Assembly (NCBI RefSeq): GCF_004210375.1
Contig: NC_134832.1
Location: forward strand, 156,795,592-156,859,591
Direction: 5' to 3'
DNA length: 64,000 bases
Source: Tachypleus tridentatus
Taxonomy: Eukaryota; Arthropoda; Merostomata; Xiphosura; Limulidae
The number at the start of each line of letters is the position of its first letter. The stretch's first letter is position 1. The translations under genes were made by a program, and so were the position numbers. Shown here piece by piece: positions 1-64,000 of the stretch. A model generated the notes under the pieces. It saw nothing but the letters and a program-made list of their open reading frames with translations, searched no databases and was not told the DNA's origin.

Positions 1-3000
1 AACAATAGTGGTTAGTGGTGAATATAATGTATCTCAACAATAGTGGTTAGTGGTGAATATAATGTATCTCAACAATAGTGGTTAGTGGTGAATATAATGT
101 ATCTCAACAATAGTGGTTAGTGGTGAAACAATATAATGTATATAATGTATCTCAACAATAGTGGTTAGTGGTGAATATAATGTATCTCAACAATAGTGGT
201 TAGTGGTGGTGAGTGGTGAATATAATGTATCTCAACAATAGTGGTTAGTGGTGAATATAATGTATCTCAACAATAGTGGTTAGTGGTGAATATAATGTAT
301 CTCAACAATAGTGGTTAGTGGTGAATATAATGTATCTCAACAATAGTGGTTAGTGGTGAATATAATGTATCAACAATAGTGGTTAGTGGTGAATATAATG
401 TATCTCAACAATAGTGGTTAGTGGTGAATATAATGTATCTCAACAATAGTGGTTAGTGGTGAATATAATGTATCTCAACAATAGTGGTTAGTGGTGAATA
501 TAATGTATCTCAACAATAGTGGTTAGTGGTGAATATAATGTATCTCAACAATAGTGGTTAGTGGTGAATATAATGTATCTCAACAATAGTGGTTAGTGGT
601 GAATATAATGTATCTCAACAATAGTGGTTAGTGGTGAATATAATGTATCTCAACAATAGTGGTTAGTGGTGAATATAATGTATCTCAACAATAGTGGTTA
701 GTGGTGAATATAATGTATCTCAACAATAGTGGTTAGTGGTGAATATAATGTATCTCAACAATAGTGGTTAGTGGTGAATATAATGTATCTCAACAATAGT
801 GGTTAGTGGTGAATATAATGTATCTCAACAATAGTGGTTAGTGGTGAATATAATGTAATCATAATGTATCTCAACAATAGTGGTTAGTGGTGAATATAAT
901 GTATCTCAACAATAGTGGTTAGTGGTGAATATAATGTATCTCAACAATAGTGGTTAGTGGTGAATATAATGTATCTCAACAATAGTGGTTAGTGGTGAAT
1001 ATAATGTATCTCAACAATAGTGGTTAGTGGTGAATATAATGTATCTCAACAATAGTGGTTAGTGGTGAATATAATGTATCTCAACAATAGTGGTTAGTGG
1101 TGAATATAATGTATCTCAACAATAGTGGTTAGTGGTGAATATAATGTATCTCAACAATAGTGGTTAGTGGTGAATATAATGTATCTCAACAATAGTGGTT
1201 AGTGGTGAATATAATGTATCTCAACAATAGTGGTTAGTGGTGAATATAATGTATCTCAACAATAGTGGTTAGTGGTGAATATAATGTATCTCAACAATAG
1301 TGGTTAGTGGTGAATATAATGTATCTCAACAATAGTGGTTAGTGGTGAATATAATGTATCTCAACAATAGTGGTTAGTGGTGAATATAATGTATCTCAAC
1401 AATAGTGGTTAGTGGTGAATATAATGTATCTCAACAATAGTGGTTAGTGGTGAATATAATGTATCTCAACAATAGTGGTTAGTGGTGAATATAATGTATC
1501 TCAACAATAGTGGTTAGTGGTGAATATAATGTAACTCAACAATAGTGGTTAGTGGTGAATATAATGTATCTCAACAATAGTGGTTAGTGGTGAATATAAT
1601 GTATCTCAACAATAGTGGTTAGTGGTGAATATAATGTATCTCAACAATAGTGGTTAGTGGTGAATATAATGTATCTCAACAATAGTGGTTAGTGGTGAAT
1701 ATAATGTATCTCAACAATAGTGGTTAGTGGTGAATATAATGTATCTCAACAATAGTGGTTAGTGGTGAATATAATGTATCTCAACAATAGTGGTTAGTGG
1801 TGAATATAATGTATCTCAACAATAGTGGTTAGTGGTGAATATAATGTATCTCAACAATAGTGGTTAGTGGTGAATATAATGTATCTCAACAATAGTGGTT
1901 AGTGGTGAATATAATGTATCTCAACAATAGTGGTTAGTGGTGAATATAATGTATCTCAACAATAGTGGTTAGTGGTGAATATAATGTATCTCAACAATAG
2001 TGGTTAGTGGTGAATATAATGTATCTCAACAATAGTGGTTAGTGGTGAATATAATGTATCTCAACAATAGTGGTTAGTGGTGAATATAATGTATCTCAAC
2101 AATAGTGGTTAGTGGTGAATATAATGTATCTCAACAATAGTGGTTAGTGGTGAATATAATGTATCTCAACAATAGTGGTTAGTGGTGAATATAATGTATC
2201 TCAACAATAGTGGTTAGTGGTGAATATAATGTATCTCAACAATAGTGGTTAGTGGTGAATATAATGTATCTCAACAATAGTGGTTAGTGGTGAATATAAT
2301 GTATCTCAACAATAGTGGTTAGTGGTGAATATAATGTATCTCAACAATAGTGGTTAGTGGTGAATATAATGTATCTCAACAATAGTGGTTAGTGGTGAAT
2401 ATAATGTATCTCAACAATAGTGGTTAGTGGTGAATATAATGTATCTCAACAATAGTGGTTAGTGGTGAATATAATGTATCTCAACAATAGTGGTTAGTGG
2501 TGAATATAATGTATCTCAACAATAGTGGTTAGTGGTGAATATAATGTATCTCAACAATAGTGGTTAGTGGTGAATATAATGTATCTCAACAATAGTGGTT
2601 AGTGGTGAATATAATGTATCTCAACAATAGTGGTTAGTGGTGAATATAATGTATCTCAACAATAGTGGTTAGTGGTGAATATAATGTATCTCAACAATAG
2701 TGGTTAGTGGTGAATATAATGTATCTCAACAATAGTGGTTAGTGGTGAATATAATGTATCTCAACAATAGTGGTTAGTGGTGAATATAATGTATATAATG
2801 TATCTCAACAATAGTGGTTAGTGGTGAATATAATGTATCTCAACAATAGTGGTTAGTGGTGAATATAATGTATCTCAACAATAGTGGTTAGTGGTGAATA
2901 TAATGTATCTCAACAATAGTGGTTAGTGGTGAATATAATGTATCTCAACAATAGTGGTTAGTGGTGAATATAATGTATCTCAACAATAGTGGTTAGTGGT

Positions 3001-6000
3001 GAATATAATGTATCTCAACAACAATAGTGGTTAGTGGTGAATATAATGTATCTCAACAATAGTGGTTAGTGGTGAATATAATGTATCTCAACAATAGTGG
3101 TTAGTGGTGAATATAATGTATCTCAACAATAGTGGTTAGTGGTGAATATAATGTATCTCAACAATAGTGGTTAGTGGTGAATATAATGTATCTCAACAAT
3201 AGTGGTTAGTGGTGAATATAATGTATCTCAACAATAGTGGTTAGTGGTGAATATAATGTATCTCAACAATAGTGGTTAGTGGTGAATATAATGTATCTCA
3301 ACAATAGTGGTTAGTGGTGAATATAATGTATCTCAACAATAGTGGTTAGTGGTGAATATAATGTATCTCAACAATAGTGGTTAGTGGTGAATATAATGTA
3401 TCTCAACAATAGTGGTTAGTGGTGAATATAATGTATCTCAACAATAGTGGTTAGTGGTGAATATAATGTATCTCAACAATAGTGGTTAGTGGTGAATATA
3501 ATGTATCTCAACAATAGTGGTTAGTGGTGAATATAATGTATCTCAACAATAGTGGTTAGTGGTGAATATAATGTATCTCAACAATAGTGGTTAGTGGTGA
3601 ATATAATGTATCTCAACAATAGTGGTTAGTGGTGAATATAATGTATCTCAACAATAGTGGTTAGTGGTGAATATAATGTATCTCAACAATAGTGGTTAGT
3701 GGTGAATATAATGTATCTCAACAATAGTGGTTAGTGGTGAATATAATGTATCTCAACAATAGTGGTTAGTGGTGAATATAATGTATCTCAACAATAGTGG
3801 TTAGTGGTGAATATAATGTATCTCAACAATAGTGGTTAGTGGTGAATATAATGTATCTCAACAATAGTGGTTAGTGGTGAATATAATGTATCTCAACAAT
3901 AGTGGTTAGTGGTGAATATAATGTATCTCAACAATAGTGGTTAGTGGTGAATATAATGTATCTCAACAATAGTGGTTAGTGGTGAATATAATGTATCTCA
4001 ACAATAGTGGTTAGTGGTGAATATAATGTATCTCAACAATAGTGGTTAGTGGTGAATATAATGTATCTCAACAATAGTGGTTAGTGGTGAATATAATGTA
4101 TCTCAACAATAGTGGTTAGTGGTGAATATAATGTATCTCAACAATAGTGGTTAGTGGTGAATATAATGTAATATAATGTATCTCAACAATAGTGGTTAGT
4201 GGTGAATATAATGTATCTCAACAATAGTGGTTAGTGGTGAATATAATGTATCTCAACAATAGTGGTTAGTGGTGAATATAATGTATCTCAACAATAGTGG
4301 TTAGTGGTGAATATAATGTATCTCAACAATAGTGGTTAGTGGTGAATATAATGTATCTCAACAACAATAGTGGTTAGTGGTGAATATAATGTATCTCAAC
4401 AATAGTGGTTAGTGGTGAATATAATGTATCTCAACAATAGTGGTTAGTGGTGAATATAATGTATCTCAACAATAGTGGTTAGTGGTGAATATAATGTATC
4501 TCAACAATAGTGGTTAGTGGTGAATATAATGTATCTCAACAATAGTGGTTAGTGGTGAATATAATGTATCTCAACAATAGTGGTTAGTGGTGAATATAAT
4601 GTATCTCAACAATAGTGGTTAGTGGTGAATATAATGTAATCTCAACAATAGTGGTTAGTGGTGAATATAATGTATCTCAACAATAGTGGTTAGTGGTGAA
4701 TATAATGTATCTCAACAATAGTGGTTAGTGGTGAATATAATGTATAATGTAAATAATAGTGGTTAGTGGTGAATATAATGTATCTCAACAATAGTGGTTA
4801 GTGGTGAATATAATGTATCTCAACAATAGTGGTTAGTGGTGAATATAATGTATCTCAACAATAGTGGTTAGTGGTGAATATAATGTATCTCAACAATAGT
4901 GGTTAGTGGTGAATATAATGTATCTCAACAATAGTGGTTAGTGGTGAATATAATGTATCTCAACAATAGTGGTTAGTGGTGAATATAATGTATCTCAACA
5001 ATAGTGGTTAGTGGTGAATATAATGTATCTCAACAATAGTGGTTAGTGGTGAATATAATGTATCTCAACAATAGTGGTTAGTGGTGAATATAATGTATCT
5101 CAACAATAGTGGTTAGTGGTGAATATAATGTATCTCAACAATAGTGGTTAGTGGTGAATATAATGTATCTCAACAATAGTGGTTAGTGGTGAATATAATG
5201 TATCTCAACAATAGTGGTTAGTGGTGAATATAATGTATCTCAACAATAGTGGTTAGTGGTGAATATAATGTATCTCAACAATAGTGGTTAGTGGTGAATA
5301 TAATGTATCTCAACAATAGTGGTTAGTGGTGAATATAATGTATCTCAACAATAGTGGTTAGTGGTGAATATAATGTATCTCAACAATAGTGGTTAGTGGT
5401 GAATATAATGTATCTCAACAATAGTGGTTAGTATCTCAACAATAGGTGAATATAATGTATCTCAACAATAGTGGTTAGTGGTGAATATAATGTATCTCAA
5501 CAATAGTGGTTAGTGGTGAATATAATGTATCTCAACAATAGTGGTTAGTGGTGAATATAATGTATCTCAACAATAGTGGTTAGTGGTGAATATAATGTAT
5601 CTCAACAATAGTGGTTAGTGGTGAATATAATGTATCTCAACAATAGTGGTTAGTGGTGAATATAATGTATCTCAACAATAGTGGTTAGTGGTGAATATAA
5701 TGTATCTCAACAATAGTGGTTAGTGGTGAATATAATGTATCTCAACAATAGTGGTTAGTGGTGAATATAATGTATCTCAACAATAGTGGTTAGTGGTGAA
5801 TATAATGTATCTCAACAATAGTGGTTAGTGGTGAATATAATGTAACTCAACAATAGTGGTTAGTGGTGAATATAATGTATCTCAACAATAGTGGTTAGTG
5901 GTGAATATAATGTATCTCAACAATAGTGGTTAGTGGTGAATATAATGTATCTCAACAATAGTGGTTAGTGGTGAATATAATGTATCTCAACAATAGTGGT

Positions 6001-9000
6001 TAGTGGTGAATATAATGTATCTCAACAATAGTGGTTAGTGGTGAATATAATGTATCTCAACAATAGTGGTTAGTGGTGAATATAATGTATCTCAACAATA
6101 GTGGTTAGTGGTGAATATAATGTATCTCAACAATAGTGGTTAGTGGTGAATATAATGTATCTCAACAATAGTGGTTAGTGGTGAATATAATGTATCTCAA
6201 CAATAGTGGTTAGTGGTGAATATAATGTATCTCAACAATAGTGGTTAGTGGTGAATATAATGTATCTCAACAATAGTGGTTAGTGGTGAATATAATGTAT
6301 CTCAACAATAGTGGTTAGTGGTGAATATAACAATGTGGTTAGTGGTGAATCAACAATAGTGGTTAGTGGTGAATATAATGTATCTCAACAATAGTGGTTA
6401 GTGGTGAATATAATGTATCTCAACAATAGTGGTTAGTGGTGAATATAATGTATCTCAACAATAGTGGTTAGTGGTGAATATAATGTATCTCAACAATAGT
6501 GGTTAGTGGTGAATATAATGTATCTCAACAATAGTGGTTAGTGGTGAATATAATGTATCTCAACAATAGTGGTTAGTGGTGAATATAATGTATCTCAACA
6601 ATAGTGGTTAGTGGTGAATATAATGTATCTCAACAATAGTGGTTAGTGGTGAATATAATGTATCTCAACAATAGTGGTTAGTGGTGAATATAATGTAATC
6701 TCAACAATAGTGGTTAGTGGTGAATATAATGTAACCTCAACAATAGTGGTTAGTGGTGAATATAATGTGTGGTGGTGAATATAATGTATCTCAACAATAG
6801 TGGTTAGTGGTGAATATAATGTATCTCAACAATAGTGGTTAGTGGTGAATATAATGTATCTCAACAACAATGGTTAGTGGTGAATATAATGTAACTGAAC
6901 AATAGTGGTTAGTGGTGAATATAATGTATCTCAACAATAGTGGTTAGTGGTGAATATAATGTATCTCAACAATAGTGGTTAGTGGTGAATATAATGTATC
7001 TCAACAATAGTGGTTAGTGGTGAATATAATGTATCTCAACAATAGTGGTTAGTGGTGAATATAATGTAGTGGTGAATATAATGTATCTCAACAATAGTGG
7101 TTAGTGGTGAATATAATGTATCTCAACAATAGTGGTTAGTGGTGAATATAATGTATCTCAACAATAGTGGTTAGTGGTGAATATAATGTATCTCAACAAT
7201 AGTGGTTAGTGGTGAATATAATGTATCTCAACAATAGTGGTTAGTGGTGAATATAATGTATCTCAACAATAGTGGTTAGTGGTGAATATAATGTATCTCA
7301 ACAATAGTGGTTAGTGGTGAATATAATGTATCTCAACAATAGTGGTTAGTGGTGAATATAATGTATCTCAACAATAGTGGTTAGTGGTGAATATAATGTA
7401 TCTCAACAATAGTGGTTAGTGGTGAATATAATGTATCTCAACAATAGTGGTTAGTGGTGAATATAATGTATCTCAACAATAGTGGTTAGTGGTGAATATA
7501 ATGTATCTCAACAATAGTGGTTAGTGGTGAATATAATGTATCTCAACAATAGTGGTTAGTGGTGAATATAATGTATCTCAACAATAGTGGTTAGTGGTGA
7601 ATATAATGTATCTCAACAATAGTGGTTAGTGGTGAATATAATGTATCTCAACAATAGTGGTTAGTGGTGAATATAATGTATCTCAACAATAGTGGTTAGT
7701 GGTGAATATAATGTATCTCAACAATAGTGGTTAGTGGTGAATATATATGTATCTCAACAATAGTGGTTAGTGGTGAATATAATGTATCTCAACAATAGTG
7801 GTTAGTGGTGAATATAATGTATCTCAACAATAGTGGTTAGTGGTGAATATAATGTATCTCAACAATAGTGGTTAGTGGTGAATATAATGTATCTCAACAA
7901 TAGTGGTTAGTGGTGAATATAATGTATCTCAACAATAGTGGTTAGTGGTGAATATAATGTATCTCAACAATAGTGGTTAGTGGTGAATATAATGTATCTC
8001 AACAATAGTGGTTAGTGGTGAATATAATGTAATATAATGTATCAACAATAGTGGTTAGTGGTGAATATAATGTATCCTCAACAATAGTGGTTAGTGGTGA
8101 ATATAATGTAATCTCAACAATAGTGGTTAGTGGTGAATATAATGTATCTCAACAATAGTGGTTAGTGGTGAATATATTTATCTCAAGAATAGTGGTTAGT
8201 GGTGGGTATATTGTATCTCAACAATAGTGGTTAGTGGTGAATATAATATAACAATAGTGGTTATGGTGAATATAATGTATCTCAACAATAGTGGTTAGTG
8301 GTGAATATAATGTATCTCAACAATAGTGGTTAGTGGTGAATATAATATATCTCAACAATAGCGGTTAGTGGTGAATATAATGTATCTCATCAATAGTGGT
8401 TAGTGGTGAATATAATGTATCCTCAACAATAATATAATGTATCCCAACAATAGTGGTTAGTGGTGAATATAATGTATCTCAACAATAGTGGTTAGTGGTG
8501 AATATAATGTATCTCAACAATAGTGGTTAGTGGTGAATATAATGTATCCTGTAACAATAGTGGTTAGTGGTGAGTATAATGTAACTGAACAATAGTGGTT
8601 TGTGGTGGATATAATGTATCTTAACAATGGTGGTTAGTGGTGAATATAATGTATCTCAACAATAGTGGTTAGTGGTGAATATAATGTATCTCAAATATAA
8701 TAGTGGTTAGTGGTGAATATAATGTATCTCAACAATAGTGGTGGTTAGTGGTGAATATTACGTATCTGAATAATAGTAGTGAGTGGTAAATATCATGTAT
8801 CTCAACAATAGTGGTCAGTGTTGAATAAAATGTATCTCAACAGTAGTGGTTAGTGGTGAATACAATGTATCTCAACAATAGTGGTTAGTGGTGAATATAA
8901 TGTATCTCAACAATAGTGGTTAGTGGTGAATATAATGTATCTCAACAATAGTGGTTAGTGGTGAATATAATGTATCTCAACAATAGTGGTTAGTGGTGAA

Positions 9001-10101
9001 TATTATGTATCCTAACAATAGTGGTTAGTGGTGAATGTAATGTATCTCAACAATAGTGGTTAGTGGTGAATATAATGTATTAGTGGTGAATCAACAATAG
9101 TGGTTAGTGGTGAATATAATGTATCTCAACAATAGTGGTTAGTGGTGAATATAATGTATCTCAACAATAGTGGTTAGTGGTGAATATAATGTATCTCAAC
9201 AATAGTGGTTAGTGGTGAATATAATGTATCTCAACAATAGTGGTTAGTGGTGAATATAATGTATCTCAACAATAGTGGTTAGTGGTGAATATTATGTATC
9301 CTAACAATAGTGGTTAGTGGTGAATATAATGTATCTCAACAATAGTGGTTAGTGGTGAATATAATGTATCTCAACAATAGTGGTTAGTGGTGAATATAAT
9401 GTATCTCAACAATAGTGGTTAGTGGTGAATATAATGTATCTCCCAACAATAGTGGTTAGTGGTGAATATAATGTATCTCAACAATAGTGGTTAGTGGTGA
9501 ATATAATGTATCTCAACAATAGTGGTTAGTGGTGAATATAATGTATCTCAACAATAGTGGTTAGTGGTGAATATAATGTATCTCAACAATAGTGGTTAGT
9601 GGTGAATATAATGTATCTCAACAATAGTGGTTAGTGGTGAATATAATGTATCTCAACAATAGTGGTTAGTGGTGAATATAATGTATCTCAACAATAGTGG
9701 TTAGTGGTGAATATAATGTATCTCAACAATAGTGGTTAGTGGTGAATATAATGTAACTCAACAATAGTGGTTAGTGGTGAATATAATGTATCTCAACAAT
9801 AGTGGTTAGTGGTGAATATAATGTATCTCAACAATAGTGGTTAGTGGTGAATATAATGTATCCCAACAATAGTGGTTAGTGGTGAATATAATGTATCCCA
9901 ACAATAGTGGTTAGTGGTGAATATAATGTATCTCAACAATAGTGGTTAGTGGTGAATATAATGTATCCCAACAATAGTGGTTAGTGGTGAATATAATGTA
10001 TCTCAACAATAGTGGTTAGTGGTGAATATAATGTATCCTCAACAATAGTGGTTAGTGGTGAATATAATGTATCCTCAACAATAGTGGTTAGTGGTGAATA
10101 T
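1..10101. repeat. 35-bp satellite array
   Basis: A head-to-tail tandem array of a 35-bp monomer (begins aacaatagtggttagtggtg, then aatataatgtatctc), about 288 copies. Most copies are identical; for example 1540-2785 shows no variant that I can see. Irregular junctions (partial monomers, AATATAATGTA insertions, missing TC) occur near 130, 205, 370, 857, 2790, 3020, 4170, 4365, 4745, 5435, 6335, 6765, 7070 and 8035. A more divergent block lies at 8160-9080, with several substitutions per copy. 35 is not a multiple of 3, so frames rotate and no coding is expected. The array is cut by an assembly gap, so its true length is unknown. No function is inferred. Confidence 0.98.
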
Positions 10102-10601
10102 NNNNNNNNNNNNNNNNNNNNNNNNNNNNNNNNNNNNNNNNNNNNNNNNNNNNNNNNNNNNNNNNNNNNNNNNNNNNNNNNNNNNNNNNNNNNNNNNNNN
10201 NNNNNNNNNNNNNNNNNNNNNNNNNNNNNNNNNNNNNNNNNNNNNNNNNNNNNNNNNNNNNNNNNNNNNNNNNNNNNNNNNNNNNNNNNNNNNNNNNNNN
10301 NNNNNNNNNNNNNNNNNNNNNNNNNNNNNNNNNNNNNNNNNNNNNNNNNNNNNNNNNNNNNNNNNNNNNNNNNNNNNNNNNNNNNNNNNNNNNNNNNNNN
10401 NNNNNNNNNNNNNNNNNNNNNNNNNNNNNNNNNNNNNNNNNNNNNNNNNNNNNNNNNNNNNNNNNNNNNNNNNNNNNNNNNNNNNNNNNNNNNNNNNNNN
10501 NNNNNNNNNNNNNNNNNNNNNNNNNNNNNNNNNNNNNNNNNNNNNNNNNNNNNNNNNNNNNNNNNNNNNNNNNNNNNNNNNNNNNNNNNNNNNNNNNNNN
10601 N
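10102..10601. other. assembly gap (500 N)
   Basis: Exactly 500 N, a round number that suggests a placeholder of unknown true size. The left side is satellite and the right side is unrelated unique/PLE-like DNA, so the right edge of the satellite array is not observed. Confidence 0.99.
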
Positions 10602-10745
10602 TTCTTTTTGTAAACCTAACGATGGCCCAAGGTTGAAACATTGTTCACTCTCTACATGTTTACCTTCTCAACCCAAATTTTTACCAATATTTTTACAAAT
10701 ATATTTTATCTACAAGTGGATCTCTCTCAAGATCACTGAGTTTTA
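10602..10745 (+). mobile_element. Penelope-like element terminal fragment
   Basis: This stretch matches the terminal repeat seen at 15951-16135, 17672-19220 and 57629-58155. It has a damaged core (CTAACGATGGCC), a GAAACATTGTTC block, then a tail with CTACAAGTGG and ATCACTGAG. Established knowledge: Penelope-like elements (PLEs) have such terminal repeats (pLTRs). The family assignment rests on the other copies, two of which sit next to GIY-YIG coding sequence. The left end is lost in the gap. Confidence 0.55.
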
Positions 10746-11279
10746 CATATCATTTACCTTAAAATCAACACATTTCTACAATTCTACAAATCACCATATT
10801 CTTAAAAAGACTAAAACTTTAATTTTAGGGTTGCCTGTTATCACTCACTCTCATATTGACTAGCAACTTGTTTGCTATCCAACAATTCTCAAACATATTC
10901 ATAACAATACTATAAAATAAAGAAAGTTCTTTATTTATTTTTAATTTTACTAAAATGTTGAAACTTCTAATTTCAGCTTATATAACAGAGATTTATATTC
11001 ACCATACACTGAAAGTTGACAGTTTCATAAACTGAAAATATATTTCCAATAATAATCCACTGACATTTATAGCTACCTTTTAACCTTCACTTTGTTCATC
11101 TATGCATTGATCATGCATGCCCCATTTGAATGCCTTTGACAATATCGTAATTTGTAAAACTCTGCACCAACATCATTGTGCTCTATCTAAGTACTGTGTA
11201 GGAGCATCTCATACAGATAACGTAATCACTTTTAAGACATACATCAACCCAATCGCTAATACTAGCTCTAAATGAGCAG
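10746..11279. other. AT-rich DNA, no gene seen
   Basis: No convincing reading frame, RNA gene or repeat was recognised. If tomosyn continues to the left, this is intronic. Confidence 0.5.
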
Positions 11280-11665
11280 GAAGGACAGGAGAGTGTTAGT
11301 GGATGTAAGTATTACATAAAATACAAGTTCAATTTAGGAAAATGTTAACTTTCAAAACATACTTGTTGCCTGCAACTATATAGCTAGAATCCCACACTGA
11401 GAAGGTGGAAGGGTTGTTGAGGGCATTATCTTTTCAGAAAGCATCTGTATAGAACAGAAGAATAACAAGTTAAGATGCACATAAGTGTGGGAACTGCACT
11501 AAAGCCAGAACAGGTATACCCTTCACCTGAACTTATTTTCTGTATCAAAGGTGGAAAGGTATAATCACCATTACAGGCCAACCCAAACCACACAACTGAA
11601 ATTCCAGACCCTTGACTTGGTCCTTATATTCCACACTGGTGGCTAGGCAATTGGAAGGAATTTTA
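11280..11665. repeat. fragment of unclassified dispersed repeat
   Basis: Shares an ordered set of short blocks with 33225-33500: AAAATGTTAACTT, then about 50 bp later GCTAGAATCCCA, then a GGTG(A/G)AAG run, CTGGAACAGG-like and CTTCACCT-like segments. No coding sequence or termini are visible. It is a degenerate member of a dispersed family that also seems to include 48090-50960. The class is unknown. Confidence 0.4.
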
Positions 11666-11675
11666 TATATATACA

Positions 11676-11680
<5 letters not shown>

Positions 11681-11723
<43 letters not shown>
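11681..11723. repeat. (AC)n microsatellite
   Basis: About 21 uninterrupted AC dinucleotides followed by ATACACATA. Confidence 0.97.
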
Positions 11724-11729
<6 letters not shown>

Positions 11730-12081
11730 ATAATACTTTTTAATAAATAAAACAAGCCTAAACAAAATCAAACACTGCACAGATTAAAACGATAATGTAT
11801 ATAAAATGTATCCTAGGTTTTGAAGAAGGACCCACACTGCAGTGTGAATACATCATCTATCAGTCTTAACCTCTGTTCATCAATCTTACATGAAGAAATT
11901 AATAAATATTGATAATAAAGAAACAATACAATAACCAAATGAAATAGAAAGGACTGCAAGATATGGGTGCACAAACCCATAATGTCCCACCATCTCTATC
12001 ATCCTTCACTGGCTACAGACAGTTGTAGTAGGCTCCAATGTAAAGAATAAAAAAAGAAAAATAATAATACAAGATACTACT
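11724..12081. other. AT-rich DNA, no gene seen
   Basis: No ORF, splice-supported exon or repeat that I can name. Confidence 0.5.
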
Positions 12082-12716
12082 ACTAAGTAATAAGATAAAC
12101 TTATCTCCTGAAGTTGGTATTCTAGTCCCCACTAAGTAATAAGATAAACTTATCTCCTGAAGTTGGTATTCTAATCACTACTAAGTAATAAGATAAACTT
12201 ATCTCCTGAAGTTGATATTCTAGTCACCACTAAGTAATAAGATAAACTTATCTTCTGAAATTATTCTAGTCACCACTAAGTAATATATTAAACTTATCTC
12301 CCTAGTTGGTATTCTAGTCACCACAAGTAATAAGATAAACATATCTCCTGAAGTTGGTATTCTAGTCACCACTAAGTAATAAGATCAACTTATCTCCTGA
12401 AGTTGGTATTCTAGTCACCATACTGTAATATATTAAACTTATCTCCTGAAGTTGGTATTCTAGTCACCACTAAGTAATAAGATAAACTTATCTCCTGAAG
12501 TTTGTATTCCAGTCACCACTAAGTAATAAGATAAACTTATCTCCTGAAGTTGGTATTCCAGTCACCACTAAGTAACAAGATAAACTTATCTCCTGAAGTT
12601 GGTATTCTAATCACCACAAAGTAATAAAATAAGCTTATCTCCTGAAGTTGGTATTCTAATCACCACTAAGTAATAAAATAAACTTATCTTCTGAAGTTGG
12701 TATTCTAGTCACCATT
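12082..12716. repeat. 49-bp minisatellite, ~13 copies
   Basis: Tandem copies of a 49-bp unit starting ACTAAGTAATAAGATAAACT and continuing with TATCTCCTGAAGTTGGTATTCTAGTCACC across two clauses of the unit. Copies differ by point changes and small deletions (12255-12330 is the most degraded). Each unit contains the near-palindrome AAGATAAACTTATCTT. Probably intronic. Confidence 0.95.
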
Positions 12717-12900
12717 ATAGTGGTAAGGCACTAATTAGTAGCCTAGTAGAAAAATTATACTGGTATAAAGGAGTCTCAACCAACTTATCAAAACTAATTT
12801 GTATAATTCTCAACCACCACAAATTAAATCCATTGTAAGTACCAATTTTCAGACTCTAAACAAGCCTTTATAAGCAATAAGGCATTCATCTGCATAAAGT

Positions 12901-14468
12901 GGTTGGTTGGTTGATTTAGTGTTTTATGGCACAAAGCAGCTTGGGCTGCTAGACTATCTGCACCAAACGTCCGGTAAAAAGGTAAAAGTAAATTCAGCAA
13001 AACTCATAAAAGGAAATTAAGGTAAAACAAAACAAAGATAAAAAATAAATAAATAACATAAAACCAATATTTACATCTAGTCTGCAACATTAAGAGAAAA
13101 ACTACAGTAATTCAAGTTGTAAAGGACTTTCTGTAGCATAATAGTAATGATCATAACTCACCAGGAAGACTAACAGGTAAGTATAAAAACCACAGCAAGT
13201 CACCTGAAGTTGGCCTTTCCAGTCCTGGTTTTGAGTTACTTAATGTTATGGCCAGTTTCTAATTTCAAATTCAACAAGATGAACTGTAATTTTTAAAGGG
13301 AGCCACATTAAAAGGTGTAAAGTATATATTAAAAAACTAAAAAACATTACCAAGGTGGACAGTGTCACCATCACCAATACTGTCTGTCTAATGTTATGGC
13401 CAAACCTTGGAACAGAACATGTTGAAAATGGTGCCATAGTTGAGAGTTGTAATGATGAAAAGAAAGTAAAACATGGCTTATTGTGATTCTGAGTGTTACA
13501 CAAACTACACACTGGTGCATCAGTTCCAGATAAATGAAATGAATGAGTTAAAAACTGTGACCAATGCATAGTCTAGTTAGAACAACTTCCTCTTTCTGAT
13601 CCTTGAGGTAGCAAGGCGACCAAAAAGTCCAACATCAGGGTTTTATATGGAAAAGCTTGTTTTCGCTGTTGCTCCTCCAAGTCAACTGCCAGCTGGCATG
13701 AGCCAAGCCTCTGAATACAGGACCATAGTCCATGTATGGGACAGGCACAGCAGTGATAGTGCCAGAGCAGAATAGATGTAGCTGTGGTATCGATGAGCTC
13801 ATTCCAATCAAATACCAACATGGCCGGTATCCAGACAAACTGGATAGAAGTAGATGTTAATGAGAAATGGGCCAGTCGGTTTGAATATCAGCGTGAACAA
13901 GGTGTGAACCAACATGAAGCAATCCCAGGACCAGTAGAGAACTAAGCGAGTCAGTATAAATAGTGCAGTTTGAGTACTGCTTAACTTCTATGTGATCCAG
14001 GGCAAGAGAAATGGCATACATTTCAGCAGTGAACACAGAAGCTGTAGAGAGGATTCTGTTTGCAACCACCAAACCATAACAAACCATGGCAGGGCCCACA
14101 CAGTCACTTGATTTTAAACCATCTGTATAAATAGGAATGTAAAGATGGTTTGAAAGATATTCAGCAAATAGCAGACAGTATTTCCAATTGGGAATATTCT
14201 TTTCTCAGATGACTTAAAGACAGGTCACAATTGGGGACTGTAAGAAATCATGGTGGGATGGGCTGACCAGTGGATACAGCAATGCTATCCAAGGACAGAC
14301 CCAATTCATCCAACCTTGCCTGGATATGAAGGCAAAAAGGAACAATGGCAGACTGTCTGTTGTGAAAATGTATGGCCCATCAAGGAATGAAAATACAACC
14401 CCAGGTGGGATACTTTGGTAAGAAACAAAGTTTCGAAGCATATAGTAAAGACAGATGCAAACAGTAGA
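12901..14468 (-). mobile_element. I-like LINE copy A (5'-truncated)
   Basis: A 1.57-kb 3' part of the same non-LTR retrotransposon as 36564-42872, on the minus strand. It keeps the RNase H region (VFTAEMYAISLALDHI and IYTDSLSSLL, about 13860-14060), the Cys-containing C-terminus (CSLCNTQ, about 13490) and the 3'UTR. It is flanked by a 9-bp perfect target-site duplication, GCATAAAGT, at 12892-12900 and 14469-14477, which fixes both ends and shows 5' truncation at insertion. Several frameshifts and stops make it a dead copy. The 3' end finishes in short CAAC-type repeats, not in poly(A). Confidence 0.9.
13246..14441 (-). pseudogene. LINE ORF2 remnant: RNase H and C-terminal zinc region
   Basis: Broken 3' part of the LINE ORF2 polyprotein. 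In minus-strand order it has the linker between reverse transcriptase and RNase H (about 14441-14110), RNase H (14099-13850, with the conserved AE and TDS positions) and the C-terminal region with CSLC (13569-13480). At least three frame changes separate these blocks. RNase H in a non-LTR element removes RNA from RNA/DNA hybrids during reverse transcription; this copy cannot encode an intact enzyme. Confidence 0.85.
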
Positions 14469-14477
14469 GCATAAAGT

Positions 14478-14769
14478 AGTTTCAACTTGGTTAAATTACC
14501 TTATTAACACCAACAAGTACTTACTGGAAACTTTCAGTAAAATTTCCTTAATTTTCACTTCATTATATTTACCACACAATATTTTAATAATTTTATTTAG
14601 TTTCTTTAATAAATTCATTAAATATTAATTTGTGCATCAACATTAATGGCATTGAAATTTATCACAAAGTTCACAAAATCTGAATAATTATGAAGTTATG
14701 ATGCTTATAACAGAAGAGTATGACACATTACTGTTAATAGAGTGTAAACCATATACTGGAAAAGAAAAA
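14478..14769. other. AT-rich DNA, no gene seen
   Basis: Separates LINE copy A from the reverse transcriptase fragment. No feature recognised. Confidence 0.5.
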
Positions 14770-15060
14770 TTATTTTCTTTTATTGAAAATATTCATACTG
14801 ATATCATTATCACTTATTTTAATTTCTAGGTCTAAACAACGTGCTTCTACTGGATAAACTGTGTTAATAAAAATATTTATCTCAGGGTTATTTGTATAAT
14901 AATCATCTGCATACCTGTAAATTAAAGCAAAAATATCCAGGTTTATGCAATTTTCAATAAATTTATTCTCATAACAACAAAAATATAAATTTGTAATACA
15001 AGTAGAATGGTCAGCTCCCATTGAAATTCCTATTACTGGCTTAAATACTTGGTTACTGAA
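14770..15060 (-). pseudogene. reverse transcriptase palm fragment (YADD)
   Basis: The minus strand encodes GISMGADHSTCITNLYF (the GxxMG motif before the active site) and about 30 residues later RYADDYYTNNPEIN, where YADD is the catalytic motif of reverse transcriptases, followed by CLDLEIKIS. The pattern (MGxxxxxxxTNLYF, RYxDD, VYP, LDLxI) fits a reverse transcriptase clade found in many invertebrates. I cannot decide between a Penelope-like element and another non-LTR group. Upstream and downstream parts are missing, so this is a relic of about 85-95 codons. Confidence 0.6.
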
Positions 15061-15099
15061 AAATATAATTATTAAAAATGCAGAAACTTAATATGTACT

Positions 15100-15950
15100 T
15101 TCCATGACAAGGAAACGTCTTGTGACATTTTATAAAAAACAGGATGCCACTTTTCATTACAGCCTAGAAGTGGATGTTAAATGACTTTGTTTTACAAGAA
15201 AGCAAAACATTTTTGCTTTACCATACCTCAATTATTTAAATTTTATGTTTGTAGGCTTTTACTGGCATAGAAATTATATATATGATTACTTGAGATATAT
15301 AGTATAATAAAGTTATACAAAAGATATCTTATTTTTCAATAATTATTTCAAGATATATGTGAGAAATCATTTTTAAACCATTTTTCTATGTGTCTATAAA
15401 TCATGCTTTTTCACTGCAGTACCCATCTAACTCCATGAAACATTTATATCTCTACCAACTGCAGGACTAAGATAAGCTCTTACTGTATAATAAGATAAAA
15501 AATTTACACAAGGTTTTCAATTATTATGAAATTTCCAATAACTTCCTTACAAGAGCTTTTTGTCTCTATTACTACCAACTTGAAACACAGAGCACATGTT
15601 AAACCAGACAGTTCCTCCAGAATTACACTGAAAGTGCATCCAATATACAACAGATAATGAATTATCAGCATAATTAAGTGGTTTTAGTTTTGGTTTGTTT
15701 CAAAAAGACACTGGTCTGTCTGCTATTGAAATGTACAGTAACTTCCCCAAAACTAATACCACTTTCTTATGCTTAAAAGTCATTGTTTATTAATTTACTG
15801 ATATATTAGTAGAATGTGCTTCCATAAAAGTTTATTATTTTATGTCACAAAGTTTAAAAAAAATTAATAACACTTAGCTTGTGATTACTTTTTCCTTATA
15901 CTTTGCAAAATCAAAATGTAATAATAATTTGGCTCAAGAAATATATATAC
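15100..15950. other. AT-rich intronic-type DNA
   Basis: No supported gene, exon or named repeat; several homopolymer-rich stretches. Confidence 0.5.
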
Positions 15951-16135
15951 TCGTTTGGGTTGAGAAAATATTTTACGTGAAGAGCAAACAACGTTTCGAC
16001 CTTCTTCGTCATCGTCAGGTTCACCAAAGAAGGTCAAACATTGTTCGCTCTTCTATGTAAAATATTTTCAACCCAAACGAGTCCCATATACATTTCTACA
16101 AGTGGTTTTTCGACATCACTGAATTTGGCTCAAGA
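15951..16135. mobile_element. PLE terminal-repeat foldback
   Basis: Two copies of the PLE terminal repeat face each other. The left arm reads on the minus strand (15951-16020) and the right arm on the plus strand (16021-16115). Shared blocks are AAGGTC(G)AAAC(G/A)TTGTT, GTAAAATATTTT and CAACCCAAACGAG. The right arm ends with TCTACAAGTGG and a CGACATCACTGA block, the usual outer end of this family here. No internal coding sequence remains. Confidence 0.7.
15984..16024 (-). ncRNA. hammerhead-ribozyme-like motif in PLE terminus
   Basis: Read on the minus strand: GTGAAC, then CTGACGA (matches the hammerhead core CUGANGA), one extra T, a possible 3-bp stem II (GAC...GTC) with a purine-rich loop, then GAAACGT, T, and GTTTGC. 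GTGAAC can pair with GTTTGC as a 6-bp stem I including two G-U pairs. Stem III would be only ACGT, which is self-complementary and so could form between two molecules. Established knowledge: PLEs carry hammerhead motifs, including variants with reduced stem III that act as dimers. The extra T between core and stem II is a departure. Self-cleavage is not shown by sequence alone. Confidence 0.45.
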
Positions 16136-16958
16136 CTCTTTGATGTCACTATCAATGACCACCAGCCAGAAATGTATGCATATATGTTGCAGTTATAGCC
16201 TTCATGTTTACTTTGCATAAACTAAAGCCATTAAAACATGTAGGATTTTAGTAAATTGCAATTTATTCCAAACTGTAAAGATTGCTGTTAATGTGTTCAA
16301 ACATTAATGAACCAAAATTTTCATTGAAAACTTGCTAATGAAGCCAATAATGACCACATGCCAAGAACACTTACTATTGCTGTGCTTAACAATAAATCCT
16401 ATAATTTGTGTAAAAGGACATATACTATATATATTGACATGTAATGAATGATAGACAGAAGTATTCTAACCACTACAATGACTACATAAAGATATTTGGC
16501 TTGGTTTAACCCTTAAACAGTGAAAACATTGTAGGTGGCAGCATCAATTGATGATGGCTGCCATTTAATGGTTAAGAAAACTAGTACTTTAAGTCATTTT
16601 GAATTAACCTTCTTACTGAATGCTGTTTGGACACTAATACAATGAAATCATCACTAAGGTGAAAGAAAAAAACATATATAAAATACTCTTATTCTTAAAA
16701 AAAGTTCAATGTAACACATGATGAACTATCCTACATTTAATAACAATAATAAAAAAATGGAGATTACACATTTTCTAATGTACATTTATCAAGACTAAGA
16801 ACAGACTACTCCTGCCAGCAACACAGCTTAAGTGGAGAATTCATGTATAAATCCCACTTCTTCCCAATAAAGATTCTCAATGTATGTTATGTCAAAGTAT
16901 ATTCCAGCCTAGTATTAAAGACAAACACAAGTATAGTCTTTGCCATTAAAATTGTTAC
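16136..16958. other. intronic DNA downstream of exon 6
   Basis: AT-rich. No further tomosyn exon found on the minus strand here or between here and the gap; the donor of exon 6 is intact, so the gene continues to the left. Confidence 0.5.
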
Positions 16959-17022
16959 CTTATTTGCATCTACAGGATTTTCACTCAGATGAACAACACA
17001 TCCAGGGTGAGTTTTCTGAGAT
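16959..17022 (-). CDS. tomosyn exon 6
   Basis: Preceded by the acceptor TTTTTTAG and ended by AAG|GTAACA. With the AT carried over from exon 5, it encodes 21 full codons including KTHPGCVVHLSENP, the conserved tomosyn segment linking two propeller strands after the NKAI motif. It ends in phase 0. The 64-nt length fits exactly (1 + 63). The next exon of the family, starting with an LxIGxExG-like strand, was not found in the window. Confidence 0.9.
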
Positions 17023-17671
17023 CTAAAAAACAAATAACATAACATCAGGTCATCTGTAGGCAAAAATATTTTAAACTTTCTAAAGCAAAATGTTTTTGTA
17101 TTAAATGTGTGCATCAAAGAAACATAAAATGAGCACAAAATTAAGGTAATTTAATAATTTTTAGCCATCATAGCAGCTCATAGAATGGCTCTCAGTTCTT
17201 TTATTTCCAAATACAAAAACTGTTTAGTTCAATGACCATTTCTGGGTAAATTTAAGAATGAATTACATCTGCAGCAAGTTAACATTCTCTTTTGTTTGAA
17301 TTATTTATGACCTGATATCTTTCTTATCTGAAATTGAAAGAATAAAAATAGTATTTTTTCCAGATCCAAACTGCAGTTAAAATAACCAAGTTAGAAATAG
17401 TAATATAATCAAATTCTAATTCAGCTACAAATTACAAATTTGTGGAAAGTACACAGAAAAAGTAAACTATTTTACAGTTTCCGAAACATTTCTTACTAAC
17501 TAAAGATGTAAAATGAATTATGCACCACAGATATGAACAGAAAAAAACAAATATTTCAAATTCAAGACTTGAACATGAGGTTTACAGTTAAAAATGTAAC
17601 TTTAAACTTTTTTGCCTTCTGACATTTTTGCAAAAAAAACAGTGAAATAACAAACAAGTATCTAGTCATTC
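17023..17671. other. intron 5, AT-rich part
   Basis: No coding or named repeat recognised between the exon 6 acceptor and the PLE dyad. Confidence 0.5.
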
Positions 17672-17752
17672 CTGATGACGAGAAACCCACTTGAAGTAAA
17701 ATATATCTCAGGGTGGCTGGTATTGGTATTAACACTTTCACTAGTAGAGCAG

Positions 17753-17792
17753 AGAACAACTATTCGACCTTCTTAAGTCATCTTCAGGTTAA
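17753..17792 (-). ncRNA. degraded hammerhead-like motif
   Basis: Minus strand: AAC, CTGAAGA, T, GACT...GGTC, then GAATAG where intact copies have GAAACG. The core adenosines after stem II are altered, so this copy should be inactive. It supports the conserved position of the motif in the PLE terminus. Confidence 0.35.
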
Positions 17793-18029
17793 CAAAGAGA
17801 GAGTTTGCAAATGGCCATTGCTGGGCAAAGTGTGTAAACTGATATAGAATTGTAGGGGGCGTTGCAATTGGATGTTAGGTTATTAATCAGTACAGGTATA
17901 AAGGTGTTTCTTCATACTGGTTTAATTTTGGTTTTAGTTGTTGTATAAGTTGGGCTTATTTGATTTTGCATTTGTTTCTATTTGTTTCTCTACTTAGTGT
18001 CTGGGTGTTTTCTGTGGTTATGTTGTGTT

Positions 18030-18248
18030 TATTTGATTTGCAGTGTTCAAAAATGTGTGGTGTTTTTTTGTGTTCTTTGATTCTGGTTTCCATTTTCTGG
18101 CTGTTTCTCCAATATAGAAGTCAGGGCAGTTATTGCATTGCATTTTATAAATAATGTTGGTTTTATGTTTCTCAGTGTAGTTTTGTACCTGGTTTTTGAA
18201 TAAATTTGTTAGCTTTTTCAACCATGTTAACTCTATACACCCCAACAC
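18030..18248 (-). pseudogene. PLE GIY-YIG endonuclease fragment (left half)
   Basis: Encodes IIYKMQCNNCPDFYIGETAR followed by KxxxxxKNTKK. This is the C-terminal endonuclease of PLEs: the YKxxCxxC segment with two cysteines, then YIGET(x)R holding part of the active site. The usual next element (R..EH) is changed to PESKN, and the N-terminal reverse transcriptase is absent. In autonomous PLEs this domain nicks target DNA for priming. Confidence 0.8.
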
Positions 18249-18269
18249 AAATTCACCTGTGAACAGGAA

Positions 18270-18940
18270 AAAAAAAACTAGTCAAATTGCATTTCTCAAT
18301 CTCAAAACCACAAGAACTGATACACAATTCAAAACAGAAATACTGTATAGATATTCCCTGGGTCTCAGCACATGAAACAAAACAAAAAACTCAACATATT
18401 AAGAAACCAAGAAAACACAGCCACAAAACTATGTTCACCCGATAAAATTAACAATGAAATCAACAAAATAAAACAACTCTTCATCAATATCAACAAATTT
18501 CCACCAAAACCCATTGAAAGAATTATACACACACACCCAGATCAACTACAAAAAAAATAAAAGATAAAAAATACCAAGACACGACAAACTACAAAACCTT
18601 ATACTGCTGCATAGCATATGTTCTAGACATAAGTGAAAAAATAACAAACATTTGGAAAAAACTTAACAAAACACAACATTCCAGTAAACACCAAATTTAT
18701 TTTACAATCAGGTACAAAACTAAAGTCCATGCTATGTAAAACTTACACTGACAAACACAATTTATAAAATACACTACCACAATTGCCATGACTTCTTTTT
18801 TGGAGAAAGGAGCAGAAAAATTGACACCATATTCAAAGAACCCAAAAAAATCACCTTCACACATTTTTGAACACTGCAAGTCAAATAACCACAACATAAC
18901 CACAGAAAACACCCAGATATCTACTAAGGAAACAAATACA
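18270..18940 (+). pseudogene. PLE RT C-terminus and GIY-YIG fragment (right half)
   Basis: Plus-strand coding with several frame changes. 18280-18560 reads like the region after the RT palm (TTRTDTQFKTEIYRYS-like, then QKLNILRNQENTATKLCSP, then LFININKFPPK). 18600-18720 holds YVLDISEKITNIWKKLN. 18735-18900 holds the endonuclease (IYKIHYHNCHDFYIGERSRK) after correcting one frameshift. The order RT, linker, CxxC and YIG is as in PLEs. Nothing upstream of the RT C-terminus is present; the left boundary is the junction with the inverted half. Confidence 0.75.
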
Positions 18941-19220
18941 AATAAATGAAAGATCAAAGAAAACCTACTCATAACAATTAAAATTAAACCAATATCATGG
19001 AACACCTTTATACCTATAGTAATTAATAACCTAACATCAAACTGCAACGCCCCCTACAATCCCATACCTGTTTTCACTCTTGTCCCTAAAACAAGTTGCA
19101 AACTCTCTCTTTGTTAACCAGAAGATGACATGAGAAGAATGAAACACTGTTTTCTGATTTATCACTAAAAGTGTTATTACCCATGCCAGCCATCCTGAGA
19201 TATATAAGAATCTAGTCACA

Positions 19221-19843
19221 TTAGTTTTATATCTAAACAGGCAAAGAAAAAAAGGATAGTAAATTTTATTGTGGTAGTACAATGTGTGGAAGGAGTTACA
19301 AAAATATTAAAATTTTATCCTGTAACAAGAACCCTTTAGAGAAATAAAGAATGTAACATAAAACTGACATTCCTTATTTCTGAAGGAGAACACTGGAAAA
19401 CAATAGTTTTACAATAACAATAATTTTGTGTTATTACAATGTTTAAATAAATTTTAAAGGAATGTAACACTGTATATAGCACAAAGGCAGAAAAAAAAAC
19501 CAGGATTATAAAACCTTTATATCTGTATTTCAAGAATATGAGAAAATAGATACATATATAAGAACATTAAATTTTGTAAGTTCTTTCCATACAATTTTAG
19601 CCTAATGGTTAATTTAAGAGACAAACACCCATAAGTTGCTACATAACATTCATGTCTTTACAACATATAAAGATCAATTCTAACCCAGTAATTAAATTAT
19701 TACTTGCCAAACATTACTATCTTTAGAAACTTACTTTTGAAGTGCCTCAAATCCTTAAAAATACTTGAAGTCTAACCAATCTGCCAACAATAATAGCAAG
19801 GTAATGCAATTAAATAATCATCCACAAGTCACTGAAAACTTAC
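19221..19843. other. intron 5, AT-rich part
   Basis: Between the PLE dyad and exon 5. No feature recognised. Confidence 0.5.
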
Positions 19844-19978
19844 ATTTTGATGGCTTTATTCCAATGTATGACATATCCAGAAAGAACAAACGATTCAACA
19901 TTTAAGGTATACACATTTCCTCGTTCTGTACCGATGTACAACCATTTACTTTGAAATGGTAAATGACAGTATGTAATT
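19844..19978 (-). CDS. tomosyn exon 5
   Basis: Acceptor TTTTTGCTAG, donor AAAAT|GTAAGT. With AG from exon 4 it encodes RITYCHLPF then FQSKWLYIGTERGN and SGYVIHWNKAIK. The SKWLYxGTERGN and SGYVI.WNKAI strings are hallmarks that separate tomosyn from the related lethal giant larvae (LLGL) proteins. 135 nt = 1 + 132 + 2, so both split codons close in frame. Its acceptor half has a decayed duplicate just upstream in gene order (20038-20145). Confidence 0.95.
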
Positions 19979-20037
19979 CTAGCAAAAATAAAAACAAAAT
20001 ATTATAAATGGCTTTCTAACATGAAAATAATTTTCTC

Positions 20038-20145
20038 CTTGTTCCGTATCGATACACAATCAATTACTTTCATATGGTAACTGACGGTATGTAATTGTAG
20101 CAACAATAAAAATATTATAAATGGCTTTCTAACATGAAAATAATA
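20038..20145 (-). pseudogene. decayed duplicate of exon 5 acceptor half
   Basis: A tandem copy of 19920-20037 covering about the first 60 nt of exon 5 and about 45-50 nt of upstream intron. The intronic part (ATTATAAATGGCTTTCTAAC) is identical in both copies, while the exon part has many changes. The acceptor AG reads AC here, and an in-frame TGA appears soon after (AGT AAT TGA), so it cannot serve as an exon. Confidence 0.85.
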
Positions 20146-20274
20146 TTTCTCTGAAACAGCTTATTTTATATCAAAATGGCCAAGTATTTGATACAAATTT
20201 TACCAAAGGTTATGTTATGATTAAATTATTTTCACAGAAGAAAAACAACTGAACATTTTTTACACATTGGTAAC

Positions 20275-20375
20275 CTTTCTCTTTGAAACTTGAGTGAGTG
20301 AAGAATTTCTGGTCTTTTCTGTCTCAAGTTCCACAAGTGTAAAGTATCATCAGAACACACACTGATCAAAGCACC
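20275..20375 (-). CDS. tomosyn exon 4
   Basis: Acceptor TTTATTTCCTAG, donor GAAAG|GTTACC (a weak donor after GT). Encodes GALISVCSDD then LHLWNLRQKRPEILHSL and FQRER (last codon split). DDTLHLWNLRQKRP is the second WD-type strand set of tomosyn. 101 nt = 33 codons + 2, matching the phase-2 start of exon 5. Confidence 0.95.
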
Positions 20376-21144
20376 CTAGGAAATAAAGGATTTTTAAAAT
20401 ATTATACTGCTCCTTCTTTCAGCACAAGCCTCACTTGCAACAGTAACAACACATATTTTATATTTTGATTTAAACTAAATCCCCTGACAACTCTGAGTTT
20501 AACCTTACTCTTTACTGTATGTCTTTCAGCACCAATAATTTCAAGCCTAACCCTCAAAGCTCTCTTGATTAGCCAAAAAACTCAGTAACTCATGATACAA
20601 CAGAAGGTTTACCCTAAACAGAAATTTCTGAGAACCAACAAACTCTGATTTCGCTCTCGCATTTATATCATATAAAACTAAAGGAAAATTAAACAAACTA
20701 TGTTTTCCCACTTCATACAGTTCATTTATCATAAGTAAATCACTTAAACATTAAAAGTACTTCCTGTACCAGCAATTTGCAACTGTATATGTAGTTTTGT
20801 TGTTTTCAAAATACAATTTTGATGCTTTTCTTCACAAAGAATATACACATTCATAGAAGTAATAGGTATAATTCTGTACTGCATGTCTCATAATCAGTAA
20901 GTTTCATTGTCACTGAGACATTACAAATGTGTCTGCAAATATTTAAAGTATAATAACAGGAAACATAAAAACAATTATATGTACAACTTCTGTTAAAAGC
21001 AAGTACTCACCAGTACTGAAATAAACTGTTGTGGCAGTGTATAAGTTAAAATTACACAAAATCTAAAACCAACACAACAGATATAAATAATTTTGTCAAT
21101 AGAACATTTGAGAAAAAAGATTTTTTTTCAAAAGTATTATATAC
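20376..21144. other. intron 3
   Basis: AT-rich, 769 bp, no internal feature recognised. A splice-like AG...GTGAGT pair at about 21009-21066 (minus) encloses a short open stretch with no resemblance to tomosyn. Confidence 0.6.
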
Positions 21145-21226
21145 CTCATTGACAAGAAATACAATTTGAATGACTGCCAAGTCAACTAAGTGGTGGACAT
21201 GGCACTCAACTCCTGGTTTTCCAAGT
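21145..21226 (-). CDS. tomosyn exon 3
   Basis: Acceptor CCAATCAG (poor pyrimidine tract), donor GAG|GTATAT. After the split isoleucine from exon 2 it encodes LGKPGVECHVHH and AVIQIVFLVNE, matching the family segment (F/L)GxPGVEC..H......VxQxxFLxNE. 82 nt = 1 + 81, ending in phase 0. HVHHLVDL replaces the family's more usual YCQHDSGA-like stretch. The assignment rests on position, phase and the PGVEC and FLVNE anchors. Confidence 0.9.
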
Positions 21227-21756
21227 CTGATTGGTTAGGATTAAGGATGTGTATAACAATCCAACATCATCTAAATGTAAAACTGAAAATCAAACTTACA
21301 AGATATTTTTCACTTAAAGAGAAAAGTCTGGAAACATTCTGTAGTCTCAGTAGCATTACTGCTGCTATAAAATTTTCACATATAATTTGTAGGATAGTAA
21401 ATACTAAAAAAATCTAGAAATAAATATACAAAATGAATGTAAAAACCTATTTCCATTTTGTAAATAATAATAAAAAAATATCTGATACATACAACATATT
21501 TGGCTACCACAGATGTATATCAAGAAACACTATAGCTTTCTATACATGTATACACGTGCAATAAAGTGTGTATTTTGCAAAATTATATGTCAGAAACTTT
21601 TGTTACAAAACTCTTCACCTAAAACACTATGTAACATACACACAATTCCACAAAAATCAGGAACTTCCACTCCAGAAATCTCTCTTTAAAAACTATCTTC
21701 AATGTATTTAGAAATTATGCTGTTAATTAGCCTTCAAGTATCATTTATAGAAGCAA
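21227..21756. other. intron 2, AT-rich part
   Basis: No gene or named repeat recognised. Confidence 0.5.
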
Positions 21757-22022
21757 TAACTTGAAGATATCACTAATCTATGTGAAAAGAATATTTTGTT
21801 ATACATCAGAGAGTAACTTGGATATGCCAGTGACCCACAACAAAAGGATATTTGTCATATATCAAGGAATAACCTGAACACATCACTGAACAACATCAAA
21901 TGGATTTTTCTCCTATACATCAAGGTATAACTTGGAGATATCACTGGCCCATGTGAAAAGGATATTTCTGCCATATATCAAGATATAACTTGGACATGCC
22001 AGTGACCCATGTATCAACCAGC
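21757..22022. repeat. 57-bp degenerate tandem repeat, ~4.5 copies
   Basis: Copies of a ~57-bp unit containing TAACTTGGA(T/C)AT(G/A)CCAGTGACCCA-like, AAAGGATATTT and CATATATCAAGG segments. Copies have diverged by 10-25% by eye. Intronic. Confidence 0.8.
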
Positions 22023-23360
22023 CCACAGTAGGAGGAGAGCTCTCCACCATTCACCTCACACCCAGGAAACAGAAGGGAAGAAATACTTCCATTTTTAGAA
22101 TCCAAGCCATCATGACCAACACATGTACCCTATGGGAACTGGCTTATGAATGACAGTAGGAAGGTAAACATGCAACATAAACAATTAACTCCAGTCCATA
22201 ATCATATGGCACTGGGAATGTATCATCCAGTCAGCAGTAAGAGGAGAGTCACAGTCCAGATATGAGGATTTATTCTGACTGGTCTAGACCCAGTCATCTA
22301 TAAACCAGCATCCAAGTGTTGGTAGAAAGAATGGTTCTTAATGAAAGAGGTGAACTTCATATAGAAATGTGGAAGGAAAAAAACAATCCACCCTACATAA
22401 TATCTGAAATCCTACAACAGATCTGCTGTAAGACAATAGTTACACCACATACACAGGCAGAACACCTTTGTCCTACTCTCCATTAAACATAACTGGGCAC
22501 AATATGGTCCACAGCAGCTGGAAGAAGCTGATAAATGGCATCGACTCCCATATTTCAATAAAAAAAAGGGGGGGCAGAGAATGCACTGGAAAGATTAGAG
22601 GAACACAGAGGAAGAGCAAAACCCTGTTTGGAAAAACAGACCATTCCCAATATACATAATCAAGAAAATGGCAGTGTTCCTTTCTGCTTTACTTGTGTTA
22701 GTCCAGAAGTGTATGGTCTGGGCCAAAAATATTTATGAAACAAAACTCCACAAGAATGAACCTAAGAGCAATCTTGTAGAACAACCCATCTCAGTTGCAA
22801 ACAGTAATGATGTTAGTCTTCATACAGTACAGATTTAAGATACCACTTGTCAGAGTTAGATCCTCCCAAACCAATTTGAGAAAACTCCTGAAAGAGGAAA
22901 ATATGAACAAAAGAAGATACCTAACCATTCATAAATGAACATGAGTGCCAGGAGGTAGATGATCTTCAATCAAAAAAGAAACTACCAGATAATAGAGATT
23001 GTGATACTACTGTATGAAAAGTGGTACACATGCTCGCTTGTATGATTTTCCCCCACAGGAAAATGAAGACAACAATCAAAGACGTTGTGAGGAGACACAG
23101 AAAACTGACAGGAGTCAGCAGACAAAACAAAATGACCGACAAATAATTTTTTTTCTGAATAAACCAAGCAAGATGACAGGAGAAAAGTCACAGGAAACAA
23201 AATAATAATTGTGTATAAACAGTCTGAAACCGAAGAAAGCCTGCAATCACAAAAAAAAATAAGAATCCTGACCAGAGACAAGAGTCAGTATAAGTACAGA
23301 AATATAACTGGGAAACCAATGAACAGTAAAGAGGAGTAAAAGCAACAGTATCTGCATGTG
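22023..23360. repeat. A/G-rich unclassified repeat-like DNA
   Basis: Non-coding, purine-rich DNA similar in texture to 33600-36550 and 48090-50960 (for example AGGAGAGTCACAG, GGGAATGTATCATCC). Short ORFs on either strand are not conserved with any family I know. Intronic. Confidence 0.35.
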
Positions 23361-24556
23361 CAGTAAACCTTATGGGAATGAAGGTACACAGGAGACAGTA
23401 AACATTACAGGAATGAAGGTACACAGAAGACAGTAAACATTACAGGAATGAAGGTACACAGGAGACAGTAAACATCACAGGATGAAGGTATGGCCACAGG
23501 AGACAGTAAACATTACAGGGATGAAGGCACACAGGAGACAGTAAACATTACAGGGATGAAGGTACACAGGAGACAGTAAACATCACAGGGATGAAGGTAC
23601 ACAGGAGACAGTAAACATCACAGGGATGAAGGTACACAGGAGACAGTAAACATCACAGGGATGAAGGTACAGGGGAGACAGTAAACATCACAGGGATGAA
23701 GGTACACAGGAGACAGTAAACATCACAGGGATGAAGGTACACAGGAGACAGTAAACATCACAGGGATGAAGGTACACAGGAGACAGTAAACATCACAGGG
23801 ATGAAGGCACACAGGAGACAGTAAACATCACAGGACAGCAGGTGACAGAGACAGTAAACATCACAGGGATGAAGGTACAGGAGACAGTAAACATCACAGG
23901 AATGAAGGTACAGGAGACAGTAAACATTACAGGAATGAAGAATTTTGCAGTAAACATTACAGGAATGAAGGTACACAGGAGACAGTAAACATTACAGGAA
24001 TGAAGGGTACAGGTAAACATTACAGAATGAAGAAGGTACACAGGAGACAGTAAACATTATAGGAAGGTACACAAAAACAGTAAACATTATAGGAATGAAG
24101 GCACAAAAAACAGTAAACATTATAGGAATGAAGGTACACAAAAACAGTAAACATTATAGGAATGAAGGTACACAAAAAACAGTAAACATTATAGGAATGA
24201 AGGCACAAAGGAAACAGTAAACATTATGGGAATGAAGGTACACAGGAGACAGTAAACATTATAGGAATGAAGGTACACAGGAGACAGTAAACATTATGGG
24301 AATGAAGGTACACAGGAGACAGAAAACATTATGGGAATGAAGGTACACAGGAGACAGAAAACATTATGGGAATGAAGGCACACAGAGACAGGTTATGGGA
24401 ATGAAGGTACACAGGAGACAGTAAACATTATGGGAATGAAGGTACACAGGAGACAGTAAACATTATAGGAATGAAGGTACACAGGAGACAGTAAACATTA
24501 TGGGAATGAAGGTACACAGGAGACAGTAAACATTATAGGAATGAAGGTACACAGGA
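23361..24556. repeat. 35-bp minisatellite, ~33 copies
   Basis: Tandem 35-bp unit GGGATGAAGGTACACAGGAG then ACAGTAAACATCACA. Subtypes are spatially clustered: GGAATG...ATTACA on the left, GGGATG...ATCACA in the middle (23600-23850), GGAATG...ATTATA on the right, with deletions near 24005-24100. Open minus-strand frames (repeats of CNVYC or SYNVYC) are a by-product. It lies in tomosyn intron 2. Same period as the left-end satellite but unrelated sequence. Confidence 0.97.
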
Positions 24557-25102
24557 GAGGTGTGAATGAAAGGTTAAAATAGGAAAACTATGCCTGTGAA
24601 AAGTGCACAGAAGTGTCAGGGTTAGAACCCAAAAAGATATTGGTGGGTGACAAGTAAACAATATGTATGCTAATGTGTGACACTCAGCCACAAACAGAGG
24701 ATGCAGCATCCAGAACCTCAAACACCCTACAGCCACTCCAATGTCAAGTGAAGAGGAAAGGAACAAAAAGACCAGGACATACCTTTCTAATCTACACTAA
24801 ACTTTTCACATTCAATGTAAAGTGAGAACATGACTGAAGACTTCTGTGGACTTTAACTGCCTTAGAAGTTCTGGACGATTTTTTGAACAACTTGATAAGT
24901 AATCCAATTTGTAAATAAACAGTTATATTTCACAATATAAAAGCATTTAAAAGCTTTGCAAGTTGACCACGAGATTTACCTCAGAGAAACAATTGTGCCT
25001 ATTCTGAATCTGAAATTTAGTGTAGAAGGAGCTACCAATAAAACTGTTGGATGAAAAAAAAACTGCTATACTTGAAACAAGGTTTAAAATTCAAATAACC
25101 TG
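24557..25102. other. intron 2, no gene seen
   Basis: No supported feature between the minisatellite and the SINE. Confidence 0.5.
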
Positions 25103-25376
25103 GGCCCAGCATGGCCAAGCGTGTTAAGTCATTTGACTCATAATCCGAGGGTCACGGGTTCGAATCCCGGTCTCACCAAACATGCTCGCCCTCCCAGCCG
25201 TGGGGGTGTTATAATGTGATGGTCAATTCCACTATTTGTTGGTAAAAGAGTAGCCCAAGAGTTGGCAGTGGGTGGTGATGACTAGCTGCCTTCCCTCTAG
25301 TCTTACACTGCTAAATTAGGGACGGCTAGTGCAGATATCCTTCAAGTAGCCTTGTGCAATATTCAAAAACAAAACA
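25103..25376 (+). mobile_element. tRNA-derived SINE (type 1)
   Basis: Starts GGCCCAGCATGGCCAAGCG (A-box-like TGGCCAAGCGTG), then a B-box GGTTCGAATCC, then a conserved body (CTCGCCCTCCCAGCCGTGGG, GTTGGTAAAAGAGTAGCCCA, GGTGATGACTAGCTGCC, AAATTAGGGACGGCTAG) and an A-rich tail. The anticodon-loop region CTCATAATC resembles elongator tRNA-Met. SINEs of this kind are transcribed by RNA polymerase III and moved by LINE enzymes. Other copies here: 52181, 59590, 60920, 61685 and a truncated one at 45463. Confidence 0.93.
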
Positions 25377-25993
25377 TCAAATGACCTTTAGTTGTTTAAA
25401 AATATCTTGTCAGTTTATGACAATAAAAATCCCTGAACCCATGCATGAAAAGCAAAATAGACAAAATGTTAGCAAAGAAATGTAAAAATTAACATAAAAA
25501 AATTGAATTTTACTGACTATTAGAGAAAGCTGTGAAATGAAAAATATGTTACATTTCTTTTTTGGACAAACATAGTTGTGCTTAGGAATTTTAAATGCAA
25601 CTCAAGTTGGTCAATTGCCATCAATTCTAAACTATTATGCTATCATCAAAACCAGTGTTCCCTTGTCAAAGAACAAGATTTGGACATTAAAAAATCATGG
25701 ATTTCCATCTTCAATATACAAGTAGGCTCACCAAAAAGAATTTCTCTCAATCACATCACATATAAACTTATATACTTACAATCTTCATATGGAATGTAAA
25801 CAGTTTGTAAAATAGAACACAAAGTTAAAATAGTGAATTAAATCATAAGAGACCTATCCATTATTGTTTAGAGGAAAAAAAAACTGAAAGCTGTATAGTT
25901 TAAGAATAATTTGTTATTCACTCAATATACAGTGTTATACTGCAAGAACTAGTTGGCTTCATAATATTCTTAAACAGTAACACAGAAGGATAC
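25377..25993. other. intron 2, AT-rich part
   Basis: No gene or named repeat recognised between the SINE and exon 2. Confidence 0.5.
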
Positions 25994-26091
25994 ATTTTTA
26001 ATGATCCAGTTCTTGTTCCAATAGCTAATATCCTCTGAATTGGATCAAAAGCTACAGCTGTTGGTAGGAATGGAAACCCATGTCGAACAGT
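25994..26091 (-). CDS. tomosyn exon 2
   Basis: Acceptor TTTTTTTGTAG, donor AAAAT|GTATCC. Encodes TVRHGFPFLPTAVAFDP then IQRILAIGTRTGSLK and a split isoleucine. This is the first propeller strand of the tomosyn/LLGL family (HGFP.xPxAxAFDPxxxxLAxGTxxGxxK). 98 nt = 32 codons + 2. Confidence 0.95.
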
Positions 26092-26795
26092 CTACAAAAA
26101 AATAACGAAAGAAATGAACAGAAAACAAAACTGAGATTTGAGCAAGTGTACTTAATAACGTAACTATTTTTTAACAAATATTTTGTTAAATGATCAAAAA
26201 TTCACATCCATACTGGTTGGTTGATTTAGTGTTTTATAGCACAAAACAGCTAGTCTAACTGTACCAAACATCCAATAAAAAGTTAAAAGTAAATTTAGTA
26301 AAATTTATAAAAGGAAATTAAGGTAAAACAAAACAAAGTTTGAAAAACATAAATAGCATAAAACTAATGTTTACATCTAGTCTACAATGTTAAGAGAAAA
26401 ACTACAGTAATTCAAGTTGTAAAGGACTTTCTGTAGCATAACTGTAATTACATAACTCACCAGGAATACTAACAGGTAAGTACAAAAACCACCATCAGTC
26501 ACCTGAAGTTGGCTTTTCCAGTCCTGGTTCTGAGTTATTTGACGTTATGGCCATTTTCAAAAAGGAAAGTAATAAAAAAGGTTTTTAAAGACTTGTAGCA
26601 AAATTATAACAATAACTCACCAGGATAACTAACAGGAAGTTCAAACAGCAACATTAGTCACCTGAACTTGGCCTTTCCACTCCTAGTTACGGTTACTTAA
26701 TGCTATGGCCAGTTTCTAATTTCAAAGAGAACTAGATGAACTGTTATTTTTAAAAGGAACCTCATTAAAAAAGTGTAATGTATAAATTAAAAAAC

Positions 26796-29215
26796 TTAAA
26801 TGGCATTAAAAAGATTAATGGGCTTTAAAAAACTAAAAACATTACCAAGGTGGACAGTGTCACCATCACCAATAACACTGTCTAATGTTATGGCCAAACC
26901 TTGGGACAGAACATGTTGAAAATGGTGCCATAGTTGAGAGTTGTAATGATGAAAAGAAAGTAAAACATGGCTTATTGTGATTTGAGTGTTACACAAACTA
27001 CACACTGGTGCATCAGTTCCAGATAAATGAAAATGATGAGTTAAAAAACTGTGACCAATGCATAGTCTAGTTAGAACAACTTCCTCTTTCTGATCCTTGA
27101 GGTAGCAAGACGACAAAAGTCCAAATCAGGGTTTTATATGGAAAAGCTTGTTTTCTTGTTGCTCACTCCAAGTCAACTGCCAGCTGGCATGAAGCCAAGC
27201 CCTGAATACAGGACCATAGTCCATGTATGGGACAGGCACAGCAGTGATAGTGCCAGAACAAATAGATGTAGCTGTGGTATCGATGAGCTCATTTCCGCAA
27301 ATACCAACATGGCCCGGTATCCAGAAAAACTGGATAAAAGTAGATGTTAAAGAGAAATGGGCCAGTCGGCTTTGAATATCAGCGTGAACAGGGTGAGAAC
27401 CAACAAGAAGCAATCCCAGGGCCAGTAGAGAACTAAGCGAGTCAGTATAAATAGTGCAGTTTGAGTACTGCTTAGCTTCTATGTGATCCAGGGCAAGAGA
27501 AATGGCATACATTTCAGCAGTGAACACAGAAGCTGTAGGGGGATTCTGTTTGCAACCACCAAACCCCAACAAACCATGGCAGGGCCCACACAGTCACTTG
27601 ATTTTGAACCATCTGTATAAATATGAATGTAAGGATGGTTTGAAAGATATTCAGCAAATAGCAGACAGTGTTTCCAATTGGGTATATACATTTCTCAGAT
27701 GACGTTGATAGGTCACAACTGGGGACAATAAGAAACCATGGTGGGATGGGCTAACCAGGACACAGCAATGCTATCTGATCCAAGGACAAACCCAATTCAT
27801 CCAACTGTGCCTGGATACAAAGTCCAAAAGGAGCAATGGCAGACTGTCTGTTCTGAAAAGTATGGCCTGTTGAGGAAGGAAAACACAACCCCAGGTGGGA
27901 TGCTTTGGTAAGGAATGAAGTTTTGAAGCATACAGTAAAGACAGTTGCAAATGGCAGAGATGCAAAGAAGGTTCATGAGACTATGTATAAGCTCTGAACT
28001 GGGGAAGTGTGGAAAGCCCCCGTGCAGAGCTGAAATCCTTGATGATAAATAGGCTCTAGCATCTTTAAGGCCAATGCTCTGGCAGAGCCATAGACCAGTA
28101 ATCCATAGTCGAGTTTCAATTGAATAAGAGCATGATATATCTTTAGCACAGTACGTTGATCCGCTCCCCAAGTGGTGAAAGAGAGGGCACGGAGGATGTT
28201 CAGTGCTCTTATACATTTGACCCATAGCTGCTTGATGTGTGGTATAAAGGACAGCTTATGGTCAAAGATAAGTCCCAAAAACTTAGTCTCAGGGACCACA
28301 AGCAGCACAACTTCACCGATACAGAGTTCAGGATCAGGGTGAATAACTCATTGGCAGCAAAAGTGCATCAAATGGTTTTAGAGAGTTAGAAATTAAAGCC
28401 ATCTGCTGTAGCCCACTTCAGTACACAATTGAGGGCAGTATATAGCTGCCGATCAATACAACTCATATTCAACAACTGTTTGCAATAGTGAGAGGGAGTT
28501 GTTCAGTGAAGGCATTAATTTTATTCTGAAAGTGTGACCGTCAGAACACAGCCCTGAGGGACTCCAAGTTCCTGTAAAAAAGAACAGGAAAGTGTCAAAC
28601 CCACATGAACTTGGAATTTCCTGTCCATTAAAAATTTTTAAATTTCCTGTCCATTAAATTTTTGTAATAAAAATGGGCAAATGGCCAAGTAACCCATATA
28701 TATGGAGGTCTCACAAAATGTCATACCTCCATGTTGTATCATAACCCTTCTTAATGTGAAAGACTACTGACACAAGATGTTGTCGTTTGAGAAAGGCTTC
28801 TCTGATTGATGTTTCAAGTCGAATCAGGTGGTCCATGATGAAGGGCTGTCATCGAAACTCACACTAGGTGGGCAAGAGGAGGTTGTTTGATTCAAAGAAC
28901 CAAACAAGATAAGCATTAACCATCCAGTCTAAGGTCTTACAGAGACAGCTTGTCAAAGCAACTGGATGGTAGTTTGAAGAAATCTTGGGATCCTTCCCAA
29001 GCTTAGAGAAAGGTAGAACAATAGCCTGGTGCCAGGCATCAGGAAAACGTTCTCTTGCCAGATGCAGTTAAAAACAATCAGAAGAATATCAAGAGAAGCA
29101 GGAGATGGATGGTGCACCATGTTATAGTGTATATCATCAGGCTAAGCTGATGTACTGCCAGACCGATAAAGGGCCAGTTTCAGTTCCACCAGTGTAAAGG
29201 GACGATTATTGTCAT
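26796..29215 (-). pseudogene. LINE copy B ORF2 remnant (RT C-term, RNase H, C-term)
   Basis: Minus-strand blocks in order: a partial RT region (29215-28330), then KFLGLIFDHKLSFIPHIKQL (about 28290-28220), the linker, RNase H with YTDGSKSSDCVG, VFTAEMYAISLALDHI, IYTDSLSSL and GNELIDTTA (27680-27260), and the C-terminal CSLCNTQITISH zinc-like region (27010-26960). The four acidic RNase H positions (D, E, D, D) are all visible. Frames are broken in many places. Confidence 0.85.
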
Positions 29216-29234
29216 GTGGACAATCAGCTCGAAA

Positions 29235-32200
29235 CAGAAGCGTAGCCAGAAATGGCCATTGGGAGGAGAGTTTAGTTTAAGTGCTTGATGCAAGCACCAC
29301 AGGCGTGAAACCATGCTAGAGGGGTCCAGGGGAAATACCACCGGGAAATTATTTAATGAAAACATAAAAGAAAAGCCTGAATTATGCATTCTGAGACCAC
29401 CATTTTGGCAAATTTCAGAATGGCACACTGAGGTGTTTGTCTTATTTTTTAATCATAAATATATAGGCCTATATATATAATATATAACTTAAAGTTATCA
29501 GGCCCAGCAAATTAGGCCTACAGTCCTGTCATCAACATATAAAATATAGAGTCACTCAGGAGAGTGCACAATATATGTACAGTGTGTATAATCTGTATTC
29601 AAATATCATGGACAGTGTATGTTCAGATTCCCTGGATTTCAAAAAATTAACTTCACAAATAAACAGTGGGTGGCACTATGGCAGTACCATGGCACTAACC
29701 TAGTACCATTAGCACCAATGGTAATGTGAATGTGACATTAACAAACACAAGTTGCAATAAACAATCATTCACTATGTCAAGCCTAAAAAGCAAAAGACAC
29801 TGCATGGGTTCTTTAAACCCATTCATGAGGCTGAACCTGATCAATATACTAAAGCCAATCAGGTTGAATCAGAATTGTCAACTGAACTGTCAGAGTTATC
29901 ACCGTTGCCTTCTACCAGTGCTGCCACTACCACCTCAGGTCCAGTCTGGGACATTGGAAATTACATTTGTGATGATGTCAGCATTGGTACACAGGTAAGT
30001 TGACTCTTCATTATATTAATTTTGTATTCAAAATCATAAAAACACTCTGATGAGTTTTAGACTGAATATTCATTGCTGCTAGTGATTGTAGGCCTACAGC
30101 CACAGGATGATAGGCCTGCTCTGTGAAGTACAGCTCTAAGCCTTTCTCTTCGAAGTTATTGTACTCTCATAACAAACTTTCCTATGTGCAAAATAACTTG
30201 ATTAGAACTATGTCTTTCTGTCTCTTTTAGATAAATGCTGAAACCAAAAAATGTCTTCTTGAGAATGCCTAGAAGCCAGGGAGTGATTATGTTTTCCCCC
30301 TGGTGTGGTCCAAGAAAGCTGCATTTTCAGGATCGTTGGCTTTCACAGTGGAGATGGCTACTCTACAGTCAACATGCAAAAGGTGCTTTCTGCAAGTACT
30401 GATATCTTTTTGTTTCTGATGATGCTGGTGTTGAAAGCCAGAAATTGGGACAACTAGTGAAATTGCCATACACAAACTGGAAGAAGGCTGCTGAAGACTT
30501 CAAGGCACATGAATTGAAACAGTACCACCAAGACAGCAAAGAAAAAGCTAACAGTTTTCTACAGATCATAAACACAAGTTCATCTGTGCACTTGCAGCTT
30601 GATGCAACTTACAAGCAAGAAATTGAACAGAACTGGCAATATTTAATGTCTATTATTGATTATGTATTGCTGTGTGGGAGAGAGGGTTTAGCTTTGAGGG
30701 GAAAATATGATTCTGGTCCAATGTGTGTTGGTGAAACTGATGAGAAGCCCATCGATAATGATCGGAATTTTTTGGGCAATTTTGCACTACAGGGCAAAGG
30801 GTGATGTCAAGCTTTCAGCACGCCTTAAGAGTACAAAGAGGAATGCTACATATCAAAGTCCTCAAATTCAAAATGAAATCATCAGTGCCTGTCATACTCA
30901 TGTTCTTGATGCTTTGGTCAACATGGTTAATGCTGCAAAGTGTTTCTCAATATTAGCTGATGAAACAACAGATATTTCAGGCATTGAACAGTTTTCACTG
31001 TGTGTTAGCTATTTGCATGCCAATGACAACTCTGTCGCAATCTATACCTGATTATGATGTGACAGGCAAAAACTTGGCTGATGTTATCATAACCAATCTG
31101 ACAAAACATGGTATTGACATGGCTTATCCTGCAAAGACAAGGGTACGACGGTGCTGCCTCTGTGAGTGGGAAATTCAATGGTGTCCAGACACACACAACT
31201 GATAAATTCCCACTTGCACTCTATGTACACTGCAGTGCTCATTCCCTAAACTTGGCAATTTCTAATGCTTGTAAAGAAGTTCCTGTGTGAAATTGCATGG
31301 GAGTAATTTCTAGCATTGAAAACTTTCTCAATAACACCCAAATGAAAGCACATGAATTGAAAAAAAAGTTTGAAAGGTCTCTGCCCCACCCCGGTGCGTT
31401 GAAAAACATGACTCAGTCATTGTCTTTCTAGAATTAATCCATGCACTTGCAGATGCCCTTGAGACCATATCAGGTTGGCAAGACAGAGATTCTGGCCATG
31501 CAAGCCAATCAACTGTTGTGTTCTATAACACAGCCAGAATTCATCATCATTCTACTTACCATTGCTAAATTGTTTTCCTTTAGTTTACCTCTGTACAACT
31601 TACTGCAGCAACAAATTATTTATTTAGGTGTTGTGATGCATCATGCAGAAATAGTGGAAGATTTAATCTGTTCACCCAGAAATAATACTGTGAATGAATT
31701 TAACAACATTTTCTGTGAGGCTCAAACTCTGTGTAGTGAGCTTCAAATTGACATCATAATGCCAAGGCAGGCTAAAAGACAGATGTGCCATGCTAACCCA
31801 CAAACCACCAGCCCTGAGGACTACTTTCATATTGTTGTATTTGTACCATTTGTTGATCACTTTCTTTCACAAATATGTGACCGACACAAAACTCTCCTTA
31901 CAAACTTCATGTGTTTACTACCATCAGGATCTATCACAGAACAGTCAGAACCTACAGCACAACAATGTGACCAAATTAAAGAGTTGGTCAATATATACAA
32001 GGCTGACATTGACAGCACTTCACTAGCTGCAGTAGGTGAACTTAAAGTTTGATACAAATCACTTGCAAACAACAGACCAAAAAATGTCATAGATGCATAT
32101 GCAATGTGCAATGCAGAAATGTTCCCAGTCATTTCTAGGCTGTTTAAAATATTTGCCATGCTGCCTGTGTCAACGAGCTCAGTGGAACGTTCATTTTCAA

Positions 32201-32283
32201 CTCTCAGAAGACTCAAAATGTATTTAAGAAATACCAACAGTGAAGATTAATTGAATGGCCTGGCCTCATTATACATTCACCAT
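29235..32283 (+). mobile_element. hAT transposon, 3'-truncated, inserted in LINE B
   Basis: Begins CAGAAGCGTAGCCAG, a typical hAT-type terminal sequence (CAGxxGCGTAGCxAG), just after LINE sequence and a candidate 8-bp target GCTCGAAA (29227-29234). The transposase coding (29730-32283, plus) runs into the LINE 5' fragment without a right terminal repeat, so the 3' end was lost together with LINE DNA. Confidence 0.8.
29776..32283 (+). pseudogene. hAT transposase (ZMYM1-like), intron-containing, broken
   Basis: Reading order: basic/Ser-rich N-terminus (KKQKTLHGFFKP, about 29786), VWDIGNYICDDVSIGTQ, an intron (GTAAGT at about 29995 to TTTTAG ending about 30230) after which the frame continues INAETKKCLLENA, a TAG in place of an expected Trp, KPGSDYVFPLVW, a TTF-type zinc-finger-like region, LADETTDISGIEQFSLCVSY (about 30953), QGYDGAASVSGKFNGVQ (about 31144), HCSAHSLNLAIS (31228), and the hAT dimerisation region SSVERSFSTLRRLK (32176-32220). 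Several frameshifts (for example the T-run near 30768) and stops are present. Transposases of this group cut and paste DNA. Confidence 0.85.
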
Positions 32284-32883
32284 GAAAAAGGGAGACATGC
32301 CCTAAAGGTTTATCTGAAACAGAATGTAGGATAAAAAAATAAGGTACAACAGGTGGTACAGATTGGGAAGATTGCTGCTCAGAATCTCCAAGACGTGGTC
32401 GTTTACCTGCAGACTGTTTTTTAACTATTTTATTACGACGTTTAATTGGAGTACCCATAATAAAGAAAGGAAAATTTTGGTTCCCACTGACCCCACCTAC
32501 CACAGAGCCCTATAAGGGGACACACTACAGTGTCAAACTAGGACACTGCAGCAATGCCAGGGTTTTGTGTGCACTATACCCAAACACCAGCATCAGATAC
32601 AATGTCCACAACACCTGTTGAGGACATTTAACAATGGTACTTGGTTGAATCTAACCCGAGTGGACCAGCCAATAAACCCAAGGGGGGCCACCCAAAAACT
32701 GCCCATCTACAGGAATTCAAGGCCAAAGTGGTGTGTTAGGGTTGGACCCCTCAACCACCAGGATTCTCTCCTCCCCTTCACAAGTTGCCATGCACGGCAA
32801 ACACGTGGGGTCTTTAGATCCCAGAGGAGGTAAACCTACCCTGGGAGGTCCCCTCATCACGTACAGGAATACACACTGAGGGG
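32284..32883 (-). mobile_element. LINE copy B, 5'UTR and start of ORF1
   Basis: Matches 42271-42872 of copy C. ORF1 would start at 32458 (ATGGGTACTCCAATTAAACG), encoding MGTPIKRRNKIVKKQSAGKR and a Ser/Gln-rich stretch. It stays open through the LINE/hAT junction only by chance. The 5'UTR (32459-32883) contains the block AAGGTTGGG-like and CACCACTTTGG shared with copy C. Confidence 0.85.
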
Positions 32884-32895
32884 CACATCTATACT

Positions 32896-35800
32896 AAAAA
32901 AACGGGCTGACGACACAATGTGAATGAAAGTTTACATTTGTTTCATACTGAAAATGTATTTCTGATAGTTACTTCTCTCAGACTATCAATTTTATTTTTG
33001 TTCCCTAATCGCAACTGAAAAAATAAAATTCATGCTTATCACATCACTCTCAATGTCCCACAAATTTTGCACTGCTACTGAACATGTATATAGCACGTTA
33101 CTAATTCTCCACCAATAGTACTGAGCTACATATATTGGTACAACTAACTCCCTCTTGTGTTTCATATGCACTCCTCACTTTTGAGAACTGGTAGAATTTA
33201 TATGAACAGCAGCAGCAGAATAAATAAATGGCAGGAAGTGTGTGAAAGAGGTAAGTACCTATGAGAAATACATTTTCAGTGTAAATAAAATGTTAACTTC
33301 CAATATTTCCATTCACACTAAGCTAGAATCCCATACTACAAAGGTGAAAGAGCTAGTGTAAATGCTTAACACTGAAATAAAGCAGAATGTAATGGCCCTG
33401 AACGAGTGGTTATGCTCTGAAATAAAACCAAAGCACACATGAAGCACCACACTACTTCTGGAACAGGCATGCTCTCCACCTTAGAAGAAAGAAGTGAACT
33501 TGATACTGCATAAGAAAGAGGATGGGAAAAAGTAAAATTCATTCTGAGAAGTACCATCTGTAATAAAAAAAACAACTGTATATACGCAGTTATGTCTAAT
33601 CAGACAGATGAGGTTTTGCAACCCGTCTCCAGCATCAGGAGGTTGAGGGTTACACAAGACAAAAGTGAAAGAGTAGCATAAACATTATGGCTATCGTGTG
33701 TATGTTGTGTTACATATACACATGAACCCCAACCATGAGCATACATACATCAAGCAACCGGGATTATGAAAAGGAATTAAGCCTACAGCCAAAACAAAAA
33801 AAACAACCACCATAGGAACAAGAAACACATCAAACAAAACTCTACATTATGGAGTTATGGCATTGCCTCATCTCAACTGTAAGAATAAAACAATATCTAT
33901 ATTAATAGTAAAAATCTTAACTCATCCAACCATAGACACAGGGAAGACACATCCTGCATTTAGAATTAGGAGGAAGATATGAAACATCTGCTCAACCATA
34001 TGGGAAGATGTATACATGTCTGGTATCACAAGCAAAACCCCATACAGGCTGGACCTATTCTGACCAACAATTGTTCACATGAGAACAAACATCCAGGGGA
34101 AATAGGATGAAGAATGAGGAAACCAGCTTTGTTTCTTCTCACTGAGAGGATAATTGTATATATGTATGGCAAGTCTACAATGTACTCAGGAGAAAGCCCC
34201 TATATTCCAACACCCCAGTAATTAGGAAGTGGTAAGAACTCCCTAGTTCCACTTGGAGAAAAGAGGTAGGGAGAATAAATGTCTCAGGAAGTCTAGAAGA
34301 ACATTATACTGGAGAAGTGCAGTGGATGACCACTATTCTCTATTCTGAAAAGTATACTGTCACCAGTTTATGCAATTAAGGGATCACAAATCCCCTTCTG
34401 CTTTACTCAAGAAAATCCATGAGCAATGGTCTACTAGTGAGTGAAACATACGGCTACAGAGAAACAAACATATACACCACTGAGCATGCCACTAGTGATC
34501 TTGCAGAATACTACACCTCTCCAGTAAACATTATAGCAATATCTGTAAACAGTGCAGGTTTAAAACAAAACATTCCACCAGACAACCACAGAGTGATATT
34601 ACATAAGCAGTGTTAAAAAAAAAACATTAATGAAATGATGTGAAAAGACTTACTCCAGCCAAAGGCAAGTGGACATATGCAGAAGTGCTATAAGAGAGAG
34701 ATGATGTTCATTCACAGAAGATACAGCCAGTCTGTGCAGGTTATGAGTGATAAAGATATTGGTAGCAGTCCACATTCTGGTCTAAACGATCTCCTCTGAA
34801 AGACAGTGAAAGCAAGCAGCCAGAGACATGGTTATATGGCAAATTTGATGAGAAGAAGAAATATGGAGATGATGGCCTTCTATGAATAAGTCTGGATAAG
34901 CCAGTTGAATGAGTTGACAGTTAAGATGACAAGGAATATATCACTGGAAACAGAAGGATTTCAGAAAATAAAAATTCAGAAAATTGAACTCGAAAAGGAG
35001 GCAGTACATGCCAATTAGCACCATAAGGAATGAACCAGACAAAGAAGCTAACCAAGATCAGAATGAGAACACAGTTGGGAGATGGAAAGCAAGGAAATGG
35101 GTCTGAAGTTCAAACCACTTTCATGGGCAGTCTTGGAGAGGAAGAAGTCATGATACAGAATGACATAAGAGAAAAAGTAGAGGGTTCTGATAACATTAAT
35201 GGCATAAATATACAATTAAAGGTGTTCACACTAATGAGAGAAAATGAAATAGTTCTTGAGGGAGATGTTATATGGAATACATGAACAAAGATTGAAAGGA
35301 ATAATGTGAAAAGACAAGACCGAGATCCCAATCAGGCAAATAAAGAAACAAGAAGGATGAAAGACAAGAAAAGTGTGTAAAAGAGGGAAACTTGAAAAAC
35401 AGGTGTTCAAACGACATGGTCAAAGTGGACAATCCTTTCTCAAACAACCAGATGAGAAAAGTGGAAAAAAATTAGTTACAGAAGAATGAAAAGAATAGAA
35501 ACCACATTGAAGGTGGAAAGTAAATGGACATGGAAGAAGGTCTTATGAATGGAGAAAGGATAAGTGCAACATATGGAGTTAGACATAAAGCTGAGGCAAG
35601 GAACTTGACAAAATCTACATGTGATTAAAGAGGATGGTAATGTCTTGATGAATGACGTCCAATTGAGGTTGACAGAGTAGAGACCATGACTAAAGTAAGA
35701 GTAGGGAATGTTACAGAAGTAAAAGTTGGAGCAGTAGGAACCACGGTTGCACCAGACAATATGGAGTCACCATAAAGACTAAATATGAGTTATTTTGAAT

Positions 35801-36552
35801 TAGGAATAGAACTCTGGAGAGGAGCCCAATAGAGATTTAGACCCTTCCAATCTTGACTGAATACATACATTCTCAGAGATAGTGGTATGGAATGGGAAAC
35901 TAAAAGAAAGCGGTGTTCCAAAGGGTCGAGAAGGGATACATAAGGTATCTTCAGCTAGGAATACACATACCAAAGACCTGTGGATTGAAGAACTAAGCCA
36001 CGGGGTGAATATTGTTCAAATGAGATAATCAATACGTAAACAAATTCAGTGTGCCAGGAACATGGCAATCTAAGACCACAAGTAAATATTAAAAGAACAC
36101 ATCTAAATATAGATTCTAGCAAGTCACTTGGTATATTGAATGCAGCACTGCTTACAATTGGATGTTTGTGATGTCAAAATACCAAGTCTATAGTTTCATA
36201 TGAATTAGCATCTCAAATTACTAATATTGACAAGCTAGAATATAAAATAAGAACTTTGTATCTTTTCATTTTACTATGATATGGCTTATGCACTGAATCA
36301 AATAGTAGCCCTGTCCATACTATGATATGGACAAATAGTAGCCCTGTCCACCTCTTTCCCTTCTTGGAAACAGTCCCTCATATACACTTGCTTCAATATA
36401 TGACATTTGAATAACCAATCAACAGCTTGGAATATCCTCAGAGTGGTTTACTTAGCCAGAGGGAGCTACATGCATCCAAAGGTTGTATTGTATTCCTATT
36501 TCTGGAGGGTTATCTCATGATGATTTCCATGCAATGGAACCACAATAATTGT
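32896..36552. repeat. unclassified purine-rich repeat block
   Basis: 3.7 kb between LINE copies B and C. 33225-33500 shares ordered blocks with 11280-11665. 33600-36500 is A/G-rich and resembles 48090-50960 in texture. ORFs up to 84 codons are unlike any family I know. No termini, TSD or domains were found. Probably one or more old elements of an unknown class. Confidence 0.35.
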
Positions 36553-36563
36553 GGATAAGTGGG
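36553..36563. repeat. target-site duplication, left, LINE copy C
   Basis: GGATAAGTGGG, identical to 42873-42883. Adjacent to the element's 3' end. Confidence 0.93.
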
Positions 36564-37478
36564 TTGATTGATTGATTTAGTGTTTTATGGCACAAAGCAG
36601 CGAGGCTATCTGCGCCAGACATTCGGTAAAAATGTAAAAAAAAAAAAAAAAATGTAGTAATAGACATAAATGGGAATGAAGGTAAAACAAAAAAGTATAA
36701 AACCAATGTTGACACCTAGTCTACAATGTTAAGATAGAAGGCAGAGTACAAGAAGTTGTAAGGTATTCACTCTAGCAAAAAGGTAATGATCATAACCCGC
36801 CAGGAAGACTAACAGGTAAGTTCAAGAGCTACCGTCAATCACCTGAAGTTGGCCTTTCCAGTCCTGGTTCTGGGTTATGTGTCATAGCAGCTATTATCAA
36901 AATGTAAAGAATAAAAGTTTTAAAAGACACTCCGCAAAATCGTAATAATGAGTAGCCAAATGTCCAGTAAAAAGATAAAAGTCAAGTAAATGGAGTAAAA
37001 TTTGTAAAAGTAATTGAAGATAAAAGCAAAACGGCAATTAAAACAGAAAATGGCGTAAAAAACCAATGTTGACATCCAGTCAACAAAGTTGTAAAGAATT
37101 ACCTGTAGCAGAATGGTAATGATCATAACCCACCAGGAAGACTAACAGGTAAGTATAAAAACCACCGCCAGTCACCTGAAGTTGGTCTTTCCAGTCCTGG
37201 TTCCGGGTTATGAGTCAATATGGCCAGTACTAAAAAGTTAAGTAGTAAAAGTGTGAAATGATATGCAGCAAAAGTATAATAACAACTCGCCAGGACGACT
37301 AACAAGTAGTTCAAACGGATAGTTCAAACAGTAGCCTTAATCACCTGAAGTTGGCCTTTCCAGTCCTGGTGTCGGTTATTTAATGTTCTGGCCATTGTCC
37401 GTCAAATTGAAGGAGAGAGATTAAAACTGTAAAAAAGGAACCACAATTAAAAAGGTGTAATGAATAAATATGCAACAC
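36564..37478 (-). repeat. LINE copy C 3'UTR with internal repeats
   Basis: Contains three related ~85-bp blocks (about 36785-36880, 37120-37215 and 37275-37370), each with CCAGGA(A/C)GACTAACA(G/A)GTAAGT-like, CACCTGAAGTTGG and CTTTCCAGTCCTGG strings. Copies A and B carry one and two or three of these. The terminal block before the tetranucleotide tail (GCCATAAAACACTAAATCAA on the minus strand) is conserved in all copies and is likely the RT recognition end. Confidence 0.85.
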
Positions 37479-40400
37479 TTAAATGAGATTAAAAAGATTA
37501 ATGGCCATTAAAGAATTAAAAACATTATCAAGGTGGACAGAGTCACCATCACCAATAACTCTGTCCAATGTTACAGACTGACCCTGGGAAAAAATATGTT
37601 TAAAATATTGCCGTCGTTGAGAATTGTAACGATGGCAAGAAAGTAAAACGTGGCTGATAGTGATTTGAGTGTTACACAAACTACACATTGGTGCATCAGT
37701 TCCAGATAAAAGAAAATGATGAGTTAAAAAACTGTGACCAATGCATAGCCTAGTGAGAACAACTTCCTCCTTCCAAACTTTACGGAAGCTAGATGGCCAA
37801 AGTCCAATTTTGGGTTTGATTTGAAAAAGTTTGTTGTCACGTTGCTCACTCCAAGTGAACTGCCAGCTGGCACGGAACCGAGCCTTGAAGACAACACCAT
37901 AGTCCATGTACGGAATAGGCATAGGAGTGATGGTGCTGAAGCAGACATATTTGCTGCCATGTCTGCAAGCTAGCCTCCCTGAATACCCACATGGCCTGGT
38001 ATCCAGAAAAACTGGATTGAAGTAGCTGCTAATGAGAAATGGGCCGGTCGGTTTCGAATATCTGGGAGAATAGGATGTGAGCTAACGTGTAGCGATTCCA
38101 AGGCAAGTATAGAACTAAGCGAATCAGTATAAATAGTGCAGTTGGAGTACTGCTCAGCTGCAATATGATCCAGGGCAAGAGATATGGCATACAGTTCAGC
38201 AGTAAACACAGAAGCTGTAGAAGGGATTCTGCATGCAACTACTGACCCATAGCAAACCATAGCAGAGCCCACTGAATTACCTGATTTGGAACCATCTGTA
38301 TAAATGGGAACTGAATGATTGTTTGAAAGGTATTCATTGAATAAAAGACGTTACTTCCAATCTAGAGTATCTGCCTTTTTAGGTGACTGAAAGAAAGGTC
38401 ACATTTGGGGGCTGTAATAAGCCATGGTGGGATGGGCCAACCTGTGGAATCTGCAATGTTATCCAAAGACAGACCCAATTCATCCAATTGCGCCCGGGTG
38501 CGAAGGCCAAACGGAGCAATGACAGATCGTCTGTTCTGAAAAAGTACTGCCCACCGAGGAAGGAAAACACATTTCCAGGTGGGATGCTTTGGTAAGGAAT
38601 GAAGTTTCAAGTATATTGTAAAGATAGTTGCAAACGGTGAAGGTGTAGAGAAGGTTCATGAGATTCAATGTATATACTATGAACTGGAGAGGTACGGAAA
38701 GCCCCAGTGCAGAGTCAAGTCCTTGGTGATGAATGGGGTCCAGCATCTTTAAGGTCGAGGTCTGGCAGAGCCATAAACCATTGAACCATAATCGAAGTTT
38801 CGATCTAATAAGAGCACGATATATCTTTAACATTGAACAACGATCTGCCCCCAACTGGTAGAAGAGAGAACACGGAGGATGTTCAGTGCTCTTGTGCATT
38901 TGACCGAAGCTGCTTTAAGTGTGGTATAAAGGTCAGTTTATGATCAAAGATAAGCCCCAAGAACTTGGTCTCCGAGACCACTGGCAGCAAAACTTCACCA
39001 ATATGAAGTTCAGGATCAGGGTGAATACCCCATCGACGGCAAAAGTGCATGCATACAGTTTTGAGAGAGAGAATTAAAGCCGTTCTCCAGAGTCCACTTC
39101 CATTACACAATTGAGGGCGGTTTGTAGTTGCCGCTCAATATATCTCATGTTTGACGACTGACATGATATGTGAAAGTCGTCGACATACAGCCCATTCGCA
39201 ACAGTGAGAGGGAGTTGTTCAGTGATGGCATTTATCTTTATACTGAAGAGTGTAACACTCAATACACAGCCTTGAAGGACTCCAAGTTCCTGTACAAAAG
39301 AACAGGAAAGTGTCGAACCCACACGAACTTGGAATCTCCTGTCCATTAAAATTTTTTAATAAACATGGGTAGATGGCCACGTAACCATATGTATGGAGGT
39401 CTCGCAAAATGCCATACCTCCATGTTGTGTCATAAGCCTTCTCTATGTCAAAGAATATTGAAACAAGATGTTGGCATTTGAGAAAGGCTTTTCTGATTGA
39501 TGTTTCAAGTCAAATTAGGTAGTTCGTGGTGCAATGCTGTCGACGGAACCCACACTGGGTGGGCGAGAGGAGGTTGTTTGATTCGAGGAATCAAACAAGA
39601 CGTGCATTAACCATCCTCTCTAAGGTCTTACAGAAACAGCTCGTCAAAGCAATTGGATGGTAGTGTACAGGAATCTGGGGATCTTTCCCAGGTTTAGAGA
39701 AAGGTAAGATAATAGCCTTGCACAAGACATCAGGAAAAACATTCTCCTGCCAGATCCGGTTAAAAACAATTAGAAGAATATCAAGAGAAGCAGGAGATAG
39801 ATGGTGCAGCATGTCATAATGAATATCATCAGGTCCAACAGACGTACTGGCAGACCGATGAAGGGCCATTTTTAGTTCCACCAGGGTAAAGGGACAATTA
39901 ATTGTCAAAGAAACAGTCAGTTCAAAAGGAAAGAGGTGATCGCTCTGCCCGAGTCTTGATGGCCAGGAAGGTGGAGAAACAAGCAGAAGTGCTAGATACC
40001 CGGCAAAAGCTTTCACCTAGAGTGTTAGCAATGTTCCGAACATCAGTCACCTCCTGACCATCAGAAATTAAGATCGAGAGGGGGATAGAATTGTAGTGTC
40101 CATTAACCTTTCGAATCCTGTCCCATATGATCTTGGAACTGGTGGTAGAGGATATGCTGGTTGTGAACTTAATCAAAGATTCCTTCTGGCTTTGACGTCT
40201 TACCCACCTAGCATGTGCATGGGCCCGTTGGAAAGCAACCCGGTTTGAAAGTGTGGGATATCTACGGAAAGTATCCCAGGACCGCTTTTGAGCCTTCCGT
40301 GCTAAGTGGCAAGCAGGATTCCACCATGGACGAGGATATCGTGAAAAATGTGTCGAGGTTTTAGGAATACACTGAGCAGCTGCATGTGTAATACAGTCAG

Positions 40401-41179
40401 TTACTGCTGCTACACAGTCGTCTATTGATGGCTCATTTACGATGGCAGGATCAAGTTCGGGAGAGCAGTGAAAGTGGACCAGTCTGCCTGATCCAGCTTC
40501 CACCGGGCACGCTGGTAGGTGGCATCGACCACGCCAGTCTCTCTCAAAAGGATCGGAAAATGATCACTGCCTAGTGGATTACTGTCAACCCTCCATGAAA
40601 AATGGGAGAATAATGAAGGGGAGCAAACTGAGAGATCAATAGCGGTAAAGGACTGACTAGGTGCATGAAAGTAAGTGGAAGAACCAGTATTGAAAAGAGA
40701 AAGATTGTGATCAGAGAGCATCCGCTCTACAGATCGGCCCCTCCCATCAATAATAGCACTTCCCAGAGGGGATGATGTCCATTAAAATCCCTAGGATTAG
40801 AAATGGAGATGGCAATTGTTCAACGAGCATCAAGATCTGATTGATCATATGTCTCTCCAGGGGACAGGTACAGAGAACAAACAGTGATGGTATGACCCAA
40901 GGAAACACGGATGGCAACAGCCTCTAAGGGTGTGTTGAGTGACAAAGACAGGGTGGGCACGTGTTGATCAACCAACAGTGCCACCCCTCCATGTACTCGA
41001 CCATCACACAACCTGTCACTTCTGTACAGAGAAAACTGCCGAATGGAGACAGTATCAGCAGTTTTGAGAAATGTTTCTTGTAAAGAAAGACAAACAGGAT
41101 GGGAGGAAGCAATCAGTGTTTTGACATCATCCAGATTAGAACGTAAACCTCGACAGTTCTATTGTATCAAGGTGGCCAT
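37479..41179 (-). pseudogene. LINE copy C ORF2: endonuclease-RT-RNase H
   Basis: Start ATGGCCACC (41179) lies two bases after the ORF1 stop. Order: APE endonuclease (NCRGLRSNLDDVKTLI; VHGGVALLVDQHVP at about 40990; DSNPLGSDHFPILL at about 40550, with the SDH motif), RT (SVGPDDIHYDMLHHL at about 39860; ILPFSKPGKDPQ; LYVDDFHIS at about 39180, catalytic DD), RNase H (FTAELYAISLALDHI, IYTDSLSSIL, 38270-37980), then CSLCNTQITISHVLLSC near 37680. Stops such as TAG for the Trp in QWNCRG and several frameshifts interrupt it. Expected length about 1230 residues, usual for the group. Confidence 0.92.
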
Positions 41180-41181
41180 TT

Positions 41182-42437
41182 TTAAGAATGGGTAGGTGAA
41201 GTGGCTGGAGAACCCTTCGGTTTACGACCATGTCTTTTGTCTTTACTGTCTTTAGTCGGAGGAGGTCTATCAACCTCCATGGATCCTGCTCTGGGTCGGG
41301 TGGGTAGGTTTTTGTTATTGGAAGGGGAATCCAGTGACTGAGGACGCGAATGAATAATTGTTTTGCCTCTTGTGGTGGGAGAAAAAGATGTATCAGAAGA
41401 AATGCTTGTATCTGAAACTGAAGGACGTGGATCTTGAGGTTTGTTGGAAGGTATGGGAGGAACAGAGATGGGTGTGGAAGTCGATTTATCAACCTTTTTA
41501 ACCACGGAGGTCAAAAGGCTCTTCATTTGTTTTGAAAACGACTCTCTTGGAGGCACAGAGAGATCTGTCTGCACTCCCACTGTAGTTGTGGAATGAAGTG
41601 CAGCAGCATGTCGAGATGGAGATGTGGACAGCAATTTCGAGCCTCAGGATAACTAATGTTATGTGTCGTTTTCAAACGCTGCACCTCTTTTCCTCAACCA
41701 TTTTGGCCAAGAATGAAAGTAAGAGGGGTGAGAACCATTGCAGTTTACGCAATGTGGGTTCATGTCACAGTCATAGGCATCGTGGTCCTTGCCTCCAGAA
41801 CGAGCACATGTAAGGGAACCATGACAAGATGTCTTTGAGTGGCCGAATCTCTGACATTGGAAACATCGAAGAGGGTTTGGTATGTATGGTTGAACCCTGC
41901 AAATGTGATAACCTGTCTTGATGGTGGTAGGTGCACGTGGTGAAGTAAATGTTAAAACGAGGGTATTTGTTGGCAGTGTAACTCCATCTTTGCGAGTGGA
42001 GATGCTCCTCACTGCAGAAACTCCTTGAGTGGAGAAACAAGCGAGAATCTCTGACTCGGGAACGTTCTTCAAATCCCTTTCAACAATAACTCCTCGTGAA
42101 GAATTCAAGGTAGCATGGGGTGTAACCTCAATAGGTATATCCCCAATTGCCTTTGAATTGAAGAGGAGTTCACTGTGTTGGGATGTGGATGTTTCAACCA
42201 ATATGTCACCAGATCGAAGTTTCTTTACTGATTTTGGAGAGCCAGCAAGTCCCTCTAGTCCCTTTTGAATAAAAAAGGGGACATTTGCCCTAAAGGTTTT
42301 CAAAAGAGAATGTAATATAAGAAAATGAGTGGTGCGTGTGTTACTGATGTTGAAGATTGCTGTTCTGAGTATTCAAGACGTGGTCGCTACCCATTGACTG
42401 TTTTTTACAATTTTATTTAAACTTTTAGAGGATCCAT
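41182..42437 (-). pseudogene. LINE copy C ORF1 (Gag-like, three zinc knuckles)
   Basis: About 419 codons with interruptions. 42303-41659 is open: an RNA-binding-type N-terminal half, then CFQCQRFGHSKTSC, CARSGGKDHDAYDC and CVNCNGSHPSYF, i.e. CCHC-type knuckles in tandem (the middle one with a changed spacing). 41634-41182 is a Ser/Thr/Pro-rich basic tail ending in KRHGRKPKGS. A short stretch with several stops (41640-41660) and another near 42310-42430 break the frame. ORF1 proteins coat LINE RNA and act in the ribonucleoprotein. Confidence 0.9.
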
Positions 42438-42872
42438 ATGAAAAGAAAAAATTTGGTACCCGCTGACCCCACCCACCATGGAACCCTACAAGGGGACTTA
42501 CTACAAAGTCACGCAAGGACAATGCAGCAGCATGGGGTTTCGTGAGCACTATACCCAAACACCAGCATCAGGCACAATGTCCACAACACCCATTGAGAAC
42601 TTCCAACACTGGTACTTGGTGGACTCTAGCCCAAGTGGACCAGCCGATTGACCCAAGGGGGCCACCCAAGGCAGCCCATCTACAGGAATTGGGAGGCCAA
42701 AGTGGTGTGTTAGGGTTGGACCCCTCAACCACCAGGATCCTCTCCTCCCCTTCACGGGTCACCACGCACGGCAAACACGTGGGTGGATGTTTAGATCCCA
42801 GAGAAGGTAATCAGATAGAACAGAACCTTCCTGGGAGGTCCCTCACCACGTACAGGAATCCACACTGAGGGG
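42438..42872 (-). other. LINE copy C 5'UTR / internal promoter region
   Basis: Shares most bases with 32459-32883 of copy B, including both ends. Full-length LINEs of this group carry their promoter inside the 5'UTR; no specific motif is claimed here. Confidence 0.7.
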
Positions 42873-42883
42873 GGATAAGTGGG
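42873..42883. repeat. target-site duplication, right, LINE copy C
   Basis: GGATAAGTGGG, identical to 36553-36563, next to the element's 5' end. Confidence 0.93.
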
Positions 42884-43248
42884 AGTGTAAGGCTTGTAGC
42901 ATGTGCAAATACTTTTGTGTTTAGATAGCAGCATTGAGCAAGAATAAATGAATGTGTTTAAAGGTTATATACTGTATCGAATTTAAATTTTCACTATAAC
43001 AGCAAACTTACATAGCCTACAATTCAGGGAAAAATCTTTCACACCTTTTAAAAAAATAAAGTTATTATCTCTTTAACCGCCTACTAAACTACCAAAATGA
43101 AAATTAAAACTTGTATATCCAATTTGTTCTCTCTTTTAACACTGGATAAAACTTATTGGCACTTTTACATTAAAATATTAAGAGCTTAGAAACAGGTAAA
43201 GTCACTACTACACTGAATCAATCTGCCTGAAGATGAACCAAATGACAA
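42884..43248. other. intron 1, no gene seen
   Basis: AT-rich, nothing recognised. Confidence 0.5.
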
Positions 43249-43405
43249 AGTTCATGATGACAAGAAACCCACTTGAAGTAAAAATGTATCTTTAGACTGC
43301 TGGTATGGGTATTAAAACTTTTATTAAAATAAAGCAGAAAATTACTTTATTTTAATAAAAGTTTTCATACTCATACCAGCAGTCTTGAGATACAAATGAG
43401 AAAGC
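43249..43405. mobile_element. PLE-family foldback (hairpin)
   Basis: Outer left end ATGATGACAAGAAACCCACTTG matches the family's terminal consensus across its length (22 bases, quoted in two parts: ATGATGACAAG and AAACCCACTTG). Arms of about 52 nt (43282-43334 and 43345-43397) are nearly perfect inverted repeats around GCAGAAAATTA. The hammerhead-like segment is absent. No coding. Confidence 0.75.
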
Positions 43406-44237
43406 TATATAATTATACAACTCAATCACTTGAAAATTAATTAACAACAGTTCAGAAATAGATACAATTGTCTCTACTATAAAAATAAGAAATTACAGAG
43501 AAAATAAAGAAAGAATAAGAGAAAATACATATTTTCTATGTTCCTTATGTAAGGTAAACTACATTTTTTATTTATTGTTAATTGTAATAACAGTATTTAT
43601 TATATTATCTAGTTTGCTAAACGTTATGACTTTTTGGAATTAATAATAATTATTACAATAAAAAATGTTTTGCAATGTTAATTAAGTATATTTATTTAGA
43701 ACTAACCCAAATTTCCTGAGATGGCTCAATTTTGTGACATATTACTGGGTTTACCAATGAGGATACAGAACTCATGAAACTATGTATTCTAATTTTTTTT
43801 AGGTAGAAATGAAGACAACTATGTTTAATTAATTAGCTAAAGTAGTTACAAAATATAAGCAAATATCTTAATCTAATCCCCAACACAAAACATTTCCATA
43901 TATTTATATCACTGTTTACTGAATGTGTCAATCACAAATTTTCAAAATGCTTAGTCTCACATAAGTAACTTGAACTGTTGAATTACCACATGAAAATTAT
44001 CATTTTACTTACAGTAAGGGTTCCAAACTTAGGTAAATAAAAGAAGCTTTATATAAATTTTGTAAAAGATATTCTGAACCTGAATGCTTAACTGCAAGCA
44101 TGTTTATGGGTTTAATTTTTAAATTAAGATAATTTTAGTATTGTGTTTGTCATTATGTTAAATACTTTATAAAACATTGTAACTTCAATAAATTAATTCT
44201 GTTTTGTTTGATAAATATCACACATCAGTCAACTTAC
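43406..44237. other. intron 1, 5'-most part
   Basis: Strongly AT-rich with no named repeat. It leads directly to the exon 1 donor. Confidence 0.5.
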
Positions 44238-44384
44238 TTTCAAAGCTTGAAAATGTTCTCGTTGTAACGTTTCTTCAATTTCACTTTCATGTTTCACTGA
44301 CTGACTTAGGCCTACAGATGACTTGAGACCTTCTAACATATCCTTGAAAAAGCCACCCGTTCGCTTCATTTCCGTGCGTTGCAT
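44238..44384 (-). CDS. tomosyn exon 1 (start codon)
   Basis: ATG at 44384, preceded by AAC (A at -3) and an in-frame TAG two codons upstream, so it is the first usable start in this frame. Encodes 49 codons: a basic N-terminus (MQRTEMKRTGGFFKDML), SSVGLSQSV, then EIEETLQREHFQALK, which matches the EIxETLxxEHFxxxK segment before the first propeller strand of tomosyn. Donor AAA|GTAAGT in phase 0. A second in-frame Met is codon 6. A 5' non-coding exon further upstream is possible. Confidence 0.9.
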
Positions 44385-44830
44385 GTTCTATTAACTATAT
44401 CTCATAACATGTTAATGTTAGTAACTTCATTAATTTTTTTTAACCACTAAAACTAAAGTAAAAGACAGAATACCAGTGAATACAGATTAGTTGTTGTTGT
44501 TTTTTTTTATTTTTAGTTTCACGATTTGTTCTAACTTCAAACTCTAAAGTTAATGTGCCTGTCCTACAACTTACCAGTTAAACTGATAGTAAAAACACCA
44601 GTGCAATACACGGTTAAATCAGTATATCTATAATGCTTTTATATCCTCTCAATAACAATATGCTGAGCAGACCAAATGGCACAATCATACAGCGGGAATA
44701 ACATATACAACACACCCGTACAAGTCAGTTTGTTTTCATTTTCTTCAGCCTTACAGTGCGTACAAATTACGCAGAGTCAGAAGTTCCGGAAGTCACACAC
44801 GCCCCTATTTCTAGAAATACTATTCGAATG
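44385..44830 (-). promoter_or_regulatory. putative tomosyn 5'UTR and promoter region
   Basis: Non-coding DNA upstream of the start codon. It contains CCGGAAGT at 44786-44793, the core recognised by ETS/GABP factors and common near transcription starts, in a locally CG-richer stretch (44695-44815). No clear TATA box at a fixed distance. The transcription start is not determinable from sequence alone. Confidence 0.35.
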
Positions 44831-45462
44831 AAATTTCTCTTGCACAGAATAGTAGTCTATTGTTTCTGAGCGATCTAATCGAAATGATAATTAATTAAAT
44901 ATCTGTGTAAAATAAACGATAGTTTTGCAAGGACGAAGAAATTTACAAGTAATTACTGCAGCTGAGATAACGAATTTATAAATATTAAACGCCTTAAGCT
45001 TTTAAGAAATATTTGACACTCATTTGTTTTTAATACATAGAGTATAATTTTGATGATATACAAATGTTTGCTCTTAATCTAACAATCTTTATCTTTTTCG
45101 AAACCTGTAACCATATCTGTTTCATTTAATATTATATTAGAATCTTCATCAACTGAAGGTATCCCTTACTTTATAGATTTACAAACTTGTCTACCACAAA
45201 AGCCAATAGCACATTTCACATCCAGGATGAGGTTATACAACTTCATTGGATGGATGAGAATACCTACCTTAGTTCACTTACACTATTTGCATTAAGGCTG
45301 TCATTGCGTATTAATTGTTCTAAACCCGTTTTCAATATTAAAGTTAGAATAAAGATACTAAAAAATGATAATGTTATAATCGAGAAATTTCGCCTAATAT
45401 CAAGAGTCAAGGGTACGTTATTTATAAACATGATTAGACAACTAATATAGCTTGGAGATGAC
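44831..45462. other. intergenic-type DNA
   Basis: An 87-codon plus-strand ORF (45187-45450) is present but has no recognisable domain, and I do not call it a gene. Confidence 0.4.
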
Positions 45463-45646
45463 TTGTTTGTTTTTAATTTCGCGCAAAGCTACACAAAGAC
45501 TATCTACGCTGACCGTCCATTCTTTAGCAGAGTAAAACTAGAAGGAAGTCAGCTAGTCGTCGCCACCCATCGCCAACTCTTGGGCGACTCTTTCACAAAC
45601 GAATAGTGGGATTGGCCATAACTTCAAATGCACCCACGTTGGAGAT
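45463..45646 (-). mobile_element. SINE type 1, 5'-truncated
   Basis: Minus-strand body and tail of the same SINE as 25103-25376 (TTTCGCGCAAAGCTACAC, CGCCAACTCTTGGGCGACTC, AACGAATAGTGGGATTGGCC). The tRNA-like head is missing. Confidence 0.8.
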
Positions 45647-45717
45647 GGCTTGAATGGATAATGAAAGAAGCGTTATTACAAATGTACAACAGTTTAAAAA
45701 GCTAATGACATAAACTT

Positions 45718-45862
45718 GCCCTCTAGTGGCACAGCAGTATGTCTGCGGACTCACTCCGCTAGAAACCGGATTTCGATACCTGTGGTGGGCAGATCACAGA
45801 CACCCCTTGTGTAAATTTGTGCTTAATTCCAATCAAAGAAACATAAACTTGTCGAAATATTG
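45718..45862 (+). mobile_element. tRNA-derived SINE (type 2)
   Basis: GCCCTCTAGTGGCACAGCAG, TGTCTGCGGACTC, then a B-box-like GGATTTCGATACC and GTGGTGGGCAGATCACAGA, with an AAAC-rich tail near 45835. The tRNA-like head differs from type 1, so this is a second SINE lineage. Confidence 0.75.
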
Positions 45863-46910
45863 TACATTTGTAATAAAGTTTCTTTTATTATTAATTCAGT
45901 CACCAATAAAACCTCATTTTCTAAAAAGTGGATTAATTCTTCGCTTTGAAGTAACCACAGAATACGCCTCTTTGGAATGAAAAGATTAGCTGGTGTTGGA
46001 CACAGTTGTTTAGTGCAGTTACTATTGTTATTTAATTTTTTTATGATTTAATATATATAATGATTATTTCGTTGTTTTTTCAAACATAAGTGTTACAAAT
46101 TAATCATTTTAAAGGTTTTCGTTTGTCGTGTGCGTGATTCAGATGTTATAATATTTTTGACACCAAGTTACTAGAATCTTCGGTATTTTCTCGTCACCTC
46201 AAGTGAGAATTATTATATTATTTCGTCGTTCGCGTAACTTAGAAAAATTTCGATGCCTCATTAAACAATATTAAGGTGACCAAAACAGTGCAAGTCAAAT
46301 GTAGTTCAATCAAAATTAGTTAAAGAGAGAGATCGTGAAGTTAGCAGCTGCATGAGTGATTAGCCATAACGGGCGATATTTTAATGCGAGTTTCATAGTT
46401 CAGTAAAGATAAGTGGAATAATTTGCCTTGTTCTAAAATAATTTAACCCGTCTGTATGGACTTTGTCGAACAAGAGACAATTATTTGAAATTCAGGATAT
46501 AACTATAGTAACGCATGGAGTAAGATAAGTGAATTAGTCGCTGTCATTACTGTGATAATAGAAAAGGAAAAGAGTTCCTCTTGTCAACTGGAATCTAGAG
46601 TGGTTGAATCCACCTAAGTGGGCTTTTGAGAAGAAAGAGAACGATTTGGAGTTTCAAATACAATTCTAATATCCACGGTGTAAAGAATTTTTCTACATGG
46701 TCAACTCATTTTAACTATGATTTTTTAAAAACTGTGCAATGCGTGATCTCCGTTTATTTTGACTTTATCGTCGAGATACAGAAACCTACTCTTAAAGTAT
46801 GCCAGCAAATACATATTGTAACGGATTGACAACATCTATATTAGTGCCTATATTTGTCTCAGTGTAGTTTTCGTTTTACCTGTGATGTACATTGCTGGCT
46901 AGCAGCAATG
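45863..46910. other. intergenic-type DNA
   Basis: Small ORFs (67-84 codons) without recognisable domains. Nothing else supported. Confidence 0.4.
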
Positions 46911-47137
46911 AGATGTACTCTGTATTTTATACATTCATTCAAGTGAACAGTGTAGTGAAAATATGATGTGCTTTGTATTTTATATATTCATCCAAGTGAA
47001 CAGTACAGTGATAATAAGATGTACTCTGTATTTTATACATACATCCAAGTGAACAGTGTAGTTATAATAAGATGTTCTCTGTATTTTATACATACATCCA
47101 AGTGAACAGTGTAGTGAAAATAAAATGTGCTCTGTGT
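46911..47137. repeat. 53-bp minisatellite, left part
   Basis: About four copies of a ~53-bp unit containing GATGTACTCTGTATTTTATA, CATCCAAGTGAACAGTGTAG and TGAAAATAA. The array is interrupted by a Tc1-like relic and resumes at 47976. Confidence 0.9.
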
Positions 47138-47975
47138 ACATCTACACTCAGTGGCAACTTTATTAGGTACACTGCCCTCTAGTGCAAATAGCCAAACAGC
47201 AAACCATATGGCTGCAACTCAATGTATGAAACATGTAGACATGGTCAAGAGGTTCAATTATCATTCGACCAAAAATTAAAATGGGGAAGATGCATGATCT
47301 AAGTGACTTTGACTGTGGAATGATTGTTGTGTCAGACATGGTGGTTCGTCATCTCAGACAACTGCTGATCTCCTGGGATTTTCACACACGATAGTCTCTA
47401 GAGTTTACAGAGAATGGTGTGAAAAACAAAACTATGAAGTGAGTAGAGGTTCTGTTGGTGAAAATACCTTGTTTATCAGTGAGGTCTAAGGAGAATAGCC
47501 AGACTCATTCAAGCTGACAGGAAGGCCACAAATACTTAAGTAACCACTCTTTACAATAGTGGTATGCAGAAGGGCATCTCTGAATGCACAATGCATCGAA
47601 CCTTGAAGGGGATGGGCTACAGCAGCAGAAGACCATGCTGGGTTCCACTACAGTCAGCTAAGAACGGAAAGATGAGGCTACAGTGGACATGTGATCACCA
47701 AAACTGGATGATTGAGATTGGAAATACTTCACATGGTCTGATGAATCTTGATTTCTGCTGTAGCATGCAGCTGGTAGAGTCAGAATTTGATGTAAACAAC
47801 ATGAATCCACGTGTAAATGGTACATGTTGCTGGTGGTGATGTAATGGTGTGGGGAATAGTTTCTTGGCACATATTAGGCCTTTTAATACCAATTGAACAT
47901 CATTTGAATGCCACAGTGTACCTCAGTATTGTTGCTGACCATGTGCATCCTTTATGACCGCAGTCATAAGAACTT
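47138..47975 (+). mobile_element. Tc1-like transposon relic
   Basis: Starts CACTCAGTGGCAACTTTATT at about 47145, a terminal sequence shared by a widespread Tc1/mariner group, and carries the first two thirds of a transposase. The right end breaks off into the minisatellite without a second terminal repeat. Confidence 0.8.
47281..47960 (+). pseudogene. Tc1-like transposase, broken
   Basis: MGKMHDLSDFDCGMIV at the start, a helix-turn-helix region (ADLLGFSH-like after frameshift, SRVYREW), then ISECTMHRTLKGMGYSSRRP and LQSAKNGKMRLQW (47577-47680), NWMIEIGN, a degraded DESRF-like region, and further on VMVWGI- and HLNATVYLSIVADHVHP-like strings. At least four frameshifts. The C-terminal catalytic residue region is missing. 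Confidence 0.8.
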
Positions 47976-48056
47976 GTGATAACAAGATGTATTGTGTATT
48001 TTACATATATAGCCTGAGAACAGTCTACTCATATGAAGATGTACTCTGTGTTTTAT
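47976..48056. repeat. 53-bp minisatellite, right part
   Basis: One and a half further copies (AGATGTATTGTGTATTTTAC; AAGATGTACTCTGTGTTTTA) after the Tc1 relic. Confidence 0.75.
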
Positions 48057-48089
48057 GTTCAGTTTTATTTAATATTCATTTAGAAGGCT

Positions 48090-50960
48090 AATGTAATAAT
48101 TTTCCTAAAATAAAAATATATTTCCAATAGATACTTACATCCTCTCACAAGATTAGCTGCCCTCTATATGTGAACTTATCAAAGTAAGAAAACTGCCCCA
48201 TTTCTGAGCCAGATGTACTCTTTGCCCATGTGAAGAAATTGGTTAAACATGAGGGTGGAAACTGTGAAGTTTAAAAAGACTAGGTTGCATCAGACCATCC
48301 TCGGCAAGTCAACTACATTGAAAACATCCCCTACAGGGTACCAATATCTACGCAAGGGAAAGATGAGGATCATACTGTCTTCACCTCCAACCACAGAACT
48401 GGTGATCAAGATCCACACCAAATATAGGGTACAACACGAGGATCAACACCATACTACAATCTGGTACTGGACATAGAATCTATATAGATCAGAATGAGGA
48501 TAAAATAACAAACAGAAGGAATGGAAATGGGCAAAAAGGATGAGTTACCCTCACGAGCTGCCGAGGTCATGTGAAGGAAGGAATGCTCTGTATAAATGAC
48601 GTTGGATGGTACAGAGTGCGAGAGACAGCTATAGAGAATATATCTGGCTAACACTACCTGCAGATCAAGAGGGGAAGGAAAAATGCTTTGAGAGAGGTGA
48701 AACAAAGAATTGGGCTCAAACAGAAGTAAAGATATGGAATAAATAACAATATTAATGTACCAGATGCATAGGTAACTTACATATCTTGAAAGAATGGATC
48801 AAAAAGGGTAAAGACAAGGGAAGGGAAAACCCTGTAGTAAAAAAAAATGGAAGATCTTTTCACAAAATCAGAGGTTATGAAAGAAACTCTGAGACCTCAG
48901 CAACAATTTGGTGAGAAGCCAGAACCCCCTGATTCAGGGCCCAGCTACAAAAATAAAATCTATATCCACTGATACACAACTATGGCTGAAGGACAAAGGG
49001 AAAGAGCACCTGACCTAAGAAACTGGATATTGTCACCAGGGATCAAACACAAGCCAGGAGTGAAGATGGAAGACATGAAGGAGGCTGAACTGGCATTTAT
49101 GGTTCACAAAGAAAGACAGGAAATAATGGGAGAGAGAAGAGGAACAACCATAATTAAAGTAATCAAATAAAATAGTTGAGAGGGCTAGTAAGGAGCAATC
49201 AGAAGGACTCAACACAAAGTGGTGTGTATGAGGGAGACTACTCGATGAAGTAATTAGACAGGTGGAAGAATATAAGGTTGTTTATAAGAAGAAAACATTT
49301 TGCTACAAACCAACAACTTAAAGCCACATGGTGGTCTAATGTAAATTTGTCCACTGAGCCAAGGCCAACCACAAATAGAAATCATCCATAAGACAAGAAG
49401 GAAGAGAGATGGGAGAATCCAACAGATACTAAGCAAGGTTCCACTGGTGTTGAAGGACCCATTAAAGAAGTATGAGAAAAATCAAAGATCACATCCCCAA
49501 AAGCAAAAGAATCTCATAAGTAGAAAGTGAAGGAGCAGATAGGGCATTCTAAATGGATTGTACCATAAAATAAAGCGAGATAGGAGAATGGTGGGTCCAA
49601 CTGAAATGGATGTCAAAGAAATCACCCAAAATGAATGAGGTGCTGGGTAGGATGAGGAAGAACTTCATCAATTTGATCAACCTGCCCATACAAGTAGCTT
49701 TGAGATGGAGCTTGGCAGTACAACAGGGCAACTCCTGTTTGTAATGAGTAAGCCAAAACCAGTTATCCGTGTATGAAAGAAAGCAAGCTCCAGAGCATGA
49801 AGAAGTAGAGCAAAGGGTCACACCAACCGACAGAAGATGTAAAGTGCCAATATCAGCTTGAAGAGTAGGGTACAAAATCAGTACACCATCCCACAATGGA
49901 CCAACTGAAGATAAGGACAAGAATGCTGAGATGCGAATATGCAGATAAACATGGTAGACGTTCATCTTGGTCATCCAAAGACCCATAGAAGGCCCATCAA
50001 AGAATAAGGTAGGATTCCATGGTGAACTGGGGAACATTAATGTACTGAGTGAGATGGGACGGGTCAGTGACTAGCCTCCAGTTCTTGGTATTTTGGGAAA
50101 CCCAAACCAGCAAAAGTAAAACCACCCGAACCAAGCAAGTGGAACAGGTTAAATAGCCTGTTGTGGAGAATGGCTTCAGCTGCCTTGGATAGATGGTGGC
50201 ACAAAAGGGATCTTAAAGAGAAGGAAGGAAACAATAATGCTGAATAAGGGAGGAAAGTAAGAAATGGATGACGAAACCTAGTGACAATAGTCTATGAACC
50301 CAAACATTGGATATGAAAATGCTCCACTAGTGAATGAAGGCAGTCAGATGAGCTTCCACTGAAGCTGTTGTTGGGTACCATATGTCGTCGTGAGAAACGA
50401 TGAGCTGTGGCACTTTAGGAAGAAGAAACACGCAAGGACAGAGTAGTTTATGAAGTAGGAATTGGCGTAATGCTTAGCTCCAACAGGGACAAACGGGCCA
50501 CTCGAAAAAAAAAAAAAGGCGAGAGTTTGTCATTGAATAAAAGCAGCCTTAGAATCCAGAGACTTTGGAATCATGCCACACATGTTATGAAAGCCTCACA
50601 GATAAAAAAGCCGGAATATTTCCATGCAAGTAAGGCATTGTGACCTAAAATGTCCTAACAACAAATAAATCACGTTAGCAGGGGCAAAGTCGAAGGCAAA
50701 AGGTAGTTTAAAATAGATGTGGTGAGTGAGAGAATGTCCACAGAAAATACTCCAGGGATCCAATGAAGAGTCTCTGAAGGTGATGAGTCAATAAAAAGTG
50801 CTGAACAATTGGAATATAGAACGAAAATGGAAATGCAGGGTACCTGTTAGATATATCGGAATTTCGGGACCTACCCATTAAAGAGGCATAACTGGAAATA
50901 ATGATAGTTGGGTCCAGATAAGGACAGTCCACCTAAAAGTCCTGTACCTGTATCCAAAAT
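48090..50960. repeat. unclassified purine-rich repeat block
   Basis: 2.9 kb like 32896-36552: A/G-rich, non-coding, starting with AAAATATATTTCCAATAGATA. A minus-strand ORF of 162 codons (49549-50037) has no domain or motif that I recognise and may be chance. A weak resemblance between this block and 22023-23360 suggests one old dispersed family. Confidence 0.35.
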
Positions 50961-51092
50961 ATGGTTTTAGATTAATTATATGAATTAGAAGTGGTAACGT
51001 GAAGTTTGGAATTCATGCTTGAAATCATACAAACAACAAAAGATTTGACGACAAAAGATGGGTAAATAAATGTTTTCAAGTGAATTGAATAT

Positions 51093-51262
51093 CACTGAAG
51101 ATATATATGTAAAAAATCGGCTGGTATGAGTAGAGAAAGCACTATGTAGAGGAGCGAAGAAGGTCGAAACGTTGTTCGATCCTCTACTAGTGCTTTCTAT
51201 ACTCATACCAGCCATTTTTTACATATATAATTTTCTCTACCAGTGGGTTTTCTCTTCATCAC
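51093..51262. mobile_element. PLE-family foldback
   Basis: Inverted arms of about 55-60 nt (left about 51099-51157, right about 51177-51232) sharing ATATATGTAAAAAAT, GGCTGGTATGAGTA and AGAAAGCACTA. The centre keeps GAAGAAGGTCGAAACGTTGTTC but lacks the CTGANGA core. The right outer end has CCAGTGGGTTTTCTCTTCATCAC, the family terminus (23 bases, of which CCAGTGGG and TTCATCAC are the key parts). Confidence 0.75.
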
Positions 51263-51283
51263 GGAATATCATTGAAAATTAAA

Positions 51284-52180
51284 TTAAAATAAAATGTTAG
51301 TTAAACTAAAGTAAAACACGTAAAATCGGAACTGGAACACAAGAACCACACGGTGGAGAAAGTTATATGCATCACGTGAGCATGTTATGCTTCTATTGGT
51401 TAAGAAGTGACACTTGATGACTTGCATGAGAAACAGGTTGGAATCTTCCATTTCCAAAAAGGGAAAGTAGAAGGCTTGGCATGCATAAAAAGAGTTCACA
51501 TACAGAGAGTAACGATAAACAAAACAGCTGAACTTATGAGCGGCGACAAGTACCATATTGGAACAATTTATTTCTATGTACAAATCTAGTTTACAGCTAC
51601 TGTTAAATGCTTTATTAAAATCCTAGAATATTTTTTCTTTGTTGATATATTTTACTTGATAATGCAATTGAATGAACTACATTACATTTGGAATAATTAA
51701 GAAAGTCTTAAATATGCATATATATATTATTAAAAATCAAAAGTAGCTGTAGTAATAGCTCATTTATAGTTACAAATATGTAGTGACAACAATTTCTCTA
51801 CTGTATCTTTCTTGGTGCAGCATAATGGTATAAAAAGACTAGTGATTGCTACGGCATTGCTCGAATGAACAGATAGCTGGGAAAGCTATTGGAGTGAAAA
51901 TCAGAGTCAGCCTGTGTGGTTAAAATACTATTGTATGGGAGGGGCAGTGCAATTTTAAAAAAGAAATTTATAAAAATTAGTAGAATCGTTTAAGGTTTAA
52001 ATTTTACCTTACGTAATTACTATAATTGTATAATTCTACATAAATGTTTATAACATGTTTGAAGTAGATATTGCTTGGAGGTGTATATGTGAACTTGGGT
52101 GCGTGTTGTTGCTTTTTCTTATAGTGAAGCCACATTTGGCTGTGTGTTGTGTTGACCGAATGGATTAAAACTCTTTAAGG
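51284..52180. other. intergenic-type DNA
   Basis: No feature recognised. Confidence 0.5.
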
Positions 52181-52420
52181 CCCCTCATAGGCGCTCAACT
52201 CATAATTCGAGGATTGTGGGTTCGAATCTCCGTCACACCAAACATGTTCGCCCTTTAAGCCGTGGGGGCGTTATAATGTGACAGTCAATCCAACTATCTG
52301 TTGGTAAAAGAGTAGCCAAAGTTGGCGGTGGGTGGTGATGTCTAGCTGCCTTCCCTCTAGTCTTACACTACTAAATTAGGGACGGCTAGCTTTAGATAGC
52401 CCTGCAGATAATTATTGAAA
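52181..52420 (+). mobile_element. SINE type 1
   Basis: Body nearly as at 25103 (GTGGGTTCGAATCTCCGTCA, TTGGTAAAAGAGTAGCC, AAATTAGGGACGGCTAGC). The A-box region is damaged (CCCCTCATAGGCGCTCAACT). Loop reads CTCATAATT. Confidence 0.88.
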
Positions 52421-52439
52421 CTTTTAATCGCCTGATGAT

Positions 52440-54130
52440 GCCCATAAGGGCTGATGTCTTAAACTCTGACTGTGCATTGTTGCCACTTCCTTCTCCTACT
52501 TCTCCACTTACTATATAAGCCACTGTTGTTACTGTCTCTGTTACTGGGCAACTACCATTTTCATCTACCCAGCCACTTCTGTCTACAGCTTCGTATTCTG
52601 ACATTTTGCGTGAACCTTCTGCCCTATCTATCTCGTGTGGAAGCTTCCCACAATCCGGTCGCTGCATTGTGAATGGTGTTTTTGCGATAACGTTCGTCCT
52701 ACTATTAAATGTGTTAATCAGCCTGTTTGTTCCCACTATTATAGTCCTCATCTTCTTCGTCAGTGCACCTGTTAGACTTTCTTCTGACTTTTAATACCTC
52801 AATCATCCCATCTATTCCCACAAGTATCGTGGTAAGTCCTCCTCTAAGTCTGAATCTATTTTTTTTTGTGATACTTCTTACAATGATGTCTTTACACCTC
52901 CTATGAATTCCACTTCTGCTGTCACTGTCATTAAACATGTTATTCATTTTGTAACTTTGTTTTCCAAAAATATCCTTCCATTTCATTGTGCTTTTGTTTT
53001 TGATAGTGTCACAACTGTTGCTCTATTTTTTTGTCTTGTTGAACACTTATTCTGGCTTAAATTCTCATTTATTTTTGTATCTGTGGAAACCTGTAACGAA
53101 TGCATGTTAACATTATTATTTGTTCATTTTCTTTACTTTCTTACATCCCAACCACTTTTGAAAATTCTATTGGATGTTAACTCCAATCATTGTATTATTT
53201 TAGTGAGATTTTTCACAAACCCACTTGTCTGGCTTTATTTTTCATCGTTCTGATCATGCATTAGGTCTTGGTAGGGTGTGTGTGGCTATTAGCACTCGTT
53301 TTAGTCTTCCATTTCAAATTCAGTCTCTTCCTCGGTTTTAATTTCTTGAGCACTTGATTGTTAATGTTTATTTCTCTTTTCAGATTGTCACTTTCGGCAC
53401 GATATACATTCGCCCAGTTGTTTCTTTACCTGATGCTTGTTTTCTACTTGGACAGAATCTTTCACAGCTATATTCTTAAAATAGATATTAACAACCACAA
53501 CAAAATCTCTGCTGAAGTTGCTGTTTTTCTATCGTCTTTATGTTTGCCCCTAGCTGCCAAATTTCTCAGTCATCCCCTAATATCGTTTTTTTGCTTCTGA
53601 TAACCTTGTCCATCTTGTTTCCCTTCACGTGTATTCTCCTGCAGATGGTGATCATCTTCCTATTGAAAGTCACCTCTATACTCTACCTTCTTATATTCTA
53701 TCGTCATTCAAATGAACTTACTTTGTCCTTCATGCAAATATCTTGGATTCCAATGCATCTTACATTAATGTTGCATTGCAGAATATGGATCTGGTTTTTT
53801 TATATTGAGCCAAGTCAACAGTACTATCTCTTCTGCCAGTTCTCTCCATAACTCCACATGAACTATCCTTGCCCAACAGATCTGTGAATGTTTTACAATC
53901 TTAATTGCACGAATACAGCCACTCTCACGACTCACTGTTGCTGATGCTTCATAACAGTTTCCAACAAACCACATGTAACTATGTTCAGACAGTCACATGT
54001 TGAAAGTGGTGTCGACCTGGCTCCACTCTCAGTCAATCACCATTTTCTTCAATCTTCTAGAATTGCTTAAACTGCTTATGAGTAGAGATGTTCTTTCTTC
54101 TATCTCGTTATAGTAAATGGTGCTACTTAT
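52440..54130 (+). pseudogene. decayed non-LTR element: ORF1 tail and endonuclease
   Basis: After correcting frames, the plus strand reads TASYSDILREPSALSIS (a Gag tail-like segment, 52585), then at 53265-53430 GLGRVCVAISTRFSLPFQIQ and VNVYFSFQIVTFGTIYIRPV, which follow the APE endonuclease pattern (GGxxxxIxxRxxxP......VxxxIYxRP), and a DHLPIE string (53650) in place of SDHxPI. It differs from the I-like LINE copies and is oriented opposite to them. Heavily mutated. The rest may be at 58500-59200, beyond the inserted LINE copies D/E. Confidence 0.5.
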
Positions 54131-54346
54131 TCATCTTTGAACATGGCAATTATTTTGCTTCCTTCAATGACCAACACTTTTTGAAACTGGTCTATTACAC
54201 CCTTCATTAGGATGACATTAGGATGATATTGTTGACTCTTTCCACCCTCACAGCTCTCACTCCGTATTTTACCCTTGTTCAGGATGATGTATTTTTGTAT
54301 GTTCCAACCTCCGTTATTGAGAATTGCCATGTGTTTAAGAACATTT

Positions 54347-56711
54347 GTTTGGTGTTTTATGGCGCAAAACAACCAGTAAAAAAATTGAAATTAAAGTAAA
54401 ATTATTAAAATTTGTAAAATGAATCATGTTAAAACAAAACAAAGTTTAATTTTTGAATTAAAAACATACATAGCGTTAAATAGATCAATGGCCCTTTAAA
54501 AACTAGAAACATTTGTAAGGTACACAGGGTCGCCATTGCCAATGTCCAACTTCAGGGGTAAACCTTGGACAAAAAGTGTCTAAAATGGTGCCGTCGTTGA
54601 GAATCGTAATGACGGGATGACAATAAAATGTGGACTATTGCGACCTGAGTGTCACACAGACCATATCATACATTGGTGCATCAGACCCAGACAAAAGAAA
54701 ACGATGAGTTAAAAACTATGACCAATGCGTAGTCTAGTTAGTACAACTTCCTCTTTCCGTTCCTTACGTAAACAAGATGGCCAAAGTCCAATAGAAATTT
54801 TATTTGGAAAAGCTTGTTTTCACGTTACTAACTCCAAGTCGGCTGCCAAATGGCGCATGGAGCAGAAACTTGAATACAAGACCATCGTCCATGTATGGAA
54901 CAAATACAGCAGTGATAGCACCACAGTAGACAAACTTAGCTGCGGTGTCAGCAAGCTCGTTCCCGTGAGTACCAAGGTAGCCTGGTATACAGAAGAATCG
55001 GATAGAAGCAGATGTTAAAGAGAAATGGGCCAGTCGGTTTTGAATACCGGCAAGAAGAGGGCGTGAACCAACATCAAGCAATTCCAAGGCCAGTATAGAA
55101 CTAAGCGATTCAGTATAAATAGTGCAGTTATAATACTGCTGAGCTTCTATGTGATCCAGGGCAAGAGAAATGGTACACAGTTCAGCAGTGAACACAGAAG
55201 CTGTAGAGGGGATTCTGCGTGCAATCACCAAACTACAACAAACCATAGCAGAACACACACAGTCACTTGATTTCGAACCATCTGTGTAAATATGAATGGA
55301 AGGATGGTTCAAATGACGTTCAGCAAATAGCAGATGGTATTTCCAATCAGGAGTGTCTACTTTTCTCAGATGACTTAAAGATAGGTCACAATTGGGGACT
55401 GTAAGAAGCCATGGTGGGATGGGCTGATGAGTAGATACAGCAATGTTATCCAAGGACAGGCCCAATTCAACCAAATATGCCTGGATACAAAGTCCAAAGG
55501 AGCAATGGCAGACTGTCTATTCTGGAAAAGTATGGCCTGCCGAGAAAGAAAAACACAACCCCAGGTGGGATGCTTTGATAAGGAATGAAGTTTGGAAGCA
55601 TATATTAAAGGCAATTGCAAATGGCAGAGGTGCAAAGAAGGTTCATGAGACTATGTATAAGCTCTGAACTGGGAAGTGTGGAAAGCTTCTTCATGCAGAG
55701 CTGAAGTCCTTGATGATAAATAGGCTCTAGCATCTTCAGGCCAATGCTCTGGCAGAGCCATAGACCAGTGATCCATAGTCGAGTTTCCATTGAATAAGAG
55801 CACGATATATCTTTAGCATAGAACGTCGATCCGCTCCCCAAGTGGTGGAAGAGAGGACACGGAGGATGTTCAGTGCTCTTGTACATTTGGCCCATAGCTA
55901 CTTGATGTGTGGGTATAAGGACAGCTTATGGTCAAAGATAAGTCCCAAAACTTAGTCTCAGGGACCACAAGCAGCACAACTTCACCGATACAGGGAGTTC
56001 AGGATCAGGGTGAATAACTCATTGGCAGCAAAAGTGCATCAAACGGTTTTAGAGAGTTAGAAATTAAAGTCCTCTGCAGTGGCCCACTTCAGTACACGAT
56101 TGAAGGCAGTCTGTAGCTGCCGATCAATAATTCAACATCTGACATGAGATGTGAAAGTCATCGACATAGAGCCCGTTTGCAACAGTGAGAGGAGTTGTTA
56201 AGTGATGGCATTAATTATTTTATACTGTGTGACTCAAAACACAGTCCTGAGGAACTCCAATTTCCTGTACAAAAGAACGGGAAAGTGTTCCACACCACTT
56301 GGAATCTCCAGTCCATTAAATTTTTTTTAATAAAATGGGCAAATGGCCAAGTAACCCATATATATAGATCTCACAAAATGTCATACCTCCATGTTGTATC
56401 ATAACCCTTCTCAACGTGAAAGACTATTGACACAAAATGTTGTCATTTGAGAGGCTTCTCTGATTGATCAAGTTTCAGGGTGAATCATGGTGGAGGGGTG
56501 TCATCGGAACTTACACTGGGTGAGCAAGAGGAGGTTGTATGATTCGAAGAAAAAACAAGACAAGCATTAAACATCCAGTCTAAGGTCTTACAGAGATCAA
56601 AGCAACTGGACGGTAGTTTAAAGAAATCTTGGGATTCTTCCCGAGCTAAGAGAAAGGTAGGGACAACAGCCTTGTGCAGGCATCAGGAAAAATTTTCCTG
56701 CCAGATCCAGT
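54347..56711 (-). mobile_element. I-like LINE copy D (5'-truncated)
   Basis: Minus-strand 3' part of the element described at 36564-42872. It has a C-terminal region, RNase H (VFTAELCTISLALDHIEAQQ, 55200-55140; IYTESLSSIL), linker, and RT region up to about 56700. The 3' end (TTTGGTGTTTTATGGC) is slightly short. It joins abruptly to copy E at 56711, inside the RT region. Confidence 0.85.
54800..55895 (-). pseudogene. LINE copy D ORF2 remnant
   Basis: A 224-codon open stretch (55474-54800) covers the linker, IYTDGSKSSDCV, the RNase H core and the following FFCIPGYLGTHGNELADTAA, all with the catalytic D/E/D/D positions except that IYTDS reads IYTES. Upstream 55895-55605 is the WGSGSTFYAKDI-like linker in another frame. 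The D-to-E change removes one metal ligand class but keeps the charge. Confidence 0.8.
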
Positions 56712-57247
56712 TAAAACAGTGATTTGTGTTACACAAACTACACACTTGTGGTTCCAGATAAAAGAAAACGATGAGTTAAAAAACTGTGACCAATGTTTTA
56801 GTCTAGTTAGAACAACTTCCTCCTTCCGATCCGTACTGAGGCAAGACGGGCCCAATATAGAGTTTGAAAAGCTTTTGTCACGTTGCTCACTCAAGTTGAC
56901 TGCCAGCTGGCACGGAACTGAGCCTTGAATACAGGACCATAGTCAATGTACGGAATAGGCACAGTGATGATAGTGCCAGAGCAGATAGTAGCTGCCGTGT
57001 CTGCAAGCTCGTTCCTGCAAATACGTAACCTGGTATCCAGAAAAACTGGATAGAAGTAGATGTTGAAGATAAATGAGCCAGTCGTTTTGAATATCGGTTA
57101 GAACAGGGTATGAACTAACGTGAAGCGATCCCAGGACCAGTAGAGAAATAAGCAAATCAGTATAAATAATGCAATTTGAGTACTGCTTAGCTTCTATGTG
57201 ATCCAGGGCAAGAGAAATGGGATACAGTTTGGTAGCGAACACAGAAG
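56712..57247 (-). mobile_element. LINE fragment E (C-terminus and RNase H part)
   Basis: Repeats the segment equivalent to 37650-38220 of copy C: CSLC-region DNA (GTGTTACACAAACTACACAC), then MFATKLYPISLALDHIEAKQ and IYTDLLISLL. It abuts copy D in the same orientation. AAGAACA occurs just outside both ends of the D+E block (54337-54343 and 57251-57257), so D and E may be one insertion rearranged internally, or two insertions. Confidence 0.75.
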
Positions 57248-57628
57248 TTCAAGAACAGACATATTTCTGGTCCCTGGTATCACTTACTGCCATCTCTACC
57301 ATGATCCTTTACAATTTCTTTTCTTTGTTTTATACTTTCTTTTCTTTTTTTTGCTTTTTTCCCAAGTCCTGGATTTTTCTCTTTATCTTTATTCTCATGA
57401 AAGCTGGTAAGAATGCATCTGATGTGGTTATTTCATATCAGTCTTACTAGTGTTTTTACTATGTTCTTAGAATATATTCTTTTTGTCTGGCTCCACAAAT
57501 GCAGTACTGTTTCCTGTTTCCTGATGAAGCTGAATTTTGTCCACATCTCTCCACCATGGATCAATTCCTGAAGTTAAAAGACTCTATTACCAATAATTTT
57601 AACTATCATAAGCCCTTCTATATATTCG
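57248..57628. other. pyrimidine-rich DNA, no gene seen
   Basis: T/C-rich stretch on the plus strand. It may belong to the decayed plus-strand non-LTR element, but I cannot align it. Confidence 0.35.
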
Positions 57629-58155
57629 TGATGACGAGAAGCACACTTGAAGTAAATATGTATCGTAGGACGACTGGTGTGGGTATTAACACTTTTACGA
57701 ATAAAGCAGAGAACAATGTTTCGACCTTGTTGGGTCATCTTCAGGTTAACAAAGAGAGAGTTTACGACTGACCGATGTCAGTCACATGTCTTAGGGACAA
57801 GTATGTAATTGGGTACGGGATTATAGGGTGCGGTGCAATGAGATGTTAGGTTATAAATTAGTATAAGGGTATTCTTTTATATTGGCTTAATTTTGGTTTA
57901 TTGTATAAGTAGGTTTTCTTTGATTTTGCATTTATTTATATTTGTTTCCCTACTTAGTATTCGGGAGTTTTCTATGGTTATGTTGTGTTTATTTGATTTG
58001 CAGTATACAAAAACGTGTGAATGTGTTTCTTTTTAGTTCTTTGAATCTAGTTTCCATTTTTCTGCTTATTTCTCCAATATAGAAGTCATGGCAGTTAATG
58101 ACCTAAGAAGATCTAATCGTTGTTTTCTGCTTTATTAGTAAAAGTGTTAATACCC
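57629..58155. mobile_element. PLE relic with inverted ends
   Basis: The left end GTGATGACGAGAAGCACACT and terminal repeat run on the minus strand. A GIY-YIG remnant follows (HDFYIGEISRKMETRFKELK, minus, about 58095-58030). The right end (GACCTAAGAAGATCTAATCG, then AAAGTGTTAATACCCA) is an inverted terminal copy. Same architecture as 17672-19220 but shorter. It runs into the 39-bp minisatellite. Confidence 0.75.
57711..57746 (-). ncRNA. hammerhead-ribozyme-like motif in PLE terminus
   Basis: Minus strand: AAC, CTGAAGA (hammerhead core), T, stem II GACC/GGTC (4 bp) with loop CAACAA, then GAAACAT, T, GTT. Stem I pairs AAC with GTT (3 bp) before a mismatch. The self-complementary ACGT of better copies is ACAT here. 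Core nucleotides are otherwise intact. Confidence 0.4.
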
Positions 58156-58157
58156 AC

Positions 58158-58492
58158 TTGATTCAGTGTAGCAACATGGTTAATACCCAAACACACTTGA
58201 TTCAGTGTATCAACATGGTTAATACCCAAACACACTTGATTCAGTGTATCAACATGGTTAATACCCATACCCACTTGATTCAGTGTATCAACATGGTTAA
58301 TACCCAAACCCACTTGATTCAGTATAGCAACATGGTTAATACTCATACCCACTTGATTCAGTGTAGCAACATGGTTAATACCCATACCCACTTGATTCAG
58401 TGTTGCAACATGGTTAATACCAATACCCACTTGATTCAGTGTTGCAACATGGTTGATACTCACACCCACTTGATTCAGTGTAGCAACATGAT
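58158..58492. repeat. 39-bp minisatellite, ~8.6 copies
   Basis: Unit TTGATTCAGTGTAGCAACAT then GGTTAATACCCATACCCAC. 39 is 13 codons, so both strands stay open over the array (a repeated NHVATLNQVG peptide on the minus strand). The GTTAATACCCA block equals the inner edge of the adjacent PLE terminus, so the array probably grew from it. Confidence 0.95.
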
Positions 58493-58499
58493 TTGCACT

Positions 58500-59230
58500 A
58501 CAAATTTTAACAATTGAACTTCTCAATCCCCTGTCCACCTCACATCCCTTCTTCTGTGGTCGTAGAATTGTTGTACATATTGATGAGATTTTCTCTTCAC
58601 TTTCCATGTTGTTGGTTACCAAGGGTTTGTGCTTTTTCCTCTCTTGTATGTTCTCTGTGCTTCCAGTATGCCACGTCTTTGATTTCCTGTTCAGTCATAC
58701 CAATACACTAACGATACTGCTTTGGTTGCCCAGTGTACGATAATGTCTACTCTTAATAAAGTTCTCCAGTCTACAATCAATTCATTTTAGTTTGATTGCA
58801 TTTCTGGTGTCTCACCCTCAAAGTACCCAACATGTGGTATTCTTTTTAGTCGTACATGGCATAAATTCTTACCATGCCATGACCACTCATGATTTGATGC
58901 CTGTAGACAGTATCTCCATCCAAATTTCTGCTTCAGTGACATATCTCAGTTTCGTCCCTAATAAACATCTCACGTGGAAACCACACCTGTCTACTCTCTC
59001 TGAAAATGTCTCACGCCATTTTCATATGCTCTAGTCTATCAAAAAGAACTTTGGGGTTTAAGTGCGCCTCTTTTGTTGTACACGTACAAGACCTACATCT
59101 GACCCTGTCTGACATATTCCCATATCGCCTGGATTTCCGCTTTTGTAGCTTTTTCGTCTCATAGTTTTGGATGATTATGCTCTTAATGGTAAGTTACCTA
59201 GTCCTACCCAGGTCCTGTATTTCCTTTCCA
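58500..59230 (+). pseudogene. decayed non-LTR reverse transcriptase C-terminus
   Basis: Plus strand, after frame correction: HLTWKPHLSTL (58970-59000) as in the RFLGxxxDxxLxWxxHI segment after the RT palm, then LVYQKELWGLSAPLLLYTYKTYI (59030-59100; key part WGLSAPLLLYTYK), matching the thumb region of Jockey/I-type LINEs. Many stops. Probably the 3' continuation of 52440-54130. Confidence 0.5.
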
Positions 59231-59589
59231 GTTTAAGAAGCATTATTTAAACTGATAACTGTTTTAATAATTACTTTGGTGAACTAAAGTTGGTGTACAC
59301 TTTGTTCACTACAGAATATTGGAAATTTAAATATAGGTGAAACTTTGCAACTCTTTTTAGGATAATAAATAACATACGAAGGTTCCTCTATCAAAAACAG
59401 CATTCCAGGGCACACTTTAACGGTAAGTCTGAATGCAATTACGCTAAAACCAGGATTTCTATTCCCGTGGTAAGCACAACACATGCAACTAATTGTACAG
59501 TTTTATGCTTAATAACAAATAAGCAATTTTTTAATTAACCATTAAACCTAGTTAAGGCTCAAAGCGAGAATTAATGCATAAGTATATTT
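59231..59589. other. intergenic-type DNA
   Basis: No supported feature. Confidence 0.5.
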
Positions 59590-59856
59590 TTGTTTGTTTT
59601 GAAATTTTACGCAAAGTTACACTAAGGATATCTGCGCTAGCCGTCCCTAATATTCCAGGGTAGAGGGAAGGAAGTTAGTCATCACCACCCACCGCCAAAT
59701 CTTAGGCTACTCTTTTGTTAACGAATAGTGAGATTGACCTCGCGTTATAACACCCCTACGGCTGAAGAGACGAGCAACTTTGGTGTGACGAAATTTCGAA
59801 CCCGCAACCATCAGATTACGAGTCGAACGCCTTAACCACCTGGCCATGTCAGGCTA
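59590..59856 (-). mobile_element. SINE type 1
   Basis: Minus-strand copy with complete head (TGGCCAGGTGGTTAAGGCG and B-box GGGTTCGAAAT). The anticodon-loop region reads CTCGTAATC, where 25103 has CTCATAATC. Confidence 0.92.
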
Positions 59857-60110
59857 TAAGTTTATTACGAGCCATCCTAGAAGTTTAACTAAAAAAACAC
59901 ACATCTGAAATGTTATCTTGATAAACGTATCTTCAGTAAATGAAAGAAAAAAAAACCCGAAGCAATTAACTTTTTGCCGTCTTTCGAATTTATAGTGCAC
60001 AGCAGAGGGATTTAATATTTTTACCATAAAGTACATAAAGATATAAACAAAACAAAACAAAATGATCTACGCATTCCAAATGATTACAGTATTTTGGTTT
60101 CTGTTGTTGT

Positions 60111-60885
60111 AGCGCTTGTTGGTCCTGAGTTTTGGATTTATTTACTTTGTTTTAATCTTCGAGCGCTTCTTGGTCACGGGTCTTGGATTTATTTACTTTG
60201 TTTTACACTTGGGGCGCTTTGTCCTGGTCTTGGATTTATTTTGTTTTACTCTTCGAGCGCTTCTTGGTCCCAGAATCTTGGATTTCATTACATTGTTTTA
60301 CTTTGGAGCCTTGTTGGTCCCGGTCTTGGATTTCATTACTTTGTTTTACTCTTGGAACGCTTCTTGGTCCTGGGTCTTGATTTCATTACATTGTGTTACT
60401 CTTGAGCGCTTTGGTCCCGGGTCTTGGATTTATTTACTTTGTTTTACTCTTGGAGCGCTTCTTGGTCCCGGGTCTTGATTTATTTACTTTTGTTTTACTC
60501 TTCGAGCGCTTCTTGGTCCTGGGTCTTGGATTTCATTACTTTGTTTTACTCTTCGAGCGCTTCTTGGTCCGGGTCTTGGATTTATTTTGTTACTTTGTTT
60601 TACTCTTCGATCGCTTGTTGGTCCGGGTCTTGATTTATTTACTTTGTTTTACTCTTCGAGCGCTTCTTGGTCCTGGGTCTTGGATTTATTTACTTTGTTT
60701 TTACTCTTGGGGCGCTTCTGGTCCCGGATCTTGGATTTATTTACTTTGTTTTACTCTTGGGGCGCTTCTTAGTCCAGGTTTTGGATTTAATTACTTTGTT
60801 TTATTCTTGGAGCTTATTGGACCCGGGTCTTGGATTTACTTACTTTGTTTTACTCTTCGACTTGTTGGTCTCGGTTTTAGATATC
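60111..60885 (+). repeat. ~50-bp minisatellite, ~15 copies
   Basis: Unit TCTTGGATTTATTTACTTTG, TTTTACTCTTCGAGCGCTTC, TTGGTCCTGGG with one- to three-base indels per copy. Two variants (CTTCGAGCGC and CTTGGAGCGC/CTTGGGGCGC) are interspersed. The long plus-strand ORF here (60393-60944) is a by-product of repeats and changes frame between copies. Confidence 0.95.
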
Positions 60886-60919
60886 TACTTTCGACGTATT
60901 TCCTTTATTGTTTCCCGGC

Positions 60920-61192
60920 GGGCCTGGCATGGCCAAGCGCGTAAGGCGTGCGACTCGTAATCCGAGGGTCGCGGATTCGCATCCCCGTCGCGCTAAGCAT
61001 GCTCGCCCTCCCAGCGTGGGGTGTATAATGTGACGGTCAATCCCACTATTCGTTGGTAAAAGAGTAGCCCAAGAGTTGGCGGTGGGTGGTGATGACTTTC
61101 CCTCTAGTCTTACACTACTAAATTAGGGACGGCTAGCACAGATAGCCCTGAGTAGCTTAGTGCGAAATTCTAAAACAAACAAACAAACAAAT
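60920..61192 (+). mobile_element. SINE type 1 (complete)
   Basis: GGCCTGGCATGGCCAAGCGC, GCGACTCGTAATCCGAGGGT, body and (CAAA)n tail near 61175-61192. The B-box reads GGATTCGCATCC. Confidence 0.94.
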
Positions 61193-61684
61193 TCTTCCGG
61201 CGTCTTTACAGGCCCCTCCCCAGACTCCGACGAAATCTAGCTTGAAAGTCTTTAATGTTTTGAGGGGTTTGCTTTTTCTCCTGCCTTAACGTTTGTAGCG
61301 GTTTACTGGTGTGTCGTCCAGATATGCGATATAAATTAATTGACTCTAAAAGAGTCAATTCTCACTTATTAGAGACTTGAAAACCTCAGCCTATCTTGTC
61401 TCTCGTCAATAACAAAATTCGCATTTTGTTGTTTTGTATCGTAAGTTGAAAATTTCCTCCATAAGAAGTGTAAAATATGCGATAACCTGAAGCGAATGTT
61501 ACATTAACTAAGTGAAACAAAGCTCGTGCTAAGCGTGAGTTATTACTGTTAGTCCTTGGGAGTGAACCTTGTAGGAAATGTTTATAATTATTATTATATT
61601 TATTAGTGTTACCTAATTTAATCTCGCCTAAAAATTCTAAGTTTTGCATTTTTGGTTACCTTTATTATAATAATAATAATAGTG
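61193..61684. other. intergenic-type DNA
   Basis: A perfect small hairpin TTGACTCTAAAAGAGTCAA lies at about 61340. Otherwise nothing recognised. Confidence 0.5.
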
Positions 61685-61961
61685 TTTGGTTTGTTTTGAA
61701 TTTCACGCAAAGCTACACGAAGGCTATCTGCGCTAGCCGTTCCTAATTTAGCAGTGTAAGACAAGGGGAAAGGCAGCTGGTCATCAAGTCATCACCACCC
61801 ACCGCCAACTCGTAAGCTACTCTTTTACCAATGAATAGTGGGATTGGCCGTCACTTATAACGCCCCTACGGCTGAAAGGGCGGGCATGTTTCGTGTGACG
61901 GAGATTCGAACCCGTTACCCTCAGATTATGAGTCGAGTACTTTAACAACCTGGCCATGCTG
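61685..61961 (-). mobile_element. SINE type 1
   Basis: Minus-strand, near-complete copy. An extra ATCAAGTC duplicates part of the body near 61785. Loop CTCATAATC; B-box GGGTTCGAATC. Confidence 0.92.
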
Positions 61962-62077
61962 TACTCCCGTTGTTTATGTACCTAATTCATTCTTACTTGC
62001 CATGTTGTACAAATAAATTGTAATAATTCTCGTAATCATTTAATATTAATAAACCATTCTTAGAAATTCAATGTATC

Positions 62078-62228
62078 ATATTCTGATTCACTTTTAATAA
62101 TATTAGTACATATTCTCTAGTTGACTTAATATGTATTAATTATAATTAACTTCAATTCTGATTTACTTTTAATAATTAGTTCATATTCTCTAGTTAACTT
62201 AATATGTATTAATTATAATCAATTTCAA
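62078..62228. repeat. ~73-bp direct duplication
   Basis: Two adjacent copies of TTCTGATT(C/T)ACTTTTAATAAT... ATATTCTCTAGTT(G/A)ACTTAATATGTATTAATTATAAT (key blocks quoted in part). They differ by a 5-bp indel and a few substitutions. Confidence 0.85.
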
Positions 62229-63129
62229 ATTTTCTTGAACCCTATTCAAGGGACGTGAAACAAAAACGATTGTGCGTCAAGGATTTAAACAACCTTAATG
62301 TGGGCTTTAAATTAAGATATGTTGTGTATCGAAAAGATATTACTTAATATTTACAAAAATAAATATTCAACTGTAAGTATTAGCTGTTACTGCAAGAGGG
62401 AATAGGTGTGTAACAGTATAATGTTACATTTAATTAGAACCAATATTCAGAGCATTTATTGTACAGGAAAATAGAAAAACAAAGATGATTTTAAATATCT
62501 GTATATTTTTATTGGTGATATTAACATATCGTTTCGTCCAACTGTTTGAAAGCGTCTTTTTATGTTTATATTATTCATACGACACAAATATATATTTACA
62601 CAAACAAAAGTGTAAAAGTCTTGAACGCGGTTTCTAATTTATTATGACGCACACGCACTGGGAAAGTCACTACCCTATTTTAAATACCCATTTGGACATG
62701 CCCACAATATGTTAAAACAAGTTAAGAACTCTGACTTCTAAATCTACATATTATTCATACATTCTACATAATATTAACAAAACAGTGTTATATATATATG
62801 ACTGATAATATAGTTTTGCAATATTTTGTTATATTAAAATGTAATTTAAAAGAGCAAATATTTTAGCACACCATCTAAAGGTTGAAAAGCTAATACTATA
62901 TATATCGTAAGGAAACAGAACAGGTTATTATTTTTCGAAAAATCTTAAAATATCTTCTTTTGGTTATATAATTTTTTAATGTTCTGTAATTCAGGACATT
63001 TGTTAAAATTAAATTGAGGTTTAATATTAAAGTGAAATATTAATATAGATGAGCGAAATATGTGGTTGTGAACGTGTACGATACTATACAAGTAATCTAT
63101 AATGAAAAAAATAAAGTGAATATGCGTGC
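62229..63129. other. AT-rich intergenic-type DNA
   Basis: No supported gene or repeat. Confidence 0.5.
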
Positions 63130-63139
63130 TCAGTATGTT

Positions 63140-63245
63140 CTGTACTGTGTACATCCATACTAGGATGAACAACGGAAGTCGAAACGTTGTTCTGTACTTT
63201 ATTTTCCCATACCAGTCGTCTTGGGAATACAAAATGTATATTGGT
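63140..63245 (+). mobile_element. PLE terminal-repeat fragment
   Basis: AAGTCGAAACGTTGTTCTGT, ACTTTATTTTCCCATACCAG and TCTTGGGAATACAAAATG follow the order of the family terminus (GAAACGTTGTTC, CCCATACCAG, TTGAGATAC). The hammerhead CTGANGA core is missing. Upstream GAACAACG forms a short palindrome with CGTTGTTC. Confidence 0.65.
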
Positions 63246-64000
63246 TTTTTACATCTGCTGGTTTTATTACAGCACTCAGAAACCCAACTAAGTACACAGA
63301 GTTGCATTAACCATTGTTAATATACTTAATATTTTTGTGATCCAATACTAACTTGGGAGCGCGTACACCCGATCCGCTTTCATTTATTCATCAGGATTTA
63401 TACCAGACTATCTTCAAATTAAATTATTTTAGGCAGAATTAAATTACGTGGTCTAATGCCAGTTGAAAGGGTTTGACTTCCTGAATCTTAAGCTGTAATT
63501 AAATGTGAAATTCATAAAGGGATGACAGAGCTACGAGTTAAACGTTTGTACAAACTCGGTGCTATTTCTTCAGCAAATGACAAACACTTCAAACCTCCTA
63601 CAACACTTACATAGTTTGAGTAACGCTTTGAGGTCCCAGCTATACTGTTCAAAACAAGAAACGCAAAACGGATTTTTTTATTTTAAAGAGTATATATATA
63701 TTAACGTTACAAGCTCAGAGTATGTGATGTTACACGTGTTAAGGCACTGATTGTCAGACCAAAATGACAATAAAAGTTTTGCACTTTAATAAGGGAGGAA
63801 AACATCGGATTTTTCGCCAAAACGCATGGGTGTCCAATAAATTTGTTTGAGAGATATGCATGTTCTGCAAATGCAACATGTGCAAAATCCCTATGAAAGT
63901 GACGGGTTCTCGGTTTTCATAGCTCAGTGTTAAGCCACTGACACGCAATACAGTTACGCCAAGATTGACTGAAGCACAAAGTAACAACGCCACTGGTCGC
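63246..64000. other. intergenic-type DNA at window end
   Basis: No gene or repeat recognised. Confidence 0.5.

What the first reader, a model, noticed from the sequence alone, without database searches (positions are those of the whole stretch)
16959..44384. Tomosyn (STXBP5) N-terminal exons hidden in repeat-rich DNA
Six exons of 64-147 nt on the minus strand splice in perfect phase to 209 codons with tomosyn hallmarks (EIEETLQREHF, HGFP..PTAVAFDP, LHLWNLRQKRP, SKWLYIGTERGN, SGYVIHWNKAI). Each is too short to stand out as an ORF, so a repeat-focused annotation would miss the only host gene here.
Basis: partly seen in the sequence, partly recalled or inferred. Interest (0 to 1): 0.7.

Follow-up and report, generated by a model that had tools for sequence, protein, structure and literature searches.

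The report
Horseshoe crab tomosyn exons, duplicated contig
The six short exons are real and belong to an ordinary regulator of nerve secretion, tomosyn, in a horseshoe crab, but this stretch looks like a redundant second-haplotype piece of a gene whose fuller copy lies about 0.3 Mb away.

Summary
The family is tomosyn, not LLGL. A C7 gene has the same exon layout (167/207 residues identical, dN 0.10, dS 1.67). The C8 gene carries, on one strand, an LLGL-domain exon and a terminal R-SNARE exon whose best solved match is m-tomosyn (E 1.4e-8). A C9 gene is the Lgl-like one. Coagulogen identity to PDB 1aoc (89/89 residues) points to Tachypleus tridentatus.

Wherever sampled it matches, inverted, a gene copy at C8:156.47-156.53 Mb (1.4-2.4% substitutions around the exons), and in part a third contig that differs mainly by small indels. 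As drawn, the extra contigs are out of gene order. Unpurged haplotigs, not an extra gene, is the likeliest reading. The rest of the window shows transposon remnants and satellites. Ordinary; low interest.

The parts
44238..44384 (-). tomosyn exon 1, 49 codons, starts at ATG with in-frame TAA TAG just upstream
   Evidence: identical in contig C (0 differences in 147), 3 differences in copy A
25994..26091 (-). tomosyn exon 2 (98 nt)
   Evidence: 1 difference from copy A; in contig C it carries three 1-nt deletions
21145..21226 (-). tomosyn exon 3 (82 nt)
   Evidence: 0 differences from copy A
20275..20375 (-). tomosyn exon 4 (101 nt), LHLWNLRQKRP
   Evidence: 4 differences from copy A, all synonymous
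19844..19978 (-). tomosyn exon 5 (135 nt), SKWLYIGTERGN and SGYVIHWNKAI
   Evidence: 0 differences from copy A
16959..17022 (-). tomosyn exon 6 (64 nt), last exon found on this contig
   Evidence: 0 differences from copy A
10602..64000 (.). part of a 60.6-kb contig (C8:156,806,193-156,866,828) bounded by 500-N gaps; inverted match of C8:156.47-156.53 Mb (copy A) wherever sampled; 25357-64000 also matched directly by contig C
10102..10601 (.). 500-N scaffold gap; the match to copy A stops at 10607
1..10101 (.). 35-bp satellite array on the other side of the gap; no such array reported in L046, the 10 kb of copy A that matches window 15444-10607 and then goes on

Best explanation
These are the first six coding exons found of one horseshoe-crab tomosyn (STXBP5-type) gene, encoding the start of the N-terminal WD40 propeller. 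The protein should act as a soluble decoy R-SNARE: its C-terminal SNARE motif occupies syntaxin/SNAP-25 in place of synaptobrevin, and the propeller scaffold positions it at release sites (inferred from work on other animals). In this window the gene is cut off after exon 6 by the end of a 60.6-kb contig. That contig most likely is a piece of the second haplotype left in the assembly beside, and inverted relative to, the fuller copy at C8:156.495-156.625 Mb; it is not an additional gene. Shown: exons, frame, family, redundancy, coincidence of match ends with gaps, scrambled contig order. Inferred: allelic origin, function.
For: Exons and frame. Copy A in gene order on one strand: exons 1-6 at 156,495,394-156,523,743, LLGL domain 156,548,912, R-SNARE 156,624,760. 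SNARE exon best PDB hit m-tomosyn 1urq, its frame stopping 7 residues after the match. Paralogue on C7 with the same layout. Window contig against copy A: 8 coding differences in 627 nt, 5 synonymous and 3 not; substitutions outnumber indel events in 8 of 8 aligned rows. Contig C against the window: indel events outnumber substitutions in 6 of 6 rows, narrowly in one (87 against 82), as noisy contig sequence would show. The match to copy A ends within 5 bases of the left gap and reaches the last base before the right gap. The contig after the right gap matches copy A at 156,602,100-156,605,134, as expected if it is one inverted contig running back to the LLGL locus. Extra contigs run C, D, B along the minus strand, so no second copy could be read in order as drawn.
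Against: Divergence of A and B (1.36-2.40% in five rows near the exons, 3.16-4.20% in three others) is above published mean heterozygosity (0.65% T. tridentatus; 0.8% C. rotundicauda), as a young real duplication might show. Three versions exist, one more than two haplotypes need. In two rows of C against the window substitutions reach 1.15% and 1.26%. The right end of the contig lies in a tandem repeat that matches in many registers, so that end is less sharp, and the right end of contig D lies in LINE sequence. Part of copy A (156,531,943-156,535,243) has no second copy found. No reads were available, so depth and linkage are untested.
Confidence: 0.76

Rival explanations
1. A real, recent inverted segmental duplication: C8 carries a second, partial tomosyn locus about 0.3 Mb from the first, and the assembly merely broke in it.
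For: A-B divergence above mean published heterozygosity; coding sequence intact in both over exons 1-6; three assembled versions exist.
Against: Match ends coincide with gap edges; contig order C, D, B is incompatible with a working gene; B and C overlap nearly identically; the R-SNARE exon is listed once in this region, in A; part of the gene has no second copy found.
Confidence: 0.18
2. The exons belong to an Lgl (LLGL1/2-type) gene rather than tomosyn.
For: Best PDB hits of the 209-residue protein are LLGL2 and LLGL1.
Against: The rows shown hold no tomosyn propeller; the C9 gene scores far better with LLGL1; the C8 gene has an R-SNARE exon closest to m-tomosyn.
Confidence: 0.02
3. A decayed pseudogene fragment of tomosyn.
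For: Truncated after exon 6 in the window; three non-synonymous differences from copy A, one (L58) at a site where both A and the C7 paralogue have Q.
Against: No stop, frameshift or lost splice site in any of six exons; the truncation coincides with the contig end.
Confidence: 0.04

Closest known systems
Tomosyn / syntaxin-binding protein 5 (STXBP5, STXBP5L; Drosophila tomosyn; C. elegans tom-1)
   Same: N-terminal WD40 start; in copy A also an LLGL-type domain and a C-terminal R-SNARE motif with no membrane anchor after it; two paralogous genes in the genome, as vertebrates have (vertebrate pair recalled)
   Different: Only the first 209 residues are in the window; the horseshoe-crab pair presumably comes from its own genome duplications (inferred, no tree built); Drosophila has a single gene (PMC8612732, section heading seen)
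Lethal giant larvae, LLGL1/LLGL2
   Same: Shared propeller ancestry; best PDB match of the N-terminal part
   Different: Poor match of the LLGL-domain exon (E 0.35 against 1.9e-13 for the C9 gene) and presence of a tomosyn-like SNARE exon in the C8 gene

Membership tests
Tomosyn (STXBP5) | N-terminal WD40 propeller related to Lgl | tested here: met
   E 3.4e-22 to LLGL2 over residues 37-173; Pfam gives WD40/beta-propeller models, none over its curated cut-off
Tomosyn (STXBP5) | LLGL domain (PF08366) downstream on the same strand | tested here: met
   Copy A 156,548,912 (+), over cut-off; none listed on the window's own contig
Tomosyn (STXBP5) | C-terminal R-SNARE motif closest to tomosyn | tested here: met
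   Copy A exon 156,624,760 (+), PF00957 over cut-off, best PDB hit 1urq M-TOMOSYN; not in the window; the stretch between LLGL and SNARE exons of A was mostly not read
Tomosyn (STXBP5) | No membrane anchor after the SNARE motif | tested here: met
   In copy A the frame stops 7 residues after the matched motif
Tomosyn (STXBP5) | Binds syntaxin and SNAP-25, inhibits secretion | not testable with these tools
   inferred from family
Lethal giant larvae (LLGL1/2) | LLGL-domain sequence close to LLGL1/2 | tested here: not met
   E 0.35 against 1.9e-13 for the C9 gene
Lethal giant larvae (LLGL1/2) | No tomosyn-type R-SNARE at the C terminus (recalled feature) | tested here: not met
   R-SNARE exon present in copy A

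The most novel reading that the evidence does not exclude
C8 carries a genuine, young inverted duplication of the 5' half of tomosyn in this animal, giving a second promoter and N-terminal scaffold without the SNARE motif: a natural scaffold-only form that could compete with full tomosyn for localisation.
Probability: 0.08. Interest if true: 0.4.

Novelty: already known. Interest (0 to 1): 0.12.

Why it matters
As biology it is a conserved gene where one expects it. The useful lesson is about the assembly: an annotation of this chromosome-scale sequence may count tomosyn two or three times, with truncated models, and a false inverted duplication could be mistaken for gene family growth in a lineage already famous for genome duplication. 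The two tomosyn genes (C7 and C8), beside Lgl-like matches on C9 and C12, are a modest parallel to vertebrate STXBP5/STXBP5L.

Tried and rejected
Considered and rejected: an LLGL gene; chance exons; a continuous gene through the left gap into the satellite (copy A goes on there without it). Led nowhere: PF08596 (Lgl_C) found nothing, with no positive control; the satellite search found nothing, and simple repeats are skipped by that search; Rfam at gathering thresholds and ARAGORN were empty; mapping contig C's upstream with L037 returned only repeat-like matches elsewhere in the 23 rows listed. The paper search for tomosyn with horseshoe crab listed one paper, on imaging of fossils by its title and the start of its abstract. 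No structure was predicted, since a small part of a two-propeller protein would add little. The species is judged from coagulogen identity to 1aoc and the 2.14-2.15 Gb k-mer size in PMC6390705; that 1aoc is from T. tridentatus is recalled. Published T. tridentatus assemblies in the papers seen are smaller than this one (1.94 Gb; 1.7 Gb), so the record itself was not identified. The novelty rating rests on the family being known; no gene annotation of this genome was seen.
Full report
What is there. Lengths, ends, phase and translation were recomputed: 147, 98, 82, 101, 135 and 64 nt, AG at each acceptor, GT at each donor, 627 nt, 209 codons, no stop. Stops TAA and TAG stand in frame immediately before the ATG.

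Where the window lies. It is C8:156,795,592-156,859,591 of a 2.167-Gb assembly in 205 contigs. The clotting family Coagulin gives 19 matches, and two joined exon pieces are identical over 89 of 89 residues to the coagulogen of PDB 1aoc. That this family marks horseshoe crabs and that 1aoc is from Tachypleus tridentatus are recalled. The k-mer genome size of that species, 2.14-2.15 Gb, fits (PMC6390705, passages seen), though the assemblies in the papers seen are smaller (1.94 Gb; 1.7 Gb, PMC7815833, abstract).

Which family. The N-terminal part finds LLGL2 and LLGL1 best in the PDB (E 3.4e-22 and 1.4e-20), but the 60 rows shown of 73 name no tomosyn propeller, so this cannot discriminate. Inside the genome the 209 residues match three C8 places for exon 1, two for each of exons 2 to 6, one set on C7, and only weakly C9 and C12 (E 0.3 or worse). 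The C7 gene has the same six-exon layout, with exon 1 two codons shorter; 167 of 207 aligned residues are identical, dN 0.103, dS 1.67: an old paralogue under strong purifying selection. PF08366 (LLGL) matches lie once on C7, twice on C8, once on C9 and twice on C12. The C9 exon finds LLGL1 at 1.9e-13, the C8 one at 0.35; the C12 exon reads much like the C9 one but was not searched. A synaptobrevin-type exon lies on C8 at 156,624,760 (+), over the cut-off, and on C7 at 194,973,237 (+), under it (19.4 bits). The C8 exon's best solved match is the m-tomosyn SNARE motif, E 1.4e-8, and its frame ends 7 residues later without a membrane anchor. So C8 holds a tomosyn gene and C7 very probably another, while C9, and by likeness C12, are Lgl-like. 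No tree was built.

Three versions of one locus. Copy A runs on the + strand with exons 1 to 6 at 156,495,394-156,523,743, then the LLGL exon and the SNARE exon. The window's version (B) is its inverted copy. The pieces of A that were read over this range (156,460,001-480,000; 493,894-497,043; 512,520-515,627; 517,424-521,925; 522,181-535,243) match in the same order, with breaks in the repeat-rich flank; the rest was not read. Substitutions are 1.36-2.40% in the five rows around the exons (two of them overlap), 3.16% in the next 4.9 kb and 3.49-4.20% in two rows of the far 5' flank; in all 8 rows they outnumber indel events (which lists alignments of at least 1,500 bases). Coding differences are 8 in 627 nt, 5 synonymous and 3 not (codons 34, 47, 58). 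Contig C matches window 25357-64000 directly, apart from 326 bases that were not read. It shows 0.12-0.25% substitutions in four of six rows and 1.15% and 1.26% in the other two; indel events, often in homopolymers, outnumber substitutions in 6 of 6 rows, narrowly in the last (87 against 82; one of the six rows overlaps another, and the last 1.8 kb, 96.7% identical, was not broken down). Its exon 1 equals the window's; its exon 2 has three 1-nt deletions, which may be why one search did not list it.

Contig edges. B spans 156,806,193-156,866,828, 60.6 kb, with 500-N gaps at both ends (window 10102-10601; L068 7238-7737). Its match to A stops at window 10607, five bases from the gap, while A goes on without the satellite. 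On the other side the match to both A and C reaches the last base before the gap, though in a tandem repeat that matches in many registers. C begins at 156,933,139 right after another 500-N gap, and its match to the window starts within three bases of it. Between B and C lies contig D. Its right end, read in L045, matches A between 156,544,645 and 156,547,411 at 90-94% in two pieces, in LINE-like sequence. Its left end matches A between 156,602,100 and 156,605,134 at 97-100% in the best pieces, as expected if D is one inverted contig of about 65 kb. D's middle was not read, apart from the LLGL locus L004 (98.0% to A), so further gaps there are possible. Along the minus strand the order is C (exons 1, 2), D (LLGL and onward), B (exons 1-6), then satellite. 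No second gene can be read through in that order. A stretch of A between the parts matched by B and D (156,531,943-156,535,243) has no other match found in the assembly.

Reading. The simplest account is leftover second-haplotype contigs placed beside their partner by scaffolding. Against it: A-B divergence is about two to six times the published mean heterozygosity of 0.65% (PMC6390705; 0.8% in the mangrove species, PMC7210998; passages seen only), and three versions are one too many unless B and C are redundant assemblies of one haplotype, which their mostly indel-type differences suggest. A real young duplication is kept at 0.18.

Function. Tomosyn is a decoy SNARE. In Drosophila its SNARE domain is needed to suppress release and its WD40 scaffold for correct placement (PMC8612732, abstract, section headings and passages); a heading of the same paper says that Drosophila encodes a single gene. 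Applying this to the horseshoe crab is inference.

Rest of the window. All 33 stop-to-stop frames of at least 110 aa right of the gap were scanned with Pfam (E up to 0.001, up to 0.1 in the others). Three exceed a cut-off: RNase_H at 27129-27593 and 37973-38350, Exo_endo_phos_2 at 40440-40781. RNase_H at 54803-55516, Exo_endo_phos at 40823-41158 and DUF4371 at 30698-31048 stay below theirs; the remaining hits are weaker and look like chance. No RNA family at gathering threshold and no tRNA was found.

Noticed in passing
window 1-10101: At least 10.1 kb of a 35-bp satellite (about 287 copies) with strong G-over-C skew of about 0.46, ending at a 500-N gap; another array of 35-bp period with a different unit lies at 23361-24558.
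   Followed up: partly
window 12.9-14.5, 26.2-29.2, 36.6-42.8, 54.4-57.2 kb: Several diverged copies of a LINE-like retroelement (RNase H and endonuclease frames), two of them inside intron 1 and one beyond exon 6 of tomosyn.
   Followed up: partly
window 30403-32049 (+): Possible transposase remnant: DUF4371 match below cut-off at 30698-31048, neighbouring frames without match.
   Followed up: partly
window 20036-20151 (-), just upstream of exon 5; copy A C8:156,520,051-156,520,277: Decayed partial tandem copy of the exon 5 start and its intron edge; copy A seems to hold one such unit more than the window.
   Followed up: partly
C8:156,806,193 to about 156,980,000: Redundant contigs B, D and C, inverted relative to copy A; likely false duplication of about 0.17 Mb in a chromosome-scale assembly (D's middle unread).
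   Followed up: yes
C7:194,899,806-194,973,341 (+): Second tomosyn gene, presumably kept from genome duplication.
   Followed up: partly
L068:1-268: Stretch upstream of tomosyn with an inverted relative in L038, reading like a Tc1/mariner transposase remnant (impression from the letters, not tested).
   Followed up: no
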